From: Bacteroidales bacterium
Lineage (GTDB): Bacteria > Bacteroidota > Bacteroidia > Bacteroidales > P3
Direction of reading: 5' to 3'
NCBI GenBank assembly: GCA_017934545.1
Contig: JAGBJI010000001.1
Location: forward strand, 219,109-283,108
Length of the DNA stretch: 64,000 nt
The position numbers and the translations under genes were made by a program. The notes beneath the pieces were generated by a model. That model had not been told where the DNA came from. It saw nothing but the letters and a program-made list of their open reading frames with translations, and made no database searches. The number at the start of each line of letters is the position of its first letter. Position 1 is the first letter of the stretch. This document shows positions 1-64,000 of the stretch, piece after piece.

Positions 1-70
1 ATACCGGATAATAAGGCAGGGTTTGGGCGTAATTGACAATTGATTGGCAAAAAACAAGGAAAACCGTCAT

Positions 71-1537
71 ATGAAACGCAGAATTTTTTACATATTACTG
101 TTGTTTTGTGCCGTGCAATCGGCTGCGGCACAGGACGGAACGGATTTTTGCGGACAGATAAGGCGGCAATTGGACATTCAGAACTATAATACGGCGTTGC
201 AAATACTCTATGCCGCAACGGAAGACGACTATTACGACATAGAATGCGTGCAACGTGCGGCTTGCGAAGCCTATTACATGACGGGAGATTACGGAAAATG
301 TGCGGAATTGTGCGGAAAACTTTACAATGAAGACGAATCTTCAACCTTTACCGACATGTTATACATGGTTGTAACGGCTAAACAAAGCCGCAAAAACGAT
401 TCTTTGGTGGCTGCAGTGGCGTATGATTTGGGTCAAAAGCCGCCTGACAAGAATATTTTGCAGCAATTGGCCGTAATTTCACAGCGTGACATTGACAATG
501 CAGCCGCTGCCGTAAGCCGTTACATAGTTAACAACGGCATTTCGCCCGATGAAGATTTGAAACCGTACAAAACCGTGCTTGCAATATTGTTTTTTGCGGC
601 GGGACACTACAATGACTCTTACAATGCGTGCATTGATTATCTGACAATGGACAATTACCCGGTGATATATTACATTCTCGGAGTGATAAAGCAGCAAAAC
701 GCCGAATACAACTCGGCATTGTCGTTTTTCAATATGGCAATACGCAACGGATACAACCATTATGATGCGTATTTACGGCGTGCCGTATGCTTCGGATACG
801 GAAAAGATTACGTGCGTTCAAACATTGATTTGGACACATGCCTGATGATTGACAGCAATTACTATGTTTTCTATCTCAAGGGTATAAATTACAACTTTAT
901 GAAGCAATATCAGGACGCTATGAATTGTTTGGATTACAGCATAAGCCTGAACGATACCTTTGCAGACAGTTATAATTACCGCGGAATAGTGTTGAGCAAC
1001 ATGAAAGAGTACGCTTTTGCGGCTATGGATTTCAAAAATGCGGTGATTTTAGACCCTAAAACGCCGTTTGTCCACAATAATTACGGAATAGCATTGGAAA
1101 AAACGGGCAAAATTCAACAAGCCATAGAGCAATACCGCATTTCCGTCAAGACAGAACCGCAGTTGTCGGATGCGTGGTATAATTTGGGACGCATATATAC
1201 GGATTTTAAACAGACGGATAAGGCGTTGAAGTATTTGAAACGGGCTGCCGAGCTTGACCCGGACATATCTGACACGTACTATTTGATGGGTGTCAACTAT
1301 CAACGCAAGAATGACCGTCAGCGTGCGTGCATTATGTATCAGCAAGCGTTGGAATTGGAACATACCGAAGCAGGAAAAAAGATAGAATCTTATTGCAATT
1401 CGGGCGTGCAACAGCAAACGGTTGCAAAAAAATCAAAGACTGACAAACGTATAAAGAAGAAAAAAGCTGAAAAATCGGCCGAAGAAGATGAGGAAAACGG
1501 CGGTTTTTCCGAAACGGATGAGCAAGAAGAAGAATAA
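71..1537 (+). CDS. Exported TPR-repeat protein
   Basis: A secreted or periplasmic tetratricopeptide-repeat protein, probably a protein-protein interaction scaffold. ATG 71 is preferred over an in-frame TTG at 44 because it opens directly onto a signal peptide (MKRRIFYILLLF, then a small-residue cleavage site near SAAAQ). About seven TPR units follow from roughly residue 190 to 430, with the typical small-hydrophobic spacing and DP ends (ILDPKTPF, ELDPDISD). The C-terminal 40 residues are lysine-rich, then glutamate-rich, and likely disordered. The next gene starts 27 bases downstream on the same strand, so the two may be cotranscribed. No specific function can be named. Confidence 0.8.
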   Translation: MKRRIFYILLLFCAVQSAAAQDGTDFCGQIRRQLDIQNYNTALQILYAATEDDYYDIECVQRAACEAYYMTGDYGKCAELCGKLYNEDESSTFTDMLYMVVTAKQSRKNDSLVAAVAYDLGQKPPDKNILQQLAVISQRDIDNAAAAVSRYIVNNGISPDEDLKPYKTVLAILFFAAGHYNDSYNACIDYLTMDNYPVIYYILGVIKQQNAEYNSALSFFNMAIRNGYNHYDAYLRRAVCFGYGKDYVRSNIDLDTCLMIDSNYYVFYLKGINYNFMKQYQDAMNCLDYSISLNDTFADSYNYRGIVLSNMKEYAFAAMDFKNAVILDPKTPFVHNNYGIALEKTGKIQQAIEQYRISVKTEPQLSDAWYNLGRIYTDFKQTDKALKYLKRAAELDPDISDTYYLMGVNYQRKNDRQRACIMYQQALELEHTEAGKKIESYCNSGVQQQTVAKKSKTDKRIKKKKAEKSAEEDEENGGFSETDEQEEE

Positions 1538-1564
1538 TAGGCGGAATTAATAAAATAATATACT

Positions 1565-4441
1565 ATGAAAAGATTGATGTTTTATGTTTTGACAACGTTT
1601 ACTCTGTTGTCTTACGCACAGAAAAGCAGTTTGGTTAATCCTTTTGTGGGAACTGACGCCCACGGACACACGTATCCCGGCGTTACTGCACCGTGGGGCA
1701 TGGTGCAACTATCGCCTGACACGCGTCTTTCGGGTTGGGACGGCTGTTCGGGGTATCATTATTCGGACAGTGTGATATACGGCTTTTCGCATACGCACCT
1801 TTCGGGTACGGGATGCGAGGATTTGTGCGATATATTGTTCACTCCTACGGTGCATTCACGCACTTGGAAGGATTATACTCTAAAGTTTGAGCATAAAAAC
1901 GAGTTGGCGTGTGCAGGATTTTACTCCGTAATAGGATTCAACAAGGATTTTATCAAGACGGAATTGGCGTCTACCGAACGTATAGGACACCATAACTATA
2001 CTTATCCCGTAGGTGACACCATGGCAATGGTCATAAATCTGAAGCACCGTGACAAAACGTTGGATTATAACGTTGAAATAAGGGATGACAATACGGTTTT
2101 GGGTTACAGAAAAAGCAAATCCTGGAACGAACAACAGTCGGTTTATTTTGCCGTAAGATTCAGCACGAGCATACATCAGAGCTATTTAAACACGGAAACG
2201 GGCGAATTGTATTTGTATTTCGGACAATCCACCGGCACAAAACATCAGGTTTATGCCCAAACGGCGTTGTCTTCGGTTGACAAAGAGGGGGCTTTGAAGA
2301 ATTTGCAGCGGGGATTGCTGAAAAATTTCAAAGATGCAAAGAAGCAAAGCATTGCTTTGTGGGAAAAAGCATTGGGAGCAATTGACATAGAGGGCGGAAC
2401 CAAAGAGCAGAGGCGTACGTTCTATACGGCATTGTACCATTGTATGACTTCTCCCAATCTGTATTCCGACGTTGATTACCGTTACCGCAGCATGATAAAC
2501 AACAATTTACAGAAAGGAAATTCGGTTGACGGCATAAAACCCGCCGACCCTATAGCGACAGCCGACGGTTACAACCGTTATACGGTCTTTTCGCTTTGGG
2601 ATACATACCGTACTTTGAATCCTTTGATGACGATAATCCGTCCCGATAAGTGCCTTGAATTTGAAAAAACGTTCTTGGACTATTACAGACAGACCGATGA
2701 ATTGCCTGTTTGGGAGTTGTATTCGTGGGAAACCTACTGTATGATAGGACAGCACGGCATCAGCACGTTGGCAGAGTGGATTTTGAAAGGAATAATTGTT
2801 GATAACGAAACGGCACTCAAGGCAATGATATCGGCAGCAAACAAAGAACGTGCAGGGTTGGGCGAATTCAACCGCAACGGTTATATTTCTTCGGAAAAAG
2901 AACACGAAAGCGTGAGCAAAACAGTGGAATATGCTTACAATATGTACTGCATTGCACAGGTTGCAAAGGCTATGGGCAAGGACGAAACGTACAATGAATA
3001 CATCAAACGGGCTCAATATTACAAAAATCTGTTCAATAATGAGAATAAATTTATACAGCCCAAGGAGAACGGCAGGTTTTTACCGGATTTTGACCCCAAA
3101 CAAGTGGACGTAAACTACACCGAAGGCAACGGATGGCACTATACGTTCTACGCACCGCAGGATATAAACACGTTGATTGCGTTGATGGGCGGAAAAAAAG
3201 CCTTTGAAGAAAAATTGGACGAATGTTTTAATTCGCAGGAACAGACAACGGGACGCATTCAGGCGGACATTACGGGTTTGATAGGGCAGTATGCCCACGG
3301 TAATGAGCCGTCGCAGCACACGGCATACCTATATAATTATATCAACAAGCCGTTTAAAACCCAGAAAACAGTCCGTAAAATACTGACGGAACTTTATTCC
3401 GATAAGCCTGACGGCATTTGCGGCAACGACGATTGCGGACAGATGTCGGCATGGTACGTAATGTCGGCTATGGGAATATATCCTGTCAACCCCGTAAGCG
3501 GAGAATATGTGATAGGTTCGCCGTTGTTTGACAAAGTAACGGTGCATATGCCAAACGGAAAAGACTTTGTAATCAAAAGCAAGCAGGGAAAAAACACTCC
3601 GTACGTAAAATCAATGAAATTGAACGGTAAAAAATATGAAAAACTCTTCATTTCGCATAAAGATATAGTCAACGGAGGAATGTTGGAAATGCAGATGACC
3701 GACGAAGGACACTTGTTTAAATCCGAAGCGGAGTCGTATAAAGCCCCTGTAAGCATGATTTCGGACAATTTAATAACGCCTGTTGCTTATTTAAAATATG
3801 ACGGAACGGGAACATTCACCGATAAACTTAACGTTCAAACGGTATATCCTAACGCAGATTTCACTTCTTTTAGAACCGAAAACAGAATATTGACCCAAAC
3901 GGACAGCATAACGGTGATAAACAGATGCAATGCAGTTGCATCCAAACCCGTTACTGCACGTTTTTATAAGATTCCCAAGGGCAGAAGCGTTGACTTGCTT
4001 ACACAATACAACCCTCAATATACGGCAGGAGGCAAAGAAGCGTTGATAGATTTAAAAACAGGAACGGACAATTGGCGTTTGGGTTGTTGGCAAGGCTATT
4101 GGGGTGAAGACGTTGAGGCGGTTGTTGACTTGGGAAAGGTGCAAAACATTTCTTATGTGGGAGGACATTTTATCCAAGATATGAAAAGTTGGATTTTTAT
4201 GCCGCAGCAGGTTCGTTATTATATAAGCCAAGACGGAGAAAACTACTCTTTGTTGGGTGCGGTTGACAATGACACGGACCCGAAATACGACGGATGCGTG
4301 ACCAAAACCTTTGATATAAATTGCAACGCACAAGCGAGATATGTAAAGATGAAAGCGGTGAACATCAAAACCGTACCTTCATGGCATATATCGGCAGGAG
4401 AGAAGGCGTGGCTGTTTATTGACGAAATTTTTATCAGATAA
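1565..4441 (+). CDS. GH92 family alpha-mannosidase, exported
   Basis: Glycoside hydrolase family 92 enzymes are calcium-dependent exo-acting alpha-mannosidases that trim mannose from N-glycans or mannans. The N-terminus is a signal peptide (MKRLMFYVLTTFTLLSYAQ). The family signature follows at once (VNPFVGTDAHGHTYPG, PWGMVQLSPDTR), and the catalytic (alpha/alpha)6 barrel shows the conserved GNEPSQHTAYLYNY and GNDDCGQMSAWYV motifs at about residues 580-635, including the acidic residues used as base. After about residue 700 there is a beta-rich linker, and the last 140 residues look like an F5/8 type C (discoidin/CBM32-like) domain. Full length. No SusC/SusD partner lies next to it, so it is not part of an obvious polysaccharide utilisation locus here. 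Confidence 0.93.
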   Translation: MKRLMFYVLTTFTLLSYAQKSSLVNPFVGTDAHGHTYPGVTAPWGMVQLSPDTRLSGWDGCSGYHYSDSVIYGFSHTHLSGTGCEDLCDILFTPTVHSRTWKDYTLKFEHKNELACAGFYSVIGFNKDFIKTELASTERIGHHNYTYPVGDTMAMVINLKHRDKTLDYNVEIRDDNTVLGYRKSKSWNEQQSVYFAVRFSTSIHQSYLNTETGELYLYFGQSTGTKHQVYAQTALSSVDKEGALKNLQRGLLKNFKDAKKQSIALWEKALGAIDIEGGTKEQRRTFYTALYHCMTSPNLYSDVDYRYRSMINNNLQKGNSVDGIKPADPIATADGYNRYTVFSLWDTYRTLNPLMTIIRPDKCLEFEKTFLDYYRQTDELPVWELYSWETYCMIGQHGISTLAEWILKGIIVDNETALKAMISAANKERAGLGEFNRNGYISSEKEHESVSKTVEYAYNMYCIAQVAKAMGKDETYNEYIKRAQYYKNLFNNENKFIQPKENGRFLPDFDPKQVDVNYTEGNGWHYTFYAPQDINTLIALMGGKKAFEEKLDECFNSQEQTTGRIQADITGLIGQYAHGNEPSQHTAYLYNYINKPFKTQKTVRKILTELYSDKPDGICGNDDCGQMSAWYVMSAMGIYPVNPVSGEYVIGSPLFDKVTVHMPNGKDFVIKSKQGKNTPYVKSMKLNGKKYEKLFISHKDIVNGGMLEMQMTDEGHLFKSEAESYKAPVSMISDNLITPVAYLKYDGTGTFTDKLNVQTVYPNADFTSFRTENRILTQTDSITVINRCNAVASKPVTARFYKIPKGRSVDLLTQYNPQYTAGGKEALIDLKTGTDNWRLGCWQGYWGEDVEAVVDLGKVQNISYVGGHFIQDMKSWIFMPQQVRYYISQDGENYSLLGAVDNDTDPKYDGCVTKTFDINCNAQARYVKMKAVNIKTVPSWHISAGEKAWLFIDEIFIR

Positions 4442-4446
4442 CAACG

Positions 4447-4477
4447 AAGCGGGAACATCTAAAAAATGTTCCCGCTT
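4447..4477. terminator. Bidirectional hairpin terminator
   Basis: AAGCGGGAACAT (4447-4458) pairs perfectly with ATGTTCCCGCTT (4466-4477) around a short A-rich loop, followed by T residues on the plus strand. It lies between the convergent ends of the GH92 gene and the minus-strand HsdR-N-like gene. Confidence 0.85.
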
Positions 4478-4516
4478 TTGCAAATCAAAATATTCCTTAT
4501 ACAATATATTATTATA

Positions 4517-4906
4517 CTACTGCAAAACGGGCATGCTTTTTTGTTGAACGTAGCCTTTGGAAGTACGTCTGAACAAAACGGTTTGTTGTCCGTTGGTCAG
4601 CAGTATGTATTTGGCGTTGAGCGTAAGGTTGTACGACATGGCTTGTTGCAGTGTTTTTTCATTCAGATGTACGTTTGGGGCTTTGCATTCCACAAGCATG
4701 AAAGGCAAAAAGTCCTTGTTGTATATGACAATGTCGTAACGTTTTGCAAGTTTGCCTACATTTATTTTGGCTTCCAGCGAAAACCGTGTGACAGGATAGT
4801 GAAATTGCTGGGTTAAAACCGTAACCGTATGTTGCCTTACCTCTTCTTCGGGAGTTAAGGCAACATATTTACGTCTTATTTTGCAATATACGGTGTTATT
4901 CGTCAT
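4517..4906 (-). CDS. Stand-alone HsdR N-terminal-domain protein (PD-(D/E)xK fold)
   Basis: A 129-residue protein resembling the N-terminal nuclease-like domain of type I restriction HsdR subunits (the HSDR_N type found as single-domain proteins in many Bacteroidota). The PD-(D/E)xK core is visible: E45, D58 in RYDIVIY, and E73-x-K75 in LVECKAP, so metal-dependent nuclease chemistry is possible. No HsdM, HsdS or motor domain is nearby, so it is not a restriction system. Its ATG lies inside the last codons of the upstream TonB-dependent receptor gene (11-base overlap), suggesting translational coupling. The substrate is unknown. Confidence 0.8.
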   Translation of the reverse strand: MTNNTVYCKIRRKYVALTPEEEVRQHTVTVLTQQFHYPVTRFSLEAKINVGKLAKRYDIVIYNKDFLPFMLVECKAPNVHLNEKTLQQAMSYNLTLNAKYILLTNGQQTVLFRRTSKGYVQQKSMPVLQ

Positions 4907-7445
4907 AGTTTTCGCCCGAACCTGAGTAGGAATCGTCGTTTTGTCCTGCGGATTTCATCTTGTTACGCCGCATGTTTGCCGTTTTACCGAAGTTGTACGA
5001 GAAACTCAATCTTATGCTGCGTGAATAAGGGTGGCGTCTTGTGAACGATACGTATTGGTCTGTATAAGCATATCCGAATCCTCCGCGGGTGTCAAGCACA
5101 TCCCTGAAGTTCAAAGATATGTTTCCCTGTTTGTTAAGTATTGATTTTTTAACCGCAAAGTCAATATCATAACGGGCATTGTCACGTCCTTGAATGGTTT
5201 TACGCGGTGCGTTGTAACGTCCCGACACCTGAACGGTGAAATTCTTCGGAAGAGTGAGCGTAGTGTTCAGTTTGGCGTTGTAGTTAAACGATTTGACTGC
5301 ATCGTATCCCAATCCCTGTCCGTCTTGGTAAGAACCGAAGAAGTTCATGCTTAAGTTGGCTTTCCACCAATTGGTTATATCGCGGTCAACTATTACTTCT
5401 AATCCGTAATTTGAACTGTGTGCCAAGTTGACAAACGTTTGTGCCGTTATACTGTTTGCATCGTCATTGCTTGCAGCAGCCCATGCCCAGTCAAATCCGT
5501 ACAAATGGGCGTTGGCTTCGTTCCAAAGAAATTGAAAACGGGTCATTCCGTTTGATACATAGCGGTAATAGGCCGACGTAAAGATGGTGGTATTTTTGAA
5601 CATAAGCGACCATCCTGCCTCAAAAGCGTTGGTGTACTCGGGGTCAATGTCGGGATTTCCGAACCTTAAGTATTCCTTGTTAGTTCGGTCTATGTTAGGC
5701 ATCATCGTCCACGGGTCAGGACGGCGTATACGGCGGGAATACGAAATTTGGAACGAATTCATTTGGTTGAGTTGGTAGGATATATGGACGGTAGGGTAGA
5801 GAGGATTGTAGTCTTTGTCAAATTTGATTTCGTTACCCGTGAAATCGGTCTTTTTGAAATCATTGTTCACTATTTCCTGACGCAGACCCAATTGGGCGGA
5901 AAGTTTTTTGCCTATTTGGAAACCGTAGGTTGCGTAAAAGGCATGTATGAATTCTTCCCTTTCAAAATCGTAACTTTCTTTTGTGTTCAGCACTCCGTTG
6001 TATGCCGTAGTGCTTGTTGAGGTTCCCTCGCTGTAATTTAAATTGTATCCTACTTCCAATTTTGAGTTTTCGTTCACAGGATACACGAAGTGAACGTCCG
6101 CAACGGCACGGTGGTTATTGCTTTCTGACGTATCACCACGGTAATAATCGGCAAAACTGTCGTCCGTATAGTTTATTTCGTCTTTTATCTTGCGGTTGAA
6201 TTTACCCCAGTTCCAAGTAAACCCTGCATAAAACAATTCATCTTTTTTATCTTTGAATTCTTTTTGGTAAGTTACACCCAAATTGTTGAACTGTCCGTTG
6301 TTTTTACCCGAACTTTTGTCGGTGTTGTTTCTTTCGTCAACGTCTTTAAGCAGGTTTTGGTTTACTGTAGTGGAATAATCGTCGGGCGTGTTGTGAATGT
6401 GCGAGTTGAAGTTAAGGCTTAATGTGTTGTACTTGTTTATGTACCACTCACCGCCCAAGCGGAAACCGCCTCCCAATCCGGCTTCGCCGCCGTCACGTTT
6501 GCTTCGGATTAAATCAGTTACGTCGTTGCCGCCGTTGTTGAAGAACCTTAAGTTGTCGGTTACCATTCCCCGTTTGTCATAACGCATGTCAGCCGAAGCG
6601 GAAAGCGAAAACCGTTTGTCAGACCAATTCAATGTAGCGGCGATACTCTCTTTTGGCATCCATTTTTTCAGTGCCGTTCCGCTTGCAACGTTGATATTGC
6701 CGTTCAACCCCATGTTTCCCTTTTCTTTCAGCGTGATATTGATAATACCCGACATACCTTCTGGGTTGTATTTTGCCGAAGGGTTGGTTATGACCTCTAT
6801 CTTGTCTATTTGCGAAGCGGGTATTTGGGCCAAAACGCTCGGAACGTCGTTGCCGTAAAGCGTAGAAGGCTTGCCGTCTATCAAAAGCGTTACGTTGGAC
6901 GCCCCTCTCAAAGAGATGTTTCCCTCGTCGTCAACTTCAACGCTCGGAACGTCTTCCAAAACATCGCTGGCGTTGCCGCCCGCAGACACAAGGTTTTGGT
7001 CAACGTTGATTACACGTTTGTCCAATTTATATTCCATCATTTGCTTTGCACCGACGATGGTGACCTCTTCAAGATTTTCGCTTGAGGGTTCCAACTTCAC
7101 CGTGCCGATGTTAACGTTTGCGGAGTTGACAGTAATTTCTTTGCTTACGTCTTTATATCCTACAAACGACAATTTTAAGATGTAGTTACCCGAATTTATG
7201 TTTTTGATGTTAAAAACACCCGAATCGTCGGTTATTCCTCCGTTGACAACCGAAGACTTTTGACCTGAAGTCATCAAAGCCACCGAAACATAAGGCAAAG
7301 GTTCGTTGCTGCGTGAGTCAATAACCTTTCCCGTTAACGAGTTTCTGCCTTGCGGCTTTTTAGTGTTTTGTGCAACCGCAGGCATCAAAGCAATCAACAC
7401 AAGGGTAAAGCAAATTGCCGTCAATGATTTTAATTTCATATACAT
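4896..7445 (-). CDS. TonB-dependent outer-membrane receptor (OMP beta-barrel family)
   Basis: An outer-membrane active transporter of the Bacteroidota type. Order of parts: signal peptide ending near PAVAQ (start either M1 or M3 at 7439), a carboxypeptidase-regulatory-like beta-sandwich at about residues 35-120 (GKVIDSRSNEPLPYVSVAL), a plug domain at about 130-240 (SLRGASNVTLLIDGKPS, EVITNPSAKYNPEGMSGII), then a large beta-barrel to the C-terminus. At 849 residues it is shorter than SusC proteins, has no SusD neighbour, and fits the outer membrane beta-barrel family that includes siderophore- and peptide-type receptors. The ligand cannot be told from sequence. The tail is rich in Asn, Gly and Ser. 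Confidence 0.9.
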   Translation of the reverse strand: MYMKLKSLTAICFTLVLIALMPAVAQNTKKPQGRNSLTGKVIDSRSNEPLPYVSVALMTSGQKSSVVNGGITDDSGVFNIKNINSGNYILKLSFVGYKDVSKEITVNSANVNIGTVKLEPSSENLEEVTIVGAKQMMEYKLDKRVINVDQNLVSAGGNASDVLEDVPSVEVDDEGNISLRGASNVTLLIDGKPSTLYGNDVPSVLAQIPASQIDKIEVITNPSAKYNPEGMSGIINITLKEKGNMGLNGNINVASGTALKKWMPKESIAATLNWSDKRFSLSASADMRYDKRGMVTDNLRFFNNGGNDVTDLIRSKRDGGEAGLGGGFRLGGEWYINKYNTLSLNFNSHIHNTPDDYSTTVNQNLLKDVDERNNTDKSSGKNNGQFNNLGVTYQKEFKDKKDELFYAGFTWNWGKFNRKIKDEINYTDDSFADYYRGDTSESNNHRAVADVHFVYPVNENSKLEVGYNLNYSEGTSTSTTAYNGVLNTKESYDFEREEFIHAFYATYGFQIGKKLSAQLGLRQEIVNNDFKKTDFTGNEIKFDKDYNPLYPTVHISYQLNQMNSFQISYSRRIRRPDPWTMMPNIDRTNKEYLRFGNPDIDPEYTNAFEAGWSLMFKNTTIFTSAYYRYVSNGMTRFQFLWNEANAHLYGFDWAWAAASNDDANSITAQTFVNLAHSSNYGLEVIVDRDITNWWKANLSMNFFGSYQDGQGLGYDAVKSFNYNAKLNTTLTLPKNFTVQVSGRYNAPRKTIQGRDNARYDIDFAVKKSILNKQGNISLNFRDVLDTRGGFGYAYTDQYVSFTRRHPYSRSIRLSFSYNFGKTANMRRNKMKSAGQNDDSYSGSGENYDE

Positions 7446-7620
7446 TAATATATTATAAGGGTTATAAAAATTGTAATAATAAAAACTATAAAACGTAAAT
7501 TTACGGCATTTATTATATAATATATGACAGTAAAATGTGAAAAAAGTTTAAAAACACCGCCGCTGTAATGGGATAAAACATTGAAAACAACTATATTTTT
7601 CGGACTTAAACGGATATTAA

Positions 7621-7869
7621 TTCTGAAAAAACAAAATCACTGCCATAATTAATAAAAGCGTTTTTAGAAATAAAAATCCTGCAAGACGGTTTTGTAAACT
7701 CTGCAAAACCGTCTTGCAAGTGTTGCAAAACCGTTTTGCAGACATTACAAAACCGTTTTGCAGGGAATTGGTTTGCGAAAACATTTTTGCGAACTGTGGT
7801 TTAAGTTCTGTGTTTTCTGAAGAAATTGCGGAAATTTTGCAAAATCGGGGCAAAAAATTGAATTTTTTG
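7621..7869. repeat. 22-bp palindrome train 1 (GCAAAACCGTTTTGC type)
   Basis: Four 17-bp units start at 7680, 7702, 7724 and 7746, exactly 22 bp apart. Each is a variant of TGCAAAACCGTTTTGCA, and the 5-base linkers all differ (AACTC, AGTGT, GACAT). Weaker palindromes continue in phase on both sides: TTTTTAGAAA near 7665, TTTGCGAAA near 7776, AACTGTGGTT near 7797, TTTTCTGAAG near 7818, TTTTGCAAAA near 7840 and CAAAAAATTGAATTTTTTG at 7851-7869. The train fills most of the 620-base region between the divergent TonB-receptor gene and the tRNA/tuf operon. No gene is seen here. Confidence 0.75.
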
Positions 7870-8006
7870 AAAATTTAGACCCCGAAACAGTGTTTTACAA
7901 CCTATATTTTGATAAAATACGGTGCGTGACGGCAAACTCCGAAAGAATTTTTTCTCCTTAAAAAACAACGCTTTATAAAAAAAGAATAAAAAAAAACGTG
8001 ATTTTT

Positions 8007-8038
8007 TTTGGTGGGTATTCAAAAATGGTGTACTTTTG
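8007..8038 (+). promoter_or_regulatory. Promoter of the tRNA-tuf operon
   Basis: A -33 type TTTG at 8007-8010 and a -7 type TACTTTTG at 8031-8038 are separated by 20 bases, matching the Bacteroidota primary-sigma consensus. The first tRNA starts 28 bases after the -7 box. Confidence 0.8.
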
Positions 8039-8066
8039 CAAACGCCTTTTGAGAGGAATGTGAAAT

Positions 8067-8139
8067 GCCGATATAACTCAGTTGGTAGAGTAGCTGATTT
8101 GTAATCAGCCTGTCGGGGGTTCAAGTCCCTCTATCGGCT
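8067..8139 (+). tRNA. tRNA-Thr (anticodon TGT)
   Basis: Acceptor stem GCCGATA pairs with TATCGGC, discriminator T. Anticodon stem GCTGA/TCAGC holds loop TTTGTAA, giving anticodon TGT (threonine, ACA). The T arm contains GTTCAAGTC. CCA is not encoded. First gene of the operon. Confidence 0.95.
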
Positions 8140-8159
8140 CAAAGTAAAGTTCTTTTGAC

Positions 8160-8241
8160 GGGGAAGTCGCATAGTGGCAATTGCAACAGACTGTAAATCT
8201 GTCCTCTTCGGAGTTCGGTGGTTCGAGTCCACCCTTCCCCA
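8160..8241 (+). tRNA. tRNA-Tyr (anticodon GTA)
   Basis: Acceptor GGGGAAG pairs with CTTCCCC, discriminator A. Anticodon stem CAGA/TCTG with loop CTGTAAA gives GTA. The long variable arm (class II tRNA, 82 nt) fits tyrosine. Confidence 0.95.
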
Positions 8242-8259
8242 CTGAAAGTAAATTATAAT

Positions 8260-8332
8260 GCGGGAATAGCTCATTTGGTAGAGCGATAGCCTTCCAAGCT
8301 ATAGGTGGCGGGTTCGAGCCCCGTTTCCCGCT
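8260..8332 (+). tRNA. tRNA-Gly (anticodon TCC)
   Basis: Acceptor GCGGGAA pairs with TTCCCGC, discriminator T. Anticodon stem ATAGC/GCTAT with loop CTTCCAA gives TCC (glycine, GGA). Confidence 0.95.
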
Positions 8333-8415
8333 CAAAACAGGGCTGATGGATGCCTTTTTTATGAGAGGAGGAGTTGTGTTCGGCTCGTCCGTATCGTTGT
8401 AAATGTGAAGTCCAT

Positions 8416-8487
<72 letters not shown>

Positions 8488-8550
8488 CTTAACAGTTTGA
8501 AATAAAATAAAACGGAAATTAATTAATAAACATTTAAATAAACATAAGTT

Positions 8551-9738
8551 ATGGCAAAAGAGAAATTTGAGCGTACCAAACCACATGTTAATATCGGTAC
8601 AATCGGTCACGTTGACCACGGTAAGACAACTTTGACTGCAGCAATCACTAAAGTTTTGGCTGAAAAAGGTTTGTCAGAAGTTAAATCATTCGATTCAATT
8701 GACTCTGCTCCTGAAGAAAAGGAAAGAGGTATCACTATTAATACCGCTCACGTAGAGTATCAGACTGAAAACCGTCACTATGCGCATGTTGACTGTCCTG
8801 GTCACGCAGACTATGTAAAGAACATGGTTACGGGTGCAGCTCAAATGGACGGAGCAATCCTTGTTGTTGCTGCAACTGACGGTCCTATGCCTCAGACACG
8901 TGAACATATACTTCTTGCACGTCAGGTAGGTGTTCCTCGTATGGTTGTTTTCATGAACAAAGTTGACCTTGTTGACGACCCTGAGTTGTTGGATTTGGTT
9001 GAAATGGATATAAGAGATTTGTTGAGCTTCTATGAATTTGACGGTGACAATACTCCTATCATCCGTGGTTCTGCTCTTGGAGCATTGAACGGCGAACCTC
9101 AATGGGAAGAAAAAGTTGTTGAACTTATGGATGCAGTTGATAACTGGATTCCTCTTCCTCAAAGAGATGTTGACAAAGATTTCTTGATGCCTGTTGAAGA
9201 CGTATTCTCTATCACCGGACGTGGTACGGTTGCAACCGGAAGAATTGAAACCGGTATAATCAAAGTAGGTGACCCTGTTGACATCATCGGTATGGGTGCT
9301 GAAAAACTTAAATCAACGGTTACGGGAGTTGAGATGTTCAGAAAACTTCTTGACGAAGGAGAAGCTGGAGATAACGTAGGTTTGTTGTTGAGAGGTATAG
9401 ACAAAGACGAGATACGCAGAGGTATGGTTATCGCTAAACCTGGAACAATCACTCCTCATAAGAAATTCCAAGCTGAGGTTTATATCCTTAAGAAAGAAGA
9501 AGGCGGCCGTCACACTCCGTTCCAAAACAGATACCGTCCGCAGTTCTACTTCAGAACCACTGACGTTACGGGTGAAATATCATTGCCTGAAGGACGTGAG
9601 TTAGTTATGCCTGGTGACAACTTGACAATCACGGTTGAATTGTTGTCTGAAATTGCATTGAACCTTAACCTTCGTTTCGCTATCCGTGAGGGTGGAAGAA
9701 CTGTAGGTGCAGGTCAGGTAACTAAGATATTGGATTAA
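8551..9738 (+). CDS. tuf: Elongation factor Tu
   Basis: The GTPase that delivers aminoacyl-tRNA to the ribosome. 395 residues, full length. The G1 motif GHVDHGKT (about residues 19-26), switch region RGITINT, G3 DCPGH and G4 NKVD are intact; domains 2 and 3 follow, ending [10 protein letters not shown]. It sits between tRNA-Thr(GGT) and tRNA-Trp as in other Bacteroidota and is presumably read from the promoter at 8007-8038. Confidence 0.99.
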
Positions 9739-9753
9739 TGAATTATTTAGTAC

Positions 9754-9780
9754 GGGCGGCTTATTAAAAGTAAGTTGCCC
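9754..9780 (+). terminator. Weak hairpin between tuf and tRNA-Trp
   Basis: GGGCGGCTTA (9754-9763) pairs with TAAGTTGCCC (9771-9780) with two G-U pairs, followed by a short T-rich stretch. Probably a partial terminator or processing site, since tRNA-Trp and secE have no clear promoter of their own. Confidence 0.5.
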
Positions 9781-9787
9781 TTAATTT

Positions 9788-9858
9788 AGGGGTATGGTCT
9801 AATGGTAGAATAGCGGTCTCCAAAACCGTTGATGGGAGTTCGATTCTCTCTGCCCCTG
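9788..9858 (+). tRNA. tRNA-Trp (anticodon CCA)
   Basis: Acceptor AGGGGTA pairs with TGCCCCT (one G-U pair), discriminator G. Anticodon stem GCGGT/ACCGT with loop CTCCAAA gives CCA. Conserved position between tuf and secE. Confidence 0.95.
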
Positions 9859-9884
9859 CTTTTAAAAGTAAAAACTGTACAGAT

Positions 9885-10103
9885 ATGGCGAGTAAAGTGG
9901 TGAATTATGTTAAAAGTTGCTATGATGAGATGCAAAAAGTGTCATGGCCGACAATGGATGAGTTGCTTAACAGTACCATCGTTGTCTTTGTTGCATCATT
10001 AATCATAGCCTTGATTGTTTTTATTATGGACATTGCTTTCGGAGTTCATCCGACTATGTTCTGGAAAGGATTGTTAGGATATTTGTATCAGTTGATGTCA
10101 TAA
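9885..10103 (+). CDS. secE: Preprotein translocase subunit SecE
   Basis: Small essential clamp subunit of the SecYEG channel. 72 residues with one C-terminal membrane segment (TIVVFVASLIIALIVFIMDI) after the conserved amphipathic stretch DEMQKVSWPTMDEL. Lies 26 bases after tRNA-Trp and before nusG, the standard order. Confidence 0.96.
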   Translation: MASKVVNYVKSCYDEMQKVSWPTMDELLNSTIVVFVASLIIALIVFIMDIAFGVHPTMFWKGLLGYLYQLMS

Positions 10104-10232
10104 CTTAAAAAGTTTATTAATTTTTTATATCTTGCTTCCCAACTTATCCTCACGGATATTGAGATATAAAAAATCTTAATAATGTTTTATTGTTTTTTGA
10201 AGATATAATTAATCAATACTGTTGTAACTACT

Positions 10233-10778
10233 ATGTCTGGGCAACCGAAGAAATGGTATGTTGTTAAAGCAATTGCCGGAAAAGAAAGAAAAGCAAAAGA
10301 ATACATAGATAACGAAATCAATAGGTTGAACCTTACTGATTTAGTCAGCAATGTACTCATTCCTATTGAGAAGATTTATTCTGTAAGAAACGGAAAAAGA
10401 GTAAGCAAAGAACGTACTTTGTTTCCGGGTTATCTGTTTGTTGAAGCGTCTTTAGAAGGTGAAGTTGCTCATATAATTAAAAATATTCCTAATGTGCTTG
10501 ACTTTATCACCGAAAAGGGCGGACAGCCTATTCCGATGCAGGAAAGCGAAGTTAAAAGAATATTGAAAACAGTTGACAACAGCATTGACTCCAACGAAGA
10601 GATGGAAGAACACTTCATTGTAGGAGAGAATGTAAGAATAATTGACGGACCTTTTAAGAATTTTGACGGAGTTATTGAAGATGTCAATGAAGAAAAACAA
10701 AAACTTAAGGTTATCGTTAAAATATTCGGAAGAAAAACTCCTGTTGAATTGTCCAACTATCAAGTTGAGAAGAAGTAA
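10233..10778 (+). CDS. nusG: Transcription termination/antitermination protein NusG
   Basis: Binds the RNA polymerase clamp and couples elongation to translation or Rho. The NGN domain covers about residues 6-115 (KWYVVKAIAGKERKAKEYID, LFPGYLFVEA, PNVLDFI), and the C-terminal KOW domain about 125-180 (GENVRIIDGPFKNFDGVIEDV). 181 residues, full length. About 130 bases separate it from secE; nothing else is recognisable in that gap. Confidence 0.97.
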   Translation: MSGQPKKWYVVKAIAGKERKAKEYIDNEINRLNLTDLVSNVLIPIEKIYSVRNGKRVSKERTLFPGYLFVEASLEGEVAHIIKNIPNVLDFITEKGGQPIPMQESEVKRILKTVDNSIDSNEEMEEHFIVGENVRIIDGPFKNFDGVIEDVNEEKQKLKVIVKIFGRKTPVELSNYQVEKK

Positions 10779-10840
10779 TTGCATTTTCAAAAATATATAA
10801 AACGAAAATAATTTATTAATATTTAATCGCAATAATTAAA

Positions 10841-11263
10841 ATGGCAAAAGAAGTTGCAGGATTAATCAAATTGCAAATCAAAGGAGGTGCAGCAAATCCA
10901 GCTCCGCCTGTAGGACCTGCGTTAGGTGCAAAGGGTGTGAACATAATGGAATTTTGCAAGCAGTTTAATGCCAGAACACAAAAACAGGCAGGACAGATAT
11001 TGCCTGTTATAATCAATGTGTATACTGACAAGAGCTTTGATTTCGTTGTTAAAACTCCACCTGTTGTTGTGCAGATACTTGAAGCAACAAAAGCAAAAGG
11101 AGGTTCCGGTGAACCTAACCGTAAGAAAGTCGCTTCTTTGACGCAAGACCAAGTCCGTGCTATTGCTGAAGCAAAGATGGTGGACTTGAATTGCTTTACA
11201 GTGGAAAGCGCTATGCGTATGGTAGCCGGTACTGCACGCAGTATGGGAATAACGGTAAAATAA
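10841..11263 (+). CDS. rplK: 50S ribosomal protein L11
   Basis: Binds 23S rRNA in the GTPase-associated centre. 140 residues. Signature [21 protein letters not shown] at the N-terminus and SMGITVK at the end. Starts 62 bases after nusG. Confidence 0.98.
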
Positions 11264-11289
11264 TTTAAATAGAAGATTGCAAAAGAAAA

Positions 11290-11985
11290 ATGGCAAAACA
11301 ATCGAAGAAAACAGTAGAAGCCTTGAAAAAGTATGATTCTTCCAAAGAATATACGTTGCAGGAAGCTATAAAGGTTGTTAAAGATATAACTTTTACAAAC
11401 TTTGATGCATCTTTTGACTTGGACGTCCGTCTTGGTGTAGACCCGAGAAAGTCCAATCAAATGGTAAGAGGTACTGTAACATTGCCTCACGGTACAGGAA
11501 AAACCAAAAAGGTTCTTGTTCTTTGTACCGAGGATAAGGAAGAAGAAGCAAAGGCTGCCGGAGCCGATTATTTTGGATTGGATGAATATATAGACAAAAT
11601 AAAAGGCGGTTGGACGGATGTCGATGTAATAATAACAATGCCAAGCGTAATGCCAAAAATCGGTGCTTTGGGTAAAATATTAGGACCTCGCGGTCTTATG
11701 CCTAATCCGAAAACCGGCACAGTTACGATGGATATTGCAAAGGCAGTCCAAGAAGTAAAAGCCGGTAAAATAGATTTTAAAGTTGATAAGTATGGAATCA
11801 TTCATACAAGTGTAGCAAGAATGTCGTTTACGGAGGATAAAATCCTTGACAACACATTGGAAGTAATCCGTATGATAGAGAAATTGAAACCTACTACGGC
11901 AAAAGGCACATATATGAAGAGTATTTCCGTATCCTCAACGATGAGTCCCGGCGTTAAAGTAGATGCAAAATCTATTAGTAAATAA
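11290..11985 (+). CDS. rplA: 50S ribosomal protein L1
   Basis: L1-stalk protein that helps release tRNA from the E site and, in many bacteria, represses its own operon by binding the L11-L1 leader. 231 residues with the signatures [14 protein letters not shown] and [14 protein letters not shown]. Starts 26 bases after rplK. Confidence 0.98.
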
Positions 11986-12005
11986 TCTTTAGACAATATT
12001 ACAAC

Positions 12006-12524
12006 ATGAAGAAAGAAGATAAAGGAAGACTAATAGAACAAATCGGAGAGCAGATAAAAGAGTACCCGTACTTATATGTTGTAGATCTTGAAGGATTGGA
12101 TGCAAAAGATACTGCAGCATTAAGAAGAATGTGCTTTAAAAGAGAGATAAAACTTTTAGTTGTAAAAAATTCTTTTCTTAAAAAAGCGGTGGAAGGATTG
12201 GAAACGGATTATTCCGCAATCGTTCCTACATTCAAAGGACAGACTTCTTTGATGTTATCCAAAATGAACAATGCTCCTGCAAAATTAATAAAGGAATTCA
12301 GAAATCAAAAAGAGAAGAAAGAAAAACCTTTACTTAAATCCGCTTATGTAGAAGAAGAATTTTATATAGGTGACGAGCATTTGAATGAACTTGTTGCAAT
12401 AAAATCTAAGAATGAATTGGTTGCAGATGTTATTTCTGCATTATTATCACCGATACGGAATATTGTCAGTGGTTTGACCAATGAAGAACGTAAAGATAAG
12501 CAGCAGGAAAGTGTAGCAGAATAG
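12006..12524 (+). CDS. rplJ: 50S ribosomal protein L10
   Basis: Base of the L7/L12 stalk. 172 residues; the N-terminal rRNA-binding part has AALRRMCFKREIKLLVVKN and the C-terminal helix carries the L12-binding sites. Starts 20 bases after rplA. From here through rpoB, codons are visibly more A/T-ending than in most of the window. Confidence 0.97.
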   Translation: MKKEDKGRLIEQIGEQIKEYPYLYVVDLEGLDAKDTAALRRMCFKREIKLLVVKNSFLKKAVEGLETDYSAIVPTFKGQTSLMLSKMNNAPAKLIKEFRNQKEKKEKPLLKSAYVEEEFYIGDEHLNELVAIKSKNELVADVISALLSPIRNIVSGLTNEERKDKQQESVAE

Positions 12525-12565
12525 TTAAATTAAAGTTTTTGAAATTATTAAAAAATTAAAATAAA

Positions 12566-12937
12566 ATGGCAGATTTAAAAGCATTAGCAGAACAGCTATA
12601 TAATTTGACAATAAAAGAAGCTAAAGAACTTAGCGACATATTGAAAGATGAGTACGGAATTGAACCTGCAGTAGCAACAGTTGCAGTAGCAGCAGGTGAA
12701 GCAGGCGGTGCAGCAGCAGAAGAAAAAACATCGTTTGATGTAATCTTGGCAGAAGTAGGACCATCTAAATTACAAGTTGTAAAACATGTAAAAGACCTTT
12801 GCAGTTTAGGACTTAAAGAAGCAAAAGAATTAGTTGACAGCGCTCCTAAGCCATTGAAAGAAGGTGTATCAAAAGAAGAAGCAGAATCTTTGAAAGCTGC
12901 ATTGGAAGAAGCTGGTGCAAAGGTTGAAATTAAATAA
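12566..12937 (+). CDS. rplL: 50S ribosomal protein L7/L12
   Basis: Stalk protein that recruits translation factors. 123 residues: N-terminal dimerisation helices ([21 protein letters not shown]), an Ala/Gly/Glu-rich hinge ([11 protein letters not shown]), and the C-terminal domain with [13 protein letters not shown]. Followed by a hairpin before rpoB. Confidence 0.98.
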
Positions 12938-12964
12938 GACATTTCACCGCAATCAATTGATATT

Positions 12965-13004
12965 GGAACAGGAATACTCTCATTTAGTTGAGAGTATCTG
13001 TTCC
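12965..13004 (+). promoter_or_regulatory. Stem-loop between rplL and rpoB (attenuator or processing site)
   Basis: GGAACAG (12965-12971) and ATACTCTC (12974-12981) pair perfectly with GAGAGTAT (12990-12997) and CTGTTCC (12998-13004), leaving a two-base bulge and an 8-base loop. Only a broken T-rich run follows. In Escherichia coli an attenuator and an RNase III site occupy the same junction, lowering rpoBC relative to rplJL; a similar role is likely here. Confidence 0.7.
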
Positions 13005-13085
13005 TTATTTATATATAGTTACGGGACGTTAACGACCCATAAGCAGTAGAAGTAATTATTTTTAACCTTTTTAAATTTTAATACC

Positions 13086-16000
13086 TTGGCAAAAAATAAT
13101 TCAAATATAGTCAGTTTTGCGACTGTAAAAAAATTTGAATATCCTGATTTCTTGGATATTCAATTGAAATCATTCAGAGATTTTTTTCAATTGGAAACAG
13201 ATTCTGAAAACAGAAAGAACGAAGGTTTATATAAAGTATTTTCAGAAAATTTTCCGATTAGCGATGCACGGAATAATTTTGTATTGGAATTTATCGATTA
13301 TTTCGTGGATGCTCCGCGTTATTCAATTGAGGAATGTATAGAACGCGGTTTGACGTTTTCTGTTCCTTTGAAAGCTAAATTAAAATTATATTGTACTGAT
13401 GAGGAGCATGAAGATTTTGAAACCATAATTCAGGATGTCTATTTAGGAATGATTCCTTATATGACTCCAAAAGGTACGTTTGTTATTAACGGAGCAGAAA
13501 GAGTTGTTGTATCTCAATTGCACCGTTCACCAGGTGTATTTTTCGGCACATCAACGCATAATAACGGTATGCAACTTTATTCAGCAAGAATAATTCCGTT
13601 TAAGGGATCTTGGATGGAATTTACTACTGATATAAATAATGTAATGTATGCATACATAGACAGAAAGAAAAAATTGCCTGTAACAACATTGTTGCGTGCA
13701 ATAGGATATGAAACCGATAAAGATATTTTGGAGATTTTTGATTTAGCAGAAGAAGTCAAAGCTTCAAAAGTTAATCTTAAAAAATATATAGGAAGAAAAT
13801 TAGCTGCAAGGGTTGTCCGTTCATGGGTGGAAGATTTTGTTGATGAGGATATAGGTGAGGTCGTATCAATAGAGAGAACTGAAGTTATTATTGACAGAGA
13901 GAAAACTTTGCAGTTAGAGGATATAGATAAAATTTTAGATGCAGGAATTAAGTCAATCTTATTACATAAAGAAGATACTGTATCAGCTGATTACTCTATA
14001 ATATTTAATACATTACAAAAAGATGCAGCTAATAATGCCAAGGAAGCTGTAGAATACATTTACCGTCAATTACGTTCAGCAGAACCTCCTGATGAACAAA
14101 CGGCACGCGATATTATAGATAAATTATTCTTCTCTGATAAACGTTATGATTTAGGTGATGTCGGACGTTACAAAATCAACAAAAAACTTGGATTGCATGT
14201 TTCTTCGGATATCCGTGTTTTAACTAATGAAGATATTATTTCTATCATAAAATATTTGATAGAATTAATTAACTCTCAAACAGAAGTTGATGATATAGAC
14301 CACTTGAGTAACCGTAGGGTTAGAACTGTCGGAGAACAATTGCATTCTCAATTCGGAGTAGGTTTGGCAAGAATGGCAAGAACCATCAGAGAGAGAATGA
14401 ATGTTAGGGATAATGAAGTGTTTTCACCTGCAGATTTGGTTAATGCAAAGACATTGTCTTCTGTAATTAATTCATTCTTTGGCACGAATCAGTTGTCCCA
14501 GTTCATGGACCAGACAAATCCATTGGCAGAGTTAACACATAAACGGCGTATATCAGCGTTAGGACCCGGAGGTTTGTCAAGAGAAAGAGCAGGATTTGAA
14601 GTCAGAGACGTGCATTACACACATTACGGACGTTTGTGTACGATAGAAACACCGGAAGGACCGAATATCGGATTGATTTCCTCATTGAGTGTTTTTGCCA
14701 AGATAAATACTTTAGGTTTTATAGAAACTCCGTACTATGCAGTTAAGAACGGTGTAGTTCAATATTCAGCTGACCCTGTTTATCTTACTGCGGAAGAAGA
14801 AGAAAATAAAATTGTAGGACAATCTGTAACGAAAGTTGACGGTGAGGGAATTATAACAGATAAAAGGGTAAAAGCAAGAAAACAAGCAGATTTTCCTATT
14901 GTTTCACCGGAAGATGTAGATTTATTGGATGTTGCACCTAACCAAATTGCATCAATAGCAGCTTCGTTGATACCGTTCCTTGAACATGACGATGCAAACA
15001 GAGCATTGATGGGTTCAAACATGATGCGTCAAGCAGTTCCGTTGTTAAATCCTCAAATACCAATTGTAGGAACGGGAATAGAACCTTATGTTGCAATGGA
15101 TTCAAGGAATTTGTTGGTGGCAGAGGCTGACGGTATTGTAGATTTTGTTGATGCAAGACAAATCGCCGTTATTTATGACAGAGAAGAGGATGAACGTTTA
15201 GTTTCATTTGATGATGACCGTAAAATTTATAATTTAGTTAAATTCAGAAAGACTAATGATTCTACGGTAATCAATCTTCGTCCTATTGTAAAGAAAGGTG
15301 ATAAAGTAACAAAAGGTCAAATACTTTGTGAGGGTTATGCAACCAATAATGGAGTTTTATCATTGGGGCGCAACCTACAGGTTGCATTTATGCCTTGGAA
15401 AGGTTATAACTATGAGGATGCCATCGTTATTTCTGAAAAAGTAGTCAAGTTGGATTGGTTTACTTCCGTGCATGTTGATGAGTTTATCACAGAAGTCAGA
15501 GAAACTAAACGCGGATTGGAAGAATTGACAAAGGATATTCCGAATGTAAGCCTTGAAGCGACGAAAGACCTTGATGATAATGGCATGATTCGTATAGGAG
15601 CCATTGTTAAAGAAGGTGATATACTTGTCGGTAAGATTACTCCAAAGGGAGAAAGTGACCCAACACCTGAAGAAAAATTGTTGTCTGCAATATTCGGAGA
15701 TAAGGCCGGTGATGTAAAAGATGCTTCACTAAAAGTTCCGCCTTCTGTTGACGGAGTTGTTATAGACAAGAAATTATTTGAAAGATTTCTTAAAGACAAA
15801 GAGGAAAGACAGAAAGATAAGATTATATTGAAGCATTTGAAGGATAACTTTGAGATACAGGCTCAACAGTTGAAGAATAAATTAGTTGACAAATTATTTA
15901 TTCTTTTGACTGGAAAAATTTCAAACGGAGTTTATTCAAGTTATGCACAGGAGATTATTCCTAAAAAAGTTAAATTTAATCAAAAGTTGCTTTCTTCAAT

Positions 16001-16889
16001 AGATTATCTTAATGTTAATCCTCATGATTGGACTGATGATGAACAAACAAATAATTTAATTAAGAAATTACTTAATAATTATAGTTTGGTATATAGAAAT
16101 CTTCAGGGAAAATTAGCAAGAGAACAATTTGCACAGACAATAGGTGATGATTTACCTGCCGGAATTATAAAGATTGCCAAAATTTATATAGCAAAGAAGC
16201 GTAAATTAAAGGTTGGCGATAAGATGTCGGGTAGACATGGTAACAAAGGTATCGTAGCTAAGATAGTAAGGGAAGAAGATATGCCGTTTTTGTCTAACGG
16301 AAAACCTGTGGATATAGTTTTGAACCCATTGGGTGTGCCGAGTAGAATGAATTTGGGACAGATATTTGAAACTATTTTAGGTTGGGCAGGACACGAATTG
16401 GGAATAAGATTCCAAACGCCTATTTTCAACGGTGCTACGTTGGAGCAAGTCAACGAATATTTGGAGAAAGCAAATCTTCCTTTAAACGGTAAATGTTTGT
16501 TGTATGACGGACAGTCGGGCGAACCGTTTGACCAACCTGCAACGGTAGGATATGTTTATATGTTGAAATTGCACCATATGATAGATGATAAGATGCACGC
16601 CCGCAGCATAGGACCGTATTCACTTATAACCCAACAGCCGTTAGGCGGTAAAGCTCAATTCGGAGGACAGAGATTCGGAGAAATGGAAGTTTGGGCATTG
16701 GAAGCTTACGGTGCATCGCACGTATTGCAGGAGATGCTTACCGTTAAGTCTGATGATGTTGTCGGAAGAGCAAAAGCTTATGAAGCAATCGTAAAAGGTG
16801 ACAATATGCCTGCTCCGGGAATCCCTGAATCATTTAATGTACTTGTACATGAGTTGCGAGGATTGAATTTGGAGGTTACATTTAATTAA
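13086..16889 (+). CDS. rpoB: DNA-directed RNA polymerase subunit beta
   Basis: Catalytic beta subunit, 1267 residues. The reading frame begins at a TTG codon at 13086 ([23 protein letters not shown]); no in-frame ATG precedes the conserved N-terminus, so TTG is the likely start. The rifampicin region at about residues 467-495 ([35 protein letters not shown]) is wild type at the positions equivalent to E. coli D516, H526 and S531. Also present are [11 protein letters not shown], the [12 protein letters not shown] loop and the C-terminal [12 protein letters not shown]. The rpoC gene follows 35 bases later. Confidence 0.98.
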
Positions 16890-16924
16890 TATTTGGCAAA
16901 ACTGATAAAATAGAAAGAGAAATT

Positions 16925-19900
16925 ATGGCTGTAATAAATAAAGAAGGTAGTTCAAATTCTTCATTTCGGTCAATGACAATATCATTGGCTTCGCCCGAAT
17001 CTATATTAGAGCGTTCATGCGGTGAAGTTACAAAACCGGAAACAATCAATTACAGAACGTATAAACCTGAAAGAGAAGGTTTGTTTTGTGAAAGAATTTT
17101 CGGACCTGTCAAAGATTGGGAATGCAGTTGCGGTAAATATAAGAGGATTAGATATAAGGGAATAGTTTGTGACCGTTGCGGAGTAGAGGTTACGGAGAAG
17201 AAAGTCAGAAGAGAGCGGATGGGACACATACAATTGGTTGTTCCTGTTGCTCATATTTGGTTTTTCAGGTCTTTGCCGAATAAGATAGGTGCGTTGATAG
17301 GTCTGCAGAGCAAAAAGTTAGAGCAGGTAATATATTATGAAAAATATGTTGTCATCAATCCCGGTATAAAAGAACAAGACGGGGTTAATAAGTTAGACCT
17401 TTTGGCAGAAGAAGAATATCAGGCAATATTGGATACATTGCCTGAAGAAAATCAGTTGTTGCCTGATGACGACCCGAATAAATTCGTGGCAAAAATGGGA
17501 GGAGAAGCTCTTTATGAATTGCTGCGTACAATAGATATAAACTCACTTTCATTCAAATTACGTGACTCTGCAAGCAGGGAAACTTCAATGCAGAGGAAAA
17601 AAGATACGTTGAAAAGACTTAACGTTGTGGAAGCGTTCAGAGAGGCTGCAATGAAGATGGAAGCAAGAGGATTGGAAAACCGTCCTGAATGGATGATAGT
17701 AAAAGTTGTTCCGGTTATTCCTCCTGATTTGCGTCCGTTAGTTCCTCTTGACGGAGGAAGGTTTGCAACTTCTGATTTGAATGATTTGTACAGACGTGTT
17801 ATTATAAGAAACAACCGTTTGAAGCGTCTTATTGAAATCAAGGCTCCGGATGTTATCATGCGAAATGAAAAACGTATGTTGCAGGAAGCCGTAGATTCAT
17901 TGTTTGACAACTCAAGAAAAGTTTCTTCCGTAAGAAGTGATTCCAACAGAGCGTTGAAATCTTTGTCTGACAGTTTGAAAGGAAAACAAGGACGTTTCCG
18001 TCAGAATTTGTTGGGTAAACGTGTGGATTATTCAGGTCGTAGCGTTATCGTGGTAGGACCTGATTTGAAAATGTACGAATGCGGATTGCCTAAAGATATG
18101 GCAACGGAGTTGTTCAAACCGTTTATAATAAGAAAAATTCTTGAACGCGGAATAGTAAAGACGGTTAAGAGTGCAAAACGTATCGTTGACAGAAAAGAAC
18201 CCGTTGTTATTGAAATATTGGAAAATCTGGTTAAAGGACATCCTGTATTGCTGAACAGAGCCCCGACATTGCACAGATTGGGTATTCAGGCATTCCAACC
18301 TAAATTGGTGGAAGGTAAAGCTATCCGTTTGCATCCGTTGGTTTGTACGGGTTTCAACGCCGATTTTGACGGTGACCAGATGGCTGTCCATCTTCCGTTG
18401 GGCAATGCCGCTATCTTGGAAGCACAACTGTTGATGCTTTCTTCGCACAATATATTGAATCCTGCCAACGGAGCTCCGATTACAGTACCTTCTCAAGACA
18501 TGATATTGGGATTGTACTACATGACCAAAGAGAGAAAAAGCGACGGAGAAGCAAAAATAGCGGGAGAGGGTAAATCGTTCTACTCAATAGAAGACGTACA
18601 GATAGCATATAACGAAAAACAGGTTGATTTACATGCAGCGATAACTTTGTACCATAATAATAACGGTGAAAAACTTTCGCGTATAGAATATTTTGACAGA
18701 AAAAATAATGTAAACAATATCGGAATATGCATCGGGGAAGATGAGTATTTTGACCAAAGCGGACTTAAACTTGATATAACTTCGGAAGATATAATTGAGA
18801 AAACCAACGGTGTGAAAACCACTGTAGGAAGAGTTTTGTTCAACAGATTGGTTCCCGATGAATACGGTTATGTCAATAAACTTATAAAGAAGAATGTCTT
18901 AAGGGATATTATCGGAGGAGTGCTTAAGACATGCGGTTCGGCAAGAACGGTTCAATTCTTGGATGACATCAAAGACAAAGGTTATTACATGGCATTTAAG
19001 GGAGGTTTGTCCTTTAATTTGGCAGATGTTATCGTACCTGAAGAAAAGGTTGACCTTATTGAGCAAGCCGAAGGACAGGTTGACGAAGTTACGGGCAACT
19101 ATCAGATGGGATTTATCACCGACCGTGAGAGATACAACCAAGTTATTGACATTTGGACAACGACCAACAGAACTTTGGCTAACCACGTTATGAAACAAAT
19201 GTCGGCAGACAGACAGGGATTCAATGCAGTATACATGATGTTGGATTCAGGTGCGCGTGGTAGTAAAGAGCAGATACGTCAGTTGTCGGGTATGAGAGGT
19301 TTGATGGCAAAACCGCAGAAAGCAGGAAGCGGCGGAGCGGAAATTATTGAGAACCCTATCATATCTAACTTCAAAGAAGGATTGAACGTGTTGGAATACT
19401 TTATCTCAACACACGGAGCAAGAAAAGGTTTGGCCGATACGGCTTTGAAAACAGCCGATGCAGGATACTTGACAAGACGTTTGGTAGACGTGGCACACGA
19501 CGTTATCATCACCCAGGAAGACTGTGGAACGTTGAGAGGAATACCTACACGTGCGTTGGTGCGTAACGACGAGGAAGTTCAAAGTTTGTATGACAGAATA
19601 TTAGGAAGGGTAACCTTGCATGACATCATTCATCCGAGAACAGGAGAGATTATAGCACGCGAAGGCGATGAGTTGACGGAAGATATTTGTCTGAAGATTC
19701 AGGAATCGCCGATAGAAGAAGTGGAAATACGTTCGGTATTGACATGTGAAGCCAAGAAAGGTGTGTGTGCTAAATGTTACGGACGTAACCTTGCGACAGG
19801 CAAGTTGGTACAACGAGGCGAGTCCGTGGGCGTCATAGCGGCACAGGCTATCGGAGAACCGGGAACACAGTTGACTTTGCGTACATTCCACGTAGGAGGT

Positions 19901-21595
19901 GTTGCATCGGGAGATTCGGCTACAATCCACGCTAAATATGACGGAATAGTTCATTTTGAAAGTTCCAACCTTGTACCTGCATTTATCAGGGACAAAGACG
20001 ACAAAGGAAACTATTTCAGTAAAGAATACGTCAACGACAATGGCGTACGCATTTACAGGGAGATGGGTTCAACGTGCGAAATGCAGATAATAGACCAAAA
20101 AACCGGCAGCATACTTCAGCAGGCACACATCCAGTTCGGTACATATATACATGTACAGGACGGCGAAACGGTTGCAGCATCGCAGGCAATAGCCGTACCT
20201 GATTTGTATTCGTCGCACATAATTTCGGGCTTGGAAGGAAAGGTTAAATTCTTCAACATAATAGAAGGAACTACGTTCAGAAGCGAATCCGATGCCCAGA
20301 CGGGACTTATAGAAAAGATAATCACGGAAACCAAGCAAAAAGGTATAGTTCCGTCAATAGGAATAATAGGACGCAGTTACACCAAACCTAAAAATACGGC
20401 GTTGTTGGTTCAACCCGGACAGGAGATAAAAGCGGGAACGGTATTGTTCAAAACCGAAGACGCAGCGGAAGGTGTTAAAGAGATAACCACCGATATAGCG
20501 GGCGTTGTAGATTTGAGCATTGACGGTGACGCAGATACCATTGAGGCAAAGAAATTGGATGTCAACATAGTGGTCAAAACATACGACATGCCTGCAGGAG
20601 CTCACCTTAGCGTTGAAGACGGCGAACATATAATGCCTACTATCACCCTTGCAACCAAAGCACGTGCAAGTGCAAAGGCAGGTGATATCACGGGAGGTTT
20701 GCCTCGTGTAACCGAATTGTTTGAAGCACGTAATCCGTCAGACCAAGCAGTGATTGCGGAAATAGACGGAGTGGTATCGTTCGGCAAAAAACTTAAACGC
20801 GGCAACCGTGAAGTGATAATAACGGGCAAAACGGGTGAAACGGTTTCTTACCTTATACCTACATCGCGTCAGATATTGGCACAGGAAAACGATTACGTAA
20901 AAGCAGGAACTCCTATATCCGAGGGTGAAATAGCACCGAGCGATATTTTGGACGTCTTGGGACCTTTGGAAGTTCAGAAATATATTGTCAACGAAGCACA
21001 GGACGTTTACCGTTTGCAAGGTGTTAAGATAAACGACAAACACTTTGAGGTGATAGTACGTCAGATGATGCGTAAAGTGGAGATAGACGATGCGGGCGAT
21101 ACGCAGTTCCTTGAAGCCGAAGCGGTCAACAAGATAGACTTCCAGCAGGAAAATGATAAAATTTACGGTATGCAGGTTGTAACAGACCAAGGTGACAGTG
21201 AATTGTATCAGAACGGACAGATGATTACAGTGAGGGAATTGAGGGACGAAAACTCCTCTTTGATACGCCGTGACATGCGTCCGATGGAAGCAAGGGAAGC
21301 AAAACCTGCAACGGCACACCAAATATTGCAGGGTATTACCAGAGCGTCGTTGCAAACCAAGAGTTTCTTGTCGGCGGCATCGTTCCAGGAAACGACCAAA
21401 GTGCTTACCGAGGCTGCAATCAATGCAAAAGAAGACAATCTTTTGGGTATGAAAGAAAATGTATTGGTAGGTCACTTGATTCCGGCAGGAACGGGATTGA
21501 GGGAATACGAAAACGTTTTCGTTGCAGACAGGGAACAATTGGAGAAGATGACCAAACCGTCCATCCAACCTGTAAGAAGAGGACGTAAGAAATAA
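16925..21595 (+). CDS. rpoC: DNA-directed RNA polymerase subunit beta prime
   Basis: Catalytic beta-prime subunit. N-terminal zinc site (CSCGKY, CDRCG), the Mg-binding NADFDGD motif at residues 478-484, the bridge-helix/trigger-loop region ([19 protein letters not shown]), the second zinc site ([16 protein letters not shown]) and [16 protein letters not shown] are all intact. At 1556 residues it is, from my memory of Bacteroides RpoC (about 1430), over 100 residues longer. Extra sequence seems to lie near residues 585-635 and in the beta-barrel insertion before [15 protein letters not shown] (about 1140-1235). Codon use becomes more G/C-rich in the 3-prime half. Confidence 0.97.
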
Positions 21596-21626
21596 GATTA
21601 AAAAAAAGTAAAAATAATGTTGTTCA

Positions 21627-21655
21627 GGGCAGATGTAAATTAATCTGCCCTTTTT
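21627..21655 (+). terminator. Intrinsic terminator after rpoC
   Basis: GGGCAGAT (21627-21634) pairs perfectly with ATCTGCCC (21643-21650) around loop GTAAATTA, followed by TTTTT. The DUF3467 gene 32 bases on may depend on read-through. Confidence 0.9.
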
Positions 21656-21686
21656 ATTGGAAACAATCAAATAAAATACACTGAAA

Positions 21687-21998
21687 ATGGAAAATAACAG
21701 TCAAGATGCAAAGTTGGATATTTCTATAAGCGAAGCGGTTGCGTCGGGTACGTACAGCAATTTGCAGATAGTTCAGCATTCACCTACGGAATTTATAGTT
21801 GATTTCATTCAAATCATGCCCCATGTGCCTAAAGCACAGGTCAAATCGCGTATAATACTTCACCCCGTACATGCCAAGAAACTGTTGCATGCTTTGCAGG
21901 ACAACATAGCACGCTACGAGATGACGTTCGGAAAGATAAAAGAAGACACGTCTTCTGCAGTGCCTTACGCAGAGATAAATCCTATGGGTAAAGCCTGA
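21687..21998 (+). CDS. DUF3467 family protein
   Basis: A 103-residue cytoplasmic protein conserved in Bacteroidota, commonly next to rpoC. The family core is clear: YSNLQIVQHSPTEFIVDF, PKAQVKSRIILHPVHAKKLL, then a helix (ALQDNIARYEMTFGKI). Biochemical role unknown; the conserved neighbourhood hints at a link with transcription or the ribosome, but this is inference. Confidence 0.85.
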   Translation: MENNSQDAKLDISISEAVASGTYSNLQIVQHSPTEFIVDFIQIMPHVPKAQVKSRIILHPVHAKKLLHALQDNIARYEMTFGKIKEDTSSAVPYAEINPMGKA

Positions 21999-22056
21999 AC
22001 AAACCATACCGCCCTTTAATGTTTAAATTCAGCCGAACGGTATTTAATTTTTGCCC

Positions 22057-22152
22057 TTTCAGAATTTGTTGTCAAAAAAAATAGGTTTTTTGCCTCAAAA
22101 AATCTGATTTTTTTAATCAAAAAACCTATTTTTTTTGAGATTACATTCAGAA
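22057..22152. repeat. 22-bp palindrome train 2 (TAGG type)
   Basis: Three A-tract/core/T-tract units (cores TAGG, TCTGA, CCTA) have centres 21-22 bp apart at about 22083, 22105 and 22127, flanked in phase by TTTCAGAA (22057-22064) and TTCAGAA (22146-22152). The outer two inner units form a perfect 21-bp inverted repeat (22072-22092 with 22118-22138). Core, right end and the following GGGGCGG closely match train 7 at 48189-48285. Lies between two codirectional genes. Confidence 0.75.
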
Positions 22153-22232
22153 GGGGCGGCGGCGTTGGGGCGTAGGGCGGAGAGAAAATGCAAAAGGGCG
22201 GCGGAAAAACTAAAAGACAACAGCGTGGGTTG

Positions 22233-22967
22233 ATGAAAAAGGGGAAGATTTTTTTGATTTTGATGTTATCGGTGTGCGTAAGTGCTTTGGCACAGACTGG
22301 AGTTTTGACATCGTATTGCCGTACGGATACCGTCAAGATAATAAAGGATACTGCGGATTGGTCGCTTATTGTCTACCGACCCGTAAATTGTTCGTTGGTG
22401 TTGAGTGCCAAACGTGCTGATTCTTCGGATTGCAATGTGGTGTTTGCCGCTCCTGCGGCGTTCACTGCCAAAAACTACACGGATATTGTGGGCGGATTTG
22501 TAGGCATTGACACCGTAATCAAAAATCCTACCGAACAGGAAACGGGATTGTGTACCTTGGACGGAAGCGATGTGTACATCGGCGGCATTGAAGATACGTC
22601 GGTTTATTTCCCTTTGGCTCTCAACAGCGGCACTATGTGCTATTTCCAACAGATGTTGCTCATACATTCATCCGAAAAAGTGCCTTGCACCATATTCGGC
22701 AAGCAAAAACCAACGTTCAGACGTGCTTTGGCTGCAAAATACGGCAAAGTCTGTGTCATAGAATCGCTCGGCCGTATGGATATAGACAGTTTTACCGAGG
22801 CTATGTTGATTTTAGGAATCACCGATGCCATATATATGGATATGGGAACGTGGAGCGAGGGCTTTTTTGTGGATATTAATAATCAAAAAACCATTATCGG
22901 ACAGCTTAAACAAAACACCCGTTTTCAAACCAATTGGTTGTGGTTTGTCAAGGACGGTAAACAATGA
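22233..22967 (+). CDS. Exported protein, possibly NAGPA-like fold
   Basis: ATG 22233 is chosen over 22188 because it begins a signal peptide (MKKGKIFLILMLSVCVSALAQ). The mature part is about 220 residues. The C-terminal portion VIESLGRMDIDSFTEAML, ILGITDAIYMDMGTWSEG resembles the end of phosphodiester glycosidase (NAGPA-type) domains, where a similar lGa.dAlnlDgG element closes the fold, but the match is weak. It could equally be an unrelated Bacteroidota secreted protein. A SulP gene follows 40 bases later on the same strand. Confidence 0.6.
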   Translation: MKKGKIFLILMLSVCVSALAQTGVLTSYCRTDTVKIIKDTADWSLIVYRPVNCSLVLSAKRADSSDCNVVFAAPAAFTAKNYTDIVGGFVGIDTVIKNPTEQETGLCTLDGSDVYIGGIEDTSVYFPLALNSGTMCYFQQMLLIHSSEKVPCTIFGKQKPTFRRALAAKYGKVCVIESLGRMDIDSFTEAMLILGITDAIYMDMGTWSEGFFVDINNQKTIIGQLKQNTRFQTNWLWFVKDGKQ

Positions 22968-23007
22968 TAATTAAATATATAATGAATTAAATAAAACGAA
23001 AAAAGAG

Positions 23008-24708
23008 ATGGCGTTTATTTCAACAAAAAACATTAAAGGGGATATATTCGGCGGAATAACCGCAGGTATAGTGGCACTGCCTTTGGCTTTGGCTTTCGGA
23101 ATACAGGCTTTCAGCGGCATGGATTCACCGCAGGCAAGCTCAATAGGAGCAATGGCGGGCTTGACGGGAGCAATAATGCTGGGCTTTTTTGCTTCGCTTT
23201 TCGGCGGTACTCATTCCCAAATATCAGGACCTACGGGTCCGATGACCGTTGTTGCTGCACAGTTGATAGCGGCACAATGGCAGATGAGCAGCGGCAATCT
23301 TTCCGCCGTATTAATCACCATGGCTATGGCAGGATTGTTCTGCGGATTGTTTCAGGTGTTGTTCGGCATTATCCGTATAGGCAAATACATACGCTACATT
23401 CCCTATCCCGTGCTGTCGGGCTTTATGTCGGGAATAGGAATAATCATCATATTGCAGCAGATATACCCGTTGTTGGGGCTTAAAGCCGGAGGCGATATGT
23501 TGCATTTGCTTGTCAACTTGCCGCAAAGCATAGCCCAGGGCTTTTCTTTGACGGCATTGTTATTGGGATTGGGAACAATATTGATTATAGTTCTGTTTCC
23601 GAAACTTACAACCAAAGTTCCTTCAACCTTGGTTGCCCTGATAGTTATGACCGTTGTTGCAGTTGTTGCGGGCATACCTGAATCTATGACCATAGGCAAT
23701 ATACCGTCGTCACTGCCGTTGCCGTTTTTTGCCAAACAAGGGCTGGATTTGACGGGTATAGACTTTGTGCAGGTGTTGTCACATGCAGTTTTGCCGGGAT
23801 TGACTCTTGCAGGATTGGGGTCTATTGACACCTTGCTTACAAGCGTTGTGGCTGACAATATCACCAAAACCCATCACAACAGCAACAAAGAGTTGGTAGG
23901 ACAGGGTATAGGCAACGCCATGGCGGGATTGTTCTGCGGTTTGCCCGGAGCAGGTGCTACCATGCGTACGGTAGTCAACGTTAAGAGCGGCGGACGTACA
24001 CAGTTGAGCGGAATGGTCCACGCTTGTCTGTTGTTGGCAATAGTTTTGGGCTTGGGAGCTTTTGTTAAATATGTTCCTTTGACGGTTTTGGCAGGAATAT
24101 TAATCACTGTGGGTTGGGGAATCATAGATTTCAAAGGCTTTAAAGATTTGTTGAAAATACCCAGAGCCGATGCGGTGGTGTTGATAACGGTATTGGTTAT
24201 AACTATCTTCGTGGATTTGCTTACTGCGGTGGCAGTGGGAATGATTATAGCATGCGTACTGTTTATGAAACGTGCGGGCGACTTGGTGGAAGGGTCTTAT
24301 TCTTCGCAGGAGATGCAGGCTTTTGACAAGGAATCGCCTTGGCACGACGAAAAAGGGTTGCCCGAGAACATTCTTCACAAGATATACATCCAGCGTTTGA
24401 ACGGTCCTATATTTTTCGGCTCCATAACACGTTTCCAACAGGTGATGCACGACATACCGGACAACGTAAAAATAGTCATAATCCGCATGCGGTTGGTCAA
24501 TTTTATGGACCAAAGCGGGTTGTATGCCATGGAAACGGCGGTCAAAGACTTGCAGGCAAGAGGCATCAAGGTGTTGATGACCATCATTCAACCTCAGCCT
24601 ATGTATATGTTGACCAAAATGAAGTTTATACCCGAAACTCTGCCAAAGGAAAACACCTTTGAAACCTTTGAACAGTGTACCGAGTATTTAAAATCGTTGG
24701 ATTGGTAA
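23008..24708 (+). CDS. SulP family inorganic anion transporter
   Basis: Inner-membrane secondary transporter for sulfate, bicarbonate or a related anion. The transmembrane part covers about residues 1-420 with the family signature GGITAGIVALPLALAFGIQ near the start and GLPGAGATMRTVVNVKSGGR in the middle. A cytoplasmic STAS domain covers about 450-560 (IYIQRLNGPIFFGSI, RMRLVNFMDQSGLYAMETAV). 566 residues, complete. The substrate cannot be assigned. Confidence 0.92.
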   Translation: MAFISTKNIKGDIFGGITAGIVALPLALAFGIQAFSGMDSPQASSIGAMAGLTGAIMLGFFASLFGGTHSQISGPTGPMTVVAAQLIAAQWQMSSGNLSAVLITMAMAGLFCGLFQVLFGIIRIGKYIRYIPYPVLSGFMSGIGIIIILQQIYPLLGLKAGGDMLHLLVNLPQSIAQGFSLTALLLGLGTILIIVLFPKLTTKVPSTLVALIVMTVVAVVAGIPESMTIGNIPSSLPLPFFAKQGLDLTGIDFVQVLSHAVLPGLTLAGLGSIDTLLTSVVADNITKTHHNSNKELVGQGIGNAMAGLFCGLPGAGATMRTVVNVKSGGRTQLSGMVHACLLLAIVLGLGAFVKYVPLTVLAGILITVGWGIIDFKGFKDLLKIPRADAVVLITVLVITIFVDLLTAVAVGMIIACVLFMKRAGDLVEGSYSSQEMQAFDKESPWHDEKGLPENILHKIYIQRLNGPIFFGSITRFQQVMHDIPDNVKIVIIRMRLVNFMDQSGLYAMETAVKDLQARGIKVLMTIIQPQPMYMLTKMKFIPETLPKENTFETFEQCTEYLKSLDW

Positions 24709-24721
24709 AAACTTAAAAGCC

Positions 24722-24845
24722 GCCTTACAACAATTAAAATAAGGCAAAAAAGACTTCGGTATGGGTTATAAACTCGCCGACCGAAGCACAAAAGGGTATG
24801 AACGGTAATATTGCCCAGGCAAATATTGCCGTTCATACCCTTTTT
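24722..24845 (+). terminator. Terminator region after sulP, three hairpins
   Basis: Three stems lie in series: GCCTTA/TAAGGC (24722-24745), CTTCGGT/ACCGAAG (24754-24786), and a long stem GGGTATGAACGG (24794-24805) with CCGTTCATACCC (24829-24840) that continues through AATATTGCC/GGCAAATATT with one bulge, then TTTTT. The last is a strong intrinsic terminator. Confidence 0.85.
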
Positions 24846-24986
24846 GTGTCAGTACGGTTTTTGTATTTCAACTTTGTTTTTTGTCCGTTACGAAAGTTTT
24901 ATTGAAAAAAGTAAGAAAAAAACGGTTTTATTTCGCAAAAAATGCAATTGTATATATGAACGGAACTTATAAAGCAAAGATTGAAG

Positions 24987-24994
24987 TATATTTG
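24987..24994 (+). promoter_or_regulatory. Candidate promoter of the ECF sigma cluster
   Basis: TATATTTG fits the -7 element TAnnTTTG and lies 85 bases before the sigma gene. The -33 element is poor, which would suit a regulated promoter. Nothing else is recognisable in 24846-25079. Confidence 0.45.
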
Positions 24995-25079
24995 TAGTGA
25001 AATAAAAAAGTAAAGAGGGAAAAAAAGTATGAATCAAAGGTGAGGTAAGTGTATGGAGTAAAGCAACAGTTGCGGTGCA

Positions 25080-25559
25080 ATGTCACAGGAAGAGTTTAAG
25101 TCATTAATCAGAGCGAATAAATCATCAATAGACAAAGTCTGTATGATGTACGGTGACGTAAAAGATTACAAAGATTTACGTCAGGAGATTTGTTGTGCCT
25201 TGTGGGTGGCGTTGCGTAAGAACCCGATGTTTGAAGACGAGCGAAGATTGCGTTCTTGGGTGTTTTCGGTGGCGTTGAACGTAGGCAGGATGCACTTACG
25301 CAAAGAGTATACCAAGAAACATTTTACTTTTCCGTTGACCGATGAGGTTGAAAACTCCGTGGCAACGCAGGACAGTGACGTTCAGTTGTTCAATTCGGTG
25401 ATGGAGTTTTTGTCGGACAGGGAAAGAGTGTTGCTGATGTTTAAGCTGGAAGAGTTAACGGACTTGGAGATAGCCCAAAACCTGAACATAAAAGAAAGCA
25501 AAGTACAAAAAGAGTGGAGAGAATTAGTAAAGAAAATAAAAAAGCAATTTAAAAAATGA
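25080..25559 (+). CDS. ECF-type RNA polymerase sigma factor
   Basis: An extracytoplasmic-function sigma factor of 159 residues. Region 2 spans about residues 10-80 (DLRQEICCALWVALRKNP, RLRSWVFSVALNVGRMHLRK) and region 4 about 100-158 (LSDRERVLLMFKLEELTDLE, IAQNLNIKESKVQKEWRELV) with its helix-turn-helix. The next gene overlaps by four bases (ATGA), so the two are translationally coupled. No FecR-type anti-sigma factor is adjacent; the small coupled protein is the best positional candidate for a regulator. Confidence 0.9.
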   Translation: MSQEEFKSLIRANKSSIDKVCMMYGDVKDYKDLRQEICCALWVALRKNPMFEDERRLRSWVFSVALNVGRMHLRKEYTKKHFTFPLTDEVENSVATQDSDVQLFNSVMEFLSDRERVLLMFKLEELTDLEIAQNLNIKESKVQKEWRELVKKIKKQFKK

Positions 25560-25831
25560 TGCAAAATAAAAACTATACGGATGATTCCGCATTAAACGGT
25601 GACAAACAGGAGCAACCGACGGACAGGGTGTTGCAGGAATTGAATTTTGAGGAAGATTTCAAACGTTTGAAAAACGTTTGGAACAAACAAAATGCAATTC
25701 CTGCAGATATCCTTGCCGATACAGATGCAAGCTTGGAAACTCCGCAGGTATTTTGTTATGAATACCGTCATACAGATACCGATACATTGCCATTTGAAAT
25801 GCAGATACAAGGAGAATATATAAACATTTAA
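25556..25831 (+). CDS. Small protein coupled to the ECF sigma factor
   Basis: A 91-residue hydrophilic protein without signal peptide or membrane segment. It contains a short helical stretch (NFEEDFKRLKNVWNKQNA). The ATGA overlap with the sigma gene suggests stoichiometric production and perhaps a cytoplasmic anti-sigma or adaptor role, but no known anti-sigma motif is seen. Not recognised. Confidence 0.65.
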   Translation: MMQNKNYTDDSALNGDKQEQPTDRVLQELNFEEDFKRLKNVWNKQNAIPADILADTDASLETPQVFCYEYRHTDTDTLPFEMQIQGEYINI

Positions 25832-25863
25832 TTCAATCAAAATTTAATTAAAAATTTATTAAA

Positions 25864-26376
25864 ATGAAAAAATTAAGTTTAACGATTGCAACATTTGCAA
25901 TCATTGGAATGATTGGCACAACATTCAGTGCCTGCAATGACGAACAAGATGTATTAGACGACAAAGTAATTTCTACAAAAGTCGCAGGACCAGAGCAAGA
26001 CGGACCGTATGATATGGGAAAAATGTATGCCACAGGATGTACTTCTGAAACTTGTACAGACGAAGATCGTACTGATATGCATTGTCACTACAATGAACGA
26101 GGAAATTGTTTCAGACCAGTGGTAATTTCCAGTACACAATCGGAGTTGTTAGTTGCTCTAAATAGTGCTGTTGATAGTGGGTATATTGCAAGATTTGTCA
26201 CTGATAACTTCTCTGATTTAGGCAATTGTTTTGATACAATTCTATTAAGAGAGGTAGAATTAGGTAATATTACAGTTACTTATCGAAATAGCAGAGTCGA
26301 AAATAAGTATTATTATATTTTCGCTGAAGTATCAACAGATTCTGTAGAAACAGTATATCCATTCATACAAAGGTAA
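25864..26376 (+). CDS. Cysteine-rich lipoprotein
   Basis: A 170-residue lipoprotein: signal MKKLSLTIATFAIIGMIGTT followed by lipobox FSAC. The mature N-terminal half has a cluster of cysteines and histidine (CTSETC, HCHYNERGNC), which could bind metal or form disulfides; the C-terminal half is beta-rich. Codons are strongly A/T-biased compared with flanking genes. Family not recognised. It starts 33 bases after the preceding gene and a hairpin follows it. Confidence 0.7.
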   Translation: MKKLSLTIATFAIIGMIGTTFSACNDEQDVLDDKVISTKVAGPEQDGPYDMGKMYATGCTSETCTDEDRTDMHCHYNERGNCFRPVVISSTQSELLVALNSAVDSGYIARFVTDNFSDLGNCFDTILLREVELGNITVTYRNSRVENKYYYIFAEVSTDSVETVYPFIQR

Positions 26377-26382
26377 AATAAT

Positions 26383-26412
26383 ATAGGAAGTAGGGGGATA
26401 CCTACTTCCTAT
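26383..26412 (+). promoter_or_regulatory. Perfect 12-bp stem-loop inside the lipoprotein operon
   Basis: ATAGGAAGTAGG (26383-26394) pairs perfectly with CCTACTTCCTAT (26401-26412), loop GGGATA. No T-run follows, so it more likely stabilises or processes mRNA, raising the upstream lipoprotein relative to the downstream genes, than terminates transcription. Confidence 0.6.
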
Positions 26413-26432
26413 TGCTTAATCCTATAATGCTA

Positions 26433-27533
26433 ATGAAAAGAATAGTATTGTTATTATATATTACTGGTATTTTCTATGCTTGTTCCTCTCAAGATACGAA
26501 ATCATATCATATTGTTAATGAAATTGAGATACCGTATGCCAGAAGGTCAGGGCAATTTATTTGTAATGATTCGTTATTTCTGTTCAATGCAGAGCCAGTT
26601 TCCCATAAAATTATAAATATCTATGACTGTAACGGAGTAAAGGTGAAAGATATTTCGTTAAAAGGTTTGCAGTATTTGGAATATACAAATAGCATAGAGA
26701 TAATTAATTTTGATTCGGTGTTTATTTACATAGGTACCCCGTGTCAATATTATTATTTAATAGACAGTGATGGTAATATTATCAACCAAAGAGCAATTCC
26801 AAGAGAGATAAAAAACGATTCATTGAGAGTTTCTTTGGATGCAGCAATCAGTAACTATTACAAAGGCAGTATTTATTTCAAACGGACAGTCTATCCAATT
26901 GCAAAAGAAATGGGTAGCGGCCGGGCAAGAGTAAGGTCAAATGCATATGAAAGAGTATCACCTGCATATTATAAACTTTGTGTCAATGATTCTTCAGAAT
27001 TACAAGGCTACGGTGAGAATTCATTTGAAAATATTTACCCTAACGATTCGCTTTACAGGGAAAGCGGAAAGAAGTATGTTTGTAACGGATATTTATTCTT
27101 TATAACGGACATATATAAAATATTAGTGTTTGATTTGAACGTCAATAAACTTGTTTCAGTAATCAATCTACAAAGTTCATTTGCCAATGAAACGCCGAAT
27201 AAAGATATTATAGTGACAGAGAATAATTACGAAACAATACTGGACAACCGCCCTATAATTAAAGACAGAGGTATTGTTAGCGGAATAAGTTACGACGCAC
27301 AAACCAAACAATATTACATTCTTTTGTCATTGCTTAATAATCCGAAAAGCAAATATTTTATTGTGCAGACTTTTGATAAAGATTTTAATTTTCTGCGGGA
27401 GATAAAAATAAATGAAAAAGGTGAGGCGAGGGATATTTGTTGTTTTGACGGAAAAATCATTGTTAAATGTTTTAAACAAAATGAAAAAAACAATAAGAGT
27501 ATTGTGTATAAGTTGTATTCTGTTGATTTTTAG
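26433..27533 (+). CDS. Lipoprotein, probable beta-propeller
   Basis: Signal and lipobox (MKRIVLLLYITGIFYACSSQ) set the start at ATG 26433; ATG 26427 is also possible, whereas the longer frame from TTG 26412 falls in the hairpin. The mature protein of about 350 residues has repeated short beta-strand blocks (ICNDSLFLFNAEPV, YLIDSDGNIINQR, ILVFDLNVNKLVSVINL, IVQTFDKDFNFLREIKI), resembling the 6-bladed beta-propeller/BF3164-like lipoproteins of Bacteroidota. Ligand unknown. The 3-prime end overlaps the next gene by 53 bases. Confidence 0.7.
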   Translation: MKRIVLLLYITGIFYACSSQDTKSYHIVNEIEIPYARRSGQFICNDSLFLFNAEPVSHKIINIYDCNGVKVKDISLKGLQYLEYTNSIEIINFDSVFIYIGTPCQYYYLIDSDGNIINQRAIPREIKNDSLRVSLDAAISNYYKGSIYFKRTVYPIAKEMGSGRARVRSNAYERVSPAYYKLCVNDSSELQGYGENSFENIYPNDSLYRESGKKYVCNGYLFFITDIYKILVFDLNVNKLVSVINLQSSFANETPNKDIIVTENNYETILDNRPIIKDRGIVSGISYDAQTKQYYILLSLLNNPKSKYFIVQTFDKDFNFLREIKINEKGEARDICCFDGKIIVKCFKQNEKNNKSIVYKLYSVDF

Positions 27534-27960
27534 TTTCAACAGTTGCTCGGTCAAAAAGAAAACGCAGAACGATACAATTATGTATTGTATTCACAAGAAT
27601 TTCAAGTCGGTTGATTTTAATAAACAGTGCCTTGTGTTTATTATAGGTGAGCAAGGTTGTATCAATTGCAACAGAGAATTGTCTAATCTTGCCAAGCAAT
27701 TTGTGGATAATGACGGTGTGTATTATATAATCAACGCAACGGGAAATTTAGTGGATATTTCGCCGTATTGGGAAGCAAAAGGGCAGGAGAGGATAAGCAT
27801 GGATACATTGCAGTATCTGAATAAAAATAATTTAAAGTATTCATACGCTGTCTTTATTTCGGAAAACAAGATTGACACAGTGCTGGAAGCCAAAGCCGAA
27901 ACGTTGCTTTTAGATAAAGAATATATAAAACAAAAAATACTTAATACAAAAACAAAATGA
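27481..27960 (+). CDS. Thioredoxin-like lipoprotein
   Basis: ATG 27481 is chosen because it begins a lipoprotein signal (MKKTIRVLCISCILLIFSFN, lipobox NSC); the longer frame from 27412 lacks one. The mature part of about 135 residues has a thioredoxin-like start: strand CLVFIIGEQGC followed by CINC (a CxxC pair) and helix NRELSNLAKQF. It probably faces the periplasm and acts in disulfide exchange, perhaps on the cysteine-rich lipoprotein encoded upstream. The fold assignment rests on motif placement only. Confidence 0.65.
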   Translation: MKKTIRVLCISCILLIFSFNSCSVKKKTQNDTIMYCIHKNFKSVDFNKQCLVFIIGEQGCINCNRELSNLAKQFVDNDGVYYIINATGNLVDISPYWEAKGQERISMDTLQYLNKNNLKYSYAVFISENKIDTVLEAKAETLLLDKEYIKQKILNTKTK

Positions 27961-28094
27961 TAAGTATATAACATATAAAAATGTTATGATGGATTAAAAC
28001 ATGTTAACGGAGTGTTTGTATGCTATAATGAAGATGTTAGACAAGCAAGATGAATGATACCTGTAAAGATTGCAGATTAAAAAACTTTAAAACC

Positions 28095-28131
28095 AAAGCC
28101 GGCGGATTAAAAAAGAAAATCCGTCGGCTTT
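28095..28131. terminator. Bidirectional terminator
   Basis: AAAGCCGGCGGATT (28095-28108) pairs with AATCCGTCGGCTTT (28118-28131), one G-U pair, between the convergent lipoprotein and phosphohexomutase genes. Nothing is recognisable in 27961-28094. Confidence 0.85.
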
Positions 28132-28158
28132 ATGTTTGAAAATATATGAGTTGAGGTC

Positions 28159-29895
28159 TTATTCCAATGACAGTTCTTTTTTGATTTGTTCTATTTTGTC
28201 AAGGGATTTTTGTTGCAAGGCGTTGAAATCGTCGCCGTAGTCAAACGCCGTCCTTACGCCGAAATAGAATTTAATCTTCGGTTCAGTACCTGACGGACGC
28301 ACGGAAATCTTGCTGCCGTCTTTTAAATACCACTGCAAAACATTGGATTTAGGAAGCAAAAGTTTTTCTTCTTTTTGTGCGGTTATATCTTTTGATATTC
28401 CCGTTTCGTAATCGTTGATTTTAACAACCTTTTGCCCAATTATTGTTTTCGGAGGGTTGTTTCTGAACGCCGTCATCATGTTTTCTATTTCTTCTGCACC
28501 CGTTTTTCCTTTGCGGACAATGGAAAGAAGACTTTCTTGGTAATATCCGTAGCGGTGATATATATCCAAAAGTATTTCGTACAGATTGCGTCCTTGTTGT
28601 TTAGCCCATGCAGCCATTTCAGCCAAAAGACAGCAGGTGGCAACCGCATCTTTGTCCCTTACGGTATCGTTCGGCATATAGCCGTAACTCTCTTCGCCGC
28701 CGCCTATGTATTTTTCTTTGCCCTCAAGTTCCAATACTTTTGCCGCAATCCACTTAAAGCCCGTAAGCACATCGTAACATTTGACGTTGAAACTATCGGC
28801 TATAATTTTTATAAGCTCGCTTGTCACTATTGTTTTTATTACGTATTCTTTTCCTTTCAGACGCAAAAGTTCTTTGTTGCGTAAAAGAATGTAGTAAGTG
28901 AGAAGCGTTGCCGTTTGATTGCCGTTCAACAGGTGCATGTTGCCCTCGTTATCCCTTACGCACAGCGCTTCGCGGTCGGCATCGGGGTCTGTAGCCAAGA
29001 CTATGTCGGCATTGTGCTTGTCGGCAGTCTTTAAAACCAAATCCAATGCAACCCTTTCTTCAGGGTTGGGCGAAAGACAGGTAGGGAAGTTGCCGTCGGG
29101 AACGGACTGTTCGCTTTGGCATACAATATTATTAAATCCCCATCTTCTCAATGCTTTTGGTACTATGTTGTAACCCGTTCCGTGCAACGGCGTATAGGCA
29201 ATGCAGATGTTTTTGAATTGGTCTAAATGTGCCGTTGCCAAAGAAAGCGAATCCGTTTTCTGAAGATAGACCTCGTCAAAATCCTCTTCAATAACGGTTA
29301 TGTTAGTCATATCCTGTTGGATTTTGACTTGTGAAAAGTCGGTTATGGCATTAACACGGTCAATTACGTTTTTATCGTGCGGAGGCACTAATTGACCGCC
29401 GTCGTTCCAATAGGCTTTGTAACCGTTGTACTCTTTGGGGTTGTGGGAAGCGGTAATCATAACTCCCGCATCGCACTTCAATTCCCTGACTGCAAAAGAA
29501 AGCAACGGCGTAGGGTGAATGTCTTTGAATATATAGACTTTTATGCCGTTGGCAGCAAAGACTTTAGCGGCTATAAGTGCGAATTCTTTGCTGTTGTTGC
29601 GTGAATCGAACGATATTGCAACCTTTATTTCCTGTTTGCCTTTGTTGCATTGCAATATGTAATCCGCAAATCCCTGTGTGGATTGGCTCACCACCACGGT
29701 GTTCATTCTGTTTGAACCTATGCCCATCACACCTCTTAATCCGCCTGTGCCGAAAGAAAGTTTTTTGTAAAACGCATCGTTGAATTCGCTTACGTTTTCT
29801 TTCTGCATCTTTATTATTCCGTCCTTGATGTCCTGCGGAACGGTGCTGTTTAACCACGCATTTGCATTTTGCAATGCAGTATTGTCTAATTCCAT
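28159..29895 (-). CDS. Phospho-sugar mutase (phosphoglucomutase/phosphomannomutase)
   Basis: Alpha-D-phosphohexomutase family enzyme interconverting hexose 1- and 6-phosphates, supplying nucleotide-sugar and storage pathways. 578 residues with all four domains: active-site serine loop TASHNPKEYNGYK, metal loop DPDADRE, sugar-binding loop GGGEESYG, and C-terminal phosphate-binding SGTEPK. Ten bases separate it from the upstream Sel1 gene, so it is the last gene of a three-gene minus-strand operon. Specificity between glucose and mannose cannot be fixed; the long form resembles PGM-type enzymes. Confidence 0.93.
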   Translation of the reverse strand: MELDNTALQNANAWLNSTVPQDIKDGIIKMQKENVSEFNDAFYKKLSFGTGGLRGVMGIGSNRMNTVVVSQSTQGFADYILQCNKGKQEIKVAISFDSRNNSKEFALIAAKVFAANGIKVYIFKDIHPTPLLSFAVRELKCDAGVMITASHNPKEYNGYKAYWNDGGQLVPPHDKNVIDRVNAITDFSQVKIQQDMTNITVIEEDFDEVYLQKTDSLSLATAHLDQFKNICIAYTPLHGTGYNIVPKALRRWGFNNIVCQSEQSVPDGNFPTCLSPNPEERVALDLVLKTADKHNADIVLATDPDADREALCVRDNEGNMHLLNGNQTATLLTYYILLRNKELLRLKGKEYVIKTIVTSELIKIIADSFNVKCYDVLTGFKWIAAKVLELEGKEKYIGGGEESYGYMPNDTVRDKDAVATCCLLAEMAAWAKQQGRNLYEILLDIYHRYGYYQESLLSIVRKGKTGAEEIENMMTAFRNNPPKTIIGQKVVKINDYETGISKDITAQKEEKLLLPKSNVLQWYLKDGSKISVRPSGTEPKIKFYFGVRTAFDYGDDFNALQQKSLDKIEQIKKELSLE

Positions 29896-29904
29896 ATCTT
29901 TAAT

Positions 29905-30906
29905 CTATCGTTTTGATTTCTTTAAACGTATCGCTTCCAATTGGGCTAAATATTTTATGGCTTCTATGTTGCCCAATTCGGCTGCCTTTTTGTAGCATTC
30001 CAATGCCTCCTTGCTGTCTTGTTTTAAGTTTATACCGTAGTCATACTCCTTTGCCAAGATAAGCCATGACTCCGCACGGGTGATGTTTTTCAATCCTATG
30101 TCGGTAAATCCGCTTATGTCATGGTTTTTGTTGTACATGTTGATAGCCGTTATCTCTTTTGCCAAAGAAAGATTCTGCTCGGAGGCAAGGTTGTAATATT
30201 CTGCGGCTTTGGCTTTGTCCTGCGTTACGCCCAAACCCTTGTCCAACATCTCGGCATAGGTAAACTGTGCCATCGGGTCGCCTGTTTGCAAAGGCGGTTC
30301 CAACAACTGCAAGGCTCTTTGGTAATCCGGTTTCACGCTTTTGTTGCACGACAATATGTAAGCCAGACATGCCATTGACGGAGTGTCGTTCTGTGCCGCT
30401 GCTTTCTCATACCAATAAGCCGCTTCCTGCATATTGGCTTCTACGGGGTCGCCTTCCAAATACATGTCGCCCAAACGCCGCATTGCATAGTTTTCCCCTC
30501 TTTCCGCACACACGCGGTACCACACCATAGCACGCGGAAGACTTTTTACAGTGCCTTGTCCTTGGTCAAACATCATAGCTGTTTTCAGTTGCGACGCCTC
30601 ATTGCCGCGTTCGGCCGCTTTAAGATAATAGTTGAATGCGTTGGTATTGTTCTGCGTTACGCCCAAACCGTTTTCATACATGTAAGCCGTCTTGTGCATG
30701 CTCTGAACGTTGCCTTTGTCAGCCGCCTGCTTGTACCAAATAAACGCATCCTTGTACGATTGCAACATTCCTATACCGCTGTAATATTGGTTGGCCAGCT
30801 CGTACATGCTTCTCACGTTACCGCTTTTGGCTTTTTGCAACAGTCCCTGTGAATATGCTCCCGCACAGGTAAGAAAACAGATAAGTATAAAAGCAATTTT
30901 TTTCAT
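29905..30906 (-). CDS. Exported Sel1-repeat protein
   Basis: Signal peptide (MKKIAFILICFLTCAGAYSQ) then about seven Sel1-like repeats of 34-36 residues with the usual GN..A...LG..Y..G.GV..N pattern (YENGLGVTQNNTNAFNYY, LDKGLGVTQDKAKAAEYY). Sel1 repeats form an alpha-solenoid used as a scaffold. Follows a related Sel1 gene on the same strand and precedes the phosphohexomutase gene. Confidence 0.85.
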   Translation of the reverse strand: MKKIAFILICFLTCAGAYSQGLLQKAKSGNVRSMYELANQYYSGIGMLQSYKDAFIWYKQAADKGNVQSMHKTAYMYENGLGVTQNNTNAFNYYLKAAERGNEASQLKTAMMFDQGQGTVKSLPRAMVWYRVCAERGENYAMRRLGDMYLEGDPVEANMQEAAYWYEKAAAQNDTPSMACLAYILSCNKSVKPDYQRALQLLEPPLQTGDPMAQFTYAEMLDKGLGVTQDKAKAAEYYNLASEQNLSLAKEITAINMYNKNHDISGFTDIGLKNITRAESWLILAKEYDYGINLKQDSKEALECYKKAAELGNIEAIKYLAQLEAIRLKKSKR

Positions 30907-30950
30907 TACAATCCCTTTGTTTATGATTTGTGTTGATGATATTTTTCAGG

Positions 30951-31544
30951 TTACTCTTCGTATTGCCACAACTGTTCTTGGTTCCAAAACTCCAAAGCCG
31001 TAGGATAGCCTTCGTTAAAGGCAAGTTTTATGTAGTTGATGCCCTTTGCAATGTCTTTGGTGCAGCCTTGACCGTAATACAACATGGTTCCCGTTTTGAA
31101 CATTGCCTTTGCCAAATTGCCTTTGTCCGCCGCTTTTTTGTAATAAGAGAATGCGGTTTGCAGGTTTTTGTTAACGCCGACACCTTTTTCATACATTTCG
31201 CCAAGGCAATACGATGCTTCGTAATTGCCAAGCGTGTCTGCCTGATTGAAATAAGTATATGCCAAATGGTTGTTGCGGTCTGTTTCAATGCCGTAGTAAT
31301 ACAATTCACCCAAAGCCAACGCTGCGTCTTTTTGGTTTTGGGCTGCGGCTTTTTTGTACCAATACATTGCTTTTTTTATGTCTTTTTGGTAGCGGTTGTC
31401 CTGCGAATACATCCGTCCTAATTTATATTGTGCGTTGGCATCTCCGTCTTCGGCGGCACGCATAAACGTTACTTGTGCATTCACACTCATGCCCAAAAGG
31501 CATAAAATTGCACAAAAGAACCATTTTTTTACAGTTGTCTTCAT
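30951..31544 (-). CDS. Exported Sel1-repeat protein
   Basis: 197 residues: signal peptide (FFCAILCLLGMSVNAQ) then about four Sel1 repeats (YEKGVGVNKNLQTAFSYYKK, YYGQGCTKDIAKGINYIK). Probably a paralogue of the next gene in this operon. First gene of the minus-strand unit ending with the phosphohexomutase. Confidence 0.85.
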   Translation of the reverse strand: MKTTVKKWFFCAILCLLGMSVNAQVTFMRAAEDGDANAQYKLGRMYSQDNRYQKDIKKAMYWYKKAAAQNQKDAALALGELYYYGIETDRNNHLAYTYFNQADTLGNYEASYCLGEMYEKGVGVNKNLQTAFSYYKKAADKGNLAKAMFKTGTMLYYGQGCTKDIAKGINYIKLAFNEGYPTALEFWNQEQLWQYEE

Positions 31545-31574
31545 TTCAAAGTGATGGTTTTATATATCAAACTA

Positions 31575-31604
31575 CAAAATTAATAAATTTTCGCTTACCT
31601 GCAA
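31575..31604 (-). promoter_or_regulatory. Promoter of the Sel1-phosphohexomutase operon
   Basis: Read on the minus strand, TAATTTTG (31582 to 31575) is preceded 19 bases upstream by TTG (31604-31602), a good TAnnTTTG promoter 30 bases before the first Sel1 gene. Confidence 0.65.
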
Positions 31605-31695
31605 TAAAACAGTATGCAAAAAACACATTTTTTGTACAATATGACAAAAATTGTACCGAAACCTGAGGTTTTTTGTTTCGGATAATAAAAAATTG

Positions 31696-31795
31696 TTTTC
31701 AGAAACTAAAAATAAAAAACATATGTATTTTTTCAAAAAAACATATGAATTTTAATCAAAAAACATATGTTTTTCGTTTCAAAAACATATGTTTT
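31696..31795. repeat. 22-bp palindrome train 3 (CATATG type)
   Basis: CATATG cores start at 31720, 31742, 31764 and 31786, exactly 22 bp apart, each inside an A-tract/T-tract palindrome, with TTTTCAGAAA at 31696-31705 in phase on the left. The segment 31714-31799 is the reverse complement of train 6 (44868-44950), essentially base for base. It lies downstream of atpG and upstream of the Sel1 operon. No gene is seen in 31605-31857. Confidence 0.8.
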
Positions 31796-31857
31796 TTATT
31801 TTTAGTTCCGCAATTAAAAAATTTTTAACTGTATTTTTGCCTCTGTAATATAAGGGA

Positions 31858-32736
31858 TTATACGGCGTTGGCACCGTTTGAAACTTCTATAATCTGATTG
31901 GTTATGTCGCTTTGGCGTTGTTTGTTGTAAGTCAAGGTCAATTCTTTGAGCAAAGATTGGGCATTGTCGGTTGCTTTATTCATAGAAGTCATCCTTGCTC
32001 CGTGTTCCGATGTGAAAGAATCCAAAAAACATTTGTACATCTGCGTTTTTAACGATTGCGGAATGACGGAGGAAATGATTTCTTTCTTGCTCGGTGCAAA
32101 TATATAGTCTTTGTTGTATTGATTTTGTGCAGATGTATTGTCGGTGAAATCATCATTGCTTACGGGCAGAAACTTTTCTGCGGTGGGCAATTGGGTTGCT
32201 GCGTTTTTGAATTGGTTGTATATGATTTCCACGCGGTCGTATTTTTTTTGCAAAAAGCCGTCCATAATCTTTTGGGCTTCGTTGTTGACATTGTCAAAGG
32301 AGAGTTTTTCCCATATATCATCGTTTTCACCGATATAGGTTATGTTTTGAAATTTTTTAAGTGCCGCACTGCCTTTTTTTCCGTACGACATGATGGAAAC
32401 GTCAGCCCCTTGCGAAAGATAAAACTCCGTTTGCTTGGCTGCAAGTTTTATTACCGAAGAGTTGAAAACCGAACACAGTCCTTTGTTTGATGTCAGTACC
32501 ACAAGCAATACATGTTGTTTGTCTTTGCTTTGGCGAGCAAAAGGCATATCGTCGCTCAATGACGTACCCGCTTTAGCCATTATCTGTGCCATCTTCTGAC
32601 TGTAAGGCCGCAGTTTTAGTATTGCCGTTTGCGATTTACGCAGTTTGGCGGCGGAAACCATCTTCATAGCGGAAGTTATTTGCTGGGTTGATTTGACGGA
32701 CGCTATCCTTGACCTTATTTCTTTTAGATTTGCCAT
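31858..32736 (-). CDS. atpG: ATP synthase F1 gamma subunit
   Basis: Central rotor shaft of F1Fo ATP synthase. 292 residues with the conserved N-terminal helix (MANLKEIRSRIASVKSTQQI, TSAMKMVSAAKLRKSQ), the Rossmann-like middle (LTSNKGLCSVFNSSV) and the C-terminal helix (YNKQRQSDITNQIIEVSNGA). It looks intact, but no other ATP synthase gene lies within the window on either side, which is unusual for Bacteroidales, where atpG normally closes the atp cluster after atpA. Confidence 0.96.
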   Translation of the reverse strand: MANLKEIRSRIASVKSTQQITSAMKMVSAAKLRKSQTAILKLRPYSQKMAQIMAKAGTSLSDDMPFARQSKDKQHVLLVVLTSNKGLCSVFNSSVIKLAAKQTEFYLSQGADVSIMSYGKKGSAALKKFQNITYIGENDDIWEKLSFDNVNNEAQKIMDGFLQKKYDRVEIIYNQFKNAATQLPTAEKFLPVSNDDFTDNTSAQNQYNKDYIFAPSKKEIISSVIPQSLKTQMYKCFLDSFTSEHGARMTSMNKATDNAQSLLKELTLTYNKQRQSDITNQIIEVSNGANAV

Positions 32737-32821
32737 ATTCGGTTTATATAAATTTTAAATTCAAAACACTTCTGATTTTTCTGCAACGCAGACTTAAACA
32801 AGCCTTTACGGTGTCAATCGG

Positions 32822-32829
32822 CAAAATTA
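32822..32829 (-). promoter_or_regulatory. Candidate promoter of atpG
   Basis: Read on the minus strand this is TAATTTTG, a -7 element about 86 bases upstream of atpG, with a TTG about 17-18 bases further upstream. It supports separate transcription of atpG. Confidence 0.55.
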
Positions 32830-32866
32830 TGAATTTTTTTGATTACACAAGCACCTTTTGACCGAT

Positions 32867-33775
32867 TTATTCAACACTTTGCGAGTTTTGGACTATAACT
32901 TCGGAAAGATTGGATATGATATCCGACGCCGTTAAACTCACTTCGCCCGTTTTTTCTTTGGCTTTGTCGCCCGCCAAGGCATGCAGATATACTCCGAGTT
33001 TAGCAGTTTCTTCTGTAGTGTAGCCCTGCGACAATATTCCCAACAGTATTCCCGTCAGCACGTCGCCGCTTCCCGCCGTTGCCATGCCCGCATTGCCCGC
33101 CGTGTTGAAGAATATTTCCCCTGTTTTGACGCTTACGGCGGTTATTCCGCCTTTTAACACTATGGTGACGCCCGTCTGCATTGAAAAACTGCGTATGAAA
33201 TTTATTTTTTCTTCGTACGAAGCGAATTTTCCGAACAAACGTTCAAATTCTTTGGGGTGCGGCGTCAGTACGGTGTCTTCTTTGAGCAGCGAAGCGAAAT
33301 CGGGGATTTGTGCAAGCAGATTCAATCCGTCCGCATCTATGATTAACGGTTTTGTATTTGCCTGCAACAGTTGACAAAGTGCCTGTTTGGTTTGATTGTC
33401 CGTACCTAAACCGCATCCGATTGCGACGGCGGAATAATTTTCGGTGTTTACGTTTTCGGAGAAAAAGTTTTCGTTGTCGTCGGTTGTCACCATGGCTTCG
33501 GGGACGGAGATTTGCAATATATTATATAATGATTTAGGAATGTGAACCGTCAAAAGACCCAAACCCGAGCGCAACGCCGCTCTGGCAGACAGCACACATG
33601 CCCCCGCTTTTCCGTAAGAGCCGGCAACCAACAGAGCATGTCCGAACGTATCTTTATGGGCGAACTCATCACGGGGTGAAAACAACTTATTGTCAAGCGA
33701 TTCCTTGGTCAGAATATGGTAAAACGGACGGTATTCCATGCCGTTTGTTTTCAGAAAAACGTTGAAATCTTTCAT
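32867..33775 (-). CDS. nnrD: ADP-dependent NAD(P)H-hydrate dehydratase (single domain)
   Basis: Repairs hydrated NAD(P)H by ADP-dependent dehydration. 302 residues with the ribokinase-like signatures HALLVAGSYGKAGACVLSAR, IIDADGLNLL, VLTPHPKEFERLFG and NTAGNAGMATAGSGDVLTGI. In many Bacteroidota this domain is fused behind an NnrE epimerase domain of about 200 residues; here only about 40 residues precede it, so the epimerase is absent or encoded elsewhere. The start could instead be M13 (33739). Confidence 0.9.
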   Translation of the reverse strand: MKDFNVFLKTNGMEYRPFYHILTKESLDNKLFSPRDEFAHKDTFGHALLVAGSYGKAGACVLSARAALRSGLGLLTVHIPKSLYNILQISVPEAMVTTDDNENFFSENVNTENYSAVAIGCGLGTDNQTKQALCQLLQANTKPLIIDADGLNLLAQIPDFASLLKEDTVLTPHPKEFERLFGKFASYEEKINFIRSFSMQTGVTIVLKGGITAVSVKTGEIFFNTAGNAGMATAGSGDVLTGILLGILSQGYTTEETAKLGVYLHALAGDKAKEKTGEVSLTASDIISNLSEVIVQNSQSVE

Positions 33776-33797
33776 TTGTCAGTGATATGATTTTTTG

Positions 33798-33847
33798 CAA
33801 AAATACGCAATATTTTACGCAAATTAGAAAAAAAACGCATAACTTTG
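33798..33847. promoter_or_regulatory. Divergent promoters for nnrD and the POT transporter
   Basis: On the minus strand TATTTTTG (33805 to 33798) lies 22 bases before nnrD. On the plus strand TAACTTTG (33840-33847) lies 55 bases before the transporter gene. Both fit the -7 consensus; the -33 elements are weak. Confidence 0.6.
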
Positions 33848-33902
33848 CAATCCTTAACGGTGAAAATTAAATAAAAGTATAACTAAAAATAAAATTAAAA
33901 CT

Positions 33903-35438
33903 ATGTTTAAGAGTCATCCAAAAGGGCTTATAGCGGCTGCCCTTAGTAATATGGGAGAACGTTTCGGTTACTATATTATGAATGCCGTTCTGTTGCTGTT
34001 CCTTTGTTCCAAATTCGGACTTTCGGACGGTACTTCCGGATTAATTTATTCTATATTCTATGCTGCCATCTATGTATTGTCACTTGTGGGCGGTATAATC
34101 GCAGACCGTACCCAAAATTATAAGGGTACAATCCAAAAAGGTTTGATTGTAATGGCTTTAGGCTACGTTTTGCTGGCTATTCCTATCACTTCAACCGATG
34201 CAAATATATCTTGGTTGTTGCCTTTCACATGTCTGGCACTTGCATTGATAGCTTTCGGAAACGGATTGTTCAAAGGCAACCTGCAAGCCATAGTCGGACA
34301 GATGTATGACAATTTTGAGGCAGAGGAAGCAAAGAAAGGTGAAGAGGCGTTGCGTATAGCAAAGAGTAAAAGGGACAGCGGTTTCCAAATATTCTACGTT
34401 TTCATCAATATAGGCGGACTTATAGCTCCTTTTATCGCACCTTCGTTGAGAAGTTGGTGGCTTAAAACCAACGGATTCATATATAACGCCAACTTACCTG
34501 AACTTTGCCACAAAGCAATTCACAATACATTGGGCGACAACGCTGCAAGATACACCGAATTGTCGCAGGCTGCAACGCTTAACGGCAATACTTTTGACCC
34601 GCAATCTTATTTGGAAGTATTCAATCAAGGAGTTCACTTCTCGTTTTGGGCATCCGTTGCCGCAATGTTAATATCTTTGATAATATTCCTGTACAACAAA
34701 AAAATATTCCCTACACCTGCAAAGAAAACTGCAACGGAATCCGTTAACTATACCGCAGAAGAAAAACAGGCAATGGCAAAAGAAATCAAACAAAGAATGT
34801 ATGCACTGTTTGCAGTGTTGGGTATAGCAATTTTCTTCTGGTTCTCGTTCCACCAAAACGGCCAATCGCTTTCGGTATTTGCCAGAGATTTCGTCAAAAC
34901 GGACACTATAGCACCTGAGATATGGCAGGCAGTCAATCCGTTCTTCGTTATAGTTTTGACACCTATCATTATGGCTATCTTCAGTGCCTTGTCACGCAAG
35001 GGCAAAGACATCTCAACTCCGAGAAAAATAGCTTACGGTATGGCCATTGCAGGATGTGCATATTTGTTCTTGACAATATTCTCTTATGTTCAGGGTTATC
35101 CATCGGGAACGGAGTTCAGAGCTACGGGCAACGAAGCCGACAAAGCAGGTTGGTGGGTTCTTATCGTAACATATTTCTTCCTTACCGTTGCCGAATTGTT
35201 TATCTCGCCTTTGGGACTTTCGTTTGTATCCAAGGTAGCACCTAAACATCTTTTGGGATTGTGCCAAGGCCTTTGGTTAGGAGCAACCGCAGTGGGCAAT
35301 CTTTTGATTTGGATAGGACCTGTTATGTACAACGCATGGCCTATATGGAAATGCTGGACGGTATTCTTGGCCGTATGCTTGATTTCCATGGGTGTAATGT
35401 TAGGAATGGTTAAATGGTTGGAAAGGGTTACTAAATAA
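33903..35438 (+). CDS. POT family proton-dependent peptide transporter
   Basis: Inner-membrane major-facilitator protein of the proton-coupled oligopeptide type. 511 residues, about 12-14 membrane segments. The N-terminal signature MGERFGYYIMNAVLLLFL carries the ExxER-like motif, and GNGLFKGNLQAIVGQMY, FQIFYVFINIGG and ISPLGLSFVSKVAP are family hallmarks. Likely imports di- or tripeptides. Monocistronic, with promoter upstream and terminator downstream. Confidence 0.92.
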   Translation: MFKSHPKGLIAAALSNMGERFGYYIMNAVLLLFLCSKFGLSDGTSGLIYSIFYAAIYVLSLVGGIIADRTQNYKGTIQKGLIVMALGYVLLAIPITSTDANISWLLPFTCLALALIAFGNGLFKGNLQAIVGQMYDNFEAEEAKKGEEALRIAKSKRDSGFQIFYVFINIGGLIAPFIAPSLRSWWLKTNGFIYNANLPELCHKAIHNTLGDNAARYTELSQAATLNGNTFDPQSYLEVFNQGVHFSFWASVAAMLISLIIFLYNKKIFPTPAKKTATESVNYTAEEKQAMAKEIKQRMYALFAVLGIAIFFWFSFHQNGQSLSVFARDFVKTDTIAPEIWQAVNPFFVIVLTPIIMAIFSALSRKGKDISTPRKIAYGMAIAGCAYLFLTIFSYVQGYPSGTEFRATGNEADKAGWWVLIVTYFFLTVAELFISPLGLSFVSKVAPKHLLGLCQGLWLGATAVGNLLIWIGPVMYNAWPIWKCWTVFLAVCLISMGVMLGMVKWLERVTK

Positions 35439-35475
35439 CCTGTATTCAATTCAGTTATAAATTTCATTAAAAAAG

Positions 35476-35506
35476 TACCGGTAAAGTTCATTTATCGGTA
35501 TTTTTT
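35476..35506 (+). terminator. Terminator after the POT transporter
   Basis: TACCGGTAAA (35476-35485) pairs with TTTATCGGTA (35491-35500), one G-U pair, then TTTTTT. It abuts the next promoter. Confidence 0.8.
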
Positions 35507-35507
35507 A

Positions 35508-35515
35508 TATCTTTG
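35508..35515 (+). promoter_or_regulatory. Promoter of the S4 gene
   Basis: TATCTTTG fits the -7 element, 30 bases before the ATG at 35546. A TTG inside this box opens a longer reading frame that should therefore not be used as the start. Confidence 0.65.
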
Positions 35516-35545
35516 CAAATTCAAATTGATTTTAAACCAAAAGAA

Positions 35546-35764
35546 ATGAAACAAATACACTTCAAACTGCGGGAAGGCGAAGAGTTTATAACTTTGATTC
35601 AGTTGCTTAAGGCTGTGTCAGTAGCGGAAACGGGTGCTTTGGCACAAATTTTGGTCACTCAAGGCCAAGTGAAACGCAACAATGTCACTGAATACCGCAA
35701 AAGAGCCAAGATTGTGTGGGGCGAAGTGATAGAAACATTGGGTGTTGAAATAATTACGGAATAG
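35546..35764 (+). CDS. Small S4-domain RNA-binding protein
   Basis: 72 residues. The S4 RNA-binding fold is seen in FITLIQLLKAVSVAETGALA and ILVTQGQVKRNNVTEYRKRA, like YaaA/RlbA-type stand-alone S4 proteins. ATG 35546 is used because the upstream in-frame TTG lies in the promoter. Probably binds rRNA or tRNA; partner unknown. Confidence 0.8.
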   Translation: MKQIHFKLREGEEFITLIQLLKAVSVAETGALAQILVTQGQVKRNNVTEYRKRAKIVWGEVIETLGVEIITE

Positions 35765-35813
35765 ATAACAACAGATAATATTAATATAAAAACACAATCA
35801 AGACTAAAGAATT

Positions 35814-36224
35814 ATGGATCTTAATGCAATTTTATCAATTTCAGGTAAGCCCGGTCTTTACAAACTGATATCAAGAACTAAATCCGGTGCATTGGTTGAA
35901 TCGCTTATTGACGGCAAACGTATGCCTGCTTTTTCCAAGGAACGTATCTCTTCGTTGAAAGATATAAGTATATTCACCGACGGTGAAGACATGCCGTTGC
36001 AAAGTGTGTTGCAATCCATCTACCGCCTTGAAAACGGCGGCAAATGTATAGAGGGCAAACCGTCGGACAAAGAACTCAAAGATTACATGGAAAAAGTGCT
36101 GCCTTCTTATGACAAAGAACGGGTACATGTGTCGGACATGAAAAAATTGTTTGCTTGGTACAACATACTTTTGGACAACAAACTGATAGATTTGGAAGAA
36201 GAAGACAAAGCCGATACAGAGTAA
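35814..36224 (+). CDS. DUF5606 family protein
   Basis: 136 residues. The N-terminal half matches the Bacteroidota DUF5606 core (LNAILSISGKPGLYKLISRT, RISSLKDISIFTDGEDMPL), an SH3-like beta-rich module; the C-terminal half is helical and acidic. Cytoplasmic, function unknown. Lies 49 bases after the S4 gene and probably shares its promoter. Confidence 0.8.
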   Translation: MDLNAILSISGKPGLYKLISRTKSGALVESLIDGKRMPAFSKERISSLKDISIFTDGEDMPLQSVLQSIYRLENGGKCIEGKPSDKELKDYMEKVLPSYDKERVHVSDMKKLFAWYNILLDNKLIDLEEEDKADTE

Positions 36225-36253
36225 ATGACAGTCAAAGATGTACTTCATATTCA

Positions 36254-36287
36254 AAAACCTGCGTTTTTTTAATTAAACGCAGGTTTT
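36254..36287. terminator. Terminator after the DUF5606 gene
   Basis: AAAACCTGCGTTT (36254-36266) pairs perfectly with AAACGCAGGTTTT (36275-36287), with T residues following. Confidence 0.85.
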
Positions 36288-36315
36288 ATTTTTTTCTTTT
36301 CTCATTCCGATATAC

Positions 36316-36548
36316 AAAAACTGTGACTTTTTTATAGTAAAAATCACACTTTTTATATATAAAAATCACACTTATATGCTATAAAAGTCACATTTTTTGT
36401 ATTAAAAAATCACACTTTTTAAAATGTGAAGCGGCGTTTTAATAATTTTTAATCACGCTTTACGGTTTTTTAATCAGATTTCATTTTTTTTGAAATCAAT
36501 TTTAATGTCTTTTTAATCAGATTTAATCTTTTTGAAATCAATTTTCCG
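36316..36548. repeat. 22-bp palindrome train 4 (long, TCACAC type)
   Basis: TCACAC/TCACAT cores inside A- and T-tracts start at 36344, 36366, 36388 and 36410, exactly 22 bp apart, preceded in phase by the inverted core TGTGA at 36322. A weaker continuation has TCA at 36453, 36474, 36496, 36517 and 36538 (21-22 bp steps) with alternating AATCAGATT and GAAATCAATTTT motifs, forming a 43-bp tandem repeat. The train fills the convergent DUF5606-gldD gap. No gene is seen in 36225-36747. Confidence 0.7.
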
Positions 36549-36598
36549 TTGAGGTTTAAGATGTTTTTACTGCGGTTAAGGGCGGGGTGTTGATAAAA

Positions 36599-36631
36599 AA
36601 AAGATGCTTTGTCGGATATAAAGCACCTTTT
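36599..36631. terminator. Hairpin between convergent genes, probable gldD terminator
   Basis: AAAAGATGCTTT (36599-36610) pairs with AAAGCACCTTTT (36620-36631), one mismatch, with A and T runs on the outside in both directions. A smaller ACAGGT/ACCTGT stem lies at 36718-36735 just beyond the gldD stop. Confidence 0.6.
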
Positions 36632-36747
36632 ATTTATTTTTGACGGCTTTTTAATTAATATAAAAATACTTTTTATTCTTGTTAAGTAAGTGTTTATTCT
36701 GTTAAACGAAACTTCTTACAGGTGTAAAGACCTGTTATAAAAGGGTG

Positions 36748-37350
36748 TTATTGAGATGTTTTCCATTCAAATGTGTTTATCATATGTTGCAAATCCTTTT
36801 TGATTTGCTCAACAACCACTGCACACGAATCGTTATTAGGAACAATGTCGCAGTTGAGTGCAACGCGGACAAAATTGTGCAAAGAGTCGGTCAGATAAAA
36901 CTGATAGGGCGAAACTACGTCGCGTCCTTTTATCTCAAAGACAGTGCCGTACAGATGTTTTCCGGGGTTTTGATAATCTCTTTGCACTATCCCGCCCGAC
37001 AGTTTTTCGTGGCGTTTTAAAAAAGTGTAACAATCGTTGACCGAAGCGTAGAGCGAAGTGTCGGCGGTGAGTTTTATCCAACTCACGTTGACTGTAAAAT
37101 TGTATTTGGCGTAGTGCAAATTGAACCATTTGGCTATTGAACTCGGCGAATCCAAGAACTCCGTTTGTGCGGCGGAGGAATATTCAAAGGTAAAGGGATA
37201 TTGGCTTTGGTTGAATGTGATAAACTTTGCGGGCAACACCTCCAAACGCATGTAGGTTGAGGGTTTGGGCATTTGGGGTGCATTGTCGCAGGCGGCAAAG
37301 CCCAATATCAATGTCGTTAAACACAGTGCCGCCGAAAAATAATTTCTCAT
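36748..37350 (-). CDS. gldD: Gliding-motility/T9SS lipoprotein GldD
   Basis: A 200-residue lipoprotein (signal MRNYFSAALCLTTLILGF, lipobox AAC). GldD-family features: an N-terminal MPKPSTYMRLEVL segment, a central WIKL/Y stretch, SPYQFYLTDSLHNFVRVALN, and C-terminal DLQHMINTFEWKTSQ. GldD is needed for gliding in Flavobacterium and belongs to the set that accompanies the type IX secretion system, in line with the two T9SS cargo proteins in this window. No other gld or por gene is adjacent. Confidence 0.85.
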   Translation of the reverse strand: MRNYFSAALCLTTLILGFAACDNAPQMPKPSTYMRLEVLPAKFITFNQSQYPFTFEYSSAAQTEFLDSPSSIAKWFNLHYAKYNFTVNVSWIKLTADTSLYASVNDCYTFLKRHEKLSGGIVQRDYQNPGKHLYGTVFEIKGRDVVSPYQFYLTDSLHNFVRVALNCDIVPNNDSCAVVVEQIKKDLQHMINTFEWKTSQ

Positions 37351-37380
37351 AAAATCTCCGTAATGTATTAAAAGTTTTAT

Positions 37381-37396
37381 TATTTTTGCAAAAGTA
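37381..37396. promoter_or_regulatory. Overlapping divergent promoters, gldD and T9SS cargo
   Basis: TATTTTTG on the plus strand (37381-37388) and TACTTTTG on the minus strand (37396 to 37389) abut with no gap around the dyad TTTTTGCAAAAG. Both match the -7 consensus, so the two promoters must compete or share a regulator. Confidence 0.55.
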
Positions 37397-37492
37397 AACT
37401 ATTTTTTGTGAATCCGTTGCAAAAACACGTCTGAAAATGTGTCATAAACGGTAAGGAGAGTTTTATTTTAACTTGAAAAATACACTTAAAAG

Positions 37493-39937
37493 ATGAAAAA
37501 ATATATCAAATCATTGCTGTTGGCTGTTTTGCTTGTGCCTTTTGCTTTTGGCTTGTCGGCACAGGAAACAGGAACGGTGTCTTATACGGGGCTGCAAGGC
37601 AAAAAAGTTGCCGACATTATCAAACAATACTTCTTGGGACAGGGTGTAGAACTTGACGAATCGGCTCCTATATACTTCAACGGTAAGGCTGTAATAGAGA
37701 GCAATCAGATTGCAGCTTTTGCCAATACCGATACAACTTATGACGGCACTAATATACCTATTACAGGAGGGCTTATGCTTGCCACCTGCAACGCAACCAC
37801 TATCAACGGAGGTGGAAGCAGTTCTTCGCCTGCAAGCGACGGCAATAACGTTTCGCCCATGTTGTACTACGACTATGTTGATTATACGGACAATTCCAAC
37901 GGTTGTTTCGTGCCGAAAGCAATTAACGACGTGGCATGCTTGGACTTTTGGGTAGTGCCGAGCAGTTTTGAAATGTCGTTCAAGTATTCGTTCGCTTCGG
38001 TTGAATATCAATCTTATACATGTTCGGATTTCAATGATATTTTCGGTCTTTATGTTGACGGACCTTATGAAAACGACCGCACCACGCCGTGCAACGACGG
38101 AGCGGTATATGAATATACCAACATTGCAACTATACCCGGAACGGGTATATCGGGAATGGCGGGCAGCGGAACCAAGGTTGCTATCAATACGTTGAACGCC
38201 GGTACAACCAAAGCATGTTGCAGTGCATACAATGACAACAACGTGCATTTTATAAAAAACTATGATCCGAAAAAGAACAGCAAATTGGCATTTACGGGAT
38301 GGACACGCAGATTGACAACCGAAACAGTGCAGACCATACCTTGCAAAAAATACCATATTCAAATATCAGTTGCCAATATTGCAGACCACGGTTTACAGAG
38401 TGCGGTTTACTTGGAGCAGGGTTCTTTTTCGGCTGCACAGATAGTCGTTGACCACAAGCCTGCCGCAACCAACGCTTCTGCGGGACAGTATATGCTTAAA
38501 AGTTGCTCAACCGACACATTGGTTATCCGTGCCAACTACATTTCGGACGAACAACAGACATTCCCCGTGGTTATAAAGCCAAGTGACGGGTCGTCATTGG
38601 TCAAAGGAGTGGATTACGACTATGTTTTGGACGGAACGGGCGTTGCCGTAAGCGACGAAGTCATCATTCCGATAGGCGACTCTATAGTAAAACTGATTTT
38701 AACTCTTAAACACAACCCCGAAAAACCCGCAGGTACGGTTGACACCTTGCTCTTTGTGGGCAAAGATTTGACAAGTTATCCTTGTCTTACCACCGATACC
38801 ATCCGTCTTTTGTTAAAAGAACCCGATTCAATGGTATGTTCGGTCAAAGGAGGTAAGACTCTGTGCGAAGACAAACTGCCTGCATTGGACACGGTTCAGA
38901 TTACGGTCAAAGACGCCGTATCTTACGGAATATTCACTATGGAACGCGGATGGGGAAACGAGCGTGTGTTGGTTGAAACCGACACCATACGCTACGAATA
39001 CGGCCAAACAAATTTGACATTGCAGGATACGTTCCAAATACCTATCACTTCGCCGACCGATACTGCGGCTTGCCACATCACCGTATACGATTCGTGCGGC
39101 AGAATGTGGGACACTACCGTATATTATATCATGCTCGGCACGCGTACAAAGGCAATGGTGAGCAAGGATTACATATGCGAGGGCGACACCACGCAGTTGT
39201 CCTGCCCTGTTTCCTACAAATACCAATGGTCTTCTTCGCCTATGGACACTTCATTGCTTGCCGACGGCAAAGATACTCTGCAAGAACCTGAAGTATGGCC
39301 TACAAAAAACACGTCGTACTATATAAAGATAACTTCCGAAGTAGGTTGTATGGCATACGACACTATACAGGTCAACGTGGAAAAACTTGTCAAAGCCACC
39401 ATGTCCTTAAAACCAAAAGACCCGAAGTATTCCGACCCCGTTATACAGTTCACCGACCTGACGGCAAATGCCTTTAAACGTGAGTGGGACTTCGGTGACG
39501 GCAACATATCGGAAGCCCTGCAAGGACAACATGCCTATGCAGTGGACACAACCGAAGATTTTCATAAGTACGAAGTAACCCTTATTGCGTACAACAAGGC
39601 CATGTGTCCCGACACAACTACCGATACCGTCACGGTAATGGCTGATTTCACCATCTATTTGCCCGATGCTTTCATTCCGGGCAGCGGACGCGGCGATGCA
39701 GTGGCGTTGTTCGGACCTAAAGGGGCGTTGTTAGAGGATTGGGAGATGATTATCTACAACCGTTGGGGAACCAAAATATTCCAAGGTACCAAACAGTATT
39801 GGGACGGTAAGCTTGAAAGCGGCGATTGGGCTCCTCAAGGTACATATGTTTACGATATAATCTACACGGACGGCAAAGGAAGAAAACAAAGAACTGCAGG
39901 AACGGTAATGCTTATACCGAACAACGGCAGCAGATAG
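37493..39937 (+). CDS. T9SS type B cargo protein with choice-of-anchor L and PKD-like domains
   Basis: A large secreted surface protein, 814 residues. Signal peptide (SLLLAVLLVPFAFGLSAQ), then a choice-of-anchor-L-like domain (about residues 30-300; ITGGLMLATCNAT, SFEMSFKYSFASVEYQSY, DIFGLYVDG), beta-sandwich repeats, a PKD-like module (about 640-710; FKREWDFGDGN), and a gliding-motility-associated C-terminal type B sorting domain (about 715-814; YLPDAFIPGSG, MIIYNRWGTKIFQG, APQGTYVYDIIYTD). The sorting domain directs export through the type IX system. birA follows 7 bases later. Confidence 0.92.
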   Translation: MKKYIKSLLLAVLLVPFAFGLSAQETGTVSYTGLQGKKVADIIKQYFLGQGVELDESAPIYFNGKAVIESNQIAAFANTDTTYDGTNIPITGGLMLATCNATTINGGGSSSSPASDGNNVSPMLYYDYVDYTDNSNGCFVPKAINDVACLDFWVVPSSFEMSFKYSFASVEYQSYTCSDFNDIFGLYVDGPYENDRTTPCNDGAVYEYTNIATIPGTGISGMAGSGTKVAINTLNAGTTKACCSAYNDNNVHFIKNYDPKKNSKLAFTGWTRRLTTETVQTIPCKKYHIQISVANIADHGLQSAVYLEQGSFSAAQIVVDHKPAATNASAGQYMLKSCSTDTLVIRANYISDEQQTFPVVIKPSDGSSLVKGVDYDYVLDGTGVAVSDEVIIPIGDSIVKLILTLKHNPEKPAGTVDTLLFVGKDLTSYPCLTTDTIRLLLKEPDSMVCSVKGGKTLCEDKLPALDTVQITVKDAVSYGIFTMERGWGNERVLVETDTIRYEYGQTNLTLQDTFQIPITSPTDTAACHITVYDSCGRMWDTTVYYIMLGTRTKAMVSKDYICEGDTTQLSCPVSYKYQWSSSPMDTSLLADGKDTLQEPEVWPTKNTSYYIKITSEVGCMAYDTIQVNVEKLVKATMSLKPKDPKYSDPVIQFTDLTANAFKREWDFGDGNISEALQGQHAYAVDTTEDFHKYEVTLIAYNKAMCPDTTTDTVTVMADFTIYLPDAFIPGSGRGDAVALFGPKGALLEDWEMIIYNRWGTKIFQGTKQYWDGKLESGDWAPQGTYVYDIIYTDGKGRKQRTAGTVMLIPNNGSR

Positions 39938-39944
39938 TTTCCTG

Positions 39945-40682
39945 ATGGATTTATTTAACGTTATTGAACTTCCGCAAGCGGTTTCCACCCAGACTGTTCT
40001 CACAGAGCAGGACGGCAGGCAACCGCTTGACGAGTTTACTGTGATATACACCAGCAACCAAACCGGCGGAAGAGGGCAGGGGAGCAATGTTTGGGAAAGC
40101 GAAAAAGGCAAGAACATAAGTTTTTCTTTGCTTTTGCGGCCGCAGTTCATAGCTCCGTCAGACCAATACATACTTACGCAGATGGCATCGCTTGGTGTAT
40201 ATTCTTCGCTTGTGAAATACGTTCCGCAGGGCGTGAAAATAAAATGGCCTAACGATGTTTATGTCGGACAGAAAAAGATTTGCGGAATGTTGATTCAGAA
40301 CAAAATCATTGGCAACGAACTTTCCGCCGTATACATAGGCATAGGACTGAATGTCAATCAGATGGAATTCACTTTGGCACCTAACCCGACGTCGCTGAAA
40401 CTACTGACGGGGCGGACATTTGATTTGAAAACGGTGTTGAACGAAGTGTTGGACAATATTCTTTTCAGATACAACCAAATCAAAACCATGCCCCATGAAA
40501 GCATAAAGCAGGAATACCTGTCGCATTTGCTCTTCAAAGACGAGTGGAGGGAGTATCTGTACAAAGGCAAACGGATTAAAGCCAAGATAGTTTCGGTTAA
40601 CGGTTTCGGACATGTTGTCTTTGAGCAACTTAACGGCACTGCCGGCACATGCGAATTGAAACAATGGCAGTTCATTTTCTGA
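39945..40682 (+). CDS. birA: Biotin-[acetyl-CoA-carboxylase] ligase, monofunctional
   Basis: Attaches biotin to biotin-dependent carboxylases. 245 residues with TNQTGGRGQGSNVWESEKGK (the GRGR-like nucleotide loop), VKIKWPNDVYVGQKKICGML and a short C-terminal SH3-like domain (KAKIVSVNGFGHVVFEQL). No N-terminal DNA-binding domain, so it is an enzyme only. Starts 7 bases after the T9SS cargo gene, with which it is presumably cotranscribed. Confidence 0.93.
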   Translation: MDLFNVIELPQAVSTQTVLTEQDGRQPLDEFTVIYTSNQTGGRGQGSNVWESEKGKNISFSLLLRPQFIAPSDQYILTQMASLGVYSSLVKYVPQGVKIKWPNDVYVGQKKICGMLIQNKIIGNELSAVYIGIGLNVNQMEFTLAPNPTSLKLLTGRTFDLKTVLNEVLDNILFRYNQIKTMPHESIKQEYLSHLLFKDEWREYLYKGKRIKAKIVSVNGFGHVVFEQLNGTAGTCELKQWQFIF

Positions 40683-40740
40683 TTTTTTTTAATTAAAACC
40701 TATACTTAAATTTTTAAATTCTCAATCCGCAGAAAAAAAA

Positions 40741-40814
40741 CATATGTTTTTCGTTTCAAAAACATATGTTTTTTGATTAAAATACATATGTTTTTTTATT
40801 TTCTTTTCTGAAAA
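40741..40814. repeat. 22-bp palindrome train 5 (CATATG type)
   Basis: CATATG cores start at 40741, 40763 and 40785, exactly 22 bp apart, with TTTTCTGAAAA at 40804-40814 in phase on the right. Three inner units rather than four; linkers match those of trains 3 and 6. Lies between codirectional birA and permease genes; nothing else is seen in 40683-40905. Confidence 0.8.
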
Positions 40815-40886
40815 CAATTTTCAAAAACGGCATATGCACTGATTGAAACGCAAAAATTCATAAGTTTTTACCATAAAAACATATTC

Positions 40887-40913
40887 TTTGCAATGATTTT
40901 TCTTCTAATTTTG
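40887..40913 (+). promoter_or_regulatory. Promoter of the metal permease
   Basis: TTTG at 40887-40890 and TAATTTTG at 40906-40913, 29 bases before the ATG. The spacing of 15 is shorter than the usual 19-21. Confidence 0.55.
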
Positions 40914-40941
40914 CCGCCGTAAAACATGATAAGGAACAATT

Positions 40942-42237
40942 ATGGGTGTTAAAGATTTGTTTTCCTCGTTTTTGATGATAATCAATGAGATGAGTCCTTA
41001 CTTATTGTTGGGCTTTTTCATTGCGGGAGTGCTGCACGTGTTTATTCCAAAGAAGTTTTACCGCCGATATCTTTCCCAAGACAACAAATGGTCGGTACTG
41101 TGGGCGGCATTGCTCGGCATTCCGTTGCCGCTTTGTTCGTGCGGAGTGATACCTACCGCCATAGGATTGAAGAACGAAAAAGCATCAAAAGGTGCGGTAG
41201 CTTCGTTTTTGATAGCCACGCCCCAGACGGGTATAGATTCAATCCTTGCAACCCTGTCTTTGATGGGCGTAGGTTTTGCAGTTATCCGTCCCGTTGCGGC
41301 ATTGGTTACGGGCGTTTGCGGAGGGTTGTTGGTAAACCGTTATGTTAAAAACACCCAAGCACAACCTACGCAGGACGTATGCACCGATGATTGCTGCCAA
41401 ACGGAAGATAAGCAAAACGGCAGTCTGATAAAACGTATTTACAAGGTCTTTAAATACGCATATTTTGATATGGTGCAGGACATAGGCCTGCGTTTGATAA
41501 TAGGTTTGGTGCTGGCTGCATTGATTAATATAGCCGTTCCCGATGAGTTTTTTCTGCATTTCGGCTCGCAGCCTCTGTTGCAGATGGCGGTTATACTAAT
41601 CATAGCCGTACCTATGTATATATGTTCAACGGGAAGCATACCCATAGCCGCCGCATTGATACTTAAAGGACTGTCACCCGGTGCTGCGTTGGTCATGCTT
41701 ATGGCGGGACCTGCCGTAAACTTGGCTTCAATACTCGTAGTTAAGAAATCGTTGGGTTTTAAATTCACTTTGATATATTTGCTTACCGTTGTAGTGGGGT
41801 CGGTGGCTTTCGGCTTGGCGGCAAATGCGTTGCAGCCGTATTTGGATTTGAATGTAGCCCAATCAACTGCAAATTGTTGTGCGGCATGTGCTGATAGTAC
41901 TTGTTGCAATTCACCGAAGGAAACGTTTTCTTGGTTCCGTACGGTTTGTTCCGTACTGTTGACAGGATTTATAATAATTGCTTTGACTATGAAATTTCTT
42001 CACAGATTTACAAAACCCCAAGCCGCAGCAGGCAAACAGATATATGCGGTTGAGGGAATGCACTGTAACCATTGCAAAGCCGCAGTTGAACTTGCGGTAA
42101 AGAAAGTTAAAGGCGTGCAAAGTGCCGAGGCTGATGTTGCAGCCAATACTTTGACTGTGGAGGGCAACGCTGCACAGGAAAAAATCCGCCTTGCAGTTGA
42201 GCAAGCCGGATTTACGTTCAAGGGAAAGAAAGAATAA
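40942..42237 (+). CDS. SO_0444-type Cu/Zn efflux permease with HMA domain
   Basis: Inner-membrane permease of the COG0701-like SO_0444 family, linked to copper or zinc efflux. Two related four-helix halves (about residues 5-125 and 170-305) carry PLPLCSCGVIPTAIG and MYICSTGSIPIAAALILKG; a Cys-rich stretch separates them from the tail (NCCAACADSTCC near residue 315). The last 65 residues are a heavy-metal-associated domain with CNHC (EGMHCNHCKAAVELAVKKV). Its stop codon abuts that of the convergent minus-strand gene with no spacer. Confidence 0.88.
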   Translation: MGVKDLFSSFLMIINEMSPYLLLGFFIAGVLHVFIPKKFYRRYLSQDNKWSVLWAALLGIPLPLCSCGVIPTAIGLKNEKASKGAVASFLIATPQTGIDSILATLSLMGVGFAVIRPVAALVTGVCGGLLVNRYVKNTQAQPTQDVCTDDCCQTEDKQNGSLIKRIYKVFKYAYFDMVQDIGLRLIIGLVLAALINIAVPDEFFLHFGSQPLLQMAVILIIAVPMYICSTGSIPIAAALILKGLSPGAALVMLMAGPAVNLASILVVKKSLGFKFTLIYLLTVVVGSVAFGLAANALQPYLDLNVAQSTANCCAACADSTCCNSPKETFSWFRTVCSVLLTGFIIIALTMKFLHRFTKPQAAAGKQIYAVEGMHCNHCKAAVELAVKKVKGVQSAEADVAANTLTVEGNAAQEKIRLAVEQAGFTFKGKKE

Positions 42238-43377
42238 CTATTTTCGGTTCTTGCCTATAATGACTTCGGTAGCCCCTACGCCGTATTTTTGCATGGATGC
42301 AGGGAAATAGTGCAGGTATTCGCGTGCGGAGAGTTCTTTTTCTATGTTGTGTTTCAGTACGCCTTGTCCCACTCCGTGTATAAATACTATCTTGTCCAAG
42401 TTGAGTTCAAGGGCTTTGTCCAAGCATTTGTTGAAGTAGTTCATCTGAATGTTGAGCATATCCGAGTTTGTCATTCCCGCAGTTGTGTCGGTAAGTTCTT
42501 CAATGTGCAAATCCACTTCGGCTTCGTGTCGGTTGACCATGTGTTTGTCAAAAAACGACTGCGGCTTTGCAGGTTTGACGCTCACAACTGTGTTGTCCGA
42601 TTTCATGTCTTGCAGTTTCTTTGCCTCCATCAAGCGTTGTGCCTGAGTCTTTTCATATTCTGCGGCAATATCTGCACCTTCCGTTGCGGCAATTGTAACC
42701 ATCAACGCTTTCTCTGCGAACATCCCCGTATTCTCAAAGCATCCCTCTTTGTAGAATTTAGAAGTCCGCAACTTGATTGCATAATTTGACGGAGCAAGTA
42801 CGCTTTTGCTTTCGTCTTTGTGGAACAACAACTGTATCACTCCGTCGCTCCAACGGTTCAAATCTTTGTCTTCCACGGTTGCAATCAAAAGACGCGAAAA
42901 CGTTTCCACGCTTCCGTAATCTTCTCCAGCAAAACATTCCTTTTCGCCGTCTTTTAAAAACAATGAATACAGCAATGTGTAATCCGTATTGTTAACCAAA
43001 TACACGTAATACTCCGAAGAAAGCAACCAATCGTCACCGCACGGCACAAAAGCCAAATATACGCCCCGTTGGGTCTTATCCGAGAAGCGTGAAACGTTCA
43101 ACCGTTCCTGTTTGTAGTCGCTTTCCTGCGGCAAAGGCTCAATATAGTTTTCCGCATTGTCGTCCGTGTCAAATATATTGGCTTTGTTTTCGGGCGAAGT
43201 GAACATCTTGCCCGCTTTGTCGTCGGTATAGTCCAGCACGATTTCTTTTGTCAGCGTGGGAATGTCAAATCCGTTTACTTCAACGTTGACAAGCGAAGGC
43301 GAGATTATCTTGGTAACCACTCCGCCTCCCTGTTGGTCTAAAAATTTTACCCTGTCACCTATTCTGAATGTTCTCAT
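42238..43377 (-). CDS. DUF2027 and Smr domain protein
   Basis: 379 residues. The N-terminus has a DUF2027/KOW-like beta module (MRTFRIGDRVKFLDQQGGGV), the middle is beta-rich, a charged linker follows at about 235-280, and the C-terminus is a Smr domain (VDLHIEEL, FIHGVGQGVLKHNIEKEL, GVGATEVIIG) with the HGxG motif of this nucleic-acid-binding or nicking module from MutS2. Six bases downstream of the Mur ligase gene and cotranscribed with it. Exact role unknown. Confidence 0.85.
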   Translation of the reverse strand: MRTFRIGDRVKFLDQQGGGVVTKIISPSLVNVEVNGFDIPTLTKEIVLDYTDDKAGKMFTSPENKANIFDTDDNAENYIEPLPQESDYKQERLNVSRFSDKTQRGVYLAFVPCGDDWLLSSEYYVYLVNNTDYTLLYSLFLKDGEKECFAGEDYGSVETFSRLLIATVEDKDLNRWSDGVIQLLFHKDESKSVLAPSNYAIKLRTSKFYKEGCFENTGMFAEKALMVTIAATEGADIAAEYEKTQAQRLMEAKKLQDMKSDNTVVSVKPAKPQSFFDKHMVNRHEAEVDLHIEELTDTTAGMTNSDMLNIQMNYFNKCLDKALELNLDKIVFIHGVGQGVLKHNIEKELSAREYLHYFPASMQKYGVGATEVIIGKNRK

Positions 43378-43383
43378 TGATAT

Positions 43384-44742
43384 TTATTTTATAAGTTTTT
43401 CTGACAATGATTGCAAATCCAATCCGTCAAAATTGCCGCTTGAAGACATAAGTAAGCAGCAGTTGTCATAATTTTCTCTCATTAAAATCGCTTCCAACTC
43501 CTCTTTGGAATCGGTAACCGTCAAACCCTCTTGGCCGAACGCCTGATAAACCTTTTGTTTGTCCAATTCGGGCAAACGTTTCAACTGCAAAGCGTGGTGG
43601 TTGTAGTAAACTATGGCTTTATCCGCCAAATCCATTGAACCTTTGTACTGTTGCAAAAATTCCTGCGTCAAAGAAGAATAAGTATGCAACTCCATTACCG
43701 CAATCAAACGCCTGTCTTTGAACTGTTGTTTGACTGCCGACACCGTTGCTTTGAGTTTTGAGGGCGAGTGGGCGAAATCTTTGAACATTATACTGCGTGG
43801 TGTCTGCCGTACAATCTCCAAGCGTTTGTTTGCACCCTCAAACGACTGCATTGCAGTCAGAAATTCGTCTTCTTTCATGCCTATTTGTTTGCATACAAGC
43901 ATTGCTGCGTTCATGTTCATCAGATTGTGATGGCCGAAAATCTGCATGCGGTATTCTTTGTCGCCGTAAAGAATGTAAGTCACTGCGTTTTCAATGCGGC
44001 AAGGCAACGCTTGGTAAGCAATTTTCGTAATATCATTGCGGCACGACGAGGCTACGCTGCATACGTTTCCGTCTTCGCTGCAATATATCAACGTTCCGTT
44101 TTTTGAGATTTTGTCTGCAAAAATCTCAAATTGCTCTTTATATTTTTCAAACGTAGGGAACACGTTGACATGGTCCCATTCAATGCCTGTGATAACCGCT
44201 ATGTCTGGCATGTAAAGATGGAACTTGGGACGCAAATCCAAAGGCGAAGTCAGATATTCGTCACCCTCCAAGACCATGTACTTGCTTTTTTGGCTTATTT
44301 TGACCATTACATCAAAGCCTTTTAACATCGCACCGACCATATAGTCCGTTTCAATACCCGCAGCGTGCAAAGCGTGAAGCACCATTGCCGTTGTGGTCGT
44401 CTTGCCGTGCGAACCTCCGATGACAATACGCTTTTTGTCTTTTGACAGTTCGTACAAAAACTCGGGGTAAGAGTATACTTTCAGGCCCAAACTCTGTGCT
44501 TTCAACAGTTCGGGGTTGTCCGCTTTGGCGTGCATGCCCAATATTATACAGTCCAAATCCTTTGTGATACGGTCTTCGTCCCATCCCAACCTTTCGGGCA
44601 GCAATCCGTATTGTGCCAACCGTTCTTTGGCAGGGGAGAATATCTCGTCGTCCGAACCCGACACCTGCCAGCCTTTTTTCTTCAGTGCAATTGCCAAGTT
44701 GTGCATAGCACTGCCGGCAACGGCTATAAAATGTGCTTTCAT
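43384..44742 (-). CDS. mpl: Mur ligase, Mpl-type (murein peptide ligase)
   Basis: An ATP-dependent amide ligase of the MurC/Mpl branch, which joins recycled L-Ala-gamma-D-Glu-meso-DAP tripeptide to UDP-N-acetylmuramate. 452 residues: N-terminal Rossmann domain (HFIAVAGSAMHNLAIALKKK, with a GSAMH motif in place of MurC GIGG), ATP loop IGGSHGKTTTTAMV, ITGIEWDHVNVF, DFAHSPSKLKATV, and the third domain to the end. LGMHAKADNPELLKAQ is typical of Mpl rather than MurC. First gene of a two-gene operon. Confidence 0.85.
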   Translation of the reverse strand: MKAHFIAVAGSAMHNLAIALKKKGWQVSGSDDEIFSPAKERLAQYGLLPERLGWDEDRITKDLDCIILGMHAKADNPELLKAQSLGLKVYSYPEFLYELSKDKKRIVIGGSHGKTTTTAMVLHALHAAGIETDYMVGAMLKGFDVMVKISQKSKYMVLEGDEYLTSPLDLRPKFHLYMPDIAVITGIEWDHVNVFPTFEKYKEQFEIFADKISKNGTLIYCSEDGNVCSVASSCRNDITKIAYQALPCRIENAVTYILYGDKEYRMQIFGHHNLMNMNAAMLVCKQIGMKEDEFLTAMQSFEGANKRLEIVRQTPRSIMFKDFAHSPSKLKATVSAVKQQFKDRRLIAVMELHTYSSLTQEFLQQYKGSMDLADKAIVYYNHHALQLKRLPELDKQKVYQAFGQEGLTVTDSKEELEAILMRENYDNCCLLMSSSGNFDGLDLQSLSEKLIK

Positions 44743-44770
44743 ATGAAGTTGAAAAAATTTAATCCGGCAG

Positions 44771-44778
44771 CAAAATTA
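44771..44778 (-). promoter_or_regulatory. Promoter of mpl operon
   Basis: Minus-strand TAATTTTG, 28 bases before the mpl start; the -33 element is unclear. Confidence 0.5.
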
Positions 44779-44867
44779 AGAAATAAATTCCGATATTTGC
44801 GTTAATGAGTGTTGATTTATATGATTCAAAGCCGTAAAACAAAACATCGGATTGAGAATCTAAAAAT

Positions 44868-44968
44868 AAAAAACATATGTTTTTGAAACGAAAAACATAT
44901 GTTTTTTGATTAAAATTCATATGTTTTTTTGAAAAAATACATATGTTTTTTAAAATTGGTTTCTGAAA
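44868..44968. repeat. 22-bp palindrome train 6 (CATATG type)
   Basis: CATATG cores start at 44874, 44896, 44918 and 44940, exactly 22 bp apart; TTTCTGAAA at 44960-44968 is in phase on the right. Nearly identical to train 10 and the exact reverse complement of train 3 over about 85 bp. It lies in the divergent intergenic region between mpl and dxr, so no transcript 3-prime end is expected here. Confidence 0.8.
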
Positions 44969-45030
44969 AAAAAATATTTTGCATTGCAGTTTTTGTCTTA
45001 CAATCGCATTATCGGATATATATTTTTTCG

Positions 45031-45123
45031 TAACTTTGGCTTTGCCGAACTTACTTTGCACTCTCAAGTACAAAAGAAAAGCCGGCTTTCCTTTTGTACT
45101 TCCCCCGTTTTTTCGTAACTTTG
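45031..45123 (+). promoter_or_regulatory. Tandem dxr promoters around a 36-bp palindrome
   Basis: The 16-base sequence TTTTTTCGTAACTTTG occurs twice, ending at 45038 and at 45123; each contains a -7 element TAACTTTG. Between them, 45066-45101 is a 36-bp palindrome with one mismatch (arms begin AAGTACAAAAG and meet at GCCGGC). The proximal promoter lies 22 bases before the dxr ATG. The palindrome could be an operator or could terminate transcripts from the distal promoter. Confidence 0.65.
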
Positions 45124-45145
45124 CATTTGTATTAATAAATAAAAG

Positions 45146-46300
45146 ATGACGGACGGAAAAAAGAATATAGCCGTACTTGGGTCTACGGGTTCCATAGGTA
45201 CACAGACGTTGGACATAATGCGGATGCACAAAGACAAGTTTTCTGCCGAGATTTTGACGGCGGGAAGCAATGCAGAGTTGTTGGTAAGTCAGGCAAAAGA
45301 GTTTCAGCCCAATGCCGTGGTGATTGCAGATGAAAGTAAATACAATTATGTTAAAGATGCACTTAAAGACGATGACATAAAAGTGTTTGCAGGCAGCAAT
45401 GCGTTGGAAGAAGTTGTGGCTTTCAAAAGCGTTGACATAGTTTTGACGGCGTTGGTCGGCTTTGCGGGGCTGCGTCCTACGGTTGCGGCTTTGCAGGCAC
45501 GCAAACCTATAGCGTTGGCTAACAAAGAAACGATGGTCGTTGCAGGTCAGTTGATACGGGAACTTGCAGTTGAGAACAACGTTCCTATTCTGCCCGTTGA
45601 CAGCGAGCATTCGGCAATATTTCAATGCCTGCAAGGCGAATGGCAAAACAATATAAAAAACATTCTTCTCACGGCTTCGGGCGGTGCATTCAGAGGTATG
45701 AAACGCAAAGATTTGGAAAAGATACGCCCCGTTGACGCTTTGAGAAATCCTAATTGGAATATGGGTGCCAAAGTAACCGTAGACAGTGCCACTCTGATGA
45801 ACAAAGGATTGGAAGTTATTGAGGCAAGATGGCTTTTCGGTGTTGACGCAAAGCAAATAAAAGCCGTAGTGCATCCGCAGAGTATAATACATTCCATGGT
45901 GGAATTTGAAGACGGCAGCATCAAAGCCCAATTGTCACGCCCAGACATGCGTCTGCCTATAATGTATGCCTTGTCTTACCCCGACAGATTGCCAACGCCT
46001 TCGTTGGCAATGAATATTTTTGACATCGCTTCCCTGACTTTTGAAAAGCCGGATACCGAAACGTTTCCGTGTTTGGACTTGGCATACGAAGCCATCCGCA
46101 AAGGAGGCAACATGCCTTGTATAATGAATGCCGCCAATGAAGTTGCGGTGAAAATGTTTTTGGAAGAAAAGATAACGTTTTTGCAGATTGCGGATATGAT
46201 TGCAAGAGCCATGAATGAATTTACGTTTGTTAAAGACTGCGATATGGACACCTATATCCGAACAGACGAAGAGGTAAAACAAAAACTTACTGTATATTAA
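45146..46300 (+). CDS. dxr: 1-deoxy-D-xylulose 5-phosphate reductoisomerase
   Basis: Second enzyme of the MEP isoprenoid pathway, converting DXP to MEP with NADPH. 384 residues. NADPH loop LGSTGSIGTQTLDIM, metal and substrate residues in PVDSEHSAIFQCLQG, LTASGGAFRGM, TVDSATLMNKGLEVIEARWL and the C-terminal helical domain are present. The preferred reading is an ATG 22 bases after the proximal promoter. Confidence 0.97.
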   Translation: MTDGKKNIAVLGSTGSIGTQTLDIMRMHKDKFSAEILTAGSNAELLVSQAKEFQPNAVVIADESKYNYVKDALKDDDIKVFAGSNALEEVVAFKSVDIVLTALVGFAGLRPTVAALQARKPIALANKETMVVAGQLIRELAVENNVPILPVDSEHSAIFQCLQGEWQNNIKNILLTASGGAFRGMKRKDLEKIRPVDALRNPNWNMGAKVTVDSATLMNKGLEVIEARWLFGVDAKQIKAVVHPQSIIHSMVEFEDGSIKAQLSRPDMRLPIMYALSYPDRLPTPSLAMNIFDIASLTFEKPDTETFPCLDLAYEAIRKGGNMPCIMNAANEVAVKMFLEEKITFLQIADMIARAMNEFTFVKDCDMDTYIRTDEEVKQKLTVY

Positions 46301-46310
46301 TATTTATTTG

Positions 46311-46318
46311 TATATTTG
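46311..46318 (+). promoter_or_regulatory. Candidate promoter before the small gene at 46353
   Basis: TATATTTG fits the -7 element, 34 bases before the ATG; no good -33 element. Confidence 0.4.
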
Positions 46319-46352
46319 CAAATTAAACAACGGATAAAAAATACGTATAAAT

Positions 46353-46574
46353 ATGCAATTGGCAACGATGAACCCTGCACAGATGATGATTTTAGAGTCG
46401 TTTGCAGGCGTTAAAGACGAAAAAGAATTGAACGATTTGATGGATGTTTTGCGTAAGTTCTATGCAATGCGGTTGGAAAACGAGATGAAACGTCTGTACG
46501 ATAACGGAGTGTTGGACGAAAAAGCCCAAAGCCGCCTGCTGGATGAGCATTTGCGTACACCGTATATGAAATAA
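46353..46574 (+). CDS. Small antitoxin-like protein
   Basis: 73 residues, mostly helical (KELNDLMDVLRKFYAMRLEN, EMKRLYDNGVLDEKAQSRLL) and ending LRTPYMK. Not a family I can name with certainty, but the size, helical character and position directly before a PIN-domain remnant fit the antitoxin of a PIN toxin-antitoxin pair. If so, it survives without its toxin. M6 at 46368 is an alternative start. Confidence 0.6.
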   Translation: MQLATMNPAQMMILESFAGVKDEKELNDLMDVLRKFYAMRLENEMKRLYDNGVLDEKAQSRLLDEHLRTPYMK

Positions 46575-46591
46575 ATCTTTTTCGTTGCACA

Positions 46592-46723
46592 ATGTGTGCC
46601 GTTGTTTCGCAGTCCGATTATATTGTAACTAACGATAATCATTTTAAAGAGTTGAAAAAAGTGGATTTTCCTGCAATTAATGTTATTAGTTTGGAGGAAT
46701 TTGCGGATAAAATCAGTAAATAA
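46592..46723 (+). pseudogene. Remnant of a PIN-domain toxin (C-terminal 43 residues)
   Basis: The frame from ATG 46592 to TAA 46723 reads MCAVVSQSDYIVTNDNHF, then KELKKVDFPAINVISLEEF. This is the typical C-terminal end of PIN-family ribonuclease toxins (a.a.DyivT.D.hf..l....i.vis..eF), including the third acidic residue of the active site (TND). The first roughly 90-100 residues of a PIN domain are missing, with only 17 bases between this and the antitoxin-like gene, so a deletion is likely. Confidence 0.65.
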
Positions 46724-46747
46724 CAATTTAAAAACTTGAAATAAAAT

Positions 46748-48130
46748 ATGAAATTATTAGCACTGATGCTCTCGTTATCGTTTCTTGTGTTGATACATGA
46801 GGGAGGACATTTCTTTTTTGCAAGATTGTTTAAGACCAGAGTGGAGAAATTTTATTTGTTTTTCAATCCTTGGTTCTCTTTGTTGAGAGCTAAAAAGTAT
46901 GAAGGCAGATGGCATTTTTCTTTTTTCTCTGCTAAATCGCCCGAAGAGTTTGAAAAATACCCTGACAATACGGAATGGGGTATCGGATGGTTGCCTTTCG
47001 GCGGTTATTGCTCAATTGCTGGCATGATAGACGAAAACAACGCCGACGGAAGCAAACTTTCGCAAACCGTGCAGCCGTGGGAATATCGCAGCAAGAAGGC
47101 TTGGCAAAGGCTTTTGATAATCTCGGGCGGTGTGTTGGTGAATTTTATCGGTGCGTTGGTGATTTATTGTACCATAATGTTTACTTGGGGTACGGATACG
47201 CTGCCTTTGCAAAACGTTCCTTACGGTTACGATTACAACACCACTGCCCAGAAGTACGGATTCAGAAACGGCGATTATGTATTGTCCATTGACGGCAAGC
47301 AAATGTACGAAATGAAAGACGTAGTGTCGGAATTATTGCTTAACGGCGGAAAACAGGTGAAAGTATTGCGAGGACAGGACACCGTGATGATAAGTTTGAG
47401 CGATAAGTTCGCAAAAGAAATGGTTGGAGCGGGTGAAAAACAGTTCGCAGTGCCGAGATTTCCTTTTGTTATCGGAAGTTTTGCCGACAATTCGCTCGGT
47501 CAAAAAGCGGGATTGAGAGTTGGGGACAGTTTGGTGGCAATCAATGCCCAACCGACTACGTCGTTTTCGGAGTTTAAGGCAAAACTTGCCCGCTATGTCA
47601 ATGCTCCCGTGGTTATATCCTACTACCGCAACAATGTATTGGACTCCGTAAAAATCAACTTGGGAAAAGACGGGTTGATAGGTGCCGCTCCGAAGAATTT
47701 TTTAGCCGATGTAAAATACGACCATCACTCTTACAATTTGTTGCAATCCGTTCCGAAAGGTATATCCTACGGTGTGGAAACATTGGTGTCGTACGTAAAA
47801 CAGTTTAAAATAGTTTTCTCCAAAGAGGGTGCCTCACAGTTGGGCGGTTTCGGCTCAATAGGCAGTTTGTTCCCCGAAACATGGGATTGGCTGCGGTTTT
47901 GGACAATGACGGCATTTCTTTCCATCATTTTGGCATTTATGAACGTGCTGCCTATACCTGCATTGGACGGCGGCCATATAGTGTTCACGCTTTGGGAGAT
48001 GGTAACGGGCAGAAAACCGAGCGACAAATTCTTGGAAAAAGCCCAGATGGTAGGAATGATAATTCTGTTTGCACTGTTGATATATGCTAACGGCAACGAT
48101 TTGTTCCGTTGGCTTACGGGCAGGATGTAA
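46748..48130 (+). CDS. rseP: RIP metalloprotease RseP (site-2 protease)
   Basis: Membrane zinc protease that cleaves transmembrane anti-sigma factors and remnant signal peptides. 460 residues: N-terminal membrane helix with LIHEGGHFFFARLF (HExxH), GWLPFGGYCSIAGM, two PDZ-like regions (about 155-215 and 235-300), and the C-terminal LPIPALDGGHIVFTLWEMVTG helix that supplies the third zinc ligand. In Bacteroidota it usually follows dxr, as here once the decayed toxin pair is discounted. Confidence 0.95.
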   Translation: MKLLALMLSLSFLVLIHEGGHFFFARLFKTRVEKFYLFFNPWFSLLRAKKYEGRWHFSFFSAKSPEEFEKYPDNTEWGIGWLPFGGYCSIAGMIDENNADGSKLSQTVQPWEYRSKKAWQRLLIISGGVLVNFIGALVIYCTIMFTWGTDTLPLQNVPYGYDYNTTAQKYGFRNGDYVLSIDGKQMYEMKDVVSELLLNGGKQVKVLRGQDTVMISLSDKFAKEMVGAGEKQFAVPRFPFVIGSFADNSLGQKAGLRVGDSLVAINAQPTTSFSEFKAKLARYVNAPVVISYYRNNVLDSVKINLGKDGLIGAAPKNFLADVKYDHHSYNLLQSVPKGISYGVETLVSYVKQFKIVFSKEGASQLGGFGSIGSLFPETWDWLRFWTMTAFLSIILAFMNVLPIPALDGGHIVFTLWEMVTGRKPSDKFLEKAQMVGMIILFALLIYANGNDLFRWLTGRM

Positions 48131-48151
48131 GAAAAATACAACGCCTTACGC

Positions 48152-48184
48152 AAAACCCTTTCCGCCTCAAGCGGAAAGGGTTTT
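48152..48184 (+). terminator. Terminator after rseP
   Basis: AAAACCCTTTCCGC (48152-48165) pairs perfectly with GCGGAAAGGGTTTT (48171-48184), loop CTCAA. Confidence 0.92.
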
Positions 48185-48188
48185 GCCT

Positions 48189-48285
48189 TTTCTGAAAGTA
48201 ATTCTGAAAAAACTACATTTTTTCACTCAAAAAAATAGGTTTTTTGCTTCAAAAAATCAGATTTTTTTAAGATTACTTTCAGAAG
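48189..48285. repeat. 22-bp palindrome train 7 (TAGG type)
   Basis: Five in-phase units: TTTCTGAAA (centre about 48193), then A/T-tract units with cores CTACA (48215), TAGG (48237) and TCAGA (48259), then CTTTCAGAAG (48281). The ends form a 13-bp perfect inverted repeat (TTCTGAAAGTAAT, 48190-48202, with 48272-48284). Core and right flank match train 2. Located between convergent rseP and the T9SS cargo gene. Confidence 0.78.
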
Positions 48286-48595
48286 GGGCGGTAACCGAAT
48301 GCGAAAGGGCGGCAGTATAATCGCAAAGGGCGGTGAAAGGGAGTATTAAAAGTACAATATATTGCGTAATTGCAGTGGGGTGTTGCGTTGAAATGACAAC
48401 AAATTGCGTCTTTGACGGATGTATGTTGAGGTATTGTGATTTTTAACAGTGATGATACCTTGCGGAGTTGTAATAATAAAAACGGTTGATTGTATAAAAG
48501 CACGGGCAGGGAATAGTTTTAATTGCATAAGGAAGTAAAGGAAAACAACGGGACGGTGAAACAACTGCGTAAGTGTTTGTAAATACTAAAAAAAC
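48286..48595. other. Intergenic stretch without recognisable gene
   Basis: About 310 bases between train 7 and the next terminator. It begins with short GGGGCGG/AAGGGCGG motifs shared with the flank of train 2. No open frame with coding character, promoter or RNA gene was recognised. Confidence 0.5.
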
Positions 48596-48625
48596 AGAGC
48601 GGATAAACATTGGTTTATCCGCTCT
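48596..48625 (-). terminator. Terminator of the minus-strand T9SS cargo gene
   Basis: AGAGCGGATAAAC (48596-48608) pairs perfectly with GTTTATCCGCTCT (48613-48625). On the minus strand the stem is followed by a run of T residues. It lies 80 bases past the stop codon. Confidence 0.88.
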
Positions 48626-48704
48626 TTGTTCTTATCAAAACATGAAGATATCAGTGTTTTGATAAGTCTTTGATTATGTCTACAGGAGTTTTAAGTTTTC
48701 GTTT

Positions 48705-51497
48705 TTAACGTATAAGGGTCAGCGTTCCCTTTCGGTCGTATATTTTCGTAGAGCCGACGCGTTTGTACGACAAACGCCATACGTAAGTGCCGACAGGAAC
48801 GTCTTTGTCTTTATATGTTCCGTCCCAGCCAAGAGTTTCCGCTCCGCCGTCTTCTGAATGTTCGTACAGTTTTTTCTCGTACGAATACACTTTTTCGCCC
48901 CAACGGTTGAATATGTTGAACACTACGTCTTGCAAATCGTTCTGTGTCATAAAGAAAAAGCGGTCATTGTCGCCGTCGTTGTCAGGTGAAAATGCGTTGG
49001 GTACCCAAACCGAGAACAATACAATCGGAACTGTGGTGTCGCCCGTTGACATACAGTTGAGTTCGTTGTACGATTCCAAATGTATGCTTGCCTCATCAAC
49101 GCTCATATCGTGGAATTGATAGTTGACGCTTTTGCCTGTCATCATTCCGCCGTCAGAAAACGACCATTTGGATGTATATGCGTTGGTTGACGAGTCTGTA
49201 ATCATCAGTATCGGGTTGTCAACGTCAATGTATGCAGGGTTGAACGCTATGTGTACTTCAGGGTATGGTATGACCGTAATCTTTATATTGGTTTTGGCAA
49301 CGCAACCGTTCTCACCGTAACCCGACATAGTGTAGTTGGTTGTTTGTTCAGGCTGAACCGTTACAGGCAGTTCGCTTTGTACGTCTTCTGTAAGCGTTGC
49401 GTCCGAAGGCGTTGCCTGCCATGAATAAGTGGCTGCTCCCTCGCCTGTAAGCGTAACCGATTGTCCCGGACATATCTTTTGTACGCTTGCACTCACTTTC
49501 GGTATCACCACTTTGACGTTTACGCTGTCCCAAGCAACGCAATGCTTGGTAGTTTCAGCCAAAATGTAAATGGTGGTGTCCTGTTTAACGGCGTCGTTGT
49601 ACACCGCAGGGTTTTTACCGTTACCTACAACCGAAGTCATTGAAGGACGTTGGAATGTCCATTTCATTCCCAATGTATATCCTCCTAAATCCGTTGCCGT
49701 AAGGTGAAGATTTTCGCCTATGCAAATCATGGAATCGCCCTCTATGTTGATGTCAGGGAAGGTTTGGATACGCACCGTGTCATAAGTCCATCTGTATGCG
49801 TTTCCGTCAGGGTTGGTTACTTTGACATGGAATACGGTGTCTTGGGTTATATGTTCTATTGTGAATGTCGTACCTGTGAAATACGGCGTTGCGGTTGCGG
49901 GGTTGTCGCCAGCATGATACCACTCGTATACAAAGTCTTCCGAATTGTAACCCGGCGAAGAGGCCGAAAACGTGGCTTCGGAGTTGACGCATACCGTGTC
50001 GGGTGAGGTTATCAAAAGCGTAGGCCGCACTGCAATGTGAATGTTTATGGAATCCTCTTTGGTACATGTCAAATCGTCGGTCAGAGTTATGGCATGGGCG
50101 GTACGGAAATATGTATAATCGCCCGCAGCATAGACATGGAAGATGGTGTCAGGGATATTTGTCGTGGTGTTGTACGAAACGCGTGTTTTTTCTTCATCAC
50201 CTTTTATTTCGTAAACCCATTTGCTTTGCTCGTTGAGCGAAAGTTCCAACGAGTCACCGTCACCGAAATCTATCATCTGCCAATCCAACGGGAAGTCATC
50301 GGTACGTTGCTTGACGTCGGAGAACAAAAAGCCCACTTCGTCTTTAGGATTTTCGGGGTCAACGGGGATATAACCGTTGAGTTTTTGCCCCGTGAAGTCG
50401 GGACGCATATCGTTGACCGTCGCAGGAATGAAAACCACGCACGCAGGTGCAGGATTTGCGTCCCAGCTTACGTGTTGCGTAGGAGCGGTAAGCTTAACGG
50501 CGTAGAACTTTTGGTTGTCATCGCCCATCATTTCGTTGGTTATGGCAAGTATACTGTCGCTGCTGATGATTGGAGCGGTAGAATACCAACCCTCCAATGT
50601 GGATTGCACCAAAGTGGAGTACGGAATGGAGAACCATTCATACTTGTCGAATCCTGCAGGGGCTTCTGCCGTGGTCACCGTGTCGCCTTCGCCCGCACAG
50701 CCTGATACGTTTATTGAAGGCGGTTCGCATTTGCAGGTCATGTATCCGTAGCCTCCGTGACCGCTCCATGAGCAATCGGAGATTCTGATACGGATTTTGA
50801 CGTCCTGATTTATAAAGTTCATCAAGTTTACTTTGATTTGCTGCCAATCGCAATACACCCAACCCGGAACTCCGCTGTACCATCCTTTAGGCAAATTGGA
50901 CGTAGAAACGTCGCCGCACATCTGAAAGAATGTACAAGGCATAACCAAGTTGTCGTCTTCGTCCACAACGTCAATTTCGAACGCAGGGTTGACGAATTTA
51001 TTGCCTGCATGCGGTGCTTCAATAACTATGGCGTAGTTGAACGTAAGCAAACAGTTGTCAGCCGTTACGCTGAAATTGTAATACAACTGCGAACAATCGC
51101 CGCCTCCTGCTTCCGTTCCTATTCTTACCGAGCGCTCATAACCCAAGTCGGTAGGTATGGTTTTGAGTTTGTTGTTGCTCTTGGCGTCCATCTTTGTCTT
51201 ATCGGTTTGAATGATAAAACACTTTTCGCTGTTGTTATAATTAAATGTCGGTGTGGCTTCGGCAGGATTGTTCCAAGTTTTATCTATTGAGAAGTTAGGA
51301 CTAGTAGATGTTGAATTTTTGTAGCTGCCTGTTTGACCTACCCAGCCCGTAAAATCGGGCGGAGTGGTAGCCATAAAGCCCAAGTTGGCTCCTCCCGCAT
51401 AGTCAATCTCTTGTGTAAAAGCAAGATGGGGCGTTAGGAAGAAAACTATCGGCAACACCGCCGACAGAAATATGGTTTTGATGTCTGTGTATTTCAT
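48705..51497 (-). CDS. T9SS type B cargo protein, multi-domain
   Basis: 930-residue secreted protein. Signal peptide (VLPIVFFLTPHLAFTQ), an N-terminal beta-sandwich region with paired cysteines, several Ig/PKD-like modules (SYNTTTNIPDTIFHVYAAGD, ICPGQSVTLTGEGAATYSWQ), and a C-terminal gliding-motility-associated type B sorting domain (WVPNAFSPDNDGDNDRFFF, FNIFNRWGEKVYSYE, VPVGTYVWRLSYKR). Its sorting domain is more canonical than that of the 814-residue cargo at 37493-39937. Likely surface-attached or released; ligand unknown. Confidence 0.92.
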   Translation of the reverse strand: MKYTDIKTIFLSAVLPIVFFLTPHLAFTQEIDYAGGANLGFMATTPPDFTGWVGQTGSYKNSTSTSPNFSIDKTWNNPAEATPTFNYNNSEKCFIIQTDKTKMDAKSNNKLKTIPTDLGYERSVRIGTEAGGGDCSQLYYNFSVTADNCLLTFNYAIVIEAPHAGNKFVNPAFEIDVVDEDDNLVMPCTFFQMCGDVSTSNLPKGWYSGVPGWVYCDWQQIKVNLMNFINQDVKIRIRISDCSWSGHGGYGYMTCKCEPPSINVSGCAGEGDTVTTAEAPAGFDKYEWFSIPYSTLVQSTLEGWYSTAPIISSDSILAITNEMMGDDNQKFYAVKLTAPTQHVSWDANPAPACVVFIPATVNDMRPDFTGQKLNGYIPVDPENPKDEVGFLFSDVKQRTDDFPLDWQMIDFGDGDSLELSLNEQSKWVYEIKGDEEKTRVSYNTTTNIPDTIFHVYAAGDYTYFRTAHAITLTDDLTCTKEDSINIHIAVRPTLLITSPDTVCVNSEATFSASSPGYNSEDFVYEWYHAGDNPATATPYFTGTTFTIEHITQDTVFHVKVTNPDGNAYRWTYDTVRIQTFPDINIEGDSMICIGENLHLTATDLGGYTLGMKWTFQRPSMTSVVGNGKNPAVYNDAVKQDTTIYILAETTKHCVAWDSVNVKVVIPKVSASVQKICPGQSVTLTGEGAATYSWQATPSDATLTEDVQSELPVTVQPEQTTNYTMSGYGENGCVAKTNIKITVIPYPEVHIAFNPAYIDVDNPILMITDSSTNAYTSKWSFSDGGMMTGKSVNYQFHDMSVDEASIHLESYNELNCMSTGDTTVPIVLFSVWVPNAFSPDNDGDNDRFFFMTQNDLQDVVFNIFNRWGEKVYSYEKKLYEHSEDGGAETLGWDGTYKDKDVPVGTYVWRLSYKRVGSTKIYDRKGTLTLIR

Positions 51498-51550
51498 AAT
51501 ATGAACATATATTTGCGTTTAACCTATAATAATGACACCCGAACGGGGTA

Positions 51551-51673
51551 TTTTTTGCAAAAATAAAGATTTTTTTTCAAAAAACAATACATTTAAACCA
51601 TGCTTTGCAAAATTTTTTCTTCACTTCGTTTTTCTGCAAAACCGTCTTGCAACACTTGCAAAACGGTTTTGCA
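51551..51673. repeat. 22-bp palindrome train 8 (GCAAAACCGTTTTGC type)
   Basis: Two clear 17-bp units, TGCAAAACCGTCTTGCA at 51635 and TGCAAAACGGTTTTGCA at 51657, are 22 bp apart and share their core with train 1. Weaker A/T palindromes at about 51557 (TTTTTTGCAAAAA), 51579 and 51600 are in phase. The first of these overlaps the minus-strand -7 element TATTTTTG (51565 to 51558) of the T9SS cargo gene. Between thiF-like and cargo genes, both minus strand. Confidence 0.6.
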
Positions 51674-51731
51674 AAGTTGTAAAGCGTGAAAACTGTTCTT
51701 TGAAAGCAGTAAAAGATTGTGCGGCGTCTTC

Positions 51732-52454
51732 TTATCTGACGGGCAGGCGGAATTTGTGCGTTTGCAAAGTGAGCAAATCAATCATAAACAAGGTGTCCTT
51801 GAGAACCGTTCCCGTGTTTGTAATCATTTTAACCGCTTCATTGACCTGAAGCGATGCCACAACGGAGGGCAGAACCCCCATTACGCCTTTGTTGATATTG
51901 CCCTGCGATACAAGTTCTTTTTCGTTCGGATAGAGCGTACGGTAGGTTGCACAGGGTCGTTTGTAATTAAATACCGCCAATTGTCCCTTGGTGTCGCCGA
52001 TAGTTGCGTAGATAAACGGTTTGTTGAGCTTTACGCAGGTGTCGTTTATAAGATAGCGGGCAGTGTAATTGTCGGTGCAGTCCAGTACGATGTCATATCC
52101 CTGTATTATTTGCTCTGCGTTGTCCGGTGTTAAGAAGCAATGATAGGGTTCAAACTGCGTTTGTTTGTTAAGCCTTGACAACGTGCTGACGGCTAAATCC
52201 AATTTGCTTTGCCCTATTTCGTCTTCACGATAAAGCACTTGGCGTTGCAAATTGTGCAAACTTACCGTGTCTTTTTCCACAAGCCCTACGGTGCCAACTC
52301 CTGCGGCGGTCAGATAGAGCGAACTCACGCTCCCCAGGCCTCCTACGCCGACAACCAACACTTTGGAGCGGAGAAGTTTTATTTGGCCTATCTCTCCGAA
52401 AGAGGGAAGTATCAATTGACGTTGATACCTTTGCAATTCATAATCGGTTAACAT
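51732..52454 (-). CDS. ThiF/MoeB/HesA family adenylyltransferase
   Basis: An E1-like enzyme that adenylates the C-terminus of a small sulfur-carrier protein (ThiS or MoaD type). 240 residues: LQRYQRQLILPSFGEIGQIK, nucleotide loop VVGVGGLGSVSSLYL, LVEKDTVSLHNLQRQVLY and DIVLDCTDNYTARYLIN are conserved. The zinc-binding cysteine pairs are degraded: where gpCyrCLyP is usual, this protein has RPCATYRTLYP, and the C-terminus ends without CxxC. No sulfur-carrier gene is nearby, so the pathway (thiamine or molybdopterin) is open. Confidence 0.85.
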   Translation of the reverse strand: MLTDYELQRYQRQLILPSFGEIGQIKLLRSKVLVVGVGGLGSVSSLYLTAAGVGTVGLVEKDTVSLHNLQRQVLYREDEIGQSKLDLAVSTLSRLNKQTQFEPYHCFLTPDNAEQIIQGYDIVLDCTDNYTARYLINDTCVKLNKPFIYATIGDTKGQLAVFNYKRPCATYRTLYPNEKELVSQGNINKGVMGVLPSVVASLQVNEAVKMITNTGTVLKDTLFMIDLLTLQTHKFRLPVR

Positions 52455-52569
52455 ACTCCTATATATATTATATGTATAAAATGAAAAAATAGGTTTTGCA
52501 AAAATACGAATAATTTTCAGACTTAAACGCAGCGGATTGTGAAAACAATTTTGCCGAACGTTGTTTTAA

Positions 52570-52704
52570 TTTTGCCGAATCAGAAAACACTTCTGAAAAA
52601 AGCACTTTTTTTCACTGAAAAAACCTGCTTTTTTGATGCAAAAAACCACTTTTTTTACCCGAAAAAAAGTGGTTTTTTTATTTCTCTTTTCTGAATCGGC
52701 AAAA
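52570..52704. repeat. 22-bp palindrome train 9 (CCACTT type) with 18-bp terminal inverted repeats
   Basis: Cores GCAC, CCTGC, CCAC and GTGG are centred at about 52603, 52626, 52648 and 52670 inside A/T tracts, with CAGAAA and TTTCTG ends in phase. The last two units form a perfect 17-bp inverted repeat. The outer ends, TTTTGCCGAATCAGAAAA (52570-52587) and TTTTCTGAATCGGCAAAA (52687-52704), are inverted repeats with one mismatch. Located between divergent genes. Confidence 0.78.
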
Positions 52705-52764
52705 ATGTTTTCGCAAAAGGCATTTTTGTTTTGCCTTTCGGCTTTTGAAATATATTGGGTTAAA

Positions 52765-52798
52765 TTTGCGTGTATTACGTTTTTTTTCACTAACTTTG
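52765..52798 (+). promoter_or_regulatory. Promoter of envC
   Basis: TTTG at 52765-52768 and TAACTTTG at 52791-52798, 22 bases apart; the gene starts 26 bases further on. Confidence 0.7.
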
Positions 52799-52824
52799 CC
52801 CTTTGAACGTAAAAAAGCGTAAAA

Positions 52825-54117
52825 GTGAAGAAGTTAAAATATATACTTACGGTTTTCTTTACCCTTGCCGTTGCGTTGTCTTCAACGTTGCAGGTGCAGG
52901 GACAGAACAGGCAGAAACTTGAGAACGAAAAGGTCAAGCTGGAAAAAGAAATAGCGTCCATGAATGCTATTTTGAACGAAACAAAGAAGAAAAACAAGAT
53001 GTCCGCAACCGAATTGCAGATAATAAGAAAGAAAGTGGAACAGCGGCAACAGCTTGTCAATAACATAACTACCCAAGTCAATATGCTTAACTCGCAAATC
53101 CAAACCACACAGCAAAGCATAGGCGAGTCGTACCGCAACCTTGAGGTGATGAAACAAAACTATGCCCAGATGTTGCGTTATGCCCAAAAGAATAAATCGT
53201 CGGCCGACAGATTGTTGTTCATATTTTCAGCCAAAGATTACCACGAGGCATACCAACGGTATATGTTTTTCAGAAAGTTCGGTCAAATGCAGCGTCAACA
53301 GATGGCTATGATACAGCACAAAACCCAAGAGTTGAGCAATATGACGCAGGATTTGTTGGACAAAAAGAAGAGTCAAAGCACGTTGCTTAAGCAAGAACAG
53401 GCACACGCAGCCACTTTGCAAAAAGAAAAGCAACAACAGGAAAAAGTAGTGCGTGACATCAAAAGCAAGGAAAAGCAGATAGCCCAGCAAATACAGCAGG
53501 CACAGGCCAAGAAAAAGAAATTGCAACAACAGATAAACGCCCTTATCAACGCCGAAGTCAAAAAACAACAACAGATAGCAGCCAAACAAAAGGCGGCAAA
53601 CAATAAGACGGCGGCAAAAACCAATACATCCAATGCTTCAAATACCAAGCAGCAACCTGCCAAGGAGCAGTATGCCATGAGTGCAACTGCCAAAGAGGTG
53701 GAGATAAGCAAAGGATTTGAGGGCAACAAAGGCAGATTGCCGTGGCCGGTTGACAAAGGCGTTATAGTAAGCGGGTTCGGCAAGCACGAACATCCCGATG
53801 TTAAAGGAACGGAAATAGAAAACTTGGGCATAGACATAAGAACGACCAAGGGTTCGGCGGTGAAAAGTGTGTTTGAAGGGGTGGTTTGTGTGGCTTGCAA
53901 CGGTCCTAACGGTAAGAAATTGGTCATAATACGTCACGGCGATTACATGACGGTTTACACAAACATGGAAAGCGTATGCGTTTCGGACGGTACCAAGGTG
54001 ACAATGGGGCAGAAAATAGGCACCATATCAACCAACGAAAACGGACAAAGCGAGATGAATTTCCAAGTACGCAAAGGCGTGAAATGCCAAAACCCTGTTT
54101 TGTGGTTAAGAAGATAG
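52825..54117 (+). CDS. envC: Murein hydrolase activator EnvC-like (M23/LytM)
   Basis: Periplasmic activator of cell-division amidases. 430 residues starting at GTG (52825), which begins a signal peptide (KKLKYILTVFFTLAVALSS). Residues about 28-250 are a long coiled coil rich in Lys, Glu and Gln, followed by a low-complexity Ala/Lys/Asn linker and a C-terminal LytM domain (about 305-430; PWPVDKGVIVSGFGKHEHPD). The catalytic zinc motifs are degenerate: the HxGxD site reads ENLGIDI and the HxH-equivalent reads MTVYTNM, as expected of a non-catalytic activator. FtsEX is not in the window. Confidence 0.88.
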   Translation: MKKLKYILTVFFTLAVALSSTLQVQGQNRQKLENEKVKLEKEIASMNAILNETKKKNKMSATELQIIRKKVEQRQQLVNNITTQVNMLNSQIQTTQQSIGESYRNLEVMKQNYAQMLRYAQKNKSSADRLLFIFSAKDYHEAYQRYMFFRKFGQMQRQQMAMIQHKTQELSNMTQDLLDKKKSQSTLLKQEQAHAATLQKEKQQQEKVVRDIKSKEKQIAQQIQQAQAKKKKLQQQINALINAEVKKQQQIAAKQKAANNKTAAKTNTSNASNTKQQPAKEQYAMSATAKEVEISKGFEGNKGRLPWPVDKGVIVSGFGKHEHPDVKGTEIENLGIDIRTTKGSAVKSVFEGVVCVACNGPNGKKLVIIRHGDYMTVYTNMESVCVSDGTKVTMGQKIGTISTNENGQSEMNFQVRKGVKCQNPVLWLRR

Positions 54118-54154
54118 AAATCATAACTGTATAACATATAAAAACTATCAACCA

Positions 54155-56206
54155 ATGTTAAAAAAGATAAATTTATTTACACTTGCAATTGTTTTGTGCA
54201 GTGTTTGTTTTTCGCAGCAAAGCCCTGCCAAGTGGTCTTTCCGCACAAACAAGATAAACGATTCGGTAGCGGATTTAATCATGCAGTGCAATCTGCCTGA
54301 CGGATGGCACATATATTCCCAAAAAACCAAGGGAACGGAATTGCCTATTGAGTTTACGTTCCAACCGTCTGCACAGTACCAACGGTTAGGCGGCGTTCAG
54401 GAACCGCCGTACAAAGCCAAATACGACAAATTTGCGAAAGATACCACCCGATATTTTGAAAATACGGCGGTATTTCATCAAAAAATAAAGGTAAAGATCG
54501 ATAAAGATTTCAAAGTAAAAGGTTCCGTCAACTTCCAATTGTGTGAAAACGGTTCGTGTATTCCGCCCGACGACGTTGAATATACGTTTGACGTCAAAGG
54601 CAACCCGAATATAACCGCCGCTGTAGATGAAACGACGGAAGAAACCCCTACTCAAACGGCGGTAACCGAGCCTTTGCCGAATGCGGAAACCGCAACCGAA
54701 GTCATAGACCAAGCAAAGAGCATGGGCGATACGCAGGATTTGGCTGACAAATCGTTGCTTACTGTGTTTTTAATATCGTTCGGCGTGGGTCTGATAACGC
54801 TTTTGACCCCGTGCGTGTTCCCTATGATTCCTATGACCATATCTTTCTTCTTGCACGGTAAGAAAACAAACCGTCAGGGCAGGAAACAGGCTTACTTTTT
54901 CGGCTTATCAATAGTTTTAATCTTTGCCGTGCTGGGTTTGCTTCTGACTTTGATTTTCGGAAAGGACGCCATGTATATAATATCCACACATTGGATACCG
55001 AATGTTCTGTTTTTCGTCATTTTTATGGTCTTTGCACTTTCGTTTTTCGGACTGTTTGAGATAACCATGCCGAGCAAATGGGTGAACAAATCCGACAAAG
55101 AAAGCGAGAAAGGCGGACTTTTGGGGGCGTTTTTCATAGCTTTGACAACGGTATTGGTGTCTTTCTCATGCACGGGTCCCATTTTGGGAGCGGCATTGGT
55201 GGAGATGGCTTCGGGAAGCAGCAATTCGTTCATCTTCTTTATATCCATGTTGGGCTTTGCCATAGGTTTTGCATTGCCTTTTACCCTTTTGGCAATGTTT
55301 CCTTCGTTTTTGAAGAACCTGAAGAGCGGTTCGTGGCTTAACAGCGTGAAAATAGTGTTCGGATTTTTGGAAATAGCTTTGGGATTGAAGTTTTTGATGG
55401 TTGCAGACCAAGCACAGAATTGGGGAATACTGACACGGACGGTGTATCTTTGCATTTGGATAGTCATATTTGCCATGATAGGCTTCTATTTGTTAGGAAA
55501 ACTTAAATTCAAGGGCGATTCGGAGTTGCAGCATATAACAGTGCCGAGATTGTTTTTAGCAATAGTTTCATTCTCCTTTACAATATATATGATACCCGGA
55601 CTTTGGGGCGCTCCGTTGAGTGCTATATCGGGCTATTTGCCGCCGTTGACTTCACAGGAATATAACATTGAAAAAATTATTGTTGAAAACGGCGGAACGG
55701 TATCTGCAAACACTTCAACAGACGGATTCCCTGTACAAAGGAAATATGCAGACAAATTGGACGGACATGTTCCTGTGGGATTCAAAGCCTTTTTTGATTT
55801 AGCCGAAGCACAGCAATACGCCAAGAAAGTGGGAAAACCTTTGTTTTTAGACTTCACGGGCAAGAGTTGTGCGAATTGCCGCGAGATGGAAACGGCGGTG
55901 TGGAGCAATCCTACCGTAAAGCAGATGATTCAAAACGATTATGTCTTGGTTTCTTTGTATTGCGACGAAAACACGATAGCACTTCCGCAGGACGAATGGA
56001 CGGAAATGAACGGCAAAACCATAAAAACTCTCGGCAGACGCAATCTTAACTATCAGATAGAGAAGTTTCACGCCAACGCACAGCCGTTGTACGTTCTTAT
56101 GGACGGAGATGGCAACCTTTTGACCGACAAACCGCAGCCGTACGACAAGAACGTGCAGAATTTTATTGACTTTTTGAATAAAGGACTTTCTAATTTTAAG
56201 AAGTAG
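54155..56206 (+). CDS. dsbD: Thiol:disulfide interchange protein DsbD-like
   Basis: Carries electrons from cytoplasmic thioredoxin to periplasmic thiol proteins. 683 residues in three parts: signal peptide plus an N-terminal DsbD alpha-like beta-sandwich (about 20-150; CQLCENGSCIPPDDV), a membrane domain of about eight helices (about 200-480; LITLLTPCVFPMIPMTISFF and SFSCTGPILGAALVEM carry the redox cysteines), and a C-terminal thioredoxin-like domain (about 540-683; FLDFTGKSCANCREMETAVW with CANC). The exonuclease gene starts directly after its stop codon. Confidence 0.92.
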   Translation: MLKKINLFTLAIVLCSVCFSQQSPAKWSFRTNKINDSVADLIMQCNLPDGWHIYSQKTKGTELPIEFTFQPSAQYQRLGGVQEPPYKAKYDKFAKDTTRYFENTAVFHQKIKVKIDKDFKVKGSVNFQLCENGSCIPPDDVEYTFDVKGNPNITAAVDETTEETPTQTAVTEPLPNAETATEVIDQAKSMGDTQDLADKSLLTVFLISFGVGLITLLTPCVFPMIPMTISFFLHGKKTNRQGRKQAYFFGLSIVLIFAVLGLLLTLIFGKDAMYIISTHWIPNVLFFVIFMVFALSFFGLFEITMPSKWVNKSDKESEKGGLLGAFFIALTTVLVSFSCTGPILGAALVEMASGSSNSFIFFISMLGFAIGFALPFTLLAMFPSFLKNLKSGSWLNSVKIVFGFLEIALGLKFLMVADQAQNWGILTRTVYLCIWIVIFAMIGFYLLGKLKFKGDSELQHITVPRLFLAIVSFSFTIYMIPGLWGAPLSAISGYLPPLTSQEYNIEKIIVENGGTVSANTSTDGFPVQRKYADKLDGHVPVGFKAFFDLAEAQQYAKKVGKPLFLDFTGKSCANCREMETAVWSNPTVKQMIQNDYVLVSLYCDENTIALPQDEWTEMNGKTIKTLGRRNLNYQIEKFHANAQPLYVLMDGDGNLLTDKPQPYDKNVQNFIDFLNKGLSNFKK

Positions 56207-56758
56207 GTGTTCTCTTTTACGGCGGTGGATTTTGAAACGGCTGCGGGCTATATCCCATGTTCTGTGGGTATAGCCGTAGTTGAAGACAACAAGATAACGG
56301 AAGTAAGGACGGAATTGATAAAACCCATTTGTTTTCCTTATTTCCATTGGTATGCACAGCGTATTCACGGCATTTACAAGCAGGATGTGGAAAACGCTCC
56401 TACGTTTGAAGAACTTTGGCCTGAGATTAAACACTATTTTAGCGACACTATGCTGATAGCACACAACGCCGCGTTTGATATAAACGTGCTTCGGCGGACG
56501 CTTGCTCACTACCAACTGCCGCGGCCTTACGCCCGGTACATGTGTTCCTATATTTTGGCAAAGAAAACATGGAAAAACAATGCTAAATTTTCGCTGGATT
56601 TTCTTTCCAATCAAGAAAACATTCCGCTCAACCATCACCATGCCGATTCCGATGCGGCGGCTTGTGCCATGCTTTTGTTAAGAGAAGCGGAGGTTTTGGG
56701 TTGTCAGGATTTTGCACAGTTGAAACATCTCACACAATTACGCTCTTACAGATTATGA
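56207..56758 (+). CDS. DnaQ-like 3-prime to 5-prime exonuclease
   Basis: 183 residues, starting at GTG immediately after the TAG stop of the dsbD-like gene. DEDDh exonuclease motifs are intact: Exo I AVDFETA, Exo II AHNAAFDINVL, Exo III HHADSDAAAC (the H and D of DEDDh). A stand-alone proofreading-type or RNA/DNA-repair exonuclease, related to the epsilon subunit but short of its polymerase-binding tail. The next gene overlaps by four bases. Confidence 0.9.
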   Translation: MFSFTAVDFETAAGYIPCSVGIAVVEDNKITEVRTELIKPICFPYFHWYAQRIHGIYKQDVENAPTFEELWPEIKHYFSDTMLIAHNAAFDINVLRRTLAHYQLPRPYARYMCSYILAKKTWKNNAKFSLDFLSNQENIPLNHHHADSDAAACAMLLLREAEVLGCQDFAQLKHLTQLRSYRL

Positions 56759-57702
56759 TAAATCTTTATACGGAAGTAAAGCCTGAAGAAAGCGGGTTTA
56801 AAATCAATCATAAAAGCCACATTATGCTCATCGGTTCATGTTTTACCGATGAAATAGGGGAGCGTTTCGCAATCCACGGGTTCAATATCGGAAAAAATCC
56901 GTTCGGAATATTGTATAACCCCGCAAGTATCGCCATTTGTTTGAACAGAATAACGGATAAGGAATATTTTGATAAAAAAGATTTGATTAAAAGCGGGGAA
57001 TATTTTTATGCTTTTTCGTGTCACGGCGATTACAGGGGAGAAACCGAAGAGCAATGCCTTGAAAAAATAAACCGAAGCATAGACGAAAACCATGAGTTTT
57101 TGAAAACAACGGATACAATCATCATTACCTTGGGTTCGGCATGGACTTACAGATACAAACCTGCGGATTATTTGATGGGCAATTGCCACAAGATAGACTC
57201 CAAACTGATAGAACGCCGGATGTTGACGGTTGAACAGACGGTGCAGTGCATGATGCAGGCAACAGAAAACGTAAAGCAGAAAATTAATTCGGACATGCGT
57301 TTTATTTTTACTCTTTCGCCCGTACGGCATTGGCGAGAAGGTTGGCATGACAATGCGGTTTCCAAGGCCGTATTGTATTTGGCGGTTGACAAAATGATAA
57401 AAGAATTTTGCGGCAATGCGGCATATTTTCCTTCGTACGACATTGTGACGGACGAACTGCGTGATTACAGGTTTTATGAACGTGATTTGCTGCATGTCAA
57501 TCAACTTGCAGTGGATTGCATATGGGAAAAATTTTCCGACACCTATTTTTCGGAAAAGACAAAATACGTTAACGGAGAATATAGAAAACTTTGGCTGATG
57601 AAAAACCACCGTCCGTTGAACCCAAGCAGCGAAGCGTACGGAAAACACAAGCAAAAAACGGCGGAAACCGAAGCCAAAATACAGTCTTTGCAGGATTGGT
57701 GA
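56755..57702 (+). CDS. GSCFA domain protein
   Basis: 315 residues. ATG 56755 overlaps the exonuclease stop as ATGA, which supports it over the frame opening at 56662 inside the exonuclease gene. The family signature IMLIGSCFTDEIGERF gives the Gly-Ser-Cys-Phe motif, followed by NPFGILYNPASIA, TIIITLGSAWTYRY, FTLSPVRHWREGWHDNAVSK and SYDIVTDELRDYRFYERDLL. GSCFA proteins belong to the SGNH-hydrolase-like group and may be esterases acting on glycans; the substrate is unknown. Confidence 0.88.
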   Translation: MINLYTEVKPEESGFKINHKSHIMLIGSCFTDEIGERFAIHGFNIGKNPFGILYNPASIAICLNRITDKEYFDKKDLIKSGEYFYAFSCHGDYRGETEEQCLEKINRSIDENHEFLKTTDTIIITLGSAWTYRYKPADYLMGNCHKIDSKLIERRMLTVEQTVQCMMQATENVKQKINSDMRFIFTLSPVRHWREGWHDNAVSKAVLYLAVDKMIKEFCGNAAYFPSYDIVTDELRDYRFYERDLLHVNQLAVDCIWEKFSDTYFSEKTKYVNGEYRKLWLMKNHRPLNPSSEAYGKHKQKTAETEAKIQSLQDW

Positions 57703-57729
57703 AAATTAATGTATAACAAAGGCAAAATT

Positions 57730-57784
57730 CTTTTCAGAAAAGAAAAAATTAGATTCAGAAAAGAATTTTTTCTTTTCTGAAAAG
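57730..57784. repeat. Palindrome train 11 (CTTTTCAGAAAAG only)
   Basis: A perfect 21-bp inverted repeat (57730-57750 with 57764-57784). It can also be read as three CTTTTCAGAAAAG-like units starting at 57730, 57751 and 57772, 21 bp apart. These are the same palindrome that bounds the other trains, here without array-specific inner units. It may serve as the terminator of the dsbD-exonuclease-GSCFA operon. Confidence 0.65.
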
Positions 57785-57817
57785 AGTTTGGGTGAAATGT
57801 GATTGAAAAAAAATTTG

Positions 57818-58585
57818 ATGACTATGCAAAAAAATATAAAGTTGGAAATATGCGTTTACAACGCCGAATCGTGCCTTAAAGCACAGGAAGCGGGAGCGGA
57901 CAGGGTGGAGTTGTGTGCCTCAATGCAGGAAGGAGGACTGACGCCTTCGCTGTCTATGATAGAGTTTGCCCGCCGTCGCTTGAGCATTGATACAATGGTG
58001 ATGATTCGTCCGCGGGGAGGCGATTTTCTATATTCCGACGATGAGTTTGAGATTATGAAAAACGATATTGAGATGTGCAGACGTATCGGCGTTAGCGGAG
58101 TTGTCTTCGGTATACTGACACCCGAGGGCAGGGTGGACGCAGAGCGTAACGCCATACTCGTAAAAGCGGCGGGCAATATGCAGACATGTTTCCACAGAGC
58201 GATAGATATGTGCCGTGATTACTGCCAGGCAGCGAGCGACATTGCCTCTTTGAATTTTACGCGTGTGCTTACCTCTGGGGCAAAACAAAACGCATTGCAG
58301 GGAGCGGACAATATAGCCAAGATAAAACATATTCTGCAAGGCAAAGTTGAGGTTATGGCGGGCAGCGGAGTGAATCCAATGAACATAAAAGACATTTACT
58401 TAAAATCCGATGCGGATGCGTTCCATTTTTCAGCCAAGACACTGAAACCATCTGCGATGCAATTCAAAAACCCTGACGTTTCAATGGGTTGCAATGCAGG
58501 TGCGGACGAATACAGTATGTATACGGCGGACAAAAACCAAATATCGCAGGCCGTAAATGTTATTAAATCGTTGTCAGTACAATAA
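57818..58585 (+). CDS. cutC: CutC family protein
   Basis: A TIM-barrel protein named for copper homeostasis, though its biochemical role is unsettled. About 255 residues; ATG 57818 or 57824 is preferred over an upstream TTG at 57803. Family signatures KLEICVYNAESCLKAQEAGA, RVELCASMQEGGLTPS, VMIRPRGGDFLYSDDEFEIM, FHRAIDMCRD, RVLTSGA and VMAGSGVNP are all present. Monocistronic as far as can be seen. Confidence 0.93.
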   Translation: MTMQKNIKLEICVYNAESCLKAQEAGADRVELCASMQEGGLTPSLSMIEFARRRLSIDTMVMIRPRGGDFLYSDDEFEIMKNDIEMCRRIGVSGVVFGILTPEGRVDAERNAILVKAAGNMQTCFHRAIDMCRDYCQAASDIASLNFTRVLTSGAKQNALQGADNIAKIKHILQGKVEVMAGSGVNPMNIKDIYLKSDADAFHFSAKTLKPSAMQFKNPDVSMGCNAGADEYSMYTADKNQISQAVNVIKSLSVQ

Positions 58586-58630
58586 TTATTGCAATAAAGC
58601 GTTTATTTCTTATTATAAAACAGTTTAACG

Positions 58631-59593
58631 ATGAACGGAAAATATTTAATACCTCTGTTGTTGGGTGCAATTGCCTGTTTTGTTTTCGCAGGTTGTGACA
58701 ATTTTGAGGGCAACCAACAGATACCGTCTTACATTAAAGTCAAAGGGTTCAACCTTGTAGCCGATGACAACTTGGGATTGGGCTTTGTACAGGACGAAGG
58801 ATTTTTGAGTAATGAGATTTCGGACGTATGGGTTTTCGTTACCAAGAACGGCAAACAGCAGTTTATGGGAGCGTATACACTTAAAGACAGCGGCACGATG
58901 AACATTCCCGTGTTGGAAGAGGGAATAAGCTACGTGGAACTGCGTCCGGGGATAAAATACAACGGAATGAACGGTACCAGAGAGTATTACAGTTTCTATA
59001 CACGGTGTTACGATACCGTTGATTTGCAGCCCGGACAGGTTGTGGAAATCCCTGTGCAGAATATAAGCTACAATTCGTTGGCGTCAATATCGCAGGCGTA
59101 TATGTTTGAAGACAATTACATTCCTTTTGAAAACCTGCCTACCGTGTCGGACGATTACCCTGATTACATGCACTTGGTTTCGGGCGACAGCGTTTCTTAC
59201 GGCAGCAAATGCGCTGCACTTTACAGTTCGTCGTCTTCCGATATTTACAAAGTTTTGATGCGTGACAGTATAAGTTGTGCCAATCACAACGCCATGATAT
59301 TGGAGATGGACTACCATTCAAACATAGATTTTGAAGTGGGATTGTACGGCAAGATGATGTCGGCGGGCAACGAATATTACATAAGTTGCATGCGGATATT
59401 GGCAAACGACAACCCTGACTATGCAGCGGGCGACAGACGCAATTGGAAAAAGATGTACATAATCTTGGGTAAGGTTTGGGGACAGTTGAACTACAATGCG
59501 TTTAAACTGTGGCTGCAACCTGTTAACAACAAAGGTCTGCAGGACGGATTTGTCCATATAGACAACATAAAGATAATCCATTTCCCTGAATAA
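58631..59593 (+). CDS. Lipoprotein of unknown function
   Basis: 320 residues: signal YLIPLLLGAIACFVFAGC with lipobox FAGC. The mature part is beta-rich: residues about 35-145 look like an immunoglobulin-like module (FLSNEISDVWVFVTKNGKQQ, PVLEEGISYVELRPGIKYNG), followed by a carbohydrate-binding-like sandwich (about 170-320; DSVSYGSKCAALYSSSSSDI). No family name can be given with confidence. Located 28 bases before the sugar-phosphate transferase and probably cotranscribed with it. Confidence 0.7.
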   Translation: MNGKYLIPLLLGAIACFVFAGCDNFEGNQQIPSYIKVKGFNLVADDNLGLGFVQDEGFLSNEISDVWVFVTKNGKQQFMGAYTLKDSGTMNIPVLEEGISYVELRPGIKYNGMNGTREYYSFYTRCYDTVDLQPGQVVEIPVQNISYNSLASISQAYMFEDNYIPFENLPTVSDDYPDYMHLVSGDSVSYGSKCAALYSSSSSDIYKVLMRDSISCANHNAMILEMDYHSNIDFEVGLYGKMMSAGNEYYISCMRILANDNPDYAAGDRRNWKKMYIILGKVWGQLNYNAFKLWLQPVNNKGLQDGFVHIDNIKIIHFPE

Positions 59594-59621
59594 CGAACTT
59601 TGCTTTTTTGCTTTCTTTGCT

Positions 59622-61043
59622 ATGAACAAAACACTCCGGAGCCTTGCTTACATCATTTCAGACTATCTTGCCGCCGTTGCGGCGTGGGTTTTGTTTTTCT
59701 TTTTCAGAAAACTGACCATAGAAAACAACAGCTTTGACGACATAAACCTTGTCTTTGCCGACGTAAACCTTTACAAAGGAATAGTGTTCATACCTTTGTT
59801 TTGGTTGTGTTTGTATTGGTGTGCGGGAGAATACAGAAACGTGTACAAAAAATCGCGTCTGAAAGATTTTCTTCAGACCGTGATAGAAAGTTTTGCTGGA
59901 GTTATCGTTTTGTTTTTCGCTTTTCTTTTGGACGATTATATCTCTACTTACAAAAACTATTACTTTACTTTTGCTCTTTTGTTGGTGTTGCATTTTTTCA
60001 TCACCTATATTCCGCGTCTGATACTGACTTGGTCAACGGTAATCCGCGTCCATAACGGCAAAATAGGCTTTCCTACGCTTATGATAGTGTCCGACGGACA
60101 AAAAGCGGAGAGTTTGTACCGCTCCATAACCAACCAAGAGATGTCTTCTGGTTACAAATTTACGGGCTATATAACCCCTGAAGGCAACAATTACACAATG
60201 TTGGACAGCCATATGCCGCTTTTGGGCAGTTTTTCGGACTTACAACAAATAATAGAGCAAAAACAGATTGAAGAGATAATAGTGGTTTTGGACCGCAAAG
60301 ACGAAAACGAGATATACAATATTATCTTTTCCGTCCAAAATCCCGACATTGAAATGTTTATGCCTTCCGACCGCAAGGATTTGTTGACGGGAAGCATCAA
60401 ACTGAAAGCCATTTTTTCCGTACCTTTGGTGCGTATATCCCAACAGATGATGTCCCCGTGGGAGTTTTCGCTGAAAAGAATTTTTGACGTTGTGGTTTCA
60501 TTGGTGTCAATGACGGTGTTGATACCTGTTTATATAGCAGTTGCGGTGATTATCAAGTCAACGTCCAAAGGTCCGGTGTTCTATGCCCAGCAACGTATAG
60601 GCAAAAACGGCAAACCGTTTATGATGTACAAGTTCCGTTCCATGTATACCGATGCCGAAAAAGACGGTCCTATGCTTTCCAACGGCGATAACGACCCGCG
60701 TATCACGCCTTTCGGACGGTTTATGCGTAAAGTCAGGTTGGACGAAACGCCGCAGTTTTTCCATGTCTTGCGTGGTGAGATGAGTATGGTCGGACCGCGT
60801 CCCGAAAGACAGTATTTTATTGACAAAATAGTTCAGAAAGCACCGGAATACAAACTGTTGCAAAAAATCAAACCCGGCATGACATCGTGGGGACAGGTCA
60901 AATTCGGATACGCCGATACGGTAGACCAAATGGTGGAACGCCTGCAATACGACTTGCTTTACTTGGAAAATATGTCCGTTGCAACAGATATAAAAATATT
61001 GCTTTACACCTTTATCATTATTTTTGAAGGACGGGGAAAATAA
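59622..61043 (+). CDS. Initiating sugar-phosphate transferase (polyprenyl glycosylphosphotransferase)
   Basis: Starts exopolysaccharide or glycan synthesis by moving a sugar phosphate onto undecaprenyl phosphate. 473 residues: four to five N-terminal membrane helices, a Rossmann-like middle (about 140-250), and the bacterial sugar transferase domain from about 285 (KRIFDVVVSLVSMTVLIPVY, GPVFYAQQRIGKNGKPFMMY, KFRSMYTDAE, VRLDETPQFFHVLRGEMSMV, GPRPER, KPGMTSWGQV). WbaP/WcaJ-like layout. No further glycosyltransferases follow in the window. Confidence 0.93.
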   Translation: MNKTLRSLAYIISDYLAAVAAWVLFFFFRKLTIENNSFDDINLVFADVNLYKGIVFIPLFWLCLYWCAGEYRNVYKKSRLKDFLQTVIESFAGVIVLFFAFLLDDYISTYKNYYFTFALLLVLHFFITYIPRLILTWSTVIRVHNGKIGFPTLMIVSDGQKAESLYRSITNQEMSSGYKFTGYITPEGNNYTMLDSHMPLLGSFSDLQQIIEQKQIEEIIVVLDRKDENEIYNIIFSVQNPDIEMFMPSDRKDLLTGSIKLKAIFSVPLVRISQQMMSPWEFSLKRIFDVVVSLVSMTVLIPVYIAVAVIIKSTSKGPVFYAQQRIGKNGKPFMMYKFRSMYTDAEKDGPMLSNGDNDPRITPFGRFMRKVRLDETPQFFHVLRGEMSMVGPRPERQYFIDKIVQKAPEYKLLQKIKPGMTSWGQVKFGYADTVDQMVERLQYDLLYLENMSVATDIKILLYTFIIIFEGRGK

Positions 61044-61061
61044 ACCTGTCTTGCGGCTGCG

Positions 61062-61180
61062 TTTTCAGAAACGAAAAATAAAAAACATATGTTTTTTTAA
61101 CGAAAAACATATGTTTTTTTATTAAAATTCATATGTTTTTTTGAAAAAATACATATGTTTTTTTTAATTCTTTTCAGAAT
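61062..61180. repeat. 22-bp palindrome train 10 (CATATG type)
   Basis: CATATG cores start at 61085, 61107, 61129 and 61152 (22, 22, 23 bp), bounded in phase by TTTTCAGAAA (61062-61071) and TTTTCAGAAT (61171-61180). Same orientation as train 6 and nearly identical to it. Lies between the transferase and higBA. Confidence 0.8.
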
Positions 61181-61305
61181 CTGAATTTTTTATTTGTGAA
61201 CACAGTTCATTTTGTTTTGGAATAAAATGATTATTTTGTGAAAACAATTCTTTAGTTTACGGATTAAGTGACAGAGAGTTGTGATTTAAAGACAGTGAAA
61301 AGTGA

Positions 61306-61365
61306 AAATAAATTATCAAAAAAATGATAATTTATTTGTCAGTTGGCAAATTTGTTGTAATTTTG
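61306..61365 (+). promoter_or_regulatory. higBA promoter and probable HigA operator
   Basis: TTTG at 61335-61338 and TAATTTTG at 61358-61365 are 19 bases apart, 22 bases before higB. A perfect 13-bp inverted repeat (AAATAAATTATCA, 61306-61318, with 61325-61337) overlaps the -33 element, as expected of an autoregulatory operator. Confidence 0.7.
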
Positions 61366-61387
61366 CATTGCTAAAGGTTTAAAAGTT

Positions 61388-61714
61388 ATGATAGTAATTT
61401 TTAAAGACGCTGATTTAGAAGAGTTATTACAAACAGGTAAGAACAAGAAATACAAAGATATTTCTAAAAACAAACGGTTGTCGGCAAAACTGACAAGACT
61501 GTACGAGATAATGACAGGTGCTGACAGTATAGATGATATTTCCGTGTACAGTTATCTGCATTACGAAAAACTTAAACACAATTTATCGGGTATTTCTTCA
61601 GTAAGACCTTTCGGCAATCAGAGAGTTGAGAGATTGTTGTTCGTTGAGCAAGACGACACCATAACAATAGAGATATTAGAATTGGACAGTACGCATTATG
61701 GAAACAAGAAATGA
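61388..61714 (+). CDS. higB: HigB-like toxin (RelE/ParE superfamily)
   Basis: 108 residues. Fits the RelE-like fold of HigB toxins, ribosome-dependent mRNA endonucleases: YKDISKNKRLSAKLTRLYEI, HYEKLKHNLSGISSVRPFGN, RVERLLFVEQDDTITIEILE. The toxin gene precedes the antitoxin gene, the usual higBA order, and overlaps it by 17 bases. Confidence 0.85.
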   Translation: MIVIFKDADLEELLQTGKNKKYKDISKNKRLSAKLTRLYEIMTGADSIDDISVYSYLHYEKLKHNLSGISSVRPFGNQRVERLLFVEQDDTITIEILELDSTHYGNKK

Positions 61715-62108
61715 AAACAGGTTCACTCCGTTTATGGCCGTTCATCCGGGCGGAATTTTGGAGATGGAACTTGAAGACAGAGGCATAAAGCAGAAAGATT
61801 TTGCCAAACAGATAGGTATGTTGCCGTCAAATCTTAACCGTATCATCAAAGGCAAATCACCTATAACGGAAAATATTGCCGAAAAAATAGAGGAAGCGTT
61901 GAATATAAGAAAAGAATTGTGGCTTCGCTATCAAAAAGATTACGAATACGATTCGTTTATCATCGCACAACGGCAAAAAGACAAAACTTCCGCTGTCAAG
62001 GACAAACAACCTGCGTCGGTTATAAGTTTGTTGCAGTCAATCAATGACCGATTGGGTATACTTATATCCATGCAAAGCAAAAACGACCAACCCGGTTTTG
62101 CCCGTTGA
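61698..62108 (+). CDS. higA: HigA-like antitoxin (XRE family)
   Basis: 136 residues with HigA signature HPGGILEMELEDRGIKQKDF followed by helix-turn-helix AKQIGMLPSNLNRIIKGKSP. Neutralises HigB and probably represses the operon through the inverted repeat at 61306-61337. The C-terminal extension of about 50 residues (SVISLLQSINDRLGILISM) is longer than in minimal HigA proteins. Confidence 0.88.
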   Translation: METRNENRFTPFMAVHPGGILEMELEDRGIKQKDFAKQIGMLPSNLNRIIKGKSPITENIAEKIEEALNIRKELWLRYQKDYEYDSFIIAQRQKDKTSAVKDKQPASVISLLQSINDRLGILISMQSKNDQPGFAR

Positions 62109-62159
62109 CAGAGGTTTTGAAAAATTTTTTTTAGTTTTTCTCATTTTTTTGTCTGAAAA

Positions 62160-62191
62160 TTTGGCAGATAAACAATAAATATGTAAATTTG
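62160..62191 (+). promoter_or_regulatory. Consensus promoter of a short transcript
   Basis: TTTG (62160-62163), 20 bases, TAAATTTG (62184-62191): one of the best matches to the Bacteroidota consensus in the window, yet followed by no long gene. Confidence 0.75.
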
Positions 62192-62233
62192 CAGGCGTAA
62201 TACAATTATTTTAATCAACAAATAAATTTGGTT

Positions 62234-62329
62234 ATGTCTGCAAACCGTACTACATATTTGACAATCATTGGTTTAAAGTCTGTAAAAACCATCTTTAAAA
62301 TCGGTAAAAACAATTTTCTGTTGTTGTAA
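62234..62329 (+). CDS. Short ORF, 31 residues (or part of a small RNA)
   Basis: ATG 62234 to TAA 62329 encodes MSANRTTYLTIIGLKSVKTI, then FKIGKNNFLLL: small, basic and hydrophobic. It lies between a consensus promoter and a hairpin terminator, giving a predicted transcript of about 155 nt. It may be a small peptide, a leader, or incidental to a non-coding RNA. Confidence 0.4.
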   Translation: MSANRTTYLTIIGLKSVKTIFKIGKNNFLLL

Positions 62330-62330
62330 G

Positions 62331-62369
62331 CACTTTGTTTTGCAAAGTGTTTTATTTGCATCAAAGTGC
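62331..62369 (+). terminator. Terminator with alternative pairing
   Basis: CACTTTG (62331-62337) pairs with CAAAGTG (62343-62349), followed by TTTTATTT. A second CAAAGTGC at 62362-62369 could pair with GCACTTTG instead, so two mutually exclusive hairpins are possible. Nothing else is recognised in 62370-62464. Confidence 0.6.
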
Positions 62370-62464
62370 AAGTGATAGTATTGTAAAATATTATTGCGGA
62401 ATTTGTTTGTATAAATTTTCATAAAGAAATATAAATATATGTATAATTAAAATAATAAAAAATT

Positions 62465-64000
62465 ATGTACAAATTAATTTTAATGCTTTTTGCCGTGATT
62501 GCATTTACGGCAACGGCACAGGAAGAAAAGAAAACTTCCGTATTTAATGACGGGATAGATATTTCGTCGGTGACAACGGATAATAATGTTGCTAACTTAA
62601 CGCCCGTAACGGACAATTGTTTGGAGTTGGACGGGTATACATTCGTAGACCATTCGCAAAAGACATTGTCATGGTCAAACGGATTGTCGGGCGATGATGC
62701 GAATTATTATTCCATAACGTTGACGCGTCACATCAACAGGTCAACCAACCATGAGATAAGCCGTTTTGTGTATACAGTGGAGGGCGAAAAACTGCCGACT
62801 GCAGACAACGACTATATCATCAACAGCGGTGCGGTGTTGTTTTATATGACTTTGCCCGACTCTATAACGGTATACGACTTTAAAATATTTGAGGACACTC
62901 TGTATTTTTGCGGGCGGATGATAACAAAACAAAATTCCGCAGAGTTGCTGCCGTGGATATGCCCTGAAGAAAATGACACTACGGGTGTATTAGGGTGGAT
63001 GTCTTTAAAAGGTTTGATGAGTTATTTTGAGTTTCCGATTGTTAATTACATACGAACGGGGTATGAGTTTACCCGTTTGCGTGTGTTTAAAGACATAGAA
63101 GACGGCAAACATACTAAAGTTGCCGCTATGGGAACACATAAAACTCCTCCTAATTATAAGGCTAATTATGTATTTGTGCCTGCTGAATACCGTTCATGTT
63201 TGTTTTTGTACAATCCAATGGGACAAAACAAAATACTGATATGTACAAATGAAACAGATAAAGAACGTTTTCAGGATATAAAACTGATAGGTAATGAAAT
63301 CGGTATAGCATCTTTGGAGTACAGTACATCATTCCCGCAGTATACAGATAACGGTGACCAAATATCAGACAAGGTTATATACAGAACAGTCAATGCAACA
63401 ACGCTGGAGCAAACGGATTCGTATTTTGAAATACGCTGGATGGATATAAATACGGAAACATATTTCGGGGATTATATAGGAAAAGGAGTGTATAATGTAC
63501 GGTTGGATTATGCAGGGCCTGCCGTCGGGTTGACCAATCTGCACAACGGAAACAATTTAGGAAACACTTACGGCTTTACCTACGATGACGATATGCCTGC
63601 ATATTATTACGACCACTACGAAACAATGAAATACACATATGAATACAACTTGTTGTTGTCATTCAATCATTATGAATATAATATAATAGTGAATCCTGAC
63701 GGAAGTAAATACAGATACTATTCCACCGTATTGAATTGGGTTTCGCACAAAGAGTTGAAACATTACAATAACCATCATTTAGGCTGTAAAAGTTCCGCCC
63801 GTATTTACGAAGGCGAAAGGGAGTTAAAATTGATAAACATAAACAAACTGCCTGAAAATACCTTCGCAGTTCAAACTGAAATTCCTACAAACAAGATAAC
63901 CGATGTGGGAAGCAGCAGTTATACGGTGATTATGGATAAAGGTGAGGGATATGATACAATCTACGGCGTTACCTTGGACGACCATACCAATGACCACGAA
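62465..64000 (+). CDS. Large exported protein, 3-prime end outside window
   Basis: An open frame of 512 codons from ATG 62465 to the last base of the window without a stop. The signal peptide is clear (MYKLILMLFAVIAFTATAQ). The rest is rich in Asn, Asp, Tyr and Thr, as in Bacteroidota secreted proteins, with beta-strand character and no recognised domain; it may carry a T9SS sorting domain beyond the window. It reads through the region without internal stops and with codon use like the neighbouring genes. Confidence 0.8.
   Translation, partial: MYKLILMLFAVIAFTATAQEEKKTSVFNDGIDISSVTTDNNVANLTPVTDNCLELDGYTFVDHSQKTLSWSNGLSGDDANYYSITLTRHINRSTNHEISRFVYTVEGEKLPTADNDYIINSGAVLFYMTLPDSITVYDFKIFEDTLYFCGRMITKQNSAELLPWICPEENDTTGVLGWMSLKGLMSYFEFPIVNYIRTGYEFTRLRVFKDIEDGKHTKVAAMGTHKTPPNYKANYVFVPAEYRSCLFLYNPMGQNKILICTNETDKERFQDIKLIGNEIGIASLEYSTSFPQYTDNGDQISDKVIYRTVNATTLEQTDSYFEIRWMDINTETYFGDYIGKGVYNVRLDYAGPAVGLTNLHNGNNLGNTYGFTYDDDMPAYYYDHYETMKYTYEYNLLLSFNHYEYNIIVNPDGSKYRYYSTVLNWVSHKELKHYNNHHLGCKSSARIYEGERELKLININKLPENTFAVQTEIPTNKITDVGSSSYTVIMDKGEGYDTIYGVTLDDHTNDHE

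What the first reader, a model, noticed from the sequence alone, without database searches (positions are those of the whole stretch)
7621..61180. Eleven intergenic trains of palindromes with a 21-23 bp period
Seen directly: eleven intergenic regions (7621, 22057, 31696, 36316, 40741, 44868, 48189, 51551, 52570, 57730, 61062) contain 2 to about 10 short palindromes of the form A-tract, core, T-tract, whose centres are spaced 21-23 bp (many exactly 22). Inner palindromes agree within a train but differ between trains; the outer units are often TTTTCAGAAA or its complement. Linkers of about 5 bases mostly differ. Trains lie at convergent, codirectional and divergent junctions. Two helical turns put every unit on the same DNA face, and alternating A- and T-tracts about 11 bp apart should bend DNA. 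This suggests binding sites for a cooperative architectural protein, or a dispersed element whose inner units evolve in concert. I know of no named family like this.
Basis: partly seen in the sequence, partly recalled or inferred. Interest (0 to 1): 0.85.

Follow-up and report, generated by a model that had tools for sequence, protein, structure and literature searches.

The report
Two-turn-spaced intergenic palindrome arrays
Between many genes of this gut-type bacterium lie short trains of look-alike DNA sites spaced about two turns of the double helix apart, and its relatives keep the spacing but use different site words, which points to an unrecognised kind of DNA-bound boundary or a fast-changing dispersed element.

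Summary
All eleven trains exist; the window's intergenic DNA has 7 trains of 3+ units against 0.005 per shuffle. The 604 kb held of this 2.38-Mb genome have 78 such trains, in types: CATATG x3-4; three mixed-word units flanked by up to three GCC/GGC units per side; CCACT/CCTGC x3-4 with one per side.

New: sampled congeners carry 21-22 bp arrays with mostly other words; one other family shows them on direct view. Spacing is kept, vocabulary replaced. Here arrays lie between transcription units: 3% within 60 bp of a start codon (25% expected), 66 of 87 starts with a -7 motif between array and start (significant also in G001, not in four others).

Mirrored arms of one element do not covary, against selected hairpins. 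No Y1, DDE_Tnp_1 or rve transposase was found. Curvature is not general. Promoter phasing failed on held-out DNA; selection on sequence was not shown.

Best reading: sites for proteins lining one helix face at transcription-unit boundaries. Function is inferred.

The parts
7674..7768 (.). train of 4 units TGCAAAACCGTTTTGCA-like, 22-bp steps, in a junction between divergent predicted genes
22005..22205 (.). type B element: three inner units (ATAGG, TCTGA, CCTAT cores) with GCC units left and GGC units right on the same grid
31676..31806 (.). type A train: four CATATG units, outer TTTTCAGAAA
36316..36423 (.). train of TCACAC/GTCACA-core units, about 22-bp steps, convergent junction; a terminator-like hairpin lies just before it (read by eye)
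40733..40818 (.). type A train: three CATATG units, outer TTTTCTGAAAA
44863..44970 (.). type A train: four CATATG units between divergent genes (UDP-MurNAc ligase-like and dxr)
48150..48186 (+). strong intrinsic-terminator-like hairpin directly before the next train (not part of it)
48189..48292 (.). type B element after rseP: CTACA, ATAGG, TCAGA cores, outer GCC/GGC units
51635..51673 (.). two units TGCAAAACCGTCTTGCA / TGCAAAACGGTTTTGCA, 22 bp apart
52572..52702 (.). type C element: four inner units (GCACT, CCTGC, CCACT, AGTGG) with GCCGAATCAG ... CTGAATCGGC outer units
57724..57790 (.). about three TTTTCAGAAAA/TTTTCTGAAAA-type units, 21-bp steps
61076..61182 (.). type A train: four CATATG units, outer TTTTCAGAA-type units

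Best explanation
The trains are arrays of binding sites for one or a few sequence-specific DNA-binding proteins (probably dimers, since many units have dyad symmetry) that bind side by side, one per two helical turns and all on one face. They sit in the gaps between transcription units: after the terminator of the upstream gene and before the promoter of the next, or between two divergent promoters, so they most likely act on DNA, not RNA, as boundary or anchoring sites. Each species has its own small vocabulary of site words, largely replaced between species of one genus, presumably together with the specificity of the protein; step length and unit design stay. Shown: the arrays, their numbers, spacing, layout, placement in this genome, recurrence with other words, lack of arm covariation. 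Inferred: the protein, cooperative binding, the boundary role, co-evolution.
For: Intergenic loci at lags 21+22 are 16-42 times the mean of other lags in 9 of the 12 family genomes of which 40 kb or more were held (G000, G001, G002, G005, G006, G008, G009, G011, G024), mostly with different words. Type B elements have GCC at 29-30, 50-51 and 71-72 bp outside the first inner centre in 25, 19 and 20 of 25 on the left, and mirrored in 25, 19 and 21 of 25 on the right, with no further peak over the threshold; type C one each side in 11 of 11. A handful of core words recur in both orientations; linkers too are a limited set. Arms of one element are no more alike than arms of different elements, so each unit obeys a class consensus. 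Placement in G000: arrays in 23 of 36 divergent, 41 of 85 co-directional and 9 of 21 convergent junctions of 100+ bp; array edge within 60 bp of a start in 3% against 25% for random placement (mean distance p 0.015); -7 motif 4.97 per kb between array and start, 0.66 in arrays, 1.63 beyond; 66 of 87 starts; G001 agrees (0 of 16 within 60 bp, p 0.005). Of 41 co-directional junctions with an array, 11 have a strong terminator by my scan: in 10 one lies before the array, in 1 inside, in 1 after. Unit dyad symmetry is above shuffles in G000, G009, G001, G248. In sister species one length difference is a 45-bp block, about two units. One junction shared by G000 and G001 has an array in both, with different words.
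Against: No protein was identified. Dyad symmetry is not clearly above chance in G002, G006, G008, G013, G016 and G024. Placement away from starts is not significant in G248, G002, G008 and G009. Between sister species G006 and G002 arrays diverge no slower than other intergenic DNA (66/991 vs 611/10670, or 103/1650 vs 574/10011) and a shortage of indels is not significant (p 0.13, 0.84). A test for substitutions staying within the vocabulary looked strong (105 of 149 against 559 of 1107 elsewhere) but is biased; corrected it gives 44 of 74, p 0.13. Helical phasing with the promoter was strong in the first 61 cases (R 0.45) but absent in 15 held-out cases, and a start-codon control also gave p 0.004. 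G248 holds several unrelated words, hard for one protein to read. Avoiding promoters is also expected of any tolerated insertion. Enrichment is weaker in G018, G013 and G021 (5.1, 2.8, 2.4 times), and 20-kb samples of same-family G020 and G023 show none.
Confidence: 0.45

Rival explanations
1. A non-autonomous dispersed element (MITE or BIME-like) whose internal repeats happen to be two turns long, spread by a transposase or by recombination and tolerated only between transcription units.
For: High copy number (615 CATATG sites); recurrent linkers among CATATG copies (71 linkers, 24 distinct); class-level inverted outer units; occupancy differs between species: in G002-G009 four shared junctions have an array in one genome only and none in both; BrickBuilt precedent.
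Against: No Y1_Tnp, DDE_Tnp_1 or rve hit in the genome although the control genomes ring (other transposase classes not searched); left and right arms of one copy are not more alike than those of different copies; does not explain unrelated words at the same spacing in relatives; 0 hits in viral contigs for two exact patterns.
Confidence: 0.25
2. DNA-shape or topology element: A/T-tract arrays bend DNA or absorb supercoiling between promoters, with little sequence specificity.
For: Predicted curvature above shuffles in G000, G009, G001, G002, G006; placement between promoters.
Against: Curvature not raised in G005, G008, G024, G248; recurrent core words, linkers and outer units are not needed for bending.
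Confidence: 0.13
3. RNA or single-stranded DNA hairpins: transcribed or extruded long stems acting as terminators or stabilisers.
For: Elements fold better than shuffles, mean z -5.5 (B, 14 elements), -6.4 (C, 11), -5.6 (A, 14), both strands; first and last inner units of type B match slightly better within elements, p 0.03.
Against: No covariation of the outer arms; arrays lie outside likely transcripts and most terminators found lie before them; frequent at divergent junctions.
Confidence: 0.08
4. Neutral minisatellites made by slippage and template switching, without function.
For: Arrays diverge about as fast as other intergenic DNA; a length change of about two units in sister species.
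Against: Other periods are rare; words in both orientations on one grid and the GCC/inner/GGC layout do not follow from slippage.
Confidence: 0.09

Closest known systems
BrickBuilt, 23-nt minisatellite MITE of Porphyromonas gingivalis (PMC4596501; abstract, sections 5 and 8, first part of section 7, and search passages seen)
   Same: Bacteroidales; intergenic; tandem units about two turns long; species-specific; predicted to fold; its consensus unit has dyad symmetry above most shuffles (0.82 vs mean 0.64, 4% of shuffles as high)
   Different: 19 copies with up to 22.8 units inside leader/tail with IS5-like ends; here about 129 trains of 3+ units per Mb (78 in 604 kb), short and often mixed-word, no match to the 23-nt consensus within 4 mismatches in 604 kb, no DDE_Tnp_1 hit
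REP/BIME palindromic repeats (PMC2817692, PMC3733652, PMC12306157; search passages seen)
   Same: short palindromic units, mosaic, intergenic, high copy, proposed protein sites; PMC3733652 reports CGTC-type REPs, which lack a dedicated transposase, also from Bacteroidetes
   Different: no Y1_Tnp hit here; no GTAG or CGTC enrichment at 156 train ends (2 and 3); unit step 21-22 bp; often placed before promoters
Phased A-tract periodicity of bacterial nucleoids (PMC3940949, PMC3431218, PMC4132750: listings with abstract starts only)
   Same: A- and T-tracts about 11 bp apart in the A/T-framed trains of this genome
   Different: discrete repeated words at a 21-22 bp step in intergenic DNA, not a diffuse genome-wide signal
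Tandem operators of dimeric or oligomeric regulators such as ArgR boxes or Fis site arrays (recalled, no call)
   Same: palindromic sites about 21 bp apart on one face
   Different: hundreds of loci and several vocabularies per genome

Membership tests
BrickBuilt MITE | 23-nt unit AGAYCATARTATCCTCTCRTRTG | tested here: not met
   0 sites within 4 mismatches in 604 kb of G000, best 6 mismatches, same as reversed control
BrickBuilt MITE | IS5-like terminal repeats / IS5-type helper transposase | tested here: inconclusive
   DDE_Tnp_1 absent but other IS5-type families not searched; three TIR words with up to 1 mismatch 5, 2, 2 against reversed controls 1, 4, 3 in 604 kb
BrickBuilt MITE | intergenic tandem units of about two turns | tested here: met
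   83 arrays intergenic, 7 in predicted coding DNA of 464 kb; spacing
REP/BIME | RAYT (Y1) transposase in the genome (GTAG type) | tested here: not met
   PF01797 absent in G000, 5 of 14 control genomes ring
REP/BIME | GTAG or CGTC tag at one end of the palindrome | tested here: not met
   2 and 3 of 156 train ends (random 14-mers 3.7% and 9.0%); of 153 linkers one form, seen once, holds GACG and none GTAG/CTAC
REP/BIME | binding of gyrase, IHF or Pol I | not testable with these tools
   needs bench work
classical MITE | paired terminal inverted repeats related within each copy, target-site duplication | tested here: inconclusive
   arms not related within copies; duplications not tested for lack of empty sites
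structured RNA | covarying stem | tested here: not met
   outer arms p 0.38 (B), 0.60 (C), 0.97 (A); inner first/last units p 0.03 (B), 0.11 (C), 1.0 (A); no Rfam match in the window besides 5 tRNAs
intrinsically curved DNA element | curvature above composition | tested here: inconclusive
   raised in G000, G009, G001, G002, G006, not in G005, G008, G024, G248 (wedge table recalled)

The most novel reading that the evidence does not exclude
A previously unrecognised chromosome-organising system of Bacteroidales: proteins that coat one helical face over arrays at about half of the larger gene junctions (73 of 142 of 100+ bp here), in which the step of two turns is conserved while the DNA words and protein specificity are replaced from species to species, as in an arms race or drift-driven code change.
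Probability: 0.3. Interest if true: 0.92.

Novelty: new variant of a known kind. Interest (0 to 1): 0.72.

Why it matters
If the reading holds, a group of bacteria marks the gaps between its transcription units with short protein arrays whose geometry is conserved while the sequence is not, a bacterial parallel to fast-evolving satellite-binding systems. It would give a way to find chromosome-boundary proteins by comparative genomics, and it may explain BrickBuilt of P. gingivalis as one case of a wider class. Even if the arrays prove to be tolerated mobile debris, a two-turn step kept through replacement of the words needs an explanation.

Tried and rejected
Rejected or unresolved: (1) Promoter phasing: strong at first (61 cases, best period 10.7 bp, R 0.45), but 12 and then 15 held-out cases gave V -0.14 and 0.03; two-unit trains (6 cases), G009 (4) and G001 (5) gave nothing significant, and the start-codon control was itself p 0.004. 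Not claimed. (2) Vocabulary-preserving substitutions: one search is biased because one allele is ancestral; the corrected test gives 45 of 74, 44 of 74 and 41 of 70 for three word lengths, p 0.08-0.19. (3) Indel shortage p 0.13 or 0.84 by threshold. (4) Array position in more distant congeners: too few shared junctions (both genomes 1 in G000-G001 and 1 in G001-G013; one genome only 1 in G001-G008, 4 in G002-G009, 4 in G006-G009, 1 in G004-G013). (5) Half-site code for core words: the registration of A-runs is ambiguous; words, not free half-site combinations, recur. (6) The A3x4 lag-21 survey of 198 Bacteroidales genomes is a mixed signal: by my hand count 18 of 198 had 50 or more matches at lag 21 and at least 4 times the lag-24 control; of those sampled outside the family, G248 was clear, G177 held 7-bp microsatellites, G206 and G105 a mixture, G166 and G153 no intergenic array in small samples, and G238 none listed but 4 loci at lag 21. 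(7) Literature: seven topic searches found no paper on such arrays beyond BrickBuilt; most subscription papers are not held.

First gene calls by simple ORFs were replaced by a hexamer-based finder; the low convergent share (4 of 26) became 9 of 21. Both finders are home-made. The genome record is flagged with 8.1% contamination; trains lie on many contigs (type C pattern on 10 of 14), so I do not think this matters.
Full report
Observation. The window lies in a 2.38-Mb genome of 14 contigs, a Bacteroidales by its kin (a named relative with 68% dxr identity is 'Bacteroidales bacterium' RGIG4461, roe deer omasum). In 200 dinucleotide shuffles of the window's intergenic DNA there are on average 0.34 trains of two or more A4+/core/T4+ units and 0.005 of three or more; the window has 10 and 7. 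In 464 kb (window plus 400 kb) 62 trains of three or four units stand against none in five shuffles, and 166 neighbouring unit pairs lie 21-23 bp apart against 0.6 per shuffle. All DNA held later, 604 kb, has 78 such trains. Genome-wide, the CATATG 16-mer alone has 615 sites with up to two mismatches against 34 for its reversed control, and a type C pattern hits 37 times on 10 of 14 contigs against 0.

Anatomy. Trains fall into classes. Type A: three or four CATATG units, often with outer TTTTCAGAAA-type units. Type B: three inner units whose cores come mostly from a small set (ATAGG, TCACA, TCAGA, AACTAT, CCACA, in either orientation), flanked on each side by up to three GCC-bearing units that face outward; in 25 elements with enough flank (of 27 listed) GCC lies 29-30, 50-51 and 71-72 bp from the first inner centre in 25, 19 and 20 on the left, and mirrored in 25, 19 and 21 on the right, and no further GCC peak passes the threshold within 270 bp. 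Type C: three or four inner units (mostly CCACT and CCTGC) with one GCC unit on each side in 11 of 11. The whole type B element is thus up to about nine units, 200 bp, with dyad symmetry. Linkers are a limited set as well (40 distinct of 82, 76.8 expected). Further kinds occur in the window (TGCAAAACCGTTTTGCA, TCACAC and TTTTCAGAAAA units).

Not a selected hairpin. The elements fold better than shuffles as RNA (mean z -5.5, -6.4 and -5.6 for B, C and A), but that follows from unit symmetry. The telling test is whether left and right arms of one element match each other better than arms of different elements. They do not: 32.8 against 32.5 of 60 (type B, 25 elements, p 0.38), 29.4 against 29.8 (C, 11, p 0.60), 24.0 against 25.2 (A, 23, p 0.97); only the first and last inner units of type B give p 0.03. 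Each unit follows a class consensus, not its partner.

Relatives. The CATATG word is near background in the 13 congeners searched, with one exception, G009 (68 against 9 in the control; the others 0.8 to 2.3 times their control). Yet sampled congeners have their own trains at 21-22 bp: TATTTTATTAATCTGCGAGAT in G001, TAAAACGAAGAGATAGAAAAT in G008 (and similar words in the named relative, L170), TTAATCACTCACACTAATTTA in G002/G006, TTAAAACGGCG/CGCCGTTTTAA in G005, A/T-framed AGAG and ACTGT words in G009. G001 and G009 share the A/T frame with our genome, so vocabularies overlap between the nearest species. Counting intergenic loci per lag, 21+22 exceed the mean of other lags (13-19 and 25-40) by 24 (G000), 29 (G001), 17 (G008), 21 (G002), 25 (G006), 20 (G009), 17 (G011), 16 (G005), 42 (G024), 5.1 (G018), 2.8 (G013) and 2.4 (G021) fold; these are the 12 family genomes with 40 kb or more held. 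Smaller samples are mixed: G004, G010, G014, G016, G015 and G026 show 1 to 4 loci each at lags 21-22, G020 and G023 and several samples from other families none. In another family, G248, with 47-51% GC, 17 arrays of period 20-22 were listed, many palindromic, such as AAAAGGCCGGCAGCCTTTT, TTTACGACC..GGTCGTAAA and GAGGTACCTC; its period-20 arrays are 10-mer repeats and not of this kind. The order-wide pattern survey is only a hint (see Tried and rejected).

Placement. With a hexamer-based gene finder, arrays lie in 23 of 36 divergent, 41 of 85 co-directional and 9 of 21 convergent junctions of at least 100 bp; 83 arrays are intergenic and 7 in predicted coding DNA. Array edges come within 60 bp of a start codon in 3% of 87 cases, against 25% for random placement in the same junctions. 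The Bacteroidota -7 motif TAnnTTTG (seen as the consensus in one passage of PMC7366714) is found between array and start at 66 of 87 starts; its density is 4.97 per kb there, 0.66 in arrays, 1.63 on the far side and 3.6 in array-free junctions. Of 41 co-directional junctions with an array, 11 have a strong terminator by my scan: before the array in 10, inside in 1, after in 1; of 44 without an array 9 have one. 48150-48186 is an example. The usual order is therefore stop, terminator where seen, array, promoter, start, or promoter, array, promoter. In the other genomes tested the distance to starts is significant in G001 (16 starts, p 0.005) and not in G248 (15), G002 (9), G008 (11) or G009 (20), though the -7 density is highest between array and start in all six genomes.

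Turnover. Sister species G006 and G002 (95.9% identical over 92 kb) keep the arrays at the same places: all 12 arrays listed for G006 lie in DNA aligned to G002, though a stricter junction count gives 7 with an array in both and 5 in one genome only. One length difference is a 45-bp block, about two units. Divergence in arrays is no lower than in other intergenic DNA. Purifying selection on the words is not shown. Between more distant congeners two shared junctions have arrays in both genomes, one of them clear and with different words (G000-G001), and most others in one genome only; the numbers are too small for a rule.

Machinery. The genome has no Y1_Tnp, DDE_Tnp_1 or rve hit (control genomes ring), so neither a RAYT nor the common IS5-type helper is at hand; other transposase classes were not searched. 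Two exact patterns gave no viral contig.

Judgement. What is conserved is the step of two helical turns, often dyad symmetry, and in this genome the place between transcription units; what changes is the sequence. Sites for proteins on one face of the helix explain this best (0.45). A dispersed element with a two-turn internal repeat is the main rival (0.25). Bending, hairpins and neutral minisatellites each leave something out. Membership in RAYT-type REP and in BrickBuilt proper fails on tested features (RAYT, tags, unit sequence), though it may work like a BIME or be a cousin of BrickBuilt in kind.

Noticed in passing
L177 15347-15475, L179 446-501, L193 16712-16822, L195 1302-1412 (G248): Dispersed 10-bp satellite arrays (GAGTTCYTAT-like) at several intergenic loci of G248, on top of the 21-22 bp arrays.
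   Followed up: no
L152 13723-13889 and L157 13719-13953 (G006/G002): Compound arrays of two word families (GTCACGAATAGCACTAACTCG and TGGATATCGCAATCCA); G002 has 45 bp more, about two units, than G006.
   Followed up: partly
L059 and L074-L076 (G013): Intergenic lag signals at 15 and 51 bp outweigh the 21-bp signal in this congener.
   Followed up: no
L101 (G054): Intergenic lag 23/46 repeat at two loci in 20 kb, the same unit length as BrickBuilt.
   Followed up: no
window 59732-59771: About two copies of a 21-bp repeat inside a predicted gene (CTTTGACGACATAAACCTTGT).
   Followed up: no
   Followed up: no
rpoC of several family members: Single stop codons reported inside RpoC matches in G015, G023, G078, G082, G085 and G090; probably match ends or assembly errors, not checked.
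   Followed up: no
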